NCBI GenBank assembly: GCA_947568835.1
Contig: OX387605.1
Location: 23,315,775 to 23,379,774, forward strand
DNA from: Protonemura montana
Lineage: Eukaryota > Arthropoda > Insecta > Plecoptera > Nemouridae
DNA: 64,000 nucleotides
Direction of reading: 5' to 3'
The notes beneath the pieces were generated by a model that worked only from the letters and a program-made list of their open reading frames with translations, was not told the DNA's origin and did not search any database. The position numbers were made by a program, and so were the translations under genes. Within the stretch, counting starts at the first letter, position 1. Each line of letters begins with the position of its first letter. Of this stretch, positions 1-64,000 are shown in pieces.

Positions 1-2302
1 TCCTGCGCAACTCCGGCGCGTGGACCGACGCTGACGTCGCGGCGGCCGCTGCGGCGGCGTCGGCGGCGACGCCCTCATCCCTTGGACACACGCACAGTGA
101 GTGATACGCACTAGCCCCTGACATGGACGTTTACATTTTAAATCGCTTTTGCTCATGGATCATTTTATGAACGAGGAATAATGAAGTTGAGAAAGTAGCG
201 CATGCTTTAAAGTATTATTGAAAATGGCGATAAATCAAAAAGAAAAGCTCTCGTGCACATAGAAGGCACAAAAAAGATGATATTTCAAATTTTATTGTAA
301 CCTTGTTGGCTTTAAGAGTGAACGACGCCATTTTATGGTACGTTATCCACGAGTTTGTTTACATCTACGAATATTATTTAATACCCTATTTGGCAATGGT
401 TTTTGCTCGTAGCCATCTGATATTCAAATATTTTCACGAAAAAATGACCTCCTTCGAAGCAAAAAATAAGAACATAAACACTCTTAATGGTAACGCGTGT
501 TGAATGCACGTACCGACAATAAATATTATTAACTAATTCGATTTATTAATTCGAACTCGTTATTACGTCTTTTTTCTATCTACCTTTTTAAAATGCTGCA
601 TAAGTATAATCATTTCGTACCCGAAATCGTATGATTAGTGTATTAGTTGGCCCTGCTCATTACCGAGGGTCCCCCCTAACTAACTAAATGCGTTCTTCCA
701 CTTGGTCCACGCACCCCGCCCGGTGACACGAATATCCAGGACCCGGTCTTCAGATGTCGCGTGTCGATACTTCGTGCACCAAGAAATTATGCCTCCTCTG
801 CGTTCACCAAACTCACCCGTCCCGAGACCATCCGACGAGACCGTTCGCATAGACTTCACCCGCTTTCTTTTCCAACCTTGCGTGCGCTGCATTATTTCGC
901 GACTTAACACTTACATAACGCCTCGTTTAAATCACTACCAACAATTAAAACGTGCATCCCGCATGTGTGATTAATTAAAATCCACGGGGAAAAAACGTCT
1001 AAAAAGGTGCAGATTCGTATAGAAATGCGTGCAGATTTAGTGCTTTTCGCGTGATTTGGTTCAATCGGTGCTATCTGCACGTGGGATTAGGGTGGACCTG
1101 TGTCGTCGACGCCTCTTGCCGACGCAGGTGTTCGGCGAATGACGCGTTGGGTTTGCAATGACTGAACCATCGGAAGGACGCGTGTACAGATTGCATCGGC
1201 ATGCACCAAAATGCAGCAGACAGCGCGTTATATTTTATGACTCTCGACTTGATTGATCAAGTTTTCGAACATGGCTATTCACTTTGATGAATTAGCCCGA
1301 TGAGAATGTGCCAATAAAAAATGTCTCAATTTCATGCGATGGATCACCTATCAGTTTCAAGTTTACAAATTGCTTATCTTTGGTTATAAAATGTAAATTA
1401 ATATGATTAAAAATCCGTAAGCCGACGACGGCAAATTTGCATCTTGAATTATGATTTCTTGTAATTTGGCTGGGCTGCCGCAGCAATTAAATTGTGGGAG
1501 GTCTATTTATTTTGTTTAAAAAAAACCACCCTTATAATGAATTGCAATTGCATGTCTGTGTTCCAGCTTGTGTAACCTCGGTAGTAATGAGTAATTACCA
1601 TGCAATAATCTACTCGCCTCTTCATCAAAGTGATTATGCATCATTCGTTTTGCAGACTCTTCGCTACGACCGCACCCCCTGACATACCAACAACAGAAGA
1701 GCACCTACATGTCGATGACCACGGGAGGTCGTATGTCCACCTTCTACCCCCAGCTGAACGCGCTACCCCCGACATACCCCCAACACTACAGCACGACATC
1801 GACATCGTCCCGTCTCGCGGCGCTTCAGCACCTCCACGCCGCAGCCACCGCCGCCGCCACCGCCTCCAGCCATTCTGGCGGCATCGGCAAGCCTGGCCAG
1901 TCCCCTTGGTCCAGTCTGATGATCTCCTGTCGGCCACATCCCTACCACCACGAGGCCACCCTTAGCTTCAGCCGCGATCTTCCCGTCAGCTACCCTCCGC
2001 AAGGAAGCAGCAGCAGCACCGCAGGCAGCGAGGAAGACTCGATGGATAAGAGCGACGAGGAAGAAGAGAGGATCACTCAGCAAGAACCTGAACCGGCCAA
2101 GAAACGAAATCCATACTCTATCGAGGAACTGTTGAAGAAGCCGACGACGACGAAAAGGGCTGTTATGAGTCCTAGTCTTTTCTTCCAGGCGCCTTGCGGC
2201 CTTCTTATGGACAAGCCGTGCACATGTAGTCTAGTGCTTACTCCACCCGCCCACGGCTCGGCGTTGGACATCAAGCAAGCGCCAGCTGCTTGTCAGGCGT
2301 AG
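1..2302 (+). CDS. C-terminal two exons of a probable homeobox-type transcription factor (partial)
   Basis: Two exons are visible: 1-96 (enters from the left edge, donor GTGAGT at 97) and 1656-2302 (acceptor TTTTGCAG, stop at 2300-2302). The split codon joins in frame, giving about 247 residues of a C terminus. The first exon reads LRNSGAWTDAD followed by a run of Ala. The second is rich in Ala, His, Ser, Thr and Tyr, then has an acidic stretch (EEDSMDKSDEEEE) and a basic motif KKRNPYSIEELLKKP, then a Cys-containing tail. This composition and the SIEELL-type peptide resemble C-terminal halves of animal homeodomain factors; paired-like members such as Drgx are my best guess, but no DNA-binding domain lies in the window, so the family is inferred, not shown. 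Codon use and the clean splice signals make coding status secure. Methionines at 1709 and later are internal, not starts. Confidence 0.72.
97..1655 (+). other. Last intron of the left-hand gene
   Basis: AT-rich DNA between a consensus donor (GTGAGT at 97-102) and a good acceptor (TCGTTTTGCAG ending at 1655). I see no conserved exon, RNA gene or repeat in it; short open frames here have no recognisable protein. Confidence 0.75.
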
Positions 2303-3300
2303 TGGGGTTAGCAGAGGACTTGACCCGGTCGCGTATGGAGTGGTCAAACTGTTTATGACGGGCCACAAACGCAAGTCATTTGTCAACTACTCTCGCCTCT
2401 ATTGTCGACGGTGGCGATCGCGAGACTCATAAGGTTGCCGTCGTTGTTATTCTTATTGTAGTGGCACTTGTGAATTAGGCATAGGTATGTAATAAAACAC
2501 GGTCCTAATTAGTTGGGTGTGTAAGCTGGGCGCGTGTTTCGAGTGCGAATTCGTTAAAGGTGTTTGTTACTCGAAGAAGGAGAGAATGTTCTTCCAGATG
2601 TTTTGGTGTAAGAACGTGAACACTGTTTAGCAATATTCAGCAATACACGATTATTTGACTTCGTACATTTTCGTGGTTCTACCTATAATTTGGGGTTGTA
2701 ATTTCAAGTTTCTCATTAAAAATCAATTGTGCATAGAGATTAAATTTAGATAAGTTTAGCAGTATCATAAACTAGTTTCTCACATTATTGTTAAATATAT
2801 ATATATATTGCCATAAATATGATTTCTTGTACATAATAAAATAGAGAAATGCCATGTAAAGACTTTGAAAACATTTAAAATAAAACTAGAACGAATATGA
2901 ACCAAGTATTTATTTATTTGTTGAGTTGATAGATGATGTATCTATGTAAAAGTATGCCATTTGTTTTCGAACTACATTCTGGTCTTCTCTACCCACACCC
3001 ACTATAATTCTCCACTACTAGTTGGTAAAAAGCATCACCTGGTCCTAGAAGATGTCTTCGCAAAATCATTCAATAGGAATTGCTATCGATAGGAGTCGAT
3101 GATTGTGTATTGGATACTTAATTTTTTCCAAAAGTAACCAATAGCAGACATATGTCGGTTTTTGAAAGAGGTGCATGGTCGGATACTAACCGAAATCATG
3201 TGCTTACTGCATGAATACACTAGCAAATCATCAGTTTGGTCCAAATTTGAATTTTACATCATGGGTCTTAAAGTAAGAAAAGAGAGTATGAAATGTCAAG
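2303..3300. other. 3' UTR then empty AT-rich spacer
   Basis: The first 200 to 600 bases are the likely 3' UTR of the left-hand gene, judged by the poly(A) signals. Beyond about 2900 I see nothing but unique AT-rich sequence up to the first SINE. Confidence 0.5.
2491..2496 (+). terminator. Poly(A) signal AATAAA
   Basis: AATAAA lies 189 bases past the stop of the left-hand gene. Further AATAAA hexamers at 2835 and 2879 could give longer 3' UTRs. The intervening sequence is AT-rich with no long open frame, as expected of a 3' UTR. Confidence 0.55.
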
Positions 3301-3304
3301 AAAG

Positions 3305-3670
3305 CACTGGTATTTTAATCGGCGGATGATGATGAGGATGAAGTTAAACAGTTAAGCTCCGAAGGAGAAGGAAAACCCGGTGCCGACACGTAGCCAATTC
3401 CTGTTGACGAATTTACCAGGGAGACCACCTGCTTGACGTCCCTTCCAAAGGACGGTACAACTCGAACAACCGGATTCCCCACAAATCCATGCAGTCGAGA
3501 GGTTGATAAACAAGAGGAATGAAGTTGTAGCACTAACTTTAATCCCTTCATCCTCTCTCCCGAGCAGAATTGGTCACAAGTAGTATATGATGGTCACCTA
3601 TTCAATACCTTGAGCATGCGCAGTGTTGCTTAACTTCGTTGATTTCACAAGAACCCGTGTTCCCAATCTA
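3305..3670 (-). mobile_element. 5S rRNA-headed SINE, copy A
   Basis: Read on the minus strand from about 3670, the element opens with a 5S-rRNA-like stretch containing CGAAGTTAAGCAACACTGCG and then GGTATTGAATAGGTGACC, the region of 5S RNA that holds the internal pol III promoter. It continues into the body shared with the copies at 10447 and 61903: TTCTGCTCGGGAGAGAGG, ACTTCATTC, CAACCTCTCGAC, GTTGTACCGTCCTT, GTGTCGGCACCGGGTTTTCC and a CATCATCATCC run. The 3' end is shortened and rearranged, stopping near a motif like ACCAGTG. I see no clear target-site duplication, so this is an old copy. Confidence 0.8.
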
Positions 3671-3837
3671 GGACGCCTGACCATTCGGTTAGAGAAATGT
3701 GATAACCACACGTTTACCTACTAACTAAAATTACTTGACCTTTGAAATTTTGACTATAATTTACTTTTAAGTATGAAAAAATTGCAATTACTCGGAAATA
3801 GAATATTTTCAAGTTTGGCATGCTCAGTTTTAAGCCA

Positions 3838-4015
3838 TCGGGTCGCGTGCCCTCTGCAGACACCTGTTTCGATGGGGCAGTAATTTAGCGTGGGGCAAGG
3901 CCCCCAATTCGCGGCTCGCGGAGGCCGTTTCGGGGCAGCCCCTCGACGGTGTCACCGAACCTGCCCGAGGCGCCCACGGGCAACAGCTGAAGGCTCCCTC
4001 GACAGATGCGCCCCA
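3838..4015. other. GC-rich block of unknown origin
   Basis: A sharply bounded GC-rich stretch within AT-rich flanks, with many GGGGC and GCCCC strings. It has no open frame that I recognise. It could be a fragment of a repeat or a decayed exon; I cannot assign it. Confidence 0.3.
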
Positions 4016-4029
4016 CCAAGCTCAATTAA

Positions 4030-4677
4030 CCATCATATTAGTTAGGTACTACCTTCCTAGATATGTGCATGTAGTAGCGAAGTGCGCGATCCCCATAATT
4101 GGACGGAGATTCGCGATGATAGAGGAGCGCGTGTTCGTGTCTTGACAATGCAATCACCGCAAGGTGGTCAACAAATGGATCGCAGCTTCGATGAAACATT
4201 TAAACTGATTAAGGATCGCGTTGCTATTTTTTTTTCAAAGCGCAAAAAGGGCGATGTTAATTTTGGTAATAATGTGGTATATCGCCGCACGGCTAATCCT
4301 TGTCCGATTGCTTTTTTGTTGGTATTTTTGTATTCCTTGTGCAATATTGAGTCGATATGGGTCTGGAAACATTTGCAGCGACGTCTTTTTTGGATGTAGT
4401 TGTTGTTTGAATTCGATGGATGGTTGTGTTTTCGGTCGGGTTGTACTGTGCGGAATGGCAGCTATTTTACAGGTAGTCGTTTGTTATGATTTCTTGATCA
4501 TTGATGCCGACTGTTTGGTGAATTCTCTTAATGTTTGTGTCTCATGGATGATGGTTAGATGGGGACTTTTGAATTGTCGTTTGGTTGTGACAATGCTGGT
4601 TTTAATGACAATCTTAATGGGGTCATTTATTTCAAGGTATACGTGAATGTAGTAGGTTCTTTGGAGGTTGGGTTACG
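4030..4677. other. Unassigned stretch left of the Merlin remnant
   Basis: Open frames exist on the plus strand, but none shows a family motif that I know. It may be the 5' part of the Merlin copy or an older insertion that it landed in. Confidence 0.25.
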
Positions 4678-5560
4678 ATGAATCAGGGAGTAACGACGTC
4701 GATTGGTAGACGGACCGGTTTACTGATTGCTGCTATCAATTCGTGGAATGAAATTGTTGGCTCAGTCTTGTTGAAGATGTTGTGCGAATCGTGCTCGGTT
4801 ACAATGGTTGACTTTATTGGCATGTGCGGGGGCCAGGAGGCGCTTTTTGAGTGGTCGAGGGCGCATGGGGTCATAAGGAGGCAGATAGAGTGTGGTAAGT
4901 GTGGGACCATGTGCTCATTGAAGAAAGACTTTCGTTATGTTTGTGGGAAAACTATAACTACTAAAAAGAGGAGTAAGATGGTGAAGGCACGATGCAACTT
5001 TAGTGTCTCTGTGCGTCGCGGTCTGTACGTGGTTTGAAGGGTGACGTTAAGTGTGAAGTGTATTTGCCTTTTTCGATGTATTGGGCGATATTGCGGCCTC
5101 CGTTAAATTACATTTTGGAGTGGTAGTGTGGAATGGCGAGCCACGCGGTCGTGGACTGGGCAAATTCTTGCCGTGAACTGTACATTGAGTGGTGTTTTCG
5201 GGATAAAGAGAAGTTGGGGGTCCCGGAAAGGTGGTGGAGATTGACGAAAATTGGGAAGCGGAAATATAATCGTGGAGGGGGAAGTGAGTTTTTGGTGGCT
5301 TCGAGAGAGATAGCAAGAAATTAATTTTGGTTGGAGTTAAAAACCGGAGTGCGGAGACTATTGGTGGTTATTAAAGAGTGGATTTTGCCAGGAACGACTA
5401 TTATTTCGGACTGCTGGAAGGCGTACAATTGTCTTGACACGTTACGAACATTTTATAGTGAACCATAAGTAAGCGGGGCGCACACGCAGTACATTGAAAG
5501 CACATGGAAGCACAGTTTTACCTTAATTATAAACGGTCTCACCCAATTATTTTTAGCTTT
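4678..5560 (+). pseudogene. Decayed Merlin (IS1595/ISXO2-like) DNA transposon transposase
   Basis: From 4678 the frame reads like the start of Merlin transposases: TMVDFIGMCGG, FEWSRAHGVI, a CGKCGTMCSLKKD zinc-ribbon-like pair of cysteines with a further Cys at FRYVCGK, then CNFSVSVRRG. After breaks in frame the family's catalytic block follows: DWANSCRE (about 5155), KIGKRKYNRGG (about 5250), IKEWILPGTTIISDCWKAYN (5371-5430) and GAHTQYIESTWKH (about 5480-5512). These are signatures of the DDE_Tnp_IS1595 family, a cut-and-paste transposase. The reading frame changes several times and stops occur (for example after residue 119 of the first part, and a one-base loss inside the block normally reading VEID near 5240), so no active enzyme is possible. 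Terminal inverted repeats were not identified, so the true ends are uncertain. Confidence 0.85.
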
Positions 5561-7433
5561 TACACGAACAGGACATTTTTAATCGCTAGAACAAAATCGC
5601 ACTCCATTAGTTAAATTCGCCTCGAGCTTGCACCCAATAATAATTAGATTAGTAAACGCATTTACTCGCAGACCGATGCAATTAGAAATGCATTTGCACG
5701 CTGCACTGCAATCATTCAGAGAGTACCTAAAATTTTCAATTTATATTTTTTAAATTGTACCCAGCCAAATTGAAATTTAATGCAGCTTGGTGCAAGTGCA
5801 TCGTAGCGAGGGCCCTGGGGGACGGTGGGCCCATTACGAACCTTCACGGGGCCCAGATCATTGAAAGTGTTTCAAACCCGATGCGCCACTAATCGAGGAT
5901 ATGCTCTAATGTCCGTCGCGTAATAACACATATTTAGTGGAGATTAACGCGTGGCTTTTTGCCTGCCGCGTAGCGCTCGCTGCATTGGAATGCCGCGGCA
6001 AGCACCTCAATGCACCCCGATGCACTATGATGCATCGACGCGCTGCAGTCGGTGCACTGTTGCTTGGTTTGGACGCGAAATTGTTTTCTGATTGTCTTGG
6101 AGACATGGCCTAGGTATAGAGTCTGATTGGAAATGCTAGACAAAGGATCGAGCAATGTTTTATTGGCAATTTAAGTTGCCCTGGAAATGGGTTTTAATCA
6201 TTTCGCAGGCGGCAGAGGCACGACTAAAAGCGACCAAAGATCTCAAATCTGATTTCTTTGGCGTTATGTACAGCATATAGGTTGTTTCGCTAGATTGCGT
6301 TTCTGTTGTGCGGTTTAGTAAGTTTGGTTCGTGATGTTTTGACAAAAACCATTTGAACTGGGTTTTGCCAAAACTAGTCAAAATGTTTCGTGATGTAATT
6401 ACCAAAATGAGACAAAACTAGAAATCACCAAATCAGCGGCGAAAATTAGAGCTAATAAATATAAAATGTTGATATCTTTCCGTGCAATCTCGGCCGGCTG
6501 CACACCTTCACTGCTCAATTGAATCGGAAATGCATCTCCACGAATCATGATCACGAAACTCTATCAATGTCTATCATCAGAAATCATTTTTTGCACGTAT
6601 TTATGACACAGCCAGTCTTGCTAGTTTAAGATTAATTATAGAGGTATCATATTTTTAGTAGGGTTTATTACTACAATAGCGAGTTAAGTATATCCATAAC
6701 ATTATGATTCGTGATAGAAAACACATGCTTTTTTTTGTGATCATTGCGAATTTTCGGCGAGCCCACAAAACGAGGAAGAGAGCAAGCACCCAACTGACCT
6801 AATGGCGAGTGAGAAACGGCATGCAGGGCCCAGGAGTAAGCTTGGAAACTGGTCGCGTTTTCATTAGTTTGTTCAATTGAATGCAGGGAGTCAATAAAAT
6901 GCCTCCTCTTTTGTCGGTCCATGTTCTTGCGAGATGGTATAACGCTGCTCGATCCAGGTAATTCGGGTGTCCTGGGCTGCAAAGATGATTATCTTATCCG
7001 AGTTAATGGGTGTTATCGAGACTTGTTATAAGTCTATCTGAAAACGATTATTGCTGCTAACAAGGTGCCGAGAGTTGGCACGTTCGGCTAATTGCATACA
7101 CTCGAAATATTATAATAATATTGTGGCCGCGTCTGGCGATTGAAAAACGATCTGAGATTTTTTTCCTGGCAGAAAAAATCTCGACTTGACTTGAATTTCG
7201 TCACGGAAGATGTAGATTATTTTAATTCTGGGGGACGGCCACTTGGTAGTGAAATCCTCTGGGCGGGACAGAGTTTTAGAGGGACAGTTTTGTCAATTAA
7301 AACAAATTGGAATAAAGTTGAATGCCGATGATTTGTGCTATCAACAATGTGGTGTGGCATTGCGAAGAAGAATGTAGTGTTTTGTTTTACAGAAAGAATG
7401 CGTTGTCGTGAGACAGTAGATCTCTTTTCTGGC

Positions 7434-7550
7434 GTTCATCATCATCCTTATCATTATCAACTCATTCACCGACGCTATTAGATCAGTGCCACAGGGCCGT
7501 TGTCAAAACTGATTATCTTTAAACCCCGCTAAACAATCAATCAATCAATC
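7434..7550 (+). mobile_element. 5S-headed SINE family, copy C (3' fragment)
   Basis: Only the 3' part is present: CATCATCATCCTTATC, CTCATTCACCGACGCTATTA, CAGTGCCACAGGGCC, TTGTCAAAACTG, TTTAAACCCC and a tail of AATC repeats. These match the last 120 bases of the copy ending at 62290 in order, so it is a 5'-truncated member. Confidence 0.75.
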
Positions 7551-8014
7551 TTCCGGCCTGAGCATGGGTATGCAAATTGCCACCTAAATCTTAATACATT
7601 CATCGGACCTAAAGCTCGCCTGTCAAGGTACTTGATTCCAAAGTCAAGTAAATTTGACTAAAACTCCTTTTATACTGTAAAAACTAAGCCCAGCATAAAC
7701 TCTGCTTGTATTAGTTAATTATGCCAATTCAATTTAGGTAGATTGGACAGGTATATCTCATTTGTACAATTCTCTAACACTCAGACCTCTCTATCCATGG
7801 TGGTAAAGTATACCTGCCCTCGAGCACAGTATAGTTATAATATAGTGCTGGGTGTAGTTTATACATATCATATCAAATGAAATTTTATTACACTTTTTTT
7901 TTATCATATGGAAAAATTCGTTATGAAATGTAAAAGCTTTAAAAAAAAACGTTAAAATTTGTTGACTGTACCTACTATGTAAATCATTTTTTCTTGATCA
8001 TCCTGGACAAAACT

Positions 8015-8105
8015 ATATTATTATAATAATTATTATTATTATTATTAATATTATTATTATTAATTATTATTATTAATTATTATTATTATTATTATTATTA
8101 TTATT
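8015..8105. repeat. TTA/AAT trinucleotide microsatellite
   Basis: About 90 bases of nearly pure TTA units broken by a few AAT slips. Likely length-variable; no gene function implied. Confidence 0.9.
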
Positions 8106-9490
8106 GATGAGTTTTAGTGAAAAGTACGTGAGTTGGGATCCATAAATGTGATTTGGCCTTCATTTTGTGGTTCATTGTTATCATTAACGAAATGGCAATC
8201 TTCTCATTTCACCAAAAAGAAGTTACAGCCTCGCTCACCAGCAAAGAAATCGCCTGCCAATTTTTAACAACTCACAATCCTTGTTCGAAAGTAAGCTTAA
8301 ACAGTACCTTTAGTAAAAAACTGTTTTTCTACTACCTATAAGTAATTATTTTACAAAATTACCAAACGCATTTGTGCTGCTTGTAGGAATGTCTTGAATG
8401 TATTGCATTGTATGTTATTGTATTCTTTTATTGTATTTTATTGTGTATTATTATTCACTGATATTGTGATATTTTGTTGCCGAACTTGAGTGATATTGTC
8501 ACCATTTATTGACGTTCTCGTGACATTTTAACTATTTTTGCTGTCGCCATACTTCTCATTACATAGTTCTATGTTCAATTGAAGAAAATAATAATAATAA
8601 TTCAATCCCGATGTACAATATCTTCAAACCAGAGCAACTCCGAAAAACACTTAACATCAACCAACGGCTCTGAAAATCTCCGCCAAATCCAACCAACCTA
8701 GATGGTGAACTATTTGAATTAATGTTCTTCTTGGCTTTCATTGCAGGCACCATCAGAATCGAGGATGCAGAGACCTCTGAAGAAGTGTTGCTTCACTAAC
8801 CTGGCGTCTAAATCATTTACCAACCGCAATCGCGATAGCAGACGATCCCGCGAGATTCAAACTCAACTTCCAGCTGGGCACATTCCATGCCCCCACGTTT
8901 CCCATTCAGAGGAATTAGTACATACTATAGCATGAAATGAAATAAATTAAGTATTTTAATTGATATCATTGCTTTGATTGATTTGTGGGGTAGAAAGACG
9001 CACTGTTTCGACAAAGGGCCCTGCGGCACTGGTACAACAGTAAGCATTTATTAGTTGTACATTTTGTACACTTACAATTTATTTTACAGTCAGAGTACAG
9101 TGTTAAACTGTGCTTTTTCCTTTATAAAATTCCTCATCTGAATGAAAACAAGAGGTAATTGAATATTCTATAAGTTGACCCCTTGATTTAAGTGCTAGGT
9201 AATTCCTTCAGTGATCCTGGTAAGCCATTATACAGTTTACTTCCAATATAAAAGACCCCTTTTCTGGTATTAGATGACTACAATATGTCTGAAACTGTAA
9301 CTCTGTATTAGTTCGAGTATTATTGCTACTTAAAGTTTCAATTTGTCGATACAATGTGACTGTTATCTATCACGTATAATGTGGAGCATGATATATGTAC
9401 CAACAAGTCAATGTTGAAATTCTAAATGAAATTAAAACGTACGTCCAAGAAATTTTCCAGTAGGATTTAGAATTTAATATAAGAATTTCC

Positions 9491-9549
9491 TAGAATGGCG
9501 TCGGTGAATGAGTGGATGATAATGAGGATGATGATGAGCCTAATCTAGT
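9491..9549 (-). mobile_element. 5S-headed SINE family, copy D (short fragment)
   Basis: On the minus strand it reads CTAGATTAGGCTCATCATCA, then CTCATTATCATCC, CTCATTCACCGACGCCATT, matching the junction between the body and the tail of the other copies. Both ends are missing. Confidence 0.65.
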
Positions 9550-10446
9550 TCTTTGAGTATATAAAACTATAATAGAGAACACCAAACGAAGAGCAAAATA
9601 AAATTGCATTGACGAGCACCTACTTAGACATGTGTACCTGTGCTATTGCTCAGTACATGAGTTTGTGGCAGACTCATTGCATGCACGCTATGTCTCGTAG
9701 ACGGATGAGAGTGTTTTGAGACGTGAGAGCAGTTTGTAAATAGAGTTGCTTCTTATTAGGTAGTTTATTAAGGTTATTGGGTTCGATCCTCGGCCAAAAG
9801 TTACAAAAAACACTTGCAAGGGGTAAATAAAACTGGATTGTGGATATTTTGAGATTGAAAACGCTGAGGATTACTACATCTTAATACGGACAGCATGATT
9901 TGGTTGTGTTTTGTTATTAATCCCACACTTATCAAGAATAAATATTTTGGTTTGTAACAATCGATGTTAAAAAACTATTTTGACCAATTATTCCAAAATA
10001 ATGCAGACCTCAGTCTGAAAACTTGACTGCTTACTTCTTTAACCCTTGATAAAGTAACAGGTACAAGTTACGAAAAGTTCGGAAATTTAGTTGTTCATCA
10101 CTTAACATTCAAAACCCAGTTTAAAAAAGTGTTTATCAAAACACACATGCTAAGACACTAATGCTAAGATCAGAAAAAAAGACACGAGTCTAAAAACCAG
10201 AATTCTTTCAAAAAGCTTCAGGCATTTCGTCAGGAGAGACCAAAAATAAATTGTCACACATTTCTATAGTTTTTAAACTCGTGTCTATTAACTATTATAA
10301 TAATCTAACCTTAGCTCTAGTTATGAGAAAACTCAATTCACCATTCAAATCAAAAATCAAACGCAACACCCTAAAGCAGCTTAAGTTACTGTATGTGGGG
10401 CTGTCGAAGTGTTTGTTACGTGTGAATCATTGTACTCGTAGCAGAT

Positions 10447-10770
10447 AACTGATTCTGTTCGGGAGAGAGGTTGGAGGGATGAAAGTTAGTACATCAACTT
10501 CATTCTCTCGACAGCATGAATTTGTGGAGGAATCCTGCTGTTCGAGTTGTACCGTCCTTCAGAAGGGACGTTAAGCAGGTTGTCCCCTTCGTTCTCTTCG
10601 ACAGAAGTAGGCTACGTGCCGGCACCGAGTTTTCCCTCCTCCTTTCTAGACTAGGTTAGGTTCATCATCATCCTCATCATCATCCACTCATTCACCGACG
10701 CCATTAGACCAGTACCATTTTACCAGATGTCAAAACAATGCGTCGTTAAACCCCAATAATCAATCGATCA
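10447..10770 (+). mobile_element. 5S-headed SINE family, copy B (body and tail, head missing)
   Basis: It starts at CTGATTCTGTTCGGGAGAGA and runs through AAGTTAGTACATCAACTTCA, TTCGAGTTGTACCGTCCTTC, CTACGTGCCGGCACCGAG, the CATCATCATCC run, CTCATTCACCGACGCCATTA and GTTAAACCCC to an AATCAATC tail. The 5S-like head present in the copies at 3305 and 61903 is not seen upstream, so this is a 5'-truncated insertion, typical of LINE-driven copying. Confidence 0.8.
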
Positions 10771-12255
10771 AATATAAAATCAGATGACTCAGGTGTTTAA
10801 AGAAAACCAACAAAAACTGACTTAATTAACTTCAGTTTCGTCATTTTCTCCTCTCATATCAACAGATCAATATGTGATTAAGACACAAACAAATAATTGA
10901 TTTCATGCAAAGAAATGGCAGGTCATTTCTTTACATCGACATAACGACACAAGATTGCGATCACTTGTCTTTCTTTATTTCACTTTCTTAACACATCCGC
11001 ATATATCATCATATTTAAATAGCTTTAATAATATGTAATGCTAGGCATAAAGTTGGTATAAATGCATTATAATATATTATAATTTATGCTTTTAACTTAT
11101 ATAGGTTGGTGTCAACATACCTTTTACTGCAATAAGGTATTTAGGTCTAGCCTAGCTCATTTACCTAGTGGGCGTTTCATTTGTTGAAAATCAAATTAAT
11201 TAACATTTTCTTTATACCACAAGTAAGTCACATTGAACAGAGTCAAAACAGTGGACACAATTGTAGGTAAGTAAAACTTTGATGGCTTATTTCAACAGCG
11301 AAGCCGGCGTAACGTATAGTTTTAATGTCACCGAATAAGTCTGGCTTAGAATAAGCAACTGACAACGCTGCAACTAGAACCTACTACGTCTTAGGAGAAG
11401 TTGAATATATTAAATATGAAGCAACGAATAAAGGGCGAGGTATGATACAAAGGGTGATACAAAGGGTGATACGAAGGGTGATACGATTACTAGTGATGGC
11501 GATATGGGCATTGGCATTACAAAATTATTACACATACACTAACCATGGGGGCTAAGCCAAAGCGGAGTTTACACGAGCCTATATGTAATCGCTGCCTTAT
11601 GGTACAAAAGGAATAATTTTCGTGGACTTGCGTTAGGTTTATATACACTAAATGACTGTACGAATAGGAAGACAAACATTCAAATACCATAGACAATCAT
11701 GATTGAAAGGTAAGACGCACTTTGTCTAAAATGAGGCATTCAGATTTTTGCCTGCTCAAGCTTTGGTAGACAGAGCTTGCAGCTATCAGTTACAAAATCG
11801 TGTTTCTGATTAGGTGAGTCTTGTCTTCGTTTCATCTCAATTGGTTTGAGCCGAGAAAATGGTTAAACATGAAGTATTACGATGCCTTGCACTCATGGGT
11901 GCAGATTTACAAAGAGAAGGGCTTAAAACTCCAGCAGTGATCCTTCGTTGTCACTTATGGTGTCAACCATTAAAAAATATACAGGCTAAGTATGATTGAC
12001 TTCACAAATCACCCTCGCGATTTAAAAACTCCCACTGCAAATCAAGACCCAGGAGAGCAAAGCATTTCCTAGCAGACATTTGAAGATAGCAGATTAATTA
12101 TCATGTCTCGATGCCCCCGCTCGGCAAGTCAATCCCACGGTCCGCATTCCATCACTTTTCACCTACGAAACGAGAAGAAATCTCCACTGTTACCAATGGC
12201 ACATCTAAAATAGTCGTCTTGTTTCGTAGCGAGCCAGGGTATGGAACACGTCCAC

Positions 12256-15200
12256 CTATAGCTGGAAGTTCTGCATACTGGACGAGTAGTCTGTCCGGTA
12301 TGCGGACACCTTGGAACGGCCGGTTCTGTTGGAGAACTCGGAGAACCTGTCCTGGTCTCCGCCAGGCTGCATCATCATAACTGGGTGGATGTTGAGAGAC
12401 TTGCGAGATCCAGCGATAGACTGCGCGTCGGTCACGTATCCGTTGTTGACTTCACCTGAAAACGGAGAACAAGGTAATGATAATATCACATGGCCAGTCC
12501 ATAATTCTTTGGGGAAATCTTGAGTTAGTGGAACTGGATAACAAAATATGCCAAGACTCATTGAGAAATGACACCCATGTCGTGCATGGGCTTAGTTATC
12601 CTCTAGTATGGCTGAGGTAAAAGACAAAAAACAGACATCGGCATGTCTCCTGCATTGGGGTACGATTTGGTACAAGTGTGTTTTATTTCTCTCTGAAAGT
12701 TTACTGGAATTCATAAATATCTTATATTTATCAACACTTTAACCAGAATTTATGGAGTTAGGGCACCCTGATGTGGTTGGGACTGTCCAGGATGACCCGC
12801 ATGGTTTTGGTTTACATAATTATACGCATGGAATCCGCCATTGTTGAGATTGTTGCGGTCGCAACTATCTGCTTAAATAGAGGCACACGACTTGCTCCAA
12901 AAAATGGCTAACTTTACAGTCTCCAGAAATCTTTAAAATTGCTTTGAAACCGAGATTCGAAAGTATTTATTCCGCTGACTCATGAACTGACCCATGGTCA
13001 CGGAACTGTGGTTTGAGAAGGTAAGCCCATCAAAGATGCCACGTTTATGCGGGTGAGGAAGGTCTGTGAATGGTCTACCTTGCTAGATTCAGTACTCCAC
13101 GTTAAGATGGACTCTATATCAGATCACTTTAGTCGAGCTTCACAAAGGCCAGAGGTAACGGTCCCTTCCAGACGTTGGTCGCTGCTTGGGTCGAAGCCAT
13201 GACTCCCCCGAAGGGAGAGTAGGTCACGGTACATTCCGAGAGTCACGATCGCCTTTTTTTCATAGAAAACGCCCTGAACTAAGTGCACTGTCAATTTTGG
13301 GACAGAAAATAATAGCAATCGCTGAAATGATAATGTTTTGTCTTTCGAATTCCAATGCAAGAAATCAGGTCAACTTTTGTCAGAATGTTGAATATCAAAT
13401 TACTACTGCCCGTGCCCAAATATTTACATTTTTTGTCAAGGTTCCCTGTGGCTAAAATTTTAGTTTCTCTTGATTACATTTCGTGGTTAGATTATTGTTG
13501 TAATTTCGCTTAACAAGCATGAAACTAACGTGTAGGTCCTATGTTTAATTATCGCGCAAAACTACCAACATAGACATAATTTATGAGTAAGGTTTGACCA
13601 ACTCTAAGAGATAAGGTATGCCGCTAATGTTTGCTATGCTAAGTACTGCAATCACATAGGCAAGCCTTGTTTTTATATCAACAATAAGAAAACGAACTCG
13701 CGAAAGCATAAAATATTCAAAATAATAACACCTAATCAATCACGCCTTCTATAAAATTGACCATACGTGAACATATTATTACGGTTTGCGAGCCTGCAGC
13801 TTTCTCAATTCGCGACTAAAAGCAAAAACGACCCACGAAAAATTAAAGTGCATCGATTGATAACTCACACCTCACGTAACTATATCGTACTTCCGCCGAT
13901 TTTGCGATTCAATACTAGAGTGACTGAATCCGTTTGAAAACCAATCATAAAATTGACAGCAAACTATCGAGTTTGACTTTAAATCGTTCCTCTCTCCGGA
14001 TAGATCCTGGTCGCGCGAGATGACCGTTCGATCTGACAGTGCATAATGAGAGAAAGTACATCGCCGAGAACAATTAACACTTCCATATCGAACGGGGAAG
14101 GTGGCCAATAAGCCCTGCTAGACTCGTGCTAATAAACCAACTCTCAACCTCAGTCCTCTGCTCCTAAAAATAATACCAAACAGGGAAGGCAATGCAGATC
14201 GGGACGGCGTGAAGGTGACCAAAGCACACAGGGCATCAAGAAAAGAGCCGACATCGCGTATGATAGCTAATCAAACTGACCACCATCACTTCATTGCTCG
14301 AAATCCCATTTTCCGAAATTAAATGGATTGTGAGAGTGCAACAGATCGACAGCTAGAACTAAATTTGCCATGTGATTGTATTTATCAAGAAAAGCGAGAC
14401 CATCGCGCCGAACCGTGTTGCAAATAGGACCCGTTCTATTTGCACGAGCCTATTTCATTTGTCGTTCACCTTCGTAGCTATTTTCACGAACTGAGCCCCA
14501 CAAACGTCAATCAACAGACACTAACGTGCAATTTTGTCACGGCCTGTCTCAAGCAGATTGTGGGTAACAATCACACTGTCTTCGTTTTAGAATATGACTG
14601 AGGTCTAAGCCTATTAATTTTCCTGGCATTAAGGGTCAGTTTGACAAAGCCCAGCTGAAAAGATACGATAAAAATAGAAGAATCTGATTCTGAAACTATT
14701 AACTTGATGAAGTGCATCTTTCTCTTAGTCTGAACTCTCTCAAACATGGATGTTTCTGTGTGGGGTTGTAGGACTAACCGTATGCACCCTTGTAGAGTGA
14801 CCCGTTGCCGGCGTAGGTAGGCTCTGCCAACAGCCTGACGTGCCTGGTGGCCAGGATGAACGCCAAAGTGGCCAGGATCAGTGCATCCAGGCAGCCGATT
14901 ACCGCCAGGATGTATGCCCAGCGCACGCCGCACTCCCCTAGTGCGTAGCGGTCGGCCTTGGAACCGCACGTGTTGCGAACCTCTTCGCTGTCCCACCCCG
15001 CGGGGTAGCAGGCGACCCCGACGATCAGACACACCGCTGGAACAAGTGGGAACACGTTGGAACACTCGGAGTATCTTAAGAATATACTAGAACACTTTGG
15101 AACACTCGGAGTATCTTAAGAATATACTAGAACACTTTGGAACATGTTGAAACAAGTTGCCACACATTAGAACACTCTGGAAGACATTGGAATAAGTTGA

Positions 15201-18200
15201 AACACGTTGGCACACGTAAGAAGAAAAAAATAACTATTTGGATGATGTTACGACGGAGTAGTTATAGCCACAGGTATGCATTGGAACATAATGCAGTTTT
15301 GCTCTGTTTGAATTAGTTTTTGGTCTTCAAGAGAACCGGGGCGTATCGGTGTTCCACCAAAAACTTTGGTATAAGTGAAGAACACGTTGGAAATGGAAAG
15401 CCATGCCATTGGATAGGGAAGGAAATTTCCAGAAAGTCGCAGAACCAAGTAGAAATATGGGCACTCATGAATTTCGGGAGAGGTTCCTTCATTGCTATGA
15501 TTTTTAGGTGATACCAGAAGAGGATGTAACGGAGATTTGAACTTGTGTCTTGAACCAGACGGCAAACGCCACCTGAGAACAGCGCTTTGAAGGTGCATGC
15601 AGTACTTGAACGAATAAATAGGTATGGGTGCAGGCCGAGCAGGGTGTTTGCCTAGGTATTTGGCCCTTGTACCAACCTAAGCGTTGATTCTGGAACCTCT
15701 CCGAAGGCGACATAAAATGGGAACGTTTATAAACCTGCGATTCATGACTCACATGACTCACAGTAATTATTTCCGCCTTCGACACCTTTGTGCATATGAC
15801 GAGTGTATATTGCAGACGTCTGATATCTGAATTGCACTCAGCAGGCGCTACTCATGCATGAAGAAACCAATCAAACCGAACACTTGCACTTTTCTGTCCA
15901 CGCTAGCTGAATCTTTCTCCGGCAAGTTACATCGACCAGTTCAACGACGTAATTCAGAAAATTTGATGCAATTTTCCATTTCACGCCAACGACCTATGAC
16001 TAATTTATGAAAAAACTAGTTCCGATTATAACATCCGCTATCTTTTTTCATGTTCAAGCATTAGAGGATAATTCGTGAGCACTGGCTTAATTAAAAGAGA
16101 CCGAAAGTGGATGTTTTAGTTTTATTTAGCACCTTGGGACTGGCGAACCGCCTGCAAGCATGACGGTTATGGAAGATGTACTTTCACCATGCAGCTAAGA
16201 TGCAGGGTGCGATGCATTGAGTTGATCGACACCGACAACGAGTGATGACGGAATGCGTCAAACGTTGCTAATAGCTTGTGTCTGGCAATCAAGAGGTGTC
16301 GTCGTGCGAACGAGCAACTACAGTTTAAAAAATTTCCCACACAATAGCGTGAAATTGCGTTCCAATTAAATGATAAAACCAATTAATTTATAATTAGAAA
16401 TTCAGTGGTAAAAGGAATACTTTCAATTTATAATGTGGTATCAATCATCGATCTTCACATCTTCACTGTAAGAAATCTTTGTGGTTTCAAATATCTATTG
16501 CGAGTGTATTTATTTTCTTAATTGGACTTTGAACGCAATGATTTTTGGATTATGATGGCTTCGCTCGACGAATGCGTTAAATTGGCGTGTTCAATGCTAA
16601 CGCTAATCGGATTGTGCATCAACGAAAGTCTGTTCTTGCTCCAGAGGCAGGCCGCTAGTCGATAGGTCAATCCTTAGACGCGATCAAGGCGATGAAAAGG
16701 AAGAAAAAGTTTGATCTATTCGACAAAATTCAAAACATTTCAATCACGATTTCATGGGGCTCAGAATTACGAAAGAGTTATTAGAGCGAATCGCGCATTG
16801 CATGCTTTCATACCATTTCTTACTCTGTCTGTAGACCTCTCTTTGGGGCTGTAATTCGCCGTAACTAAAGCGATTTTTGTTACTTTCATCTTTCTTTATA
16901 AGCGGCTATGTAATTCTGCTCGATAATTTTTAATTGTCCGTGCGTTTTTAAATATTTATGTGCGGTCATTTCCGGATTCTTGCTAACCCAAGACGAGAAA
17001 TATCTAGTAAGCATTCACAAATTACTAATTTGGTAGTTAGTCGATCGAAATCAAAAGAAAACCCGAGTTTTATTTATGTAATTATTTTTTGTTAAAATGC
17101 ACACAAATAGAAAACCAGGTGTAACCAGGTGTAGCTTTCATATTGTAACACAAGAGATAGCATTCTAACTTGGGAAGGACACATAACTGTAACTCGCAGT
17201 ACAAGATGGCACATTCTCATTGAACTTTTCATTTATTTCACACATTTTTTTAATTTAAAACAGTTTATGATAAACTGATAAGCATGCAGAACAATTCTCC
17301 ACTTTCCCATCAACCGTCGAGATCAGCTAGTCCCAAGCGTGACAGTCATGCGCCGTGTCCACAATCCATGGCAATGCGCTCTATTGTTCGTCAAACGTTT
17401 CAAACAAAAGAGATGGGATATCGCGTAACACTTTCGTTCTGTGGAAGACACAGCAATATCGGCGAGCCACGGACCAAAGTGACAAGGTTTGAACCCGGAA
17501 CCTCTCATCGGGATTATTGGGCGCCGATCCAGGACAAGCTCAACTCTAGGCGAGGCGGCCAAGTGCACACTCCTCATTAACACACGGGTAATAATTGGAC
17601 GAACTCACCTTAATTGCCATCTGACCCCTCTCTACCTTTCAAGACCAACCAGCACGGTGGGACTGCAATTCAGTTCTTGCAAAACGTATTTTCGAGTTCG
17701 ACGGAAAGAAAACAATCTCTGCACATGAGAAAACAGAACCAGGCTTTCAGACCACAGACAATGGATTTGTTTTTCTCTTGGTTTAATTGTGTGTCGGCTG
17801 CATATCATTATTTTGAAAATAATAAGACACCACGACGTCTCGCTGAGTGGAAAGCTCAGAGGAAACAGGAAAGGAGTTCATTGAACACTCCGTGAAAACA
17901 AAGTGCATGTTGTCCACGATGGCTATCGTCTTCTGAATGCAAAGTCTACTGCAGCTAGCGAGATAACCAAATAGCTGTACTTTTGGTATCGCGTCTTACG
18001 ACTTCCAAATGGGCGCATTTCTTGCAAGGCTTGGTCGCACGCCGCATTCGTCTTGGCAAATTATTGCCACGCCAAGACAAACTGATGGTTATTGGTGCCA
18101 ATACTTTAAAAAGAAAATTTCGATCTACTTAAATTGACAAAACGTTCGGATTTTATAGGTTAGTAAAGTCGGTTTAGTTGTATCTTTTGTAGTAACGACG

Positions 18201-19392
18201 TCAACCACAAAAAAGAGAGTCAGAAAAAGCCAGAAAATTTCTGAATGGATATTAACCAGAGCGGAGATAGAGGAATTTATTGTATCAAATCATCAAAAAT
18301 AAAACATAACGTTGCTTGTGTATGTTTTGTCATGAAAAGTGTGTGTTATTTTCTTTGAAAATAGCTGGTTATTAGTGAAAGATTATTTTTGTGCAAAAGA
18401 TTCGGCTCTTCCTTGCCAAGAATGTGGAGCAACCTGAGCAAAAGGACAAAAGTCTTTCATGAAGTACCTACTTAACAATGGTTTGGTTGAAATTTATAGA
18501 TTTACGTTTCGACTTTTCGCCCACCCGCCTCTTTCTAGTTATGCAAGGGATGCGATCATTTGTGCTTGCACCAAGATTTTAGAAACCTAATCGACCATGT
18601 GGCCACAAGATTATTACGGGTTCTTGTAAGTAGGTAAGCACAGATATTGAAGGAAATTTATCGAATGAATAGTCATGTTGTTGTTCCCGTTATACGGTTA
18701 TGCCTTGATACTGCATCTCTGGCCTATAGCCTCGCCTCACCAGCGCTTGTGATACAACTTCCAAGACATAAACTCGAGAATGCCCGAGTCTCGCGCTGTC
18801 ATGCGACTTCTACACATTCCTGATTCAAGAATTAATTTCATTGATCGTATTGCGTGAGGCGTTTACCAATTAACATAGTTCGGCGATGACGTTTACTCGA
18901 ATTTTTCTCAGAGGTTGGATCTGGGCTACACCAGACAACCGAAGGCCACCAAGATCTAAATGTCTTACCAGAGAACGTCTGTATCCATCCACATATGTGG
19001 TATACGTTTGTTGACTGACAGAAGAAGAACAGGAGCATAGCACAGATGGCCAGCAGACTCAGGATGACCGAGATCCCTGAGAAGATGGTCGCAGCCTTGA
19101 AGGCCGCGTTGGGGATGGACGTCGGGTCGTCGAGACGCCCGACGCAAACTTCGGCGCCACCACTTAAATCGCTCGTGCTACGATAGTGACAGTTGGACCA
19201 CAAACCGAACCTGCCCGGCTGTTCGGAGGGTGCGGTATCCCCTATCCACTCCGGGGTTACGAAAGCTACCACGTTGATGATAGCGTAACATATCGTAAAG
19301 ATCCCCCACAAGACACCGATAGCCTTCGAGTTACGCACGTAATTCGTTGCGTACATGTGAGACGATTCGACATATTCCACCTTGGAGCCCAT
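12256..19392 (-). CDS. Tmhs: LHFPL3/4/5-type tetraspan membrane protein (fly Tmhs orthologue)
   Basis: Three coding exons on the minus strand: 19392-18969 (ATG at 19392, donor GTAAGA), 15036-14788 and 12455-12256 (stop TAG). The junctions keep frame and give 290 residues. Start MGSKVEYVESSH leads into YATNYVRNSKAIGVLWGIF, the LHFPL hallmark. Membrane spans fall near residues 24-45, 101-124, 131-152 and 181-204. The first outer loop has W49, GLW at 63-65 and C68/C83, the claudin-superfamily pattern; the second has PAGWDSEEV and C165/C177, then the LGECGVRWAYILAVIG block shared with vertebrate LHFPL3/4/5. The third exon adds a soluble cytoplasmic tail rich in Ser, Asn and Gln, ending SSSMQNFQL. 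Vertebrate relatives work at hair-cell mechanotransduction complexes (LHFPL5) or GABA-A receptor synapses (LHFPL4); the role here is inferred only. The donor closing exon 2 (GTGCAT) is weak, so a shorter form ending YKGAYG at 14774 is possible. Confidence 0.93.
12456..14787 (-). other. Intron 2 of the LHFPL-type gene
   Basis: A 2.3-kb intron ending in acceptor CTCCGTTTTCAG. Nothing else recognisable was seen in it. Confidence 0.65.
15037..15225 (-). repeat. Tandem repeat abutting a splice acceptor
   Basis: Two exact 40-bp units occupy 15059-15098 and 15099-15138. Around them are looser copies of a short motif that reads GGAACACNTTGG on the plus strand (TGTTCC on the minus strand). The array runs right up to the acceptor of exon 2 of the LHFPL-type gene, so its pyrimidine-rich minus strand supplies the polypyrimidine tract. 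Confidence 0.85.
15037..18968 (-). other. Intron 1 of the LHFPL-type gene
   Basis: A 3.9-kb intron with donor GTAAGA and acceptor TTGTTCCAG. Its 3' end, next to the acceptor, is made of a tandem repeat (listed separately). A stretch around 17320-17590 has a tRNA-like GGTTCCGGGTTCAAACC string on the minus strand but no convincing element ends. Confidence 0.7.
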
Positions 19393-21040
19393 TGCGGGTG
19401 TTAATGTTCAGACTCCAACGCAACACCCACTCGCAATCGCAATCGTTTCGCAACACGCCTATTGTCTTCCTGCCGAATATTTAGTAACAATTGAAACGAA
19501 AACAACACACAACACACGACACTCACTGATTCGAAACAGCGACGATAAACCGACAAACTGTAAATCGTCGACTTAACACCGGTTCTGTCATTTAACGAGT
19601 TAACACTTTCTGCTCTTTTCGTAATGCAATTTCACACCTGTGATTCGAGCCAGGCTGTGGTAAGTAGTAAGAGTAAAATGGCGAAGCTCCGAAGGTGCGC
19701 TCGGTTCTGGTTTGCCTGCCCGATGTCGGCGGTCGTCAGCCAGGTGAGAATGTAGGAGTACTCTCGGTTACCAGTAGAGAGAGGTACGGTAGGAGGTCGC
19801 AGGCCTTGTCGCTTTGTTGAAAGCTGGTTGCGCCTGATGCATAGGCATCTTTAAAGTCTTTGCTGTGACTAAATTAACATACAAACGGTAGATCGCTGGT
19901 AAGACGGCCTTGGCGAACGTTTGCCGTATGAGCAACTGGCCGGTCTTTGGACCAAAAATATCGAATTAAAAAAAAATGTTTCCACTTCACCCTAAAACCA
20001 AATCACAATAATTTCCTAAAGATTGGCGAGAAGCTTCTTTTTTAAAGAGTCGATAATTTATCTAAATGGCAAATTTGTAATACACATGTCACATGTGCTA
20101 TTTTCATCCTTGGTATCAAAATAGGAAAAATATTAAACACATAAACATGAAAAACAACGGTTTTTATCTCAGAACAGCACCTGTTAGTGGTACTACCTTA
20201 GAGAAAATAATACGGGTATTATAATACCCATATTATTTTCTCTAAGGTACTACCAGGTAGTTTTTTATACATAATGGAAATTATTTTGGACAAAGAAACT
20301 GCTAGTCTTGGTACCAAAGGCAATACTGGTATCTTTGGTTGCTAGTCTTGGTTCTAGGAGATTTAAGTCACGGATGCATGGCGACTTGAAGATGACTCAC
20401 GGATAGCTCCTGGCATTGACCCGCACATCGCCAGTACCTAAATGAGTAGAATACGGTTAAAAAAAACACAGAAACAGTTGACATGCGTGCACGTCACAAA
20501 CTCATGCAAAACCAATAGGGGTAGCAAGTAGTAGCGAGAGGAACATTATTGCGGATTGGTCATTGAACGCTAACACAATAAGTGCTGGTTAAGAAATTAA
20601 TGCTATGTAATCAAAATGTACAGCAAGAAACATGTGAGCAAATGCTCAAGATTTTAACAGACCACAAAAGAATAGATTCTTAAAACCAAGTTACTAAACA
20701 ATAAAAGTAGTTAAGTGATCCATCACTCATAGTCTTGCCCAAAGTAACAAACTAACGTTAGTATATAACGAACACATCACCAGAACAAGCCGAAAACACC
20801 TAATAGCAAGCAAAACACAGATTTAGATGGCATCTCTTTACCTGGTACTGCTGGTAAACTTATGTAACTGGCTAATAACAAAAACAAATCATATATTGAA
20901 TTACAGGTACTTTACCTAGGAATTTATCATATTCTATTCAGCAAAAGAGGATTTTTAAGAAAGCAGGATTTGTGATAGCTAAAAGGATGCTATTGAATAT
21001 CTAGGTATGTTAAAAAAAATCTATTTTGAACCATCAACAT
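19393..21040. other. Upstream region of the LHFPL-type gene and spacer to PSMA5
   Basis: It should hold the 5' UTR and promoter of the minus-strand LHFPL-type gene on its left and the 3' flank of PSMA5 on its right. The only distinct structure that I see is the palindrome at 20189-20254. Confidence 0.5.
20189..20254. repeat. 66-bp near-perfect palindrome
   Basis: Two 33-base arms (20189-20221 and 20222-20254) are reverse complements with only two mismatched pairs and no loop. The arms begin GGTACTACCTTAGAGAAAAT. It could form a cruciform or a long hairpin RNA, or be a minimal palindromic repeat. Confidence 0.9.
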
Positions 21041-21046
21041 TTTATT
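21041..21046 (-). terminator. Poly(A) signal of PSMA5
   Basis: TTTATT on the plus strand, i.e. AATAAA in the direction of PSMA5, 124 bases past its stop codon. Confidence 0.6.
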
Positions 21047-21169
21047 TTTTAAATGCTCTCACAACAGAAGAGATATCACTTTTCTGAAGTAAACCAAATT
21101 ATGGGGCAAAACCGATTGGAAATTATTATAAAAGATGTTAAGTGTCGCTTAAATCATCGATGTGGCTGT

Positions 21170-23743
21170 CTATGCAATATCTTTGATCACCTCTTCGACC
21201 TCCTCCTTCTTGAACATATGAAACATCTTCTCCTTAGTCATGGTCATCACTTCGACGTTGGTAGCGCTGAGCTTCTCCTCCATCACCTGCTTCAGGATTG
21301 TTAGCGCAGAGTTGAGCGCCTCCTTCAGGGTCATAGACTGCAATGCAAGAAGGTATGAGTATTCGTTGTGTTGGAAAACAGCATAGGCATTGTCATCGAG
21401 CAGCCATTGCTTAAACCACTTTTAAGCATTAACAGTAATTATGAGGTTGACACATAACATGCAACTATGTTAGAGTGTTGGCTGTATTTGTGTGAAGACT
21501 AAAATTGGATATTGTTTTATGTGGTCTGTGATAGGCTGCTAGTATTCTAGCAATTTTAGCAACTCGACTCATTTCTTTGCTCCAGAGTGCGTTTTATTCA
21601 TGGTTTTTAATGGAGCAGGTACAGCAACCTGTATTGGTACAACAGAAAAAATATGGCTCCACTTGATTGTAGGACAAATTTAAGCCATTTCCCATTGATT
21701 TACTCTAATATGGAGTTTACCTATAAATAATACCAAAAAAGATCAATGAATGAGAGTTAAGAGACATTCACAAAAGAGCTAATGTGTTGAGACATTGATT
21801 ATAATAATAATAAATCCCGGCTACGTGCCCAGGGCTGAATCAAGGCATAGGTGAACTAAGAGGTCGCCAACGGTGGCAAAAGTCAGGGGCGGCAAACTAC
21901 CTTTCCTAAATTGCACAAAAAAAGAAACTGTGCTTGTAAATTTTGTTGTTTTTCTAGTTGGACAAGAAATTATACTATGAGAGCGGCGCTGTTTTTCTTT
22001 GTGTTGCAATGTACGCTGCCTCGACTCTGGTAATGTTAAGCCGAACTCTTTGAGTGATTTACTAGGCTAGCAGTTACACTTGAGACTAACCATTTTGGCA
22101 GAAGGTGGGGGTCTGATAGGGACTTAGGGAGATCGGATTCAGAAATAAATTATAGACTGCCCAAAATACAAGTGATTGCAAAGTCACCAATGATTGATAA
22201 ATGCACACTCACCTTGTGGTAACATTCCTGAAGACTCTGCTGAGCCCCTTCGCTCCCCGAGCCAATGGCCTTAGCATCAAACTGGACGTATGTGCCAGAG
22301 GGGTCCATGTGGAACAGTTGGGGTCCCTTCTCATCAAAACCGGCAAACAGGATGGCCACTCCGAACGGCCGGCTCTGTGAAAATTGGAGCAAGTTTATTT
22401 GGTTGTGCATAAGAAAAAGTTTCATCTGGCACAATGTTTAATTGAGAACTAGATTAATAAGTAACCCACTTGACCAGACCAATCTTTTCCCAGCTAGCAG
22501 TCTGTTGCCAGTTAGCTGAAGAGAAGCCATTGAACTTTAGGCTCTATACCCTTACCATATCAGCACTATTGTTATTTAAGCGACCAATTAAGAAACTTGC
22601 CAACTACCAACTCCATTCAAAATTGGATTTAGCAGCAAACAGCTACAAAAACATGGCTTGAGTAGGTAACGAAACAAATCTTTGAAATGATTACTTAAAC
22701 CATTGGGAAATTTTAGGCAGCCTTAGGTTGCAGTTCTCACAGTTTTTCAGCAGAGGGAGAAATCTTGCGCACAACACTTGGGTCCAACATTTTCGCTAGA
22801 GATCATAAATGTTATCCAGTTAAATAATGTTTATTATCCCTGGAATAACCAAAAAACGTTTGCGATCTCTAAAATCTTGCATGACCCCTAATCCGGAACA
22901 CTTTATATTTTTTGATTGTCAGTGCAAGTAAAAACAATCTCCATAATGAAAGCCAAGCTGTACTGCCTTGCTCGTCCATTTTTTGCTGGTTTGAGATTCT
23001 ATTTATAGAACACCAGACAAACAAACCGAAAAATCCAGCAATCTTTGCATTGAAGAATTACTTTGAGCTAAGGCCATCATGTCACCTACCATTGCACCTC
23101 CATCATCATCAGAATCTCCAAATTGAATGGCCAGGTTGGAGACAGCTTGAGCGCATGACTCGACACTCATTCGTTCGTTGTAGATGAACCAGTGGTTCTG
23201 GCATTCAATTCTAGCTCGGTCAACTAATGTCCTGGAATCGGCCATCAGCCCACTTACGGCACAACCTAAATAATCAAAAGTTGAAGTCAATTACTTATGT
23301 GATCCAGGTAGCATTTCGTAGAAATCTAGAAAATATAAGTACTTCTTACCAATATGAGTATCAACTTCAACAATTTTCTCAATGGTTGTTGGTTCCATTA
23401 GTGGGGAAGTAATACGTTTCTCCACTGCCAAGACAACACCTTCCGTTGTACAAATTCCAATGGCAGTAGAGCCAAGCTTTATAGCTTCAATTGCATATTC
23501 GACCTGAAAAATTATGATTAGTTTCATAAAATCACCCATGAACAAGCTGCGCTTGCTGAATGCAATGATGGGGCAGTATTAGAGCTGTGGGCTATTTTGT
23601 ACCCTTTGTTTGGTCGGTGAACTAATAAGGGTTTCGTTGCTGGGCTAACCAACATAGTTAATATTCTAAATTACCTGGAAGAGTCGGCCTTCAGGAGAAA
23701 AGGTGTTGACTCCTCGATCATATTCAGAGCGTGTGAGAAACAT
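21170..23743 (-). CDS. PSMA5: Proteasome subunit alpha type-5, complete
   Basis: Five coding exons on the minus strand: 23743-23675, 23503-23350, 23265-23090, 22374-22213 and 21337-21170 (stop TAG). All have GT-AG ends and join in frame to 242 residues; human PSMA5 has 241. The N terminus [20 protein letters not shown] and [19 protein letters not shown] carry the alpha-subunit signature, including the YDR gate motif at 8-10. Further family blocks are [53 protein letters not shown] and [15 protein letters not shown], with the C terminus [11 protein letters not shown]. It is a non-catalytic subunit of the outer ring of the 20S core, in cytosol and nucleus. The first ATG follows an acceptor-like TATGTTTTAG directly, which implies a 5' UTR intron. 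Confidence 0.97.
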
Positions 23744-23926
23744 CTAAAACATAGATAGACAGTCGGCCTGAGAAGACTTAGGTTATGTACTATCACGATA
23801 CTTTAGTACAAGAAGTAAGGTGCAGTAGCCAGAAATTTACGTGTGGGGATGAATAAATTATTAAGAGCAAGTCAAGTAGGAGTAAATAGTTTAATATCTT
23901 CGATAGTAAAATAATCAAGTAATTAC
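23744..23926 (-). other. Likely 5' UTR intron of PSMA5
   Basis: On the minus strand a donor (CGAAG|GTAATT, GT at 23926-23925) and an acceptor (TATGTTTTAG) bracket 183 bases just before the start codon. The noncoding first exon would then end at 23927. This is splice-signal reading only. Confidence 0.5.
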
Positions 23927-24109
23927 CTTCGATTTTACCCGGTCAGTTCCAATCACTCAAAAACAAGCTAGCAAGTCACTTCAAAGATGGCGTCAAGCTT
24001 CACCGCCTGATAAATTTGACAGCTTACTACAGATTACAGCCTGCTAAATGGTACTGCGAGGACGTGAAGGTAGCGCCAGCGCCCGGCAATTTCAAACTAG
24101 AAATACAAA
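23927..24109. promoter_or_regulatory. Shared divergent promoter region of PSMA5 and ATXN10
   Basis: The start codons of PSMA5 (minus) and ATXN10 (plus) are 366 bases apart. If the PSMA5 UTR intron is real, about 180 bases hold both transcription starts. AAAGATGGCG at 23983-23992 resembles the YY1 site common in housekeeping promoters. No TATA box is evident. Confidence 0.6.
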
Positions 24110-27100
24110 ATGGCTGTAAATGGTGTGCAAAGTGGTCCACTGAACTGTAATTTTTCTAATATCATGCTTGATACTACAAAACAGATAAAACTGTGTTTGA
24201 TAGACGATGATCTTAGTGCTGTGATAACGCATCTAAAATTATTCACTTCCCACACGACCAAAGATGAGTTTAGGTAAGGTTTGAAATTACTTTTTTGGTA
24301 ACTTGGGTTATGTTGTGAGATTTTATTGAGACCCTAAGATAATTGTTGACCCAATTATTTTCTTGTTATAGGAATTGCGTGCCGGAAGACTCTTTGCAAG
24401 TACTAGCTCAAGTACTTCACAGAGTTTCGGGAAGAATACAGCACCCAATTGAAGATGCTGTCCAACAAGTAACTGCAGAATGTTTTCGCAGCTTGCGAAA
24501 TTCGTGTGTAGGAAGGCCAAATAACCAGAGTTACATTGCTAATCGGACCTCAGCGTTGGAAGATGCAAGCATTATTCTTCTAGGGTGCTTAAATCAGCAC
24601 AGTGTGTGCTATTCTGCGTGTGTATTAACCTGTGTTCAGTTTATCGGGAACATCGTAGTTTGTAATAAAGAGAACCAGGCTTTACTGTGGAATAAATACT
24701 ATGGGCTCTTAAGAACTTTAATCACAACCCGGACAAATATTGAGAAGTTAGGCAATTGTGCTGCAATGGTTGTATACAATATACTTTTAGGATGTCCCCA
24801 GCTAGTTGTTGAACATGATTTGAAACTTTTAGAAGCACTAATCGATCACGTGTTACTAGACTCGGAATTTGCGTCATTCGTCATCGAGCAGCTACTCCTC
24901 CGAGAAGGATACCTTTCTGCTATGTATCTTCAAGTATCGACCGACCGAAAACTTATAATCCTAGAATCTGCTCACTCGATTCTATCTCTAGCCGATACGA
25001 TATCTGGCGAGGACGGGAAACTCTCGGTGTCAGCCGTAACGTTTCTCGCGCAACAGCTGAAGGACCGCTCGGACTGTATTCTAAAAACAGTGGGCCACTA
25101 CGCTGAGGCGCTGGAGCCAACTGAAGTGGCCAAGCTTCTGGAAATAATATCCTCTGCATCAAGCAATAAGCCCTACATGGGAGAACTGCAGAAAGACATG
25201 TCTCTCTTTATTGACTGTGCTTGTAAGTGTACACCAAATTGATTGGTCATTCGTCAGCGAGAGATTTCTCTAATTGCTTTCATTGTGCTCTTATTACGTA
25301 TCAACGGAATATTAACTACATTGTCCGGTGATATGGTACCTAATTAATTAACAACCTTTCTGCATACTAATATAGTTTTAAAAAATTTAAAGAATTTGCC
25401 TATTTCTTAGTAGAATTAAGAAAGGTTTCAAAGTTTAGTTCAACTGTGTGCCAGAGTTTTGAAGCCATAGCAAAGTGGCTGTAATTTCCTAATCATCTGC
25501 TAGCTATTCGTCTAGTAATGTCATCGCTTATTACGTTCCAGTCTTGCTACGCAACATCCATGACCTCGGCAAGTCGGGCGAGAACAGCTTCACGAGCATC
25601 CAGCGCCTCTCTGCGCTGACACCTGCAGGCGGGGACGCGGTGGTGCAGGCCCACCCTGCATTCGGATTCAAGTGCAACCTTGTGCGCTTGCTCGGAAACC
25701 TGTGTTGGCGGTATCGGCCTAACCAAGATCAAGTGAGTGGCTGTTCATAATGCGTCGGGTCGGTCGTAGATTGCCTATGGTGCCAGGATAGTTCTCTTGA
25801 ACCAAATCATCGGGAAGTATCAGGTAGATATTGGTATCTAGTTATTCAGATAGCTCATCTAAATGGAGTAAGTGCTACCTAAGCAGATGCTAGAAAACCT
25901 GGTCTTTGTTAGTAGGGAACCTAGTACTACATGACCTTGCACAGCTATAAGGAAGATAGCATATACTCTATTGACATTGTGAATGCAGGTTCTAGTAGGA
26001 TCCAGTGAAGCAGATTTACTGATTGATGATTTTAACGCTTGAAAGTGACTGGGTTGTATATCTATAATACTCAGCGTTACAAATAAGTTTAAAAGCTGGT
26101 TTTAGTCGCGTTTAATATGAAACATCGTTGATATCTTTTAGCGACATAAACAGCTTTTTAAAAAAATTACTAAGGGGATTGTTGTTAGCGTAAAAAAATT
26201 GTGGGAACTTTTGTCAAAGTCAGAGAGAATCATTTTTATTGCACATTGAACAATGTTGGACATTGTTGGTATTTTAACTAATATCAAGACTAAGATTAAT
26301 ATCAATCAAGGAAAAGAGGGCTAAAGAACAAAACTCAGCTGGTTTCTCAGCTGGTTGCTGCATCTTTCGCAACTTGTTATTTTTTTCAGTAAATTGACGT
26401 TCAATCACTCCTCCTTCACTTCAGTTTACACAGAATTAAATTGTGTATTACAAATTTCATACTGAAACTAGTGAGGGAACAATTTTACTGGATATATATT
26501 TTGATAAAATACTTGATTGTATTCTTTGTGACTGTGAGTTTGACTTTACCTTTACTTGTCATTTTATTATGGGTAATAAATCAATTGAGCTCAAATATCC
26601 TTGATGAAGTAAGACTCAAGGAAAAAGTTCAATCAGTTTCTAAGATAAGAAACAAGGGTTTGATTTATACTTTTGACATGTTTGACATATTTTGAGTGCT
26701 TTGCTGTAAAGTTCTTTTATTTAACCCCCTCACAAGATTTAAAATTTATAATTTTAATGATGAAAGATAAGTAACAAGATCTTTGTCTCAAGGGTTGTTA
26801 AAACATGCGTCAAATTATAGTGGAGAGAGCTTTTAACGTTTCAATAGGAATTTGGGGAGCTTTTCTAAATTCACTTTTATTTGGCAGAGCTAAAAATTTT
26901 CTTACCACAGAACTATTTGCTTACATCCACGGCTTGCCAGTTTCCAGTACCTTTGCATACAAAAGGTATATTTGGCTGGCGGCATTCAATACTAGTGACA
27001 TTTAAAACTGGTGAAGGAACTTAAAATGAGGATTTCATTTCATGAAAAGAACTGGTTGTCTTCCTGATGTGTCCAGGAATAAAATAATGCTATTCTGGAG

Positions 27101-30100
27101 ACATATGCTAATACCCTCTTTGAAACCAGCCTAAGGCCATGACGTTCATGATCTTCCTACAGGAATGCATTATAATTTATAATTATACAGCACTGTTCAG
27201 TAGGTTCCTATGAAACGTGGAAATCGACATTAGAGCAAATCTGTTTGCACGGCTTTATTCTCACGTGATGCTAATTCTACGTGTTACTAATAAATTACTC
27301 AAATAATTATCCTGCAGGAAATTTGTGGGAAACTCAGAGAAACTTATTTTTTGCTGTCGCCTTCGGTTTCCTTAAGAAGTAATAGGGTTGAGTAATTTGC
27401 AATTTTTTATTACATCTACAATACTGATCTTGAGTGAGTAACAAGTTTGCAGACATCTTACATATCTAATTCAAAATAAAATTATTGTTTTTAATGGTGG
27501 TTAAATGAGTAAAAAACTCTGTTCAAGTTTCAAAGTTGAAACCTCACCAGTATAAACAATTTTGATAGCAATAAGTTGTTATACCAGATCCTATAGCACT
27601 TTCAGAAATGTTAGTCTTATCTCCATCAGACAAATAGTTTCGATAAAACCGAAGTCGGTGTAATTCAGGATGCGGTGCCAAATTACGTACTGTAGGTCCT
27701 GACGGCGAGTCTGGTGAGTCGCTCGGACTCGTTGTCGGTAGCTCCTCTAAACAGCAGAGTGGGGAGACCCATGACTCAACTTAACTAGCATTTAGTCTTT
27801 TGTTAATTAGTTTCACCCAGTCACAAATTTATCCAGTTAACATTTGCAGCATTTTATAACAGACTAAATATTTCAATTAGAAATCACTTTGGATCAAGAA
27901 ATTATTTTCCTCGATTCAATTTAACGAGCGTTCACATTTTGGGGTTTCAAATGACTTCTATAATGTCATGATGTCAATTACTTTTGCTAACTCAACACTT
28001 ACTAAACACTTAACACTTATGTTGATTCACCGCTGTGTAGAGATAGTATTTTGAAAGAATTATCTTTAATTATGTTGGGGTATTTATAGCATAGACTAGG
28101 CCTAACCAACGCAATGGGTTGTTCATTTAAATTTTTGAAGATCTGATCGAAATTGGGATTTATATGCCAATCAGTAAATTGGTTCAGCATCACAAGCAAC
28201 AACTCATGCAAATAAGAACAACGAATCCGTCTTGGATCTCGTCTCGCATCACACAGTTTGCTGCAAAGAAAGAGTACATTTGTTCTGGGAGGTATGCAAC
28301 AATACTACCATGCATGCACGGTGGGTTGCATAACTTCAAACTGCTAGGTTTGCCGAGCAAGCCAAAATTAAAACTGATTCCGTAATCTCTTAAAAAAAAT
28401 GTTCCCTTGGCAGTATTATTGTTTTGGTTATGCCTGTTGTTCCGGACAGAACAGGTGACCATTTTGGAACGCGGATTAATTCCTCCCCCTCCCCATAATT
28501 TTTTATACATGGGGGGGGGGGGTCATCCCCCATTAATATCAGGACGGACAAGGGTCAATCAGTCAAGTTGGCAAACTCCAGGAGTAAATATTTTGCCAAA
28601 AGAGTGGAATTCCGCCAGACTGGGCCTCGTTGTGATGTAGGAAATCCCCACATTACTATGATCTGACCAACACCCCGGCCCGCCAACCACGATCGCACCG
28701 AAGTGCTCCCTTCGCTAAGCGGCGCCGGCCGGGGCTAACGCCTTCGCGGCGCGGTACTTTCTACCCGGTGTCCGAGGACCTTTCCCAGGGCTTGGCCCCG
28801 TAGTGAGGATTGGTGGAACTCCGTGACTGCCAAGGCGCTGCCGCTCGGGGTATATCCACCGGCCGGCCGGCAGAACGCTTGTGAACTACCGCATCGGGAA
28901 AATGTTTTTCAAGATTTTCTCGGGCAGTCTGGAGAAAAACTTTTGGTAGTGTTGATGTCTGTATACTTTTCCGCAGCTAGTGGTGTATTTTTTTGTACGT
29001 TTTCCATTTTTTTTGTAAAACGTATGTAGTTGGACGCAGTCGAGGTTGACCGTTTTTTTTTGGTTTTTTTCAATTAGTGTTGCGAAAGAGCGCGTTGATA
29101 AATACGATTTTTTTTTTTTTCGCTTCTAGCATAATTCTCATATTTTTTACCAATTTCAGAAGAAAGTACATAATTAATTGGTTGTAATTGGGAGCGATAA
29201 ACTAGTTTTCAACTAAGTTGACTCGCAGTTAACTTTTAAATTGGCTTTTTTCACAAACAATTTGTGTTTTTCAACGCACTTCTTATTAATTTTACAAAAA
29301 AACACCCCAATACCGAGGGAAAAATAAATAATTTTGCACCAAAAATAACTGAAACGATACGAAAGCTATATTGGATTTGCCTGGCCACATCCTGTTATTG
29401 AGTGACCGCAGCACGTGCTTGTCTTGCCCACAGGTTCGTGATCTGGACTGCATCCCGTTGCTGTTGGACTGCTGTAACATGGACGCCCGGAATCCTTGTA
29501 TCCTTGCTGAAAGCCGGTCACCTACCCGTTTATTGTTTATTTCACGATGGGCCAATGTCATACGAGTCATAAATGTACTAGATATTAATTTGCCCATCCC
29601 GGCCCCCGGCGCCTACTCTACCCAGGCTCAAAGTCCGGGTCCATGCATCCACCATGTGCTTCCCTATATGCTATGTTGACCCACATAGCATATAGGCGCC
29701 GTTCAGTGATTTTCAATCTCAGATTTGTCAACCCCTAACGCTTTCCCGAAACATAAATTCGACTTTTTCTTGGAAATCTCAATTAACTAGTATTTAGCCA
29801 AATTATTTTATCTGTATTTTTGGGTAAAATGTGTAAAGTGTCTATGGGTAAAACTCTTCGCCTATTAAAACGTCAAGATAATTATAACGCATGGACTATT
29901 TTGTATTTGAGTAAAAAAATGTGAAAATATTCTGGTTCATTCCTTGACAGTGATAATCACAGTGATCATCCAGTGGGTAGTGATGGCCGTAAGGAACTTG
30001 TGTGACGGCAACCCTGCCAACCAGGCAGTGATCGCCGCCATGAACCGACAGGGAGGCGTCAGCTCATCAATCCTGGCAGAGATGGGACTCAGCCTACGCG

Positions 30101-30141
30101 ATGGCGAAGACGGCATCAACATCGCCCCACTGTCCAGGTAG
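24110..30141 (+). CDS. ATXN10: Ataxin-10, complete
   Basis: Five coding exons: 24110-24273, 24372-25222, 25542-25732, 29434-29497 and 29963-30141 (stop TAG), joining in frame to 482 residues; human ataxin-10 has 475. Helical repeat segments include AECFRSLRNSCVGRPNNQSYI (vertebrate: ECFRCLRNAC..NQ..I) and FIGNIVVCNKENQALLW. The conserved C-terminal domain spans about residues 380-470: AFGFKCNLVRLLGNLCWR, NQDQVRDLDCIPLLLDCCNM and QWVVMAVRNLCDGNPANQAVI. Ataxin-10 is a cytoplasmic armadillo-like protein linked to neuronal survival, cytokinesis and cilia in vertebrates. Exon 2 is unusually large (851 bases) for this gene. The last exon has two usable in-frame acceptors, at 29951 and 29963; the second gives the better match to the vertebrate protein and is used here. 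The gene runs divergently from PSMA5 and head-to-tail with Wnt7. Confidence 0.95.
25733..29433 (+). other. Intron 3 of ATXN10
   Basis: A 3.7-kb intron (donor GTGAGT, acceptor TTGCCCACAG), mostly AT-rich and empty. It contains a run of 12 G at 28511-28522 and a sharply GC-rich block at about 28660-28880. No exon is evident. Confidence 0.8.
28660..28880. other. GC-rich block inside ATXN10 intron 3
   Basis: About 220 bases rich in GGCGCCGG, CCGGCCGG and GGCCCCG strings stand out from AT-rich flanks. No family was recognised; it may be part of a repeat. It is not the same sequence as the GC-rich block at 3838. Confidence 0.35.
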
Positions 30142-32329
30142 CAGCCCGGCCAGGCACGCTCTCTGGATACAAAACTGTGATTGTCCGAGTGGAAGTGGCA
30201 AGAAGATATTTTATATAACCGTGTGGATTTTGTCTATTTTTTTTTAAAGAGAAATAAGTTTGAAAACTATGACATGGATTCTATACGACGAATTATTGCA
30301 AGATATGAGGAAGATATTGGCGTCCGGTATAGCTAGTGTATTTGTTTATCTATTTTTTGTCTTCGCGAGTTCGGTGAAGAGACTCTTTTCCTCGCAGTGC
30401 AAGTGTTTTTTTTTTTTTTGGTGAAATCGTGACAATTTGTTGACATCGCAATGAGTCCTGACTCCTGACTTCAACTGGGTTCGGTTTTGTGCTGTGATTC
30501 GTGAAGCGTTCGAACGATTCTGGACAGTTTGGCCGTGTGGACAATTTCGTTGACGACAGGCGATGCTGGGATTGGCGTCGTGTAGCGTCGCGACGCTGGG
30601 GTGAGTACTTTTGAACCGCTTGTTATATTCACTTTGATTTCATGAGGATGACCTCACGCTGCCATAATATGGCATGTCTGCGGCTCAATTTTAGAACCGG
30701 ATAAAGGCAGCCGAGGCGATTCCATGCGATTATCGATGCGACTCCTCTAAGAATTTCGTTTGCACTTGCAAAACGTTTTGAAATTCATGGCCATGTATTT
30801 GACAGCCCCTCTTTGCCAGTGCAACCATTGGCAGCGCAAAGAATCCCCCAGACTTTGACTTTTGACGGAACTGTTTGTGTTTGGCAATTGGACTGTTCAA
30901 ATTTCAGGCCACCGAGGGCACAATTCGTTTATTGAATTCTCTCAAAATTGCGAACCAGTGGTCGGGGGGTTGACGGGGGCGGAGCACCACGACTGGTAGT
31001 TCATTATATATAGGTACTTGGATCGCTTGTGGAGTATTTTGCAGATGAAATTCAGCTGAAATTGTTCAAGTTTGATTTAGTTTCTCGGTCAATACAAAGT
31101 TTGTTTTATTCCAACTAAAGATAAGCATCGACCGCAATAAGTTCAATATTTAATATAAGGTTACTTGAGAGTTATAAGGCACCGACTCTTCGGCACCCGC
31201 ATGTCCTCAGCATAATGTGGGTGTCAAAAAGGCGTTGGCTCTCACTCTCCACTTCTCTCTCACTCACAAAAATGTAATTAAAAACTTTATTGTTTGATTT
31301 GACTAACACATCCGCTGCGCAGCCTGATTTGGTTCGGTCCATCACACATGGCCTCTATGTTGTGCTGCACATGATTGTGGTCCTCGCTCTCATCTCATCA
31401 AGCTAATGGGAGGATGTTGTCTGGACCACCGGTCATATAACAGAGAACTCGTGTTATGGGCGGCGATACCTCAACGCGACCGGCTGCCGAATGGTTGCAG
31501 TTCGAGATATCGGCGAGGCAATAATATCTCGAATTTATCCATAGCCGAAGATGGTGTTACACGAGACGAGATATCTGTGTCTTGCTTTCCAATGACAAGG
31601 CAGTCGTTGTTGTCTTTGTCTGTCGCCCTCGCCATTCCGACAGACGTTCAGGGTTGATTGGAGTGCACGGGAAATAGCCGCCATGTTCTGCTGCGGTGTA
31701 CTTTGCAGACAGTTATTAGAGTATTGCTCGAAGTTGGACTTGGACTTTGGTGACGGGCGTCGTTATTTGAAGCGAGTTACCGCACGGGAATTGTCTTGTG
31801 CGCACGTCACTTTGTTGGAACATCGTTTTGTTTGATTCATTCTCGGAGTAACTTTGCTTTACAGCTGAAACCGATTCTCCTGGTCGCCATAAACCAGGCA
31901 AAAGTTGGATACATTTGCACTAAACTTAAGTGAACCAGGAATGGGAAATGCCGGCGATAATTTTCCTATTTCCCGTTGACCCAGTTAAACAAGTCAGTGT
32001 TAGGTATATATCAACGCCGATATTTTCATTTGACGTCACAACGAAATACAGAATTCGTCCCTTGTGGGTGATGTATTCAGAATCTGGTTCCGTCCGGCTA
32101 CAAACTCATCTAAAACACACATTTCCTCGCATTTGCTCCGACCAAACGAATTCAGTTCGAATCAGATTCAGGCGCGATTGACAACAAATAAAACTCAATG
32201 GTACATAATATCGACCACTGCTTTGTCCGGTAAAGAAACAATTTGGAGAATGCTTCGAACTTCTTCTTATCAATCGCTTCTTCCCGCCTCCACCTCCAGT
32301 TTGGAGCTAGTTTATCGTCGGTCCTCCGC

Positions 32330-32402
32330 GGCTCATGCGTAGGACGCACTGCACATTTCGATGGAACATTAGGGAGGCCGGTTCGAGTCCTGGTCGGATC
32401 CT
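32330..32402 (+). mobile_element. Possible tRNA-headed SINE head
   Basis: GGCTCATGCGTAGGACGC followed 40 bases later by GGCCGGTTCGAGTCCTGG, a good pol III B box (GGTTCGAGTCC). No cloverleaf closes properly, so it looks like a tRNA-derived repeat head rather than a tRNA gene. Ends were not found. Confidence 0.35.
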
Positions 32403-34080
32403 TAAACATATACCAATAAATACTTTTGTAATAAATACAGTGTGGGTGCGAGTCACGGAGAAATAATGAAGACATGACAATAAACTATAGATGCTGATAA
32501 TTAGGGAAATAAATGCCGATAACGAGGATGTTGGTATTCAGCGTTTTCCTCACGGTGCGTTTGATTTGTGTGTTGCTTGGTTTATGTGCGTTGAGTTAAT
32601 TCATGAAGGGTCGGGTGACCCTCTTCTTCGTGTTCGTGCCAGTGGGAAACAAAGAATCGAGGGTGGATGGTTTTGGGAAAGCTAGTTAGGGTCTAGCCAG
32701 TTTCAATCGTGCTTATTGATTGAAAATTAAAACTATGGAAATTTGATATTCAAAACTTGAATGCTGTTTTGTCATGCGACGTTGAGGGTTTGCTGTTGAT
32801 TCAAGCACGCTGCACAGCTATTTGAAAAAAAAAACATTTATTTTGCGAGGCATACAATCATACGCTTTGGTACATTTCGACAGCGCTGAAAGTCGATTTA
32901 AAATTATTATTTGACTCCCATTTATTGGACATCGACGGAACCAATCCATTTGCACTCCTAATCTTCACCCAAGCTACAGGCTGAATATCCGAACCAAGTT
33001 TCTTGCCTTTGCAGATTGTCTCTCCTTCCATCTGATGCCGTTACTCTTCGTTTGATGACATGCATCCTCCACGGTCCATGACATTATTGGCTAGATCTGG
33101 AAACTACAAAGCTATCACAGATCACAGCATCAGAGAGCTCGAGCAATAAATATAGTATTTCTACCTCGCTGAAACTTCGAGCACCAACTATTGTTTATCA
33201 CCATGGCATTATTCTATATTGCGACGTCGCTAAAATAGCAAGACTGACATGATTTTATTGGTGCATCGTGGTTCGCATGGTGATCGATCTATGTCCTATC
33301 GACAAACAATCTTTCTCAGGGAAGTTCTTACCGGTAAGACGACAGCACTGCCTGCACATAGCATTATAATACAATCGTTTACCTATACAGCTGTATCATA
33401 CTCTGCGTGTAATATGCTCATCAAGGCACATTCAGTCAACCATCGCTGAACTATATTGACGCTGTTCACGTTCAAATACGAATACACACGCCACTTAAAT
33501 TTATGCTTGACAATGACAACGTAGGTACAGAGCGCAATCCTCGAGAAGCGCAATCCTCGAGAGACGATAATTCCCCAAGATAGCGCGCAAGAATATGAAC
33601 CCTGAGGAGTAATCATCTTATTTACTACTACACCAAGAAAAAGTTTCACCCACACACACATTCATATGAACATACGCCTTATTCTTAGCCAGCGTCAATT
33701 ACTTACTGAAACAGGTACTGTGTGTGTACCTCGCTAGACGTGATTGCTAGGTGTAGGTACAGCAGCTACATTGTGCAAGGCGCAACGCTTCTAATGGGCA
33801 TCGCGCTTCTTTCTAAACGCCACCAACATAAGGTGCTCCTACACTGGCTATTTATTATCGCATGCCTCTATACACTGTTCAGCGAGAGAACACACTTTTC
33901 CGGCAGGGGCTCCTCCGGTCGTTTTGGGGTGGCACGTGGGCTAACTGTCATTTTAAATGAAGCTACAAATCTCTGCTGATGACCACCACTTTCCTTTTTC
34001 TCTAAAACTTTGATCGTGCCAAGATGTTTTGTTTTTTGAGCTATTATATAAGTGGAAAGGGGAGCTGGACTGGAAAAATG

Positions 34081-34155
34081 TGCAACCGAACTGGGATACG
34101 AACCCGGGACCTCACAATTGCCGGTCCGGTTCTTTACCAACTGAGCTATCCGGGC
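34081..34155 (-). mobile_element. tRNA-derived SINE head
   Basis: On the minus strand GCCCGGATAGCTCAGTTGGT gives an A box, and CCGGGTTCGTATCCCAG gives a B box and T arm at the right distance. The anticodon arm is distorted and the 3' end does not pair with the 5' acceptor strand, so this is not a working tRNA. The sequence continues past it, through CCAGTCCAGCTCCCCTTTCC, as expected of a SINE body. The 3' end of the element is unknown. Confidence 0.6.
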
Positions 34156-37100
34156 ACAAATATTCCAGTTTTCGCGGGGTGGGATAAGTTATTCCCTTCA
34201 GGGGAAGAGGCCGAGGCGACTCGTATCGACGAGTACCTAGCAACTCTAGGACGAGATGGTAATTCAATGGCCACTTGATAGTTTTAGGGAGTATTGGAGA
34301 ATTATAAAAAGTATTTTGAAATTCAGTTTTTAGCAAAACTGGGTGTAGCAGAAGGCTTGTTTTCTCATGCGGGCTACATTAAAACCTTAGTGAAAGAAAA
34401 GCGCACTTGCTGGAGCTATACGGATCAGGAAACTACCCACCACGCTTTGGGCCTATACCATCATGAAAAAAAATCAAAAAAATCTACCTTACGTCCAGAT
34501 TTAGAGCACGACGATGAAATGTCCATGGAAATTGCGCTTGATGTGCATGCCGATGCTAGTTCAAACCGTTTTCGAGCGCCTCTACTTCCGCATTGACCGT
34601 GCGACGATGCTAACAATTAGCTTGTATGTCAGGTCGTTCGGCCAGGTGATCGGCGTAAAGCGATCGCCGATCAAGAATCGATTAATCGCGTCCGCGGAAT
34701 GCGCTAGTTAGTTCTTGCATGATCAACGTCATCATACACCAGACCATGGACTCACCTCATCGAAGCGCTGTCACGGCGACTCGGTGAATTAAGTAGGGGC
34801 GGAACGGGTCGCCCTTTCATGCAGATCACTCGCGTATAAATCACGCGTGTAGAGTGACAACGCTATGAGGCGACTTAATCGAGCGACAATTCTTAAGAAA
34901 TGTGTCCGCATATTAATCACATTTGCGTATAATGTACACCAATGGAGCATTGTCGTCGATGGACGTAACCACATGGATCAAAGCTAGCACTGGATTGCCT
35001 TTAATCGTAGACACAATGCAACGGCACCTAAACACTGTACTAAATGATAGGTATATCCTATAATACCCCACGTTTTCCCATACAAAATACTTTAATCTCC
35101 GTAACGAAACCATCAAAATTACCTCTTTCCTTCACATGTAGGGGCTGCACTTTCCGTGATCAGTTTCCCAATTTCATTAGCTTTACCTGGCATGATACCC
35201 TACAATTAAATTCACACCATGTCTTATCTATCCGTCGAACTAATTAATTGCTTCTTAGAAAGAGGCGTTCGAGTGGTGCAGGTATGGGATGGGATGCTGG
35301 ATGCTTGTACGGCTTACACGCATGGCCGACGACGCGTCCCGAGGCGCTCGGATCGGGTTAAGTGCGTGTCCCGTGCGTGCATGCGTGCGTGGGAGACGAA
35401 CAGGCAGCGTGGCACCTCCACCGACCACGGCCTAATGACTAAACTTTCGACGTGAAGATCACGTCTCAGGGCGCCTTCCATGACACCTGACGAATCGCTA
35501 CGTTAATATTTCATGAGAAGTATCTACTCTACAAAAAAACAATTATTAATCACGGCTAACATCTATGCAGGTGCATGCACTCTATGCAATGCATCTAAAA
35601 TTTATCTTCTTTACATGCCATAACAATTATTTGCTGTCAGTTTTATGCTTGAGCTACTTAATAAAGTATTGATAATAATGAGGCATTTTCTGGAACGCTA
35701 AACAAACTCGGTGTGCCGCTTGCCGCCCCTCCTGTTTGCGCGAGTAAATTGTGGAATGCAATCCATGTAAATCATGTTCATATTACGCTATTTGCCGCCC
35801 CTTTTCTCAAATAAACATCTCCGCTTTCAATGGGGTGCTGATGCGAGTTCCCCTCGGGAATGACTCGGTGCGCAGCCGGTGAACGAGTCTAATTGCTGCA
35901 AGGACCGGGCGAGGTCCCCATTCACCACCGAGTGGCAATTCGGAAATTGTATGCATCATCCCGGCCGACAGTAGCCCGTTTCACTCATGTTCCTCGGCGC
36001 GGTGTACATTTTCACCGTGATCTCTTACATCACCACGATCACGTCAGCGAGCAGTGTTTGGTCCATGGACGGGCGTCTATTGGCCGTCGAATTCCCCACT
36101 TTCGGTGCCGCACTTTTTCCACAGCCAATTGGACGGATCGCACGGCCACGTGACCACTTTCTCGACGTGCTCGTGTGAAAACGGCCGCTAGGGCGGGAAA
36201 TCGCGGGCGCGGCTTTTACTTCCCTGTATTATCTTGACTGCACTAACATTGCACACGAGTTTCCTGGCGCGGCCAACGCTTTCGAGCCTTGCGCGCGAGA
36301 TAGCACGAGTTATTGCCGGATAAACGCCCTGCATTTCATATTATTATTTCACGAGAAGAGAATATCCCGGCGTCGCGTATGCCTTAAAACATGCGAACGT
36401 GTTTTGCGGTGAATATCTTTGAATAAAATCAGCGGGCATAAGAGTTAGTGACAGGAGCAGACTGTCTGACAATCGTCCTACGTCTCTCGACGGGCTGTCT
36501 TGAGTGCCGATGCGACTCGGGCGAGACGAAGATGATAGACAAGAGGACGCCGAAGAAGCGAGGAAGCCGGTGAGTGGACTGGCACGTTGGGGGCCGAACT
36601 CTGAGGTCCGAAGTACGACGTCCCGCAGACGACAGCCTCCTCCGGGTACCGGCCCGGCCCGGCCCGCCGCCGTCGTCGACGGACTCACCTTGCCACAACT
36701 TTCTCAGGTTGGCACTCAGTCGCTAACCGGCACTCGGTCAATGTAGCCGTCTTACGTTCATCTTCGGCCGGACGATCAACGCGCGCCGCTCCCGCACGAA
36801 AGACGCTGAAAGAACTCGCAGGAAAATTTTACCAGATATTTATCGCTTTCTTATTCTCAACGGTGACGGCTGTTTGGAATTTTGAATCGCGTTTATTGAA
36901 AATATTACGACACTCGGCGAGAAGTTACAGGTGCGAACGCGCGAGTTGCACCGCTGCGAAAACATAGCCGGCGATAAATCAGGCGTGTAATTAATTATTA
37001 CACCGACCGAAAGGGTGGAGGCTCGCTAGTTGATTTCGAACGGTTTCTCGCACAGTAGTCCGAACAGTTTGCGACTGGAAGAATACGTGATTAGTTTCCT

Positions 37101-37961
37101 TGACTCGGAACGAGTTTCCAGTGCCTCGTGTTCTTTCCAGCGTGCGACGGCTCGTTAGGGGTAGCTGGTTTTGCATCGTGCAGACCAGAGTTTCGCATCC
37201 AGAGGAGCGTTTTTCCACTATCCAGTCCCGATCAATTACCGATCCGAGTGATGGTTATTACTTCGCGCAATATGCGGAACCAGAAACGGCTTCACCGAGT
37301 GAAAAAGCGCAAAACAGCAACATAGTGATATCGTGCGAACAGGTCGCGACTGGCTCTCCGATCGCGAGCTACACCTGTGCTTCAAGAGTGCGGTCTTCAG
37401 TGCATCAGCTGCATCTTCTGCTCACCGATAAGCTGGCCAGCGCCGCGTGTGTCCGGCGACCGTACCATCAAGTCGCTCTTTAGACCTAATAACCACCAAT
37501 CAATGTGTTTACTGACTTTTTTAACAGCGTCGAGGCCAATCAAGCCGGTCGCGTGAACTTACCGATCGGTCCAGCTCCTAATAACTCAGCGGGACGTTTT
37601 TGCAGCGATTCATTTTAGTTCGGAAACGCAAGTGTTGGTACATTTAGTGTGTGTTTAGGGTGTAGTCTGGGCTGGTGCGAAAGAATCGAGCTATTTTCGT
37701 GTACATACATATAGAGTTTTATGATGTGTTGATGTCGGTATTGCGTGTGTTGAGATAGTTGAAATGATCGACCGACCTTCCCGTCGTTGTCGATACTGCA
37801 GCGCTCGCTCGAACCACGGGAACAAAAGTGTTTAATTATCTCTTCGTGACTGCTGCAATTTCGATACATTTTATCAGCCATCCAACATTTTATTACTGAG
37901 TGTCACGGTTGTCGCGCGCACAGCGTATCTGAGGGACTGCGTCGCGGTGATCGTCGGAGGT

Positions 37962-38032
37962 ATGGGCCGTCTAGGCGCCGGAGATTTCGACGCGTGAAGT
38001 CGACGCCGACGCCGACGCCATGTGATGACATT
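37962..38032 (+). promoter_or_regulatory. Upstream AUGs in the Wnt7 leader
   Basis: Three upstream ATGs precede the main start: 37962 opens an 11-codon frame ending TGA at 37995-37997; 38020-38025 is a minimal ATG-TGA start-stop; and 38025 opens a frame that overlaps the main start out of phase. They matter only if transcription starts upstream of 37962. Confidence 0.5.
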
Positions 38033-41000
38033 ATGCACCCGCCTCTCAGTCGCTCAAGCCAACGGCTCAGGGTACTCGTTCTTCTGGCGGCCGTCGCACT
38101 GCTGCAATCAGCCACTAATTTCAGGTGAATATTGTTGCACTGTCTTTTTACTTTGGTGAACAGTGAAGTGGATACCGCTCCAGTTGCTAGAATATTTTAC
38201 GGTTCAAGACGGTTAGGGATGCAAGTTACTTGACGCTTTCTAGCTATAACCGTGAGCGTCTGAGTTCATGCGACGATCAAGTCAGAGGGATTTTTTTTTT
38301 TAAATCCATAAGATGGCTGACATTTTTTTAATAAAACTGAAGAAAAGTACGTACATGCACAAAGTTGAATGTCCTCCAATTTGCCTGGTTCACGTGAAAC
38401 TGCTGCTGCGATACAAGCTAAAAAATAGACGTATGGTCGGCGTGCCCGCGTATCATACCAATTCGGGAGTTTTTTTTTGCGGGTCCGATTAGCATAATTT
38501 TGTCCACGTCGCAATGACATTGCCCGGTACGAGCGATGACTGAAATCCAAGATAGAGATACACTTCCACAATGATTGATTGTCGCTCGGCGGAATGCAAA
38601 TGCTTTCAATTCATCAAAACCAACTGATGACCGGTCGACTATTCGAGTGCGTGCTACCTGAAACACAAATCGATTGTCATCTCCCCTGTCGAAACTCTGT
38701 CATGAAAGCCGAGCTCGCTGCTTCCACCGGAAACCACGACGTATTCCCAATCAAGCAATTAACCTGCGGCTAGCTTTTCAGCCCGATGCCGATAACGTCA
38801 TCGTCTTGCTTTGATTTATGGTCCCTAACATGCAACTCGAGCAAACAGCTGACAGTCGTTGCGGTCCGTACTTCAGCAGCCTCTTGGGCACGGGATGACA
38901 CGCGCGATTTCATCTCACGACTGCTCTGCTATTGTCAGAACGCCTGCCTCGTTGCTGTACCAAGATCTTGAGATCGACGGACGATATAACTGGGCTAGAT
39001 ATCACTTCATCAACCCCCTGGATGCATTCATCCCGCAAGAGTTGTATGCTAACGGACCTTTGACACGTCGTGTTTAACGACGCGTTAACGCAAATTTAAA
39101 CGCGAACTGGTATCGCAGTCTCCGATTTGGATTTGTTTAGGACCTCAATGGAGTGATTCTACATTTGGAGACAAGGGTTAGGTGCTAAAAAGCGTTCATA
39201 TTGTTTCATTCGAAGCATGGTTTATTGCACGAGTATCTCCTCGTGGCCGAGTACAATGGAGGCATGCACCACGTAATTGCATTCATGCTTCGCGATTGGT
39301 CCCGACCGCGAAATTGGTGCAAAGATAATCGACCTGTGCGCTCGGCGAGCGAATTATTTCGCTTGTGGATCATTTGATATTTATACACGCACCTAAAGCT
39401 ATTGGTTTTCGAATAAGGTTTACCTTGAATTAATTCGTTAGATTATCCAGCTCGTCGCAGATACGAGCTCGGAATGACGTAATTACCCGATCTCATCGAC
39501 CGTCGCTCGGGTGTAGTACGTTCTGCATTTGTGCAGGACGCACGGGACAACTGTTTTCTGCAAATCCTTAGCTCCTTGCGAATTCAATTTTGCAAGCCAA
39601 CAAACTCTTGATAACAGGTTTATTGCGAATCTACCGGCCGGGCCGGGCGCAATTCATTTTTAAGACACGCGTTTTTTTTTCTATAAAACTTCTAAACAAA
39701 AAAACGTTCTCTTCCTTGACACTGCAAGCATTGCCCGGTTACCCTCCGTTGCAAGAAAGGATCGTACAGTGCGTACGTTTCTGACTTTCAAGCCAAACTA
39801 CAACCATCTCGATCATCTTAAATTGAACGAGTGATACACTTATCTAGGCGATCCTCACCGGGTGTTTAGGTTGTAGGAGGATTCCATTCAACAGGCCCAG
39901 TTGTCGAAAGAGTGCGAAGTCCCGCGCCGGGTGCATCGCTAAGTTGTACTCGGCCACTGGATAGACTTTTCTCTTCGATGTTATTTGATTGGAAGTGTAA
40001 GCCCATGGACAATTTCGTGTAATCAAATTTGATACTCGTTGTCACGGATCGAATTCGAATGCCACAAGAAGTCGGAGGTTCGGAGGTATTCAAAGAGTTG
40101 TGAATATTTATTTTCGTTCGATGATACAAATAGAAAATAAGTGGAGCGTGACAACGCCGTTGTTTCATGACACCCAGGAATTCCCTCCGAGTCTTCGATG
40201 ATTTCACAGAATCTTCGACTTACAGACGAATGCAAGCTCTCTGCTCGAGAAAACCTAAGCCACGCTACATATCACGGGCAGTTCGAACGCTGCCTATATT
40301 TAGCAAAAATCTAACCACTGCAGAAACCAGGAGTTTTTGCCTCCATTCCGCGCGGCCAGAATCCGCCCGCGGTCGAATTCCCAGCATCTTGCCCGCGCGG
40401 TGCCAACTCAACGCCGAAGGTTCGCTCGCCAGATAACATCGCCATAAAAGGCCCTCACCGCGTGCTCTCGATTTGATACTTTTTAGTTTTTACACAGAAA
40501 ATAATTAAGCCTCCAGCCGCTTACCAAACCGTGGATATTCCAGTTCAAATCTGGTGTGTACCTAATCGCTGATTACATCGAATTATGTAAATATTATGGC
40601 GGATAAGTGATAAAAACTCATACCCGACGATGATGACGATGGATACACCGACGGAGGGCGATTCCATGGCGTCGGCTCCAGGTATTCAGGGGCGTCGTGT
40701 GTCATTTCGGGCGTCGCCCGATGCCCTGATTACTGTTGTTAAACGAGCCGACGAGGACGCCGCAGGATCGATCTCACGCCAGCGCCAGCCTGGCATCATC
40801 CTCGGCGACGTCAGCGGAGGCTGCAGACGAGCCCGTACCTTTTAGTTAGCGCCCGCGTATCTGCCATGTTCGATCACAGCAGACTCAACGGGCGGACTGG
40901 CTTGCTACAAATTGCCTGTTTACGAGGCCAAGTCATGCGTTTTTCTCACAAATGCCCCGATATCTGACTGCGTGGATACGGAATGTCTTGTATGACAACT

Positions 41001-44000
41001 AGTAAAGCATGCGTCTCGCGCTATGAAAGTCCCGCGGCACGTTTTCTTAATGCGTGCGCTTCGCACGCTTTTTAGTCCATGGAATTTGGAGAATGAACTG
41101 TGATTGTCGCTGCTGGCAGACGCCCCGGAGGTAAAGATGCTCACAAATGCGTCTATAGGCGTAATAGATTGTGTATAGGGACAGCTCGCGTGAGCTGTGC
41201 TTTTCATGGCGATATTTTTGCTTCTTGAATTGAGTAGCGCTCGAAATTAAAACACCTAGTTATCCCGGGTAGCCATTAGAGGTAATACAGGTACGCATTA
41301 TCGCAGAAATCGAGCTATTTGGCTGGTATTCTTTTAATCGCTTTCCAGAAAGTGATGTCTGGTATCAACCTCCAAAGTGGCTGACATAATTTCCTCTGCG
41401 AGATCGGGTCCATGTCTCGGGTTGCTGGTTTGATTGGTTTACTCTCCGGCATGTCATTAGCCGTTTCTCTAACACCTTTTACACCGGTGGACGTTGTGTG
41501 TAACTCCGCGTTGCGTCCCTCGGACAGGTACGACGAGCACCTGATTTCAGCGAGCACGACGTTGATGCCTCCGCAGATGCGATTGAATTTCCTCCGTGTG
41601 TCGCTTTGCAGGTCGCCCCATTTTATCGGCCGATCGCGCGTCGCTTGAAATTTATTCTTACGTTCTCATTTGCCGATTTAATAAATCGCGTTCTTATTAT
41701 TGAAAAATATAGTATACCTTTGTATAGCAAGAGATGGTTACCATCGGCGCAATGATATAATATTGTTCAGCTGCAGGCAGGAATCCTACGGTATGAGTTA
41801 TACCTATTTGATATATCAATAATAAAGTACATTTCTGCCGACATAAATCAAGCGAATCGTTTGAAATGTGTTATGAAAAATTAAATCTAAACCCGATTTC
41901 GTCCACGCCCAATAAATATATCTATAATACATTAGATTTTGATTATACGCTATGTGTTTCACGGCTATTAATATCTCGGGCATAGATATTTAACCAATAA
42001 TTACTAATTGAAGATTTAATTATGAGTGGGACGCCAGCCGGGTCCGCTTAGCAGTTATCTCTGTAGAACAATGCGAGCGCTCTGAGCCTTTCGTCGAACG
42101 CTCGTTGTTTTTATTTATTAGGCAACTCGTGCAAATAATTTCTGGCGATCTTTCGTCGGAGCCAGCGCTCGCCCGCCAGGAGGTCCTTGTAAAACGTCTC
42201 CATCGCTTAACTGATCTGTTCTTCGGCTGTTGATAGCTTGAAATACTGGCCGGCCTCTCGCTCGCCCCTTGACGGTCGGGTCGCTGTAACAAAGACTCGA
42301 TATCCCATGACCACGCATGGACAACGTTATTATTACAGTTTCGAACTAGCAACCTGATTTACTATAGAGATTGTATAGAAGCTAAGATGCACTAAAGCGC
42401 ACTCCTCGCTGCTTGAATGCAGTTTTATTGCCGATTTCATGACACATATGAATTGTAAATTTACCTTCTCATCGCTTCTCTCGATGGCTTTTTGTTGATA
42501 TTGAACTGGAATAATTACAGGTAGGGCAGTGCAATGATACATCGAAGGCGATTTCTATGAAAAGTGAACTCATGATTGGGAGATCATATTTCAAGTTGAT
42601 TTATTTGGCTATCAATAAATTTTTAGCTGCGCTCTAATTTATGTGCTCCAATGTAATTTGTTTTGTGCGAAGAGTGAAACAGGTCGTATACAGAGGCGTC
42701 GCACGGGAGAACGGTGTTCCTGCAAAGCGTTTCTAACACTTTCATTAGAGTCGAAATTCAGCGTCATCTTCGTACCAACAATGGCTCAGTTCTCCAGCCA
42801 CGACAGTCGCCTGCTTTTACATCGACAAATAATCGTTTCCAAAAGCTCGGATAACTGACTCACAATCACACTCTGATCCGCACGATCTCGCACGATCTCT
42901 CACGACTCACACTTGACCACAATGCCTCTGATGAAGGCAAGCCCTGACTCATTGGCCTCCCAACAATGAGACACCTGTTAATGGAATTGATTACCTGTTA
43001 GCCACATGGTAGATCCACGCTGCAACGATCTCGTCAAACCGAAACTCTCCATAATTGAATTAATAACCACGTCAGGTTCAGTTCAATCCAGAGTGCGCAC
43101 TCATCGTGTCGTTGTGTGCATTTCGGGGCCGGGCGAGATCTTTCCGACAGCTTATCAGCTCCTAGAAACTCGTCAAGTTCATTCTCTGCATGAGCGTGGA
43201 GGATGCGAGATGCGCAGCACCAAGATTGTTTCTTCCAGATTGGGCAGCATGCTTGAAAACTGCGCTAGGTCTGTCCACGAGGCGCTTGCAATGACTCAGT
43301 GACAGGCGCGGCCGCTGCACTCGCAGCGAGGCGTTCGCAAAGTTTGGCTGCGTGATGGCCAGGGCCCCGCCAGGGCATCGCCAGGGCATCGCCAGGGCAT
43401 CGCCAGGGCATCGCCAGGGCCAGGTCAGGGACTTCACGGCACAGGCGATGACACTTTACGACCGGCCGGAGACATGCGTGGTCCAAGAAATGGTACGACC
43501 CTGCAGCGGTCGGGCATCATCCGAAGGATGCTTGCCAAGGAAGATTTAGCGCGGAACGGTCCATAAAAAGGAGCTACAAATTAGAAAACGGCGACGTCTG
43601 CGCGTAAGAAATCATTTTGTATCGACGAGATGACCATGGGGTTTTAAGTAATGCGAGAATGGTTTTTGCCCTGTTTGGAGCATTCTTGGCGAAAGACAAA
43701 GACGGTGATGAGAGACAGGAATTTGTCTTGACTCTCGAAGGCGCAACAGCGCGTTTGAATGGCTTTTTTACATAATATTTGGGACTAAGCTTTTTTTCAA
43801 CGTGCAGCTTTACGAATATTGATGGATAGTTCTAATATTATGTTGAAACAACAAAGGCAAACTCGTGAGGCTTTGGAAAGACCATTTGATTATTATAATG
43901 TATAAAAGCGAGAGAGATGTGGAGAGAGAGAAAGAGAGAAAGATGCTGGCGACTGGTACAGACAATGATTGAACAACTGAACGAATCGACGGAGAGAATT

Positions 44001-47000
44001 GAGAAGAGCTCTGGATAAGGGCTGGCGAAACGACATGGGATTCTTCGGCCGGCTCCATGCCCGATGGCCGAGTCAGACAAGAAAAATGCCATTCCACGGA
44101 GACTGGATCATTAAAAACTGCCATCGCGAACGTGAATACAATGGCGGGCATGGTATACGTTGCATCGCCGAGCTAACGCAGCCATGTGAGTGTGTGAGTG
44201 TGCGGTGAGGATAGTAAGACCTTCGTATGCGACTTTGTTGTTCTACTTTCCGATCTTACAACATTCTCAGCGAGACGATCATGTTACTTATAATATGTCT
44301 GTTGTCCTATTCATGCGATTCTCTCCAGTGCAACGGTCTTTGGTGAAAAAAAAACAATACACGGGCATATTTGAGCCCGCGATATCGTGGACGCATGTTA
44401 CGTTCCGCCGTTAGAAAATCAAATTTCAGTACCTTTGATGTGAGAACCCGCATTGAACGAGGGGTTCGTTTTTATCAAATTCAAGTCGCTATCTCTTTCA
44501 ACCGACTGACTTTTAATTACAACGATCTTCTATTTAAACGTCTTGGGCAAATTGTCTGGTATTCCGCGGTTCAGCGGGTCGCACTCGCAGCAGACCTCTT
44601 GAAATTCGATCGATGAATCCCCCCAGCTTGGTCCGCGGTGTTACAGGGCGCTCTTCGCTATCTGCCACCAATCGTTCAGCCTCCATGTCTACATGTCATT
44701 GAGAATGTTTCACACGTGTTATGCCACCAAGGCTTGACCAACTCGGGTACCCGGCCACAATGTCACATGTCAACGTCATTCTGATCCTGACAGAACAAAA
44801 ACATTCATAGCTGACATTCGTGAAATCAAGATTTTCTTCGGGCCTGTATCATTTTAATGACTCCACAAGTATTTGGTTATAAATGTGTTTGGGCAATCAG
44901 ATGAGCGAGCGTATCACGGTCGCGCACTGCCAAATTGTGACCACTGGTGCCGAGGAGCTCTCAGATGCACAGTGATTAGGTGGTCCGTCAAGAAAGACCA
45001 TCCCAATCACGTGGTGACATCCACTACTTGTCAGACGAGACATACCAATGCAGCTCTTTGGTCCGAGACACAAAACGGGTATCAATCACCCCGCTTAATT
45101 ACACATTCATAATATCGTGATGAATTTTCATCTCCTCAGATTGGCAAGACGATATTTATAGCCTGTCCATTCATCACTCATATAATGTGAGCCCGACATA
45201 GCGTATACACCCGGAATGAAGAGGCACTGAGGCAACATTGAATAGAGAAGTTGCAGCTGAGACAGGCTTGCTCCTCTGAATAATCTGCCGCGGGCAATGT
45301 TTAATACTTCTTTATTCGCGGATCGAACACACACGTGGTTCGCTTTCTATCACGGGCTGCGCAGCGCTGCGCAGTGGTGGCAGGCTGCGCGGACAGGACA
45401 TGAGTTATTGGTCGGTCATTATGATCGGCAAACGATAATTAGCCCGGTGTTCAGTGGACAACGCAGCCGTGCGCAGCCCGGCACGCAGCCCCGTGTACAC
45501 AGCAGTCGATGAATCGAATCGCTCGGCGACAGGGGGTGGGTCAGGATGACGAGGAAATTATCATCATATTGAGACCAGCATTTTATTCAGCTCATTATGA
45601 TGGATGGGTGAAATAAATAACCGGAACAGGCGTTGCCAATACGATATTATTCTTTTAGGCCGCGGTGAGTTTTATTTTTAATAACCCGAAAAAAATCGTT
45701 TTGGGCGTGTTCGTATATCTTCATTTTAGAAATTATTAATATGGGTTTTGCGTGTGCTGAACTTTCAATCACATGGTCCTGTCGTCCATTCAGAACCTGA
45801 TCCTTTGGAATAAGGACCGATTTCCGCGCTTCCTGCTCTTGGTCCTGCAACGGGCCGGTACCCACCATGGTCACTGAAGCCTCCATTGACTGGAACACAT
45901 CTTGGGCCCACGTTCATTTCTCCCCAGCGACGCATTAGAAAGTAACCTGCAATTAAACCGAGCGTCGGGAGCCGAAATCGCTAAACACCGGCCCGCTAAA
46001 CACCCACTCGCTAGTTTTTCAATTAATACTGCGATGATTCATAAACTATGCTAATTAGACCTCGCGTTTGCTGCTCATTATAAAATCCCGGCAGTAAGTT
46101 GAAACGAAAATGACTTACTTCGCGTGGCCAGTTTCACTTCGGATCAAATTGTGACATGCCCGGGTCGACGTTTTGATAGGTTGTCATCAGAGTTTATTTA
46201 TCACATCAATCACTCGGGCTGCTGCTGTCGGGCAAGAGTGGGCCGGACATGGGGGCAACACCGGCCCCGCCGAGAGCCGTATGCGCAGGACCGGAAGCCA
46301 TCGAAGCCCGCCGCTGCGTCACTTCCTCTGGAGCCACCTGGAAACAGTTTCAAGGGTAACGCGCAAAGAGTTTGACGCCCGGAGCCGATGGCGGTGTCGC
46401 AGAGGACTTAAGTGACCTGCCGAGGAATACGATCCTCATGGTCAGAAGAGTTCTTGTAAACCCCGCGGTTTGCAGGGGAGAAGTTTCCATTTTAGTCAGG
46501 TCATAAAAGTCCTATACGTTCATTTTTTATCCACAGTGATTTTGGAAACGTTCAATTAGTTGTTAGATGGCATAAGTCTTAAAACAAGGGGAAATAAATT
46601 TAAAATCAAGTGTCAAAATTGTGTGTTCTTTGGGTGCCCCAATTACTTTGAACGCCGTGGCAGAAGCGTGGCAAAAAGCAGTTATCCCCAAAGACCAGGT
46701 AATGCTAATTCAGCGCCATGAGCTCAAGTTTTATTGCGATTAATCACTCCCTCGATTGGACATTTGACACACACCGTGGTTGGGACGAACCCGAAGACAC
46801 GAATCGCCGTTCGCCAAGAAACGCCATTCGCCGGAGATGCTGGTGTCCCATCACGTTTTGATTTATCTCGCCCGCTTGTTAACAGGCAAGCTATTGCACC
46901 AGTTAACCTGTCGAGAGTGCATTCGAGTTATCTTGCAGGTGATTTGTGCACCCCCGTCCCTCCCCTTGGAAGGCCCCCTGAAGGTGAGACCACCCACTTG

Positions 47001-50000
47001 AACGGGCAGAACCTAGACGGGTTGGCAAGTCGGCATCGGACAGCTTTATGCACTGACTTGGTCGACATATCGTTCAACATCGATCGATCGATGCAATACG
47101 CTTGCAAATATTGTCGGTTTAGCCATCTCTTGCATGGGAATCGCCTCGTTATCGCGCGCCGAAATCTACCAGCACATGGGCGATTTCCCCGATGCTTGCT
47201 TGCAGTCTTGTTGGTCGTTTGTGATTAACACAAGGGAGTTTGTTCAAATTATTCATTGCTGTTTTGTGAATGATTAACAGCTCTTAAAATGCATGAAAAA
47301 AATCCAAAGAGAGTAGAAAATATGTCTTGAACTTCCTGGGGCTATTTGAAAATTTAATTATATTATGTACACTTTTTTTGATAAATGTAAGTTGACTGAA
47401 AGTTAATTATTTGCCAAGTCTCATAACACAACTACAGGGTGTACGAGCTCAGTGAAAAGTGTTATAAATTTGTCATGTTTCAATATTACGACGTGATAAA
47501 TAATGAACAAGTGCACTTTAATGGGATAATAATTATAATCCACATTCGTTATTGGCGTAAAATTACGGTGAACTTAATTCATCTTGGTCGAGATAAAACG
47601 GTTTGAATTATCATCTTAGAGTGGCTCGGCGACGAAACTTATAGAGTGGCTCGGCGACAAAACTTATACCAAAGCAATTACTCTAGTTTTTCAAAGACAC
47701 TTAACTGTATGTGTACCTAGTACCTTCTTGTTTCACTTCAAACTAATCATTTATGCAAGCCGGTTCTAATTGCATAACTCAATAATTAGAGTATGTACAT
47801 CTCATTACTGGATCGTTTCATTACCTGTCTAGACAGAGTCTGCAAATTAGCCAAAAGCTCCTGGAAAATTACGATGTTGTGCTAAAAACATATGCAAACA
47901 CTTTTTGTCGCCGAGTTGTTGGTGTATGTTGGTGGCGAATATCATTGTAGGTCCTGCAATCTACGATGACATGCCCCACCAATGTCAACTCGACCAAAAG
48001 TTCGACCTCACCCAGTCAATTCTGGTCACGTGCACAAACTCAAAGTCACAAAACTAGTGCTCGCTGCTGCTGTTAGAAGTCAAAGTTCCCGACGCTACGA
48101 ACGGGTGTCACAGCCCGGCGCCTCCACCATGAGCCCGCCAGTGAACAGGATCTGGTCTCAGATCGGCTCGCACGAAAGATCTTTATTTTCAAGTCGAGAC
48201 TGAGCCCTGTGTACGCCACACGGCGACGTGTTATGCCCTTAAAGGGTCACAAATCGTGGGACACGTAATACCAACAGAGCGAAACCGCAAAACCGTCACC
48301 TTCGTCAACCTGCGGTCCTGAAAACCTTCGAGACATGCTACTTGAGAGTTATCATGGTTCCCTCCTTCTCGCGCGCCTCGCCGGTCTTCTCTTTGTATCC
48401 ACAAATTATTACAGAAGAATATTGCTATGTTGTTTTGGATTTTGAGTCAATAAAGCCCTGCGGTGATAGCTCTGTGTCTGCGTTTTCCCAAAGTTTTTGG
48501 AACGAAACTATGGAACTCTTCGTTTTTTTCGCCCGGGTTAGGCTCTTTGGTTTATATTTTCTTTAAAATTATGTTTACATTTTAATATCAGTAGTTTTAA
48601 CCTTCAAGCTCTTCTTTGGGAGTTCTTACGAAGTCCGTAACAATACAAACGTTTCGTACGTCGCTACGAGATCAATTGGAGTCTTACGAAATACCACAGC
48701 TTAGACCACGATTCAGTCACTTCCACTTTTCCCATTGTCAAGCGGATGTTCTGTATCTCAAATATAAGCGGCCTCTATCAACTCTAATTCCAAACTATAA
48801 AAAAATCAACCTCCAAGATAAGTGTACTTTGACTCATCCTGCACATCCTCGATTAATGAATTCCTCTTTGGAGCCGATCCAGCGTTACCGATGGTCGATC
48901 AATGATCGTCTTGCCCATTTTAGAAGTCCATATGGAGCACTCCGAGTCCTGCAGAGTCCCAGCGTTCATGGAGGGCACTCCCCACCTCGTGCCGCCCTTT
49001 CAACGCAGCTCAGTCTGGGCTGACACTTAATTGAGAAGCGCGGTCCTTGCGGACTAACGCGACAAGTGCGCCCTAATGAACTTGTTGTCTAGCGCTTTGC
49101 TCGCCGACAGGAACCACTGGTCTGGTCTGCGGTCTGGTTAACAACGTGCCAATATGGCCTGCCGGTTATCACTGTTATGCCTTGCCATGTGTTCGAATTA
49201 ATGGTCGACAGCAATCAGGTAAACAATGATTATCGCCGATTTGGTGTCTTTCCAGAACTGTGAACTAGTTTTTGACATGTGGCTTCGTTCGATTTCGAAT
49301 GTCGCCAATGTCCTCGCGATCCAAAACATCCTATTTCTTGATTTGTGGTCATTGCGTTCCGTTCACCTGTCTCGGTCTGCTTTTCTCAATGAATCCGGTC
49401 GCCCGATGGCATCCAGCAAAGAAATAACACTTACTTTTAAAACAAGGCTAGGTTGTTTTTGTGGGTGTTGCTGGCATAAAACCTGGCACTCATTAATATT
49501 ACTTATATTGAGCTATACAACTGGCGAGATTTATTTGCTTAATTTATAATTAAATCAATCCAATTGGTGCAAAGTATGTGTGGGACTGCAAGTGTATGCA
49601 TAGTTGGATACTTATCGTATAGCAGGTACTTAGGGTACGCGTTCTGACCGGTGTACATTGCCTGTGCTTTGCCCTTGTTCGGGGATATTCAAATAAGTCA
49701 ATTAAGAGCCACACGCAACGTGATTGATGGATGGCGCATTAGTGCGCCGGCGCCCACACTGCAAATGCTAGCCGGTAGAAATTCAGATTAAACACTCTTT
49801 CTATTCAAGATTGCTATTTAAAGGAGATGACCGTGGTAATTTTTCAGTTTCTCGTCTTTGTACATAACGAGCATCATTACACCACAAACAAGAATGCGTG
49901 GCATTCGCCATTCAATTTTATTAAAGGCACTTAGCAATGGGGCGATAAAAACTGAAATTGTTCGATATAGAAAATAATTGCAATACTTCTTGTCGATTTC

Positions 50001-53000
50001 CCAGCTGATACACGTGGAATTGACATCAGCTGGGCTGTACCTGTAAAGAAAGTCGTCGAGCCAGAAGACATTCGCGTGATTCGATCACCAAGCAACACAG
50101 TCCTCGAGTTACATGCTCTTAGAATCTTGTAAAACAACGTAATATTATAACAAATCGGCCTGTAATCTTCTAAGCACTTTCAAACCATGGGCATGCCTTT
50201 ATTATAATGGCAGACAGAGCATACTGCGTTACTATATAGCAATGAGTGGGTTTAGGCCTTTCTGTTCGGAGATCTATCATCGCAGACTCTTGAGACTTGC
50301 CCCGGTCTCTCCATGCACCCACGAGCTACCCTCTTAACGACATCATATCGTCCGCAGACTCATGCATCGACCGGATTGATTGCATTGACAAATCCTAGCC
50401 TCAAAGGCGTGGTGCTCAGCGACGCTCCACTATCTTGTATCACTAAGTGCTTTGTCTCGCTCACTATTTTTTTCATAGCGAAAGCCTCCATGATGTATTA
50501 TGTCTGTGGGAATGTAATTACGGGCACAATGGCGACTCATTAAAAGAGCGTTTTTGTTAATGAAGATGCCTGTCGGTTTGTGTAGTACCTGGTTTTCTGG
50601 GCATGTGCGTGGGGAGGTTGCTTTATGCCGGACTTAAAGGTGTCGTGTTCCGCTGCAGGTGACATTTGGAACATCTACGTGGAATGCGTTCGACTCGGTG
50701 TATGCCCGATCAGGTCCTGAGAGTGAGACGCAGATCTGCATGCGCGGAAGTGTGGATGGTTGTTGATTGAAATTTACCTGCGTATTAAGGTGGTCTAACA
50801 AGGGAGACTAGCGCAAACACCCGCCGCGGGATACGCTTGAAATCGTTCGGCAAAGTGTGAAGAACTTGCGTGTAACTGGCGATGTCGCTTTACACGCATT
50901 TGCATAGCGAAGCCAATATTTCTATCGAGTCGAAAACGTGAGATGGTAATAAAACAGAATGATTAAACCGCGAAAGTTTAAAGACCAGTATTCAAATGTG
51001 TTCGTGTTAACCACCTAGACAGATATTTCCGAAAAAAAAACGGTACACCATAATTGTGACTAAAATAAGTTGCGATATTTTTCACGCGTCGTAAAAGAAA
51101 CGGATCGGTTTTAAGATTCTTTTTGAGTCGCTTCTATAAAATGTTCTGCCGAGTAACTTCGACTTGATGACGAGGACGAACTGTGCCGTGGCATCGCGCG
51201 CGCACGCGCCGACCGACGCTGGACGACGAATAGAGAAAATTATAATTGGACTCTAGAACCAACCAAGACTTTATGCTCTTTCCCATTTTGGTATAACTTT
51301 CGTAATAATTAGGAAACAACTCATCTGCATGGGTCCATGATTGATGCTGGTTTACTATCGTCTCACCCACATCGACCAGAACAGCCTCGCTTAGAGCTCT
51401 CTTCTCGGCGAGTGAATCATTGTTATGATTTCCCTCGCTCAGAGCACTTTACAGTCTACAATTTGTTGTCCTACCTTCTATCGTTGTATCTTGCCCGCTT
51501 GATATAATTAATCTTTGCGGCTTGGTTCAAAGCTAATTAAAATGGCATGCAGCAGTCCTCGCGGCAATTCCTTGTATGACTTGGCCTAGTTTATTCGCAC
51601 ATTCGATCTGCATGAGTAGTGGGAGGCTGCGTCGGATGAAATGTACCATCTCTTTCGACGGCGGCCCTCGTGAAGCAAAGGTCCCGCAAGACCAGCCGTC
51701 CCATGAGGAATCTTCACGGAAGAAAGCGCACTTAATTAAGCCTCTTGATTTCAGGCTTAGGCTGCCGTGGCTAAGGGTAGGTAACCGCTCGGCTTTGCCC
51801 CCATTGATCCTCGACGAGGATTAGCTTTTTACAGCGGGGTCGCTTTGTGTCCAGCAGCTCAGGGTGCCTGGGTGCCATAGACCGCCGGAATCTAGATTAT
51901 GCTCTATGCGCTTGAGAAGGGATCATTACAGGTATATACAGCTTAGTATATAAAGGTTTTACCTGTAGCGGAGAAACAGAGGAAAACACTCACCGAACGT
52001 TTTTTGGGAAGATTTTTTTTTATGGTCGTTTGCCACCCAATGATCTGTTTACATAAATCACCTGGCAATGATCAGGACTCAGGAATGTACGACAAGAATT
52101 TCTGCTCTACGCTCATGTCAATTGCCGGCTGCCCGTTAATCCTCGATTTAAAAAAAAACAACAAGGCACAAACGCCTGCAGTTTAATGCGCGCTTTCCAC
52201 GAAACCATGTAAATCATCGTTAACACGAGACGAAAGCAATCAAACACTATGATTGATTTCATTCCATCTTCAATGTAGCCCGAACCACCCACCTTATAAG
52301 TAACCATACCATGCAGGAACGCATGGCAGCCATGCACTCGTTTACAGCCGCAGATATTAACGCAGATCTTTCCACCGTTGGTCGTTCGTTCGTCTCCTAT
52401 TAGCCTCGCTCGTAAACTCTTGAAAGGTGATTAAAATTAATGGCGTCCATTTAACCAAGGGGTTGTGATTCGTGTGACGTGCTCGATTATTTATGGCTAT
52501 CTCTCTCTTTCAGAGTCTGACGCAGATCTTATCGAGTGAGAGGGTTGATTTGTGAATCCTTTTAAGCTTGAATCGTGTCGCATTAGGGGGAATTAACACG
52601 TGTCGGTATCCATCTTAATCAGTATGCCAGCCTTAATAGCATGGTATCAATTACATCCAAGTTGTGAGAGAGTCATATGTGAAGGCGAAGAAAGTCCCAC
52701 GATGACTGTGGCCCGATATCTCAACCGTACTATCATTGTCCAGCCTCCTCCAGCAATTGAAGCCCGCCTCATTTGGTACTCCATTCCCTAGCGGCGGACA
52801 TGGTCGAAACTTAGCCGGCTACATTGCCACACAGACCGCAGATTCGTGGCATTATCTCTTCGACGCATCTTGTGTCCGGCAGTTGAATACTGTTTCGCGA
52901 CCGCTCTGTTAACACGGATTCCCACGTGAGCAGCCGTGTTCTGCGGCGGCGCAGTGGCGCAGCGGGCGGTTTTGCCCAAGCCGGCAGCCGGTTGCCGAGC

Positions 53001-54655
53001 TACGGTCGTTAGGTCGCTATCAGCGCCTGTCCCACGTCATTGCTTGTCATGGACCCTGTCCGGGACCCGGTGGACACACCCTCGGCGGCACGTTATCTTC
53101 ATCGTATCTCCCCGTAACACGGGTGACGATGCGTCGGGCCGAGCTGTTAGTCGATATCGGATTGCCATTCGGTCGGCACTCTGGAACCGTGCGGAGGTCG
53201 GAAAGATGCTTGAAAGACGGCTGATTCGGTATCATGTGCTCGGACTCGCTGTATGACCACGTGACGGCATGGTTTTGATTAAGGACATCTTGAGAGCGTC
53301 AGGCATCTATTCATATATTAGCATTATTGGCCTAATTAAACCACTTCATTTTTGTTTTCAATATTCGTCGAGCAAATATTACAAATACAGGGAAAGTCCG
53401 GAAACTTCAATGGACGCAGATTGCAGAAAAGCAGTTTTTATAAGGGTCGAAAGGTTCGTGGGGAAACATCGTCTAGGCGTATTAGGATGAAATCTTTTTG
53501 AAATTACAAACGCTTGCAATGCGCGGGATATTTTATTATTAAAATTAAAATTGATATTTGATATTGATAAATTGATATTTAAATTGATGGCCAAACGGGG
53601 CATCTCTCAAATTTTTGAGACGGTTATAGTGTTAATAATCATAAAATCGGCTAGGCGCTGCTAGGCTTTGCACGGGAGAGTTCGATGCACGACAAGCGTT
53701 CGATCGTGCGTTTCTACGCCCAATACGCTTCCAGCATCGCCGACTTCGATCCGCCGTTGAAACAACGCCGATGAGAACTCCCCAAGGCACAGTTGCCCCA
53801 ACCGACGGCATCGCGACACCAGCGAGCTGCGAGCCTTTCCCGACATACCATTGCTGATGGTACCGCAGAGAATTCCCCGCGCCACTCAAACACAAGGAAA
53901 TACTCTACTGCGATAAAACCAGTAGCCTAATGGAATATCGCCGATAAATTGCTGCGTGGTGCAGCGAATCAGCTATGCGGTAATTGGCGCTAGCCGTGCG
54001 CAGGATGACGGTGATAGACGACGCCTGCGCGCGACCCCCCTCCCCCCTCATTCCCTTCTCCATAGGACGACTGCATTATCGAACCTAGCAAGGCATTGTT
54101 GCGACGAGAAGGGCATGCGGACAATGCGCAATGGGTACCTGGAATCAGAGGCAGACGTTTCAATTAAACGCGTAACGATGTGCAGTGACCACGCAGCAAG
54201 CGTCGATGTTTTGCGCTCTCAACTTCATCTCATGACTTCGTGTTCAGTAATTCCTTTTCAAAAAAAAAACGTTATGTTGTGCACTTCCTTTTCGTAGTTG
54301 CTTTTATTGGTTTCGTGTCCAACTGCGCGTTTAGTTTCTAATTTACTAGCACACAGATTAACAGTAAGATCACGGGTGACCAGATACTTGTGACCAATTT
54401 CTGACAATATTTTTGTCCTCTGTTACAGCGCCATGTCTAGCGCCGTGGCATTGGGGGCCCACGTGGTCTGCAGCCGCATCCCAGGGTTGACGTCGCGGCA
54501 GCGCGACATGTGCCGAGCGGCGCCCGACGCGATGGTGGCGCTCGGCGACGGAGTCAAGCTCGGCACCATGGAGTGCCAGGAGCAGTTCAAAAACCACCGA
54601 TGGAACTGCTCGGCCATCGGCAGTGGCGATGTCTTCGGACATGTCGTCGTTGTTG
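38033..54655 (+). CDS. Wnt7: Wnt7 secreted ligand, first two coding exons (3' part beyond the window)
   Basis: Exon 1 coding part 38033-38124 and exon 2 54429-54655; donors GTGAAT and GTAAGC, acceptor TCTGTTACAG. The join is in frame. Residues 1-30 (MHPPLSRSSQRLR then the VLVLLAAVALLQ core) form a signal peptide. Exon 2 reads MSSAVALGAHVVCSRIPGLT, QRDMCRAAPDA, ECQEQFKNHRWNCS, then GDVFGHVVVV. The vertebrate WNT7 equivalents are LSSVVALGA.IIC..IPGL, PDAI, ECQ.QFR.GRWNCS and VFG, so the Wnt7 subfamily (fly Wnt2) is well supported. C45, C59, C80 and C91 belong to the conserved Wnt cysteines; N90-C91-S92 is an N-glycosylation site. The next exon (usually beginning REAAFTYAI) was not found before the window ends. 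Wnt7 is a lipid-modified extracellular signal acting through Frizzled and LRP receptors. Confidence 0.93.
43358..43423. repeat. 11-bp minisatellite
   Basis: Six tandem units of GCCAGGGCATC; the first and last differ in their final bases. It lies in intron 1 of Wnt7. Confidence 0.92.
43901..43950 (+). promoter_or_regulatory. TATA box followed by a GAGA tract
   Basis: TATAAAAG at 43901-43908 is followed at once by GAGAGAGATG and a longer GAGAGAGAAAGAGAGAAAG tract. This looks like a core promoter with GAGA-factor sites, so it could be an internal Wnt7 promoter or chance. No good first exon was seen downstream. Confidence 0.3.
47617..47666. repeat. 25-bp tandem duplication
   Basis: Two adjacent copies of a 25-base unit beginning TAGAGTGGCTCGGCGAC, differing at one base. 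Confidence 0.85.
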
Positions 54656-57600
54656 GTAAGCAAACGCTAAAAGCATAGACAAGCGATACCTCGGACGACT
54701 GCCGCAAAACAATCGTATAGCGCAGTTGATATTTAGCTGAAAACCTAAGAATGTATAGGTTAGCCTACCAATAGTTGTGTAACGCATATGAATCAGCGAA
54801 CGCAACTCTCGATTTGAGAGCAATCGTGTGAAATTGCCGAACTTAAGTCGCGTGTTATCTCCGTCGTCGCCCCATTGAAATATGGATCTGTTACAACAAC
54901 TGTGTGTGGAAATATTTTACAGTTGGTACCTGTCAGTGCAAAATTGTAAATAAAACTGTAACAACAATTACGAGCCTCAACGCAGCGTCTCGCCATTATC
55001 GAGGGATATTGCAAGCGCCTTTCCGTCTAAGCCACGTGATTAGATTGCCAAACGGGATTTACAGGTCCAAGTTTCATATGAGCGCGTAGAAACATATGCA
55101 TCCCGAAACCACGGTATTGAGTATTAATTTCTCACGAGATAACCTTCGGCAATGCATCATAGACATAGCAACAAGCTCTCTCTCTCTCATGCACTCAAGA
55201 CAGCTGCACTCCCTCGACCCGTCTAATCTCATCTTGCATTCAGAAGCAATCCAAGTGGACGTATATTTGACCCCCTGTTAGGTACGTTCATGTCATAACT
55301 AGTTCCACCACATCTCCGAGTGTTCCTGTTGTTTCCTATCAATTGGCAAGCGGCTTCCTACAAGTTGTCGCCTCGCGTCACCGTCCGCATGTCGGTACAG
55401 ATCAGATCATCCACGGCGCCTAGCGCGTGATACATTGTAATCCCCCTCCTCTGGCCTCCAGGAGGGATCAACCACGAGGTGTGGTCGCTGGTTTACAAAC
55501 ACAGAGACATCAGAGAAAGTCCGAGCTGTTTATTCGCTCGCGACTCTTGAATGGCGGCCAGCCTTTAAGCTCCAATGCTCTCGCGTGAGGCCGATAAGAA
55601 TACAATTCTATTGTAAAGCGTTTTTAATGCGGTCTAATGCGACGAATTATGATTCAGAGCTGCCATGCTTTGCTTGGTACCTATTTATAAAGTCTTATTC
55701 AAAACACTTGCGAAGGTTTATAGTGGTGTTCCTGAGGGTATTATTCTTGGGCGAGTGGTCGCCTGGCGGTCGGCGGTTTTCCAACGGTTGGCGCGCGACA
55801 GTTTATTTTGAAAGTATTGCCCGTAATAAGCCCGTGTGTGTAATAAAGTAAGTGCTAGAAGCATGCGTCTAACAGGATAATAGTTATTTTACAGCGTGTA
55901 AGTACAGGCTTCGGAAAAACACCAGACATTATAATGGCCGCATTCTTTTCTTTCCGTGGTAACGTAATGCATATTTTCTCTTACATTTTAACCACCGATC
56001 GAGAAGAGCATTAGCATATAATATTGGGCCTAACTTCATTAATGGTGCAGTCATCATACTTTGGACCATTTTCACGTCGTGCACACATCGTGTTGGCGTA
56101 CGGGGTTATTAAAATAATTGTCGGATTGATTATCGGCTGCCGAACATAGGCATGCAGTGGCTGCCTCTTAATTATGTAAAACGGGAAAGACGTTGATTGG
56201 TGGTCAATTAGCAATTAAATGTGGCGTGGTCGCTTGGTAGCTTCTGTTCGAACGACGCACCTTTTCGTCCCATATGCCCATTGCACGTGGGGCAGGGGTC
56301 ACGTGGACCAAAGTGCCCCAAAGTGCCCCAGAAGTGCGCCATCTAGAGATATTGAGCCAGAGTGAGCCGCTACGGGACGCCGCTTATATAGGCGCCATCT
56401 TGGAGACGTGTTTTTTTTCATGCCATTTTACTGTCCGTATTCCGTATTTACATTAAATTGCATTTAAATGGCAATACAAAATTATTATTTCCGAGACAAA
56501 TACTATTTTGATGTAATGCTCCATCATTGGCATGTCATTGGCCCGTCATTTTGCCATCATGTCATACCAACTGCCTTCAAAAACGTCCCGGTATGCTCCT
56601 CTCCATGGGAATCGATACTCGATGACAACGACGATTTCCTCCGTTGTTGCCCAATAAATCTCTGCCCAGCTCGACGCTATAAATCAATTTCCAATTTCAA
56701 TGCGGGTCGACTCTGCGTTTAAAAGATTTGAATTTTAATTACGAGCTACGCCAGCGCTTATTTTGACTCGCGGCCATGTGTGTGTGTGTATGTATGTGTA
56801 ACCCAACTCACATTGAAAAATTCGCTGCGTGCTAATTTGATATGTTTACGTATCGTATCCCATCTTTTTTTTTTTTTACGTCGCTTTTAAAAAAACTTGA
56901 AATGACCAGTTCTTTTTTTTTCTAACTATTTTAATTTATTAGAGTGAAGGGAAGATGGTTCGAGCCACCAAAGTGTGAATTTCATTTTATTACTTAATTG
57001 GCTACAACGTGTATCCATAAATTGCCTTTTTTTTTGATCATTTTTATTATGATTGTATTTGAGATTTTGTGAGTTCCTGTCTACCACCAAACACGGTCGC
57101 CCGAGCTGAAGACTCGCGGTAGACATTGTCGACGAGGACTTCTCAGCACGTTTCAAGGCGTGATTTCATGTAACGCTCTTAATTAGTGTTATTAACACAC
57201 GTTTAATTATTCTCTGTACTTAGCACCTAGCTCGGGTTGTTTTACTACCTACCACACTTTGCATACTGTATAATGACTCTGCCTGTCCATCTCAACTCCA
57301 TTATTGAACCGAGAATGCCACAAGACAAGCCACTAGCCCGTGATATCATTCAAGAGCCCCTAGTCCAGTTAATCACTCGGTGAATCGAATTAACTCGTGG
57401 ATAAAATGTCATACAATTTGTCTGTAAAGTCGCGGTTAACTGCCCATAAAACAAAAGCCAGGTCTATTTGCTCTCGACATTTACGCAGCAGTTTTGAATG
57501 CGATGTAAAATAGTGCACTCTGCGCCGATTTTATTGAAGTGCATGTCGCTTAGTTTCAAGCGATGAGTCTTCAAAGTGCTTCAACAGTTTTCATGCCCCA

Positions 57601-58329
57601 CTTAATTCGAACATTTTACGGCCGCGGAAATGGCATCAACGCATAATGAAGACCATAAATTAACAGCATAAACACTCAAGACATCACAGATACTGCTTGT
57701 GTTTGCCTTGTGCATAATCACGTGCGATAGCTTGACAGAAGATATACCTGCAGTGTACCATACCTACCTTCCGTAGATGTCAGTGAACATAGATATCTTG
57801 TGCACATTGCAAAGATAGCCAAACATGGCTACCTATAAATCCAGACACGCAGGAACGAGTTGAATTCACTTTATTTTGAATTGCATAATATTCTAATTAT
57901 CCCGCACGAAATTTCAGATCTTCTACGGACCGAAAATTAAAATTCAGATATTTGAGATTGAAAGCTACCAGTTGAAAATTTGTCAAACTTATTTTGACTC
58001 TGTGCTTATCATAAATGCTCTCTCAGCCGCACCTAATTTTAATTAGTTCCCCCCGAATTTATTCAACATACCAACCATTTTCTAGCATATCATGGACCGG
58101 TTGTTATTTAGTCTTCCTCAGATGTGAAGAAGCGTTCTACCCTCTCTCGTGGTATGAAAACTACGGAGAAAAGATGGACCCAACTTCTCTCATCACTTTG
58201 TCGTGTACGTGTTGGCCTACCATCTAACAGTTAACATGGATCTTAAAACCAACCGATTCTTGCATACCTAAATGAAATGGAAATTCTTAAATATATCCCA
58301 AATTTTACAAGAAACGCATGCGATATCTA

Positions 58330-58520
58330 TGGCTGCCACTATAAAGCGGCGCCACTTGGTTACGTTCCTCGCCTGCGCGGCTGGGGCCCAGCGCGCTGCG
58401 CCTCCCGCTGCGCACGGGGCCCGAACGTGCCCGGCCTGCCAATGCGCAGCGCGGCCCCGCGTGATTCACTCCGCCCCTGCCCTTCGCGCAGTGATGGATA
58501 GCGCACGCGCCTATTTATCG
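58330..58520. promoter_or_regulatory. CpG-rich island in Wnt7 intron 2
   Basis: A dense run of CpG and GCGC strings (CTGCGCACGGGGC, AATGCGCAGCGCGG, TTCGCGCAG) in AT-rich surroundings, with repeated TGCGCA cores like NRF-1 sites. It may be an internal promoter or enhancer. The open frame across it is probably only a result of base composition. Confidence 0.35.
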
Positions 58521-61500
58521 CGCACATGCGTCACAAAACAAAAACTACACAAAAATGTTCCCCAACATAAATATAAATCGGTCGTTGCTTGCCATGCGGT
58601 TTCAACTCCACATTCCTCTCCGTAAAATAGTAATAATCATACCGTGATACGAGCTTGATACCAGCTCATTAACCTGAATTAATTAAAGGTTTTGATTGAT
58701 TTCCCCGTGACGGTTACACTATTTGGTATTACCTTGCCATGCCCATGACGCTACAGCCTGTGACTTTGCGAGAAGTCGACTTAATTTATGAAGGCATCTT
58801 ACAAAACATGTCATGTTTAAACTCCTGTTTTTGTCAGATATTTCTCCTCTACGATCTGGCAGCGAATTCTCGCAAGATGGTAATGCTCGAGCTTAACATG
58901 ACCAACGCAGGATTATCTGGTAGCCGTGACAGCTACGCGTGGGGTGTGCCTATCGCCTCGGAGATCTGGCAAACATCTGTGAGGATTGGGAAAGTCGAGG
59001 TGAATTCATTCGACCGCGGGCCTCAGCGAGGTGCTCGGGATTCACGCCTCGGATGGGCGGAGGCTCGAAGAGACAGTCAAATTGTTCGCCAAGTGCTAAT
59101 ATCTGTCAAATTTGATATGATTTCGGCTAGTGTGTACGTTATCGACACTGCCTATTAATTTTTTTCGGGGATATCGTTTACTCTGCAGCGAGCAGTGACT
59201 TCCTCAATGCTGCATCGAAGTGCATCGAAGTCACCGAAGCTGTCCACTCATTTTTCACGTCATTGCTGGCGACCAAGTCCTGTTACTGGCGTTCTCACGT
59301 CCTCCCTATCATATTCACTGCAGCTGTATAATTACTAATTAAACTAAATACCATGTTTTATAAACTGCTCGTTAACTAATGACTCAAACGGACACTCCTA
59401 TAACGTGATTCAATATCATATTTTATTAGTTAAGTAATTAAAACAGTTTATCCAATCAAGTATTAAAGATAACTGAACATCAGTCTACTTTGTTATGGCC
59501 TATAAATATAATTATTACCGGCAACACCTTAAAAACTTACAAAGTAATATCATATCAGTACCATCCGAACACTCTTTTAATGGGAGTACTTAACTTTCCA
59601 TAGAGTTTAATCTGTAGAAGAATTGAGTTTTTAACATGATTTAGCTCTATACTGTTTTAATGACAGCCAGCCGCCCACACGGAAACATTCCTCCCGAACG
59701 ATGGACCCCGATTCTCTTCGTTTGACAGCCGCTCGACTGGAAACTGGTTGGATATTGAGACTTGTAATAGTTATTAATTTATTCATATGATTCTGTAATG
59801 AGATGCGGTCCGCGGGATTAAATTTCCGAGTGATCTGGGAGGATTAGACCGCGATGCGACGTAACCCCGGCCGGCTTGCCGACCTCCTAGAGATGTGTTT
59901 CATCTGTTAATGCTTGTAGCATCGATCTGGCGAAACCGCGCGGCTCGTGATTGACTGCTAATTGTTATCTGGTCGAGGCGTAGCCCAAACTGCAGAGGTG
60001 AGGTGTCGTCGCTAGGCGACTGCTAAAGGCGCTGCGCTGTCCAGAGAAGACTTTAATTGCGTTCGCGCGGAGTTTCGACCACTGGCCATTCTCCGCCGCC
60101 GCCGCAGACAGTTGAACTTCAACGAAATGCGGAAGAAATAACGACGAGTCCCACGCCAACCCGCGACAGGGATGATTTGTACGATCTTTCTATTTATAAA
60201 CTCGCTCGCTTCCATTTCGCGAGGCGTTCTAATTAAAAAATCAATCGAACAGTTGCAGAAAATATGATGTCGTCTAATCGGGCTGATATGTTTATGCGAT
60301 ACTTGCTTGTCAAATAACTGGGAGGTCTAAATCCTAAAAGCAATTAGTCGATTATCTCGACGACCGGCGATGGACTTTTTCGCGGGCTGAGTGGTGCGTG
60401 GGATTTGTAAACCAGCTCGTGTGCAGCGGCACAGTCTACTGCGCTTGCGAGGAGGAACATTAGTAATCCATTATTTGCAATCTGATATGAATGAAATTAG
60501 AGTTTCCCTGGTCTTGATCGAGTCCATTTAGATAATGCCGGCAATTTACACGAGATTTGCCGTCTGTATCAGGAGGGAGACGGTTTCTGTGCATGATTGG
60601 CTCTGGCTTAGCTAGTCGCGCCGTGCATTCAACTCACCTATACGGTCAGCGCCCAGTTCCCAGGACCAGGAAAATTCCTTTTTATCCTGAAAATGTTTAT
60701 TTAGATTTCCTAATAGAAACTTGTGCGTAAATAACAGTTTTTATCTCGTTTTGATTGTTATAACCCACTAAACCGTTTCCACGACTACAGAATCGAATGG
60801 TTTTTTACGATTTCCTGATGCTTTCTGTGCCTCACAGACTTTTATGTGTATTTAAACAGCCTGCGTATCAAGATAAGCCGCCTGAAGATCGCTTAAAACG
60901 CCATTGTTTCTCGGCGCGAGAGCCATAAAGCGACAGTAATTTATCGCTAGTTTGGAGACGAAGTTTGGTGTCTGCATTGATGACGCCCTTTGCCTAACCT
61001 TTTGACCCGTCGCCGCGCTGCTGCCGAGGTGTCGCGCTCAACTGGGACGCCTGGGTGCCCCCCCCCCCCCCCTTCCCCCTCTCTCCCTCCCCACGCTGGC
61101 CGGCACACGTGATCGCAGGGTGCTGATACACGGCACGTCTTTCATCCGACCTGTCTTCTCAATTCCTTTGCGCGATAGCCGTGAGTGACCAGAGATTAAT
61201 TACTTTTGAAAAGAATGCGTTTTTAAATAAGGTCTTAATCAAGCATTCGTATATAAACACATCTCTTAGAGTCTGTATTGATTTATTTCGGACTTGTTAA
61301 TTAGAGTAACCGTCAGACGCGCGTATGCAGATCGTGGTCCAGATGCACTACACCCTTTTTATGATCCATCTCGACGTGCCTCTGGCTTCGAGAGCGCGTC
61401 CCATCTTCACGTCACTACACTCTCCCACATTGAAATTAAAACATCATTTTCCAACCAGCATTCCACCATGCCTGTCCACCTGAACCACCTGATAAACGCC

Positions 61501-61902
61501 GAAAATCATTCCGCATTCCAGACCACAAACATTACTCGCGCATTGTGACATTTTCACGTTCCGACCTCCTGCAGTGATTTGATTCTATTTGCTCTATGAT
61601 GCAACTCGCATGACAGTACGGCTGCCATACTTCACGCGCATTAGATCGCCTGTCGTTAGCAATTAGTCGTGTAGAGTCGTGCATAGTTCGGAGTCGTGCA
61701 GGGGCTTGCGACCAACCGTTACAACGGCGTCATGTGACGAGATGACGTCGTCGGACGCGTTACGTCATGGGGTGGGTCGTGCAGAAGTCGTGTAGGAGTC
61801 GTGCAATAAGTAGCCGATATGTAAAGAGGCTGGATCTGTCACATCGACCTGTCACTCTTGTGAGGAACAGAGAGTCAGCATTTAGTCCGAGGACGGCGTC
61901 AA

Positions 61903-62290
61903 CCCCGGAAACATCGGTTCTCATGAGATCACCGAAGTTAAGCAACACTGCGCTGAGTCAGGTATTGGATGGGTGACCGTCATACACATGACCAATTCTG
62001 TTCGGGAGAGAGGTTAGAGGGATGAAAGTTAGTACAGCAACTTCATTCGCTTTGCTTATCAACCTCTCGACGGCATGGATGCTGATGCTGATGCTCATGG
62101 ATGCTGATGCCCCTTGATGCTCTTCGACAGGAGTAGACTGCGTGCCGGCACCGGGTTTCCCCTCCTCCCTTCTACGCTAGGTTAGCTTCATCATCATCCT
62201 CATCATCAACCTCTCATTCACCGACGCCATTAGACCAGTGCCGCAGGGCCAGTTGTCAAAACTGCGCGTCTTTAAAGACCACAAATCAAT
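61903..62290 (+). mobile_element. 5S rRNA-headed SINE, copy E, full length with target-site duplication
   Basis: The head (61903-61978) reads ACATCGGTTCTCATGAGATC, ACCGAAGTTAAGCAACACTG, then GGTATTGGATGGGTGACCG. It closely follows arthropod 5S rRNA from the middle of the molecule and covers the A-box, intermediate and C-box promoter parts. The body and tail shared with the other copies follow: TTCTGTTCGGGAGAGAGG, AAAGTTAGTACAGCAACTTC, TGCGTGCCGGCACCGGG, CTCATTCACCGACGCCATTA, CAGTGCCGCAGGGCC, AATCAAT. CGAGGACGGCGTCAA occurs at both ends (61888-61902 and 62291-62305), a perfect 15-bp target-site duplication. This fixes the ends, gives a 388-bp element and shows target-primed insertion by a LINE machinery. 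A GATGCTGATGC expansion sits in its middle. Confidence 0.92.
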
Positions 62291-64000
62291 CGAGGACGGC
62301 GTCAATGAAGCCAAGAAAGGGATTGCGGCGGCACCTCTGAGATGCTACTTGGCAGCTTCCCACTAAGCCCCACGTGTGATCTATATTAGCCAATGCATAA
62401 GCTGCAAGGGAGGGACTAGCATCACCAGCACCGGCTAGAAAATCAGTGTCGCAGCAGGCGACTTCTTACATCTCGTACTCGCCTCTGTTATTTACGGCGC
62501 GATTCGAATACGTATATTATAACTAAGCCTTTTCGTAATTGGTTTATACGATCGCCGTTTACAATGTCAATCGTGTTAATTACCAGTTTCTCGCCCACCT
62601 CAGTTTGATCAATAATAATATATGTTAATTTGATTATTAACACAAAAAGGTCATAAGTTAGTGGGCTGGTTGACGTGTAGCGAAACTGACAGGTATCGCC
62701 GGGGAGTCCGGACGCTTGAATATCAATGTTCGCATGTACTGATCACTTATCTGTCTCGCATGCTTCTGTAGCGAGCCGACTGGCGACCACTGTCCTTCCG
62801 AGTAGATCCGCGAGTGGTGAGATGATGGATGGACGTTAGAAATTGAATTGTCGCTGCAATCGTTCGGTTCTCCGTGGGCCAGCGACGCCGTCTCCGTGGC
62901 CGTCGCTTGTCCTCATCCTCGAGTGAACGTACCAGGCGCCGATCTGCACCGTCGCGTGCACTTTGTCTATCAATTCGACTTCTTGTCTTGGATCCGGCAC
63001 CCGCCCCTGGACCGGAGCGGGCCATTAGAGAAGGGCTTCGTGAACATTGGTCAAATTAGAAACGTGAAAGCGCACCTCCGCTTGCATGATAATAAGTAGC
63101 AAGAGACGGCACACCGTGCGCGCTCACGTGGGATGCGTGGTTGAAAATCCACGAGACTCTGAAACAAGTTGTTTCGATAAATCTCGCGGCGATTGCCATA
63201 AAGTGCGGCGCGTAATTTTGCTTTTGCGGCGCGGCGTCCGTTGGTTTCGACATCGAGATCGTGTTATAATGAGAGAATGTGTGAGTGTGCTTGGAACGTT
63301 TCTTCTTCCTTGATTAATATCAGTGGTTCTTATTATCTGCACCGGCCGGCTCGACTTTCTAGACGCTGCTTAACTGTAGTTCTTATTATCTGCAGGAGAC
63401 AAACAATCATTCGGTGAAGAAGAATGGAAAATAAATACAAAATTCTCTTCCTTGACTTTCTATTTGGTACATTGGGAGGGTGTGAATGGTTTTTTGGTGA
63501 ACGCTCGACAACCATTATTCATATACCTTCAAAGGTATGTAACACTGAGGTGCCTTGAGTTTTATTCATCTCTTCTAAAGTGTCGACTCATTCTTATTTT
63601 TATATCTTTTTTCCAATCGTAGTGCACGAATTGCATAAGCGCCATTTTTAGTAAGTGACCACTCGATGACCGAAAGATTCGAAAAATGGGCCACCTGCTG
63701 AGCACGTTCAGTTCGAGCACACGTGAGCCTCGTGCTGCCGTCCAGACATTGTATTCGGCGTCTGTAGTGACAATCGGTCGTTCTGCGTCGCGCAGACCCA
63801 AATGCACAGGAGACTTGAACCGTCTGCAATTGGTGCCCACAGAACTCTTTCTCAACGCAGTGGCCTGAGATCCACGTCGACACCGTATGCACTTGTTGTC
63901 TTTAACGTGAACCGTCCACCCCCTGTTCATGCTGCGTCTTCCCCGCACATCGACACAGAATCGCGTGCCAAGTGACGGCATTGGGCGCGTCGTCTCCTCT

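Follow-up and report, generated by a model that had tools for sequence, protein, structure and literature searches.

ATXN10 adjoins Wnt7 in an insect genome and shares a contig with it in other insects: a candidate genomic regulatory block with LHFPL as a possible partner

Is the ATXN10-Wnt7 neighbourhood in this 64,000-nucleotide stretch of Protonemura montana DNA (hereafter the window) a copy of a pair known from other animals, what holds its two genes together, and does the LHFPL gene lying nearby belong with them? Gene pairs of bilaterian age that are kept together can point to long-range gene control, and ATXN10-Wnt7 is an already published candidate for such control. In the window, the gene order is LHFPL (minus strand), PSMA5 (minus), ATXN10 (plus) and Wnt7 (plus).

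ATXN10 is described by a five-exon model on the plus strand (24110-30141), with GT/AG boundaries at all four introns, which encodes 482 amino acids once spliced:

24110..24273, plus strand: ATXN10 exon 1, start codon at 24110; placed by its open frame and GT donor alone, with no tblastn match to Anabrus ataxin-10
24372..25222, plus strand: ATXN10 exon 2 (spliced model; tblastn with Anabrus ataxin-10, E 3e-78)
25542..25732, plus strand: ATXN10 exon 3 (spliced model; tblastn E 7e-24)
29434..29497, plus strand: ATXN10 exon 4 (spliced model; tblastn E 3e-9)
29963..30141, plus strand: ATXN10 exon 5 and stop codon (spliced model; tblastn E 1e-15)

The Pfam Atx10homo_assoc family matches residues 381-474 of this protein at 110 bits (cut-off 28.9), the match ending inside exon 5. 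The closest database relative is the ataxin-10 of Anabrus simplex (54% identity, 89% of the query length), and of 7,999 candidates scored in the search, 103 matched at E ≤0.001; many of these bear the name ataxin-10 and the others are unnamed or hypothetical. In a tree of 26 rows, the window sequence groups with Anabrus (support only 86/88), on a long branch. Together with the top Wnt7 and LHFPL matches given below, this narrows the earlier 'arthropod-like' reading of the DNA to a probable polyneopteran insect. By these comparisons, the gene is a true ATXN10 orthologue. It spans 6.0 kb, with introns of 98, 319, 3,701 and 465 bp (about 4.6 kb in total). The largest of these introns also contains, on the opposite strand, an RNase MRP RNA gene.

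Two coding exons of Wnt7 were recognised, the first of which had been overlooked in the sequence-only reading of this DNA:

38033..38124, plus strand: Wnt7 coding exon 1, encoding the signal peptide (hit by insect Wnt7 proteins in tblastn; spliced in phase to exon 2)
54429..54655, plus strand: Wnt7 coding exon 2 (PDB Wnt-7a 85 bits; Pfam wnt 56.6 bits; 88% identity to Anabrus Wnt-7b)

Exon 1 reads MHPPLSRSSQRLRVLVLLAAVALLQSATNF from the ATG at 38033; a GT donor follows 38124, and the splice to exon 2 (38124 to 54429) keeps the reading frame. The signal-peptide exon was hit in tblastn by Cryptotermes Wnt-7b at 38054-38125 (E 0.010) and by Anabrus Wnt-7b at 38066-38125 (E 0.26), both matches being weak when taken alone; for comparison, an unrelated match arising by chance in that run reached an E value of 0.086. 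Compared with the solved Wnt structures, exon 2 scores 85 bits with Wnt-7a, 61 with Wnt-5a and 52 with Wnt-3, that is, a lead of 24 bits over Wnt-5a, and on these scores a Wnt5 or Wnt3 identity was rejected. Its top database match is the Anabrus Wnt-7b mentioned above, and some insect matches are named Wnt-2. As judged by these scores from exons 1 and 2, the gene is a true Wnt7 rather than another Wnt. Neither a motif search nor tblastn with full insect Wnt7 proteins found a later Wnt exon in the window, and Wnt7 therefore extends past its right end. Intron 1 measures 16.3 kb, and 9.3 kb of intron 2 lies within the window.

Because Wnt7 exon 1 sits at 38033-38124, the distance from the ATXN10 stop codon to the Wnt7 start codon is 7,891 bp and the remainder is Wnt7 intron 1; a gap of 24 kb between the two genes is accordingly rejected:

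30142..38032, no strand: 7,891 bp between ATXN10 and Wnt7, without a recognised gene

The two genes had been described as adjacent and head-to-tail, with no recognised gene between them, and this description holds. Both models lie on the plus strand, and 12 of the 16 open reading frames of at least 90 amino acids in the gap were checked against Pfam, a check that short exons could escape, with none at the cut-off (best sub-threshold score: DUF3551, 19.6 bits against 26.5). Wnt7 exon 1 itself falls in one of the four frames outside the Pfam check. Searches of 30142-38032 for tRNA genes and for Rfam RNA genes found none. Since the relevant text of PMC7960620 reports let-7 genes near mouse Wnt7b, the gap was considered as a place for let-7 or another RNA gene, an option rejected for want of an Rfam match there. 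ATXN10 and Wnt7 have no recognised protein gene between them.

Two further genes lie on the other side of ATXN10:

12256..19392, minus strand: LHFPL3/4/5-type gene, 290 amino acids (exons 19392-18969, 15036-14788 and 12455-12256)
21170..23743, minus strand: PSMA5 (proteasome alpha 5), five exons, stop codon at 21170 (Pfam Proteasome 178 bits; splice model of 242 amino acids)

The first confirms that the window carries an LHFPL gene, as had been noticed from the letters. Its closest solved structures are LHFPL4 (216 bits) and LHFPL5 (192 bits), and it shares 76% identity with a Bacillus rossius protein named LHFPL member 3. Among the best 120 of 585 matches, Bacillus rossius, Cryptotermes and Anabrus rank highest, and most of the matches that carry a species name come from arthropods. 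PSMA5, presumably this subunit by its likeness to the human protein, is positioned between LHFPL and ATXN10 and is divergent from the latter, the two start codons being 366 bp apart. Elsewhere in the window, a mir-56 match at 20197-20244 scored 31.9, far under the gathering score of 80, and the gene at 1634-2302 had no match in Pfam.

Linkage in other insects was assessed by comparing species rows for ATXN10 (50), LHFPL (38, drawn from the best 120 of 585 matches) and Wnt7 (22). Two genes were called on the same contig when both proteins of one named species list a contig size identical to the base, and for clusters of more than one member the contig shown may belong to another protein of the cluster. 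The remaining named rows were checked by eye and added no further species with contig sizes in two lists; Schistocerca was excluded, as its rows name different species. ATXN10 and Wnt7 lie on one contig in all 10 insect species found in both lists (Anabrus, Bacillus rossius, Cardiocondyla, Cryptotermes, Homalodisca, Megalopta, Nomia, Periplaneta, Phymastichus and Zootermopsis), which belong to Orthoptera, Phasmatodea, Blattodea, Hemiptera and Hymenoptera. The ATXN10-Wnt7 linkage is kept in related insect species, and the earlier view that the match goes beyond chance is upheld.

LHFPL had also been counted as linked to the pair. Within insects, this part is supported: LHFPL (best 120 of 585 matches) shares a contig with Wnt7 in 8/8 species (Anabrus, Bacillus rossius, Cryptotermes, Lycorma, Menopon, Phymastichus, Ptiloglossa and Trichogramma brassicae). 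With the same LHFPL matches, ATXN10 and LHFPL share a contig in 7 of 11 species and are on separate contigs in Bicyclus, Frankliniella occidentalis, Microctonus hyperodae and Manduca, the last of which may be a comparison across two assemblies. All three genes are found on one contig in four species. The short contigs are the most telling, namely those of Zootermopsis (ATXN10 and Wnt7, 0.47 Mb), Phymastichus (all three genes, 0.78 Mb), Trichogramma (LHFPL and Wnt7, 0.97 Mb) and Cryptotermes (all three, 1.53 Mb), while 7 of the 10 ATXN10-Wnt7 contigs exceed 10 Mb. Since many contigs are chromosome-sized and the comparison holds no unrelated control pair, these data indicate linkage rather than adjacency; they yield neither distance nor orientation, except for the locus tags of the ant Cardiocondyla, where ATXN10 and Wnt7 are two apart (PUN28_005119 and PUN28_005121). 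Locus tags of ATXN10 and LHFPL are 10 apart in Eretmocerus. In Menopon, LHFPL and Wnt7 are on one contig with tags 183 apart, a spacing that speaks against tight linkage there.

The identities, order, orientation and distances of the genes in the window are thus shown, as is recurrent linkage on one contig in further insects. The reading that we favour, with some confidence, is that the window holds an insect version of the known microsyntenic pair ATXN10-Wnt7, within the Wnt5/7 block, and that the pair is held as a genomic regulatory block. Wnt7 cis-regulatory DNA would be distributed across the large Wnt7 introns, the 7.9 kb upstream and possibly the housekeeping gene ATXN10 as well. Selection would act against breaks between the two genes, since these would leave enhancers cut off, and ATXN10 would be retained as a bystander of Wnt7. 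We infer this regulatory cause of the linkage. Putative Wnt7 enhancers within ATXN10 introns are plausible and, given the intron sizes, would sit mainly in intron 3. The small total length of the ATXN10 introns leaves little room for them, which counts against the regulatory-block reading; more space is on offer in Wnt7 intron 1, in the part of intron 2 within the window and in the 7.9-kb gap. Also against it, the relevant text of PMC9750109 describes the linkage constraint on ATXN10 as relaxed compared with that on ERC1/2 and FBXL14, and the predicted Wnt7b contacts in the corresponding text of PMC7960620 are on the Wnt7b 3′ side and are not placed in Atxn10.

The same neighbourhood could have been retained passively, in a region that rearranges slowly and with no functional tie between its genes. 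This is a serious competitor, less probable than the regulatory block. Against it stand the ten of ten species with ATXN10 and Wnt7 on a single contig, spread over five orders and with three contigs below 1.6 Mb. On its side, ATXN10 and LHFPL are separated in 4/11 species (LHFPL again among the best 120 of 585 matches), and the relaxed ATXN10 linkage (PMC9750109, relevant text) points the same way. Furthermore, the neighbourhood does break: a Wnt5-Wnt7 cluster is present in Daphnia and a similar one in Lottia, according to the pertinent passages of PMC3003278, and it is absent in Drosophila, Tribolium and Apis, where Wnt5 is apart from Wnt7.

The orientation of the pair, head-to-tail in the window and convergent in human, could be taken as a sign that ATXN10 and Wnt7 were joined independently, by chance, in the source lineage and in vertebrates; it also tells against the idea that they were kept for co-expression or read-through. 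Such shared transcription would fit two genes on the same strand with 7.9 kb between them, and we regard it as very improbable. Indeed, PSMA5, head-to-head with ATXN10 at 366 bp, is likelier than Wnt7 to be its promoter partner. In addition, the unrelated functions of the block genes are read as an absence of co-expression constraint in the relevant text of PMC8851819, and in that of PMC7837680 mouse Atxn10 has no specific expression correlation when compared alongside Lnc-Rewind, a Wnt7b neighbour. Independent joining is hardly credible at all, given a single contig in 10/10 insects and the conservation across bilaterians published in the relevant parts of PMC8851819 and PMC9750109.

Returning to the regulatory-block reading, the same-contig counts (8/8 with Wnt7, 7/11 with ATXN10) raise the possibility that LHFPL may be a partner of the ATXN10-Wnt7 block in insects. 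More tentatively, and as a proposal that we would not yet rely upon, LHFPL (LHFPL3/4/5) could belong to the block as a third gene that has gone unrecorded. The compact arrangement LHFPL-(PSMA5)-ATXN10-Wnt7 would then date from at least the polyneopteran/hemipteroid/hymenopteran ancestor, possibly from before the insects, and the one Wnt7 regulatory landscape would hold all of it together. In human, LHFPL4 and WNT7A are presumably both on 3p25, at a distance that is megabase-scale at best. We found no paper joining LHFPL to the ATXN10-Wnt7 block, supplements and most subscription papers being outside the scope of the search. If confirmed by gene order, LHFPL would be a second bystander; in insects, its linkage adds modestly to the known block. 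The compactness of the insect version (ATXN10 6.0 kb, gap 7.9 kb) makes the enhancer-in-bystander idea testable by deletion.

How does the window compare with known systems? Its pair is head-to-tail with 7.9 kb between the genes, whereas the human ATXN10/WNT7B pair is convergent. The ancient block proposed for this DNA is real and not new: both the linkage and the proposed enhancer-in-intron mechanism are already in print. In the relevant text of Robert et al. 2022 (PMC8851819), the atxn10-wnt7 pair and the suggestion that regulatory elements of wnt7 lie within atxn10 introns are both credited to Irimia et al. 2012, and the pairs of the Wnt5-7 block are given as fbxl14-wnt5 and atxn10-wnt7. 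The genes of block 953 listed there are wnt5, wnt7, fbxl14, atxn10, erc1/2, cacna1d, cacna2d, ninj1/ninj2 and dcp1a/dcp1b. Amphioxus and lamprey have Wnt5-Wnt7 clusters (PMC6060547, relevant text), and ATXN10 goes unmentioned in the relevant text of that paper and of PMC4244043. Unlike the published Wnt5-7 block, the window has ATXN10 flanked on its far side by PSMA5 and LHFPL, neither of which is in block 953 or in the main text of PMC8851819; likewise, LHFPL is not in the main text of PMC9750109. The window breaks off within Wnt7, and of the Wnt5-7 block only two genes were recognised in it; Wnt5, fbxl14, erc and cacna genes were not, the last three without a name search. On the other hand, the likeness to both published systems lies in the pair itself. 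ATXN10 is a bilaterian-age member of the WNT5/7 block, having joined it in the bilaterian ancestor according to the SYNPHONI analysis (main text of PMC9750109), and, as in the Wnt5-7 block described in the relevant text of PMC8851819, ATXN10 here adjoins Wnt7 with no recognised protein gene between them, the two being of unrelated function.

A full-length match to the Rfam model of RNase MRP RNA identifies the following gene in the window (65.3 bits vs. a gathering threshold of 50):

28608-28821, minus strand, RNase MRP RNA gene (Rfam RF00030)

Its GAAAG sequence fits the GARAR loop motif. The gene is preceded by a TATA-like ATATA at -34 and by a stretch at about -69 to -50 which, judged by eye, resembles a PSE, while TTTT is found at +221. 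According to PMC4287351, pol III signals are reported for the MRP genes of 26 insects, and the TATA-like, PSE-like and TTTT signals found here are of the same kind. Intron 3 of ATXN10 hosts this gene in antisense orientation.

At its 5′ side, ATXN10 lies head-to-head with the proteasome gene PSMA5. The two start codons are separated by 366 bp, and this arrangement suggests a putative bidirectional promoter serving both genes at 23743-24110.

Three further features were annotated:

1634-2302, plus strand, alanine/serine-rich ORF containing the motif NPYSIEELLKK
15050-15217, short tandem repeats of 40-bp and 10-bp units
3415-3664, 7435-7498, 8976-9033, 9494-9549, 10442-10767 and 61907-62293, copies of a single dispersed repeat family

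The ORF, for which a Pfam search returned no match, may represent a C-terminal exon from a transcription factor gene. The tandem repeats directly adjoin the acceptor of LHFPL exon 2. As for the dispersed family, Rfam reported no 5S rRNA at E up to 0.05; two copies (3618-3664 and 61907-61953) contain a stretch that by eye is like the 5S rRNA internal promoter region, a feature similar to that of 5S-derived SINEs.
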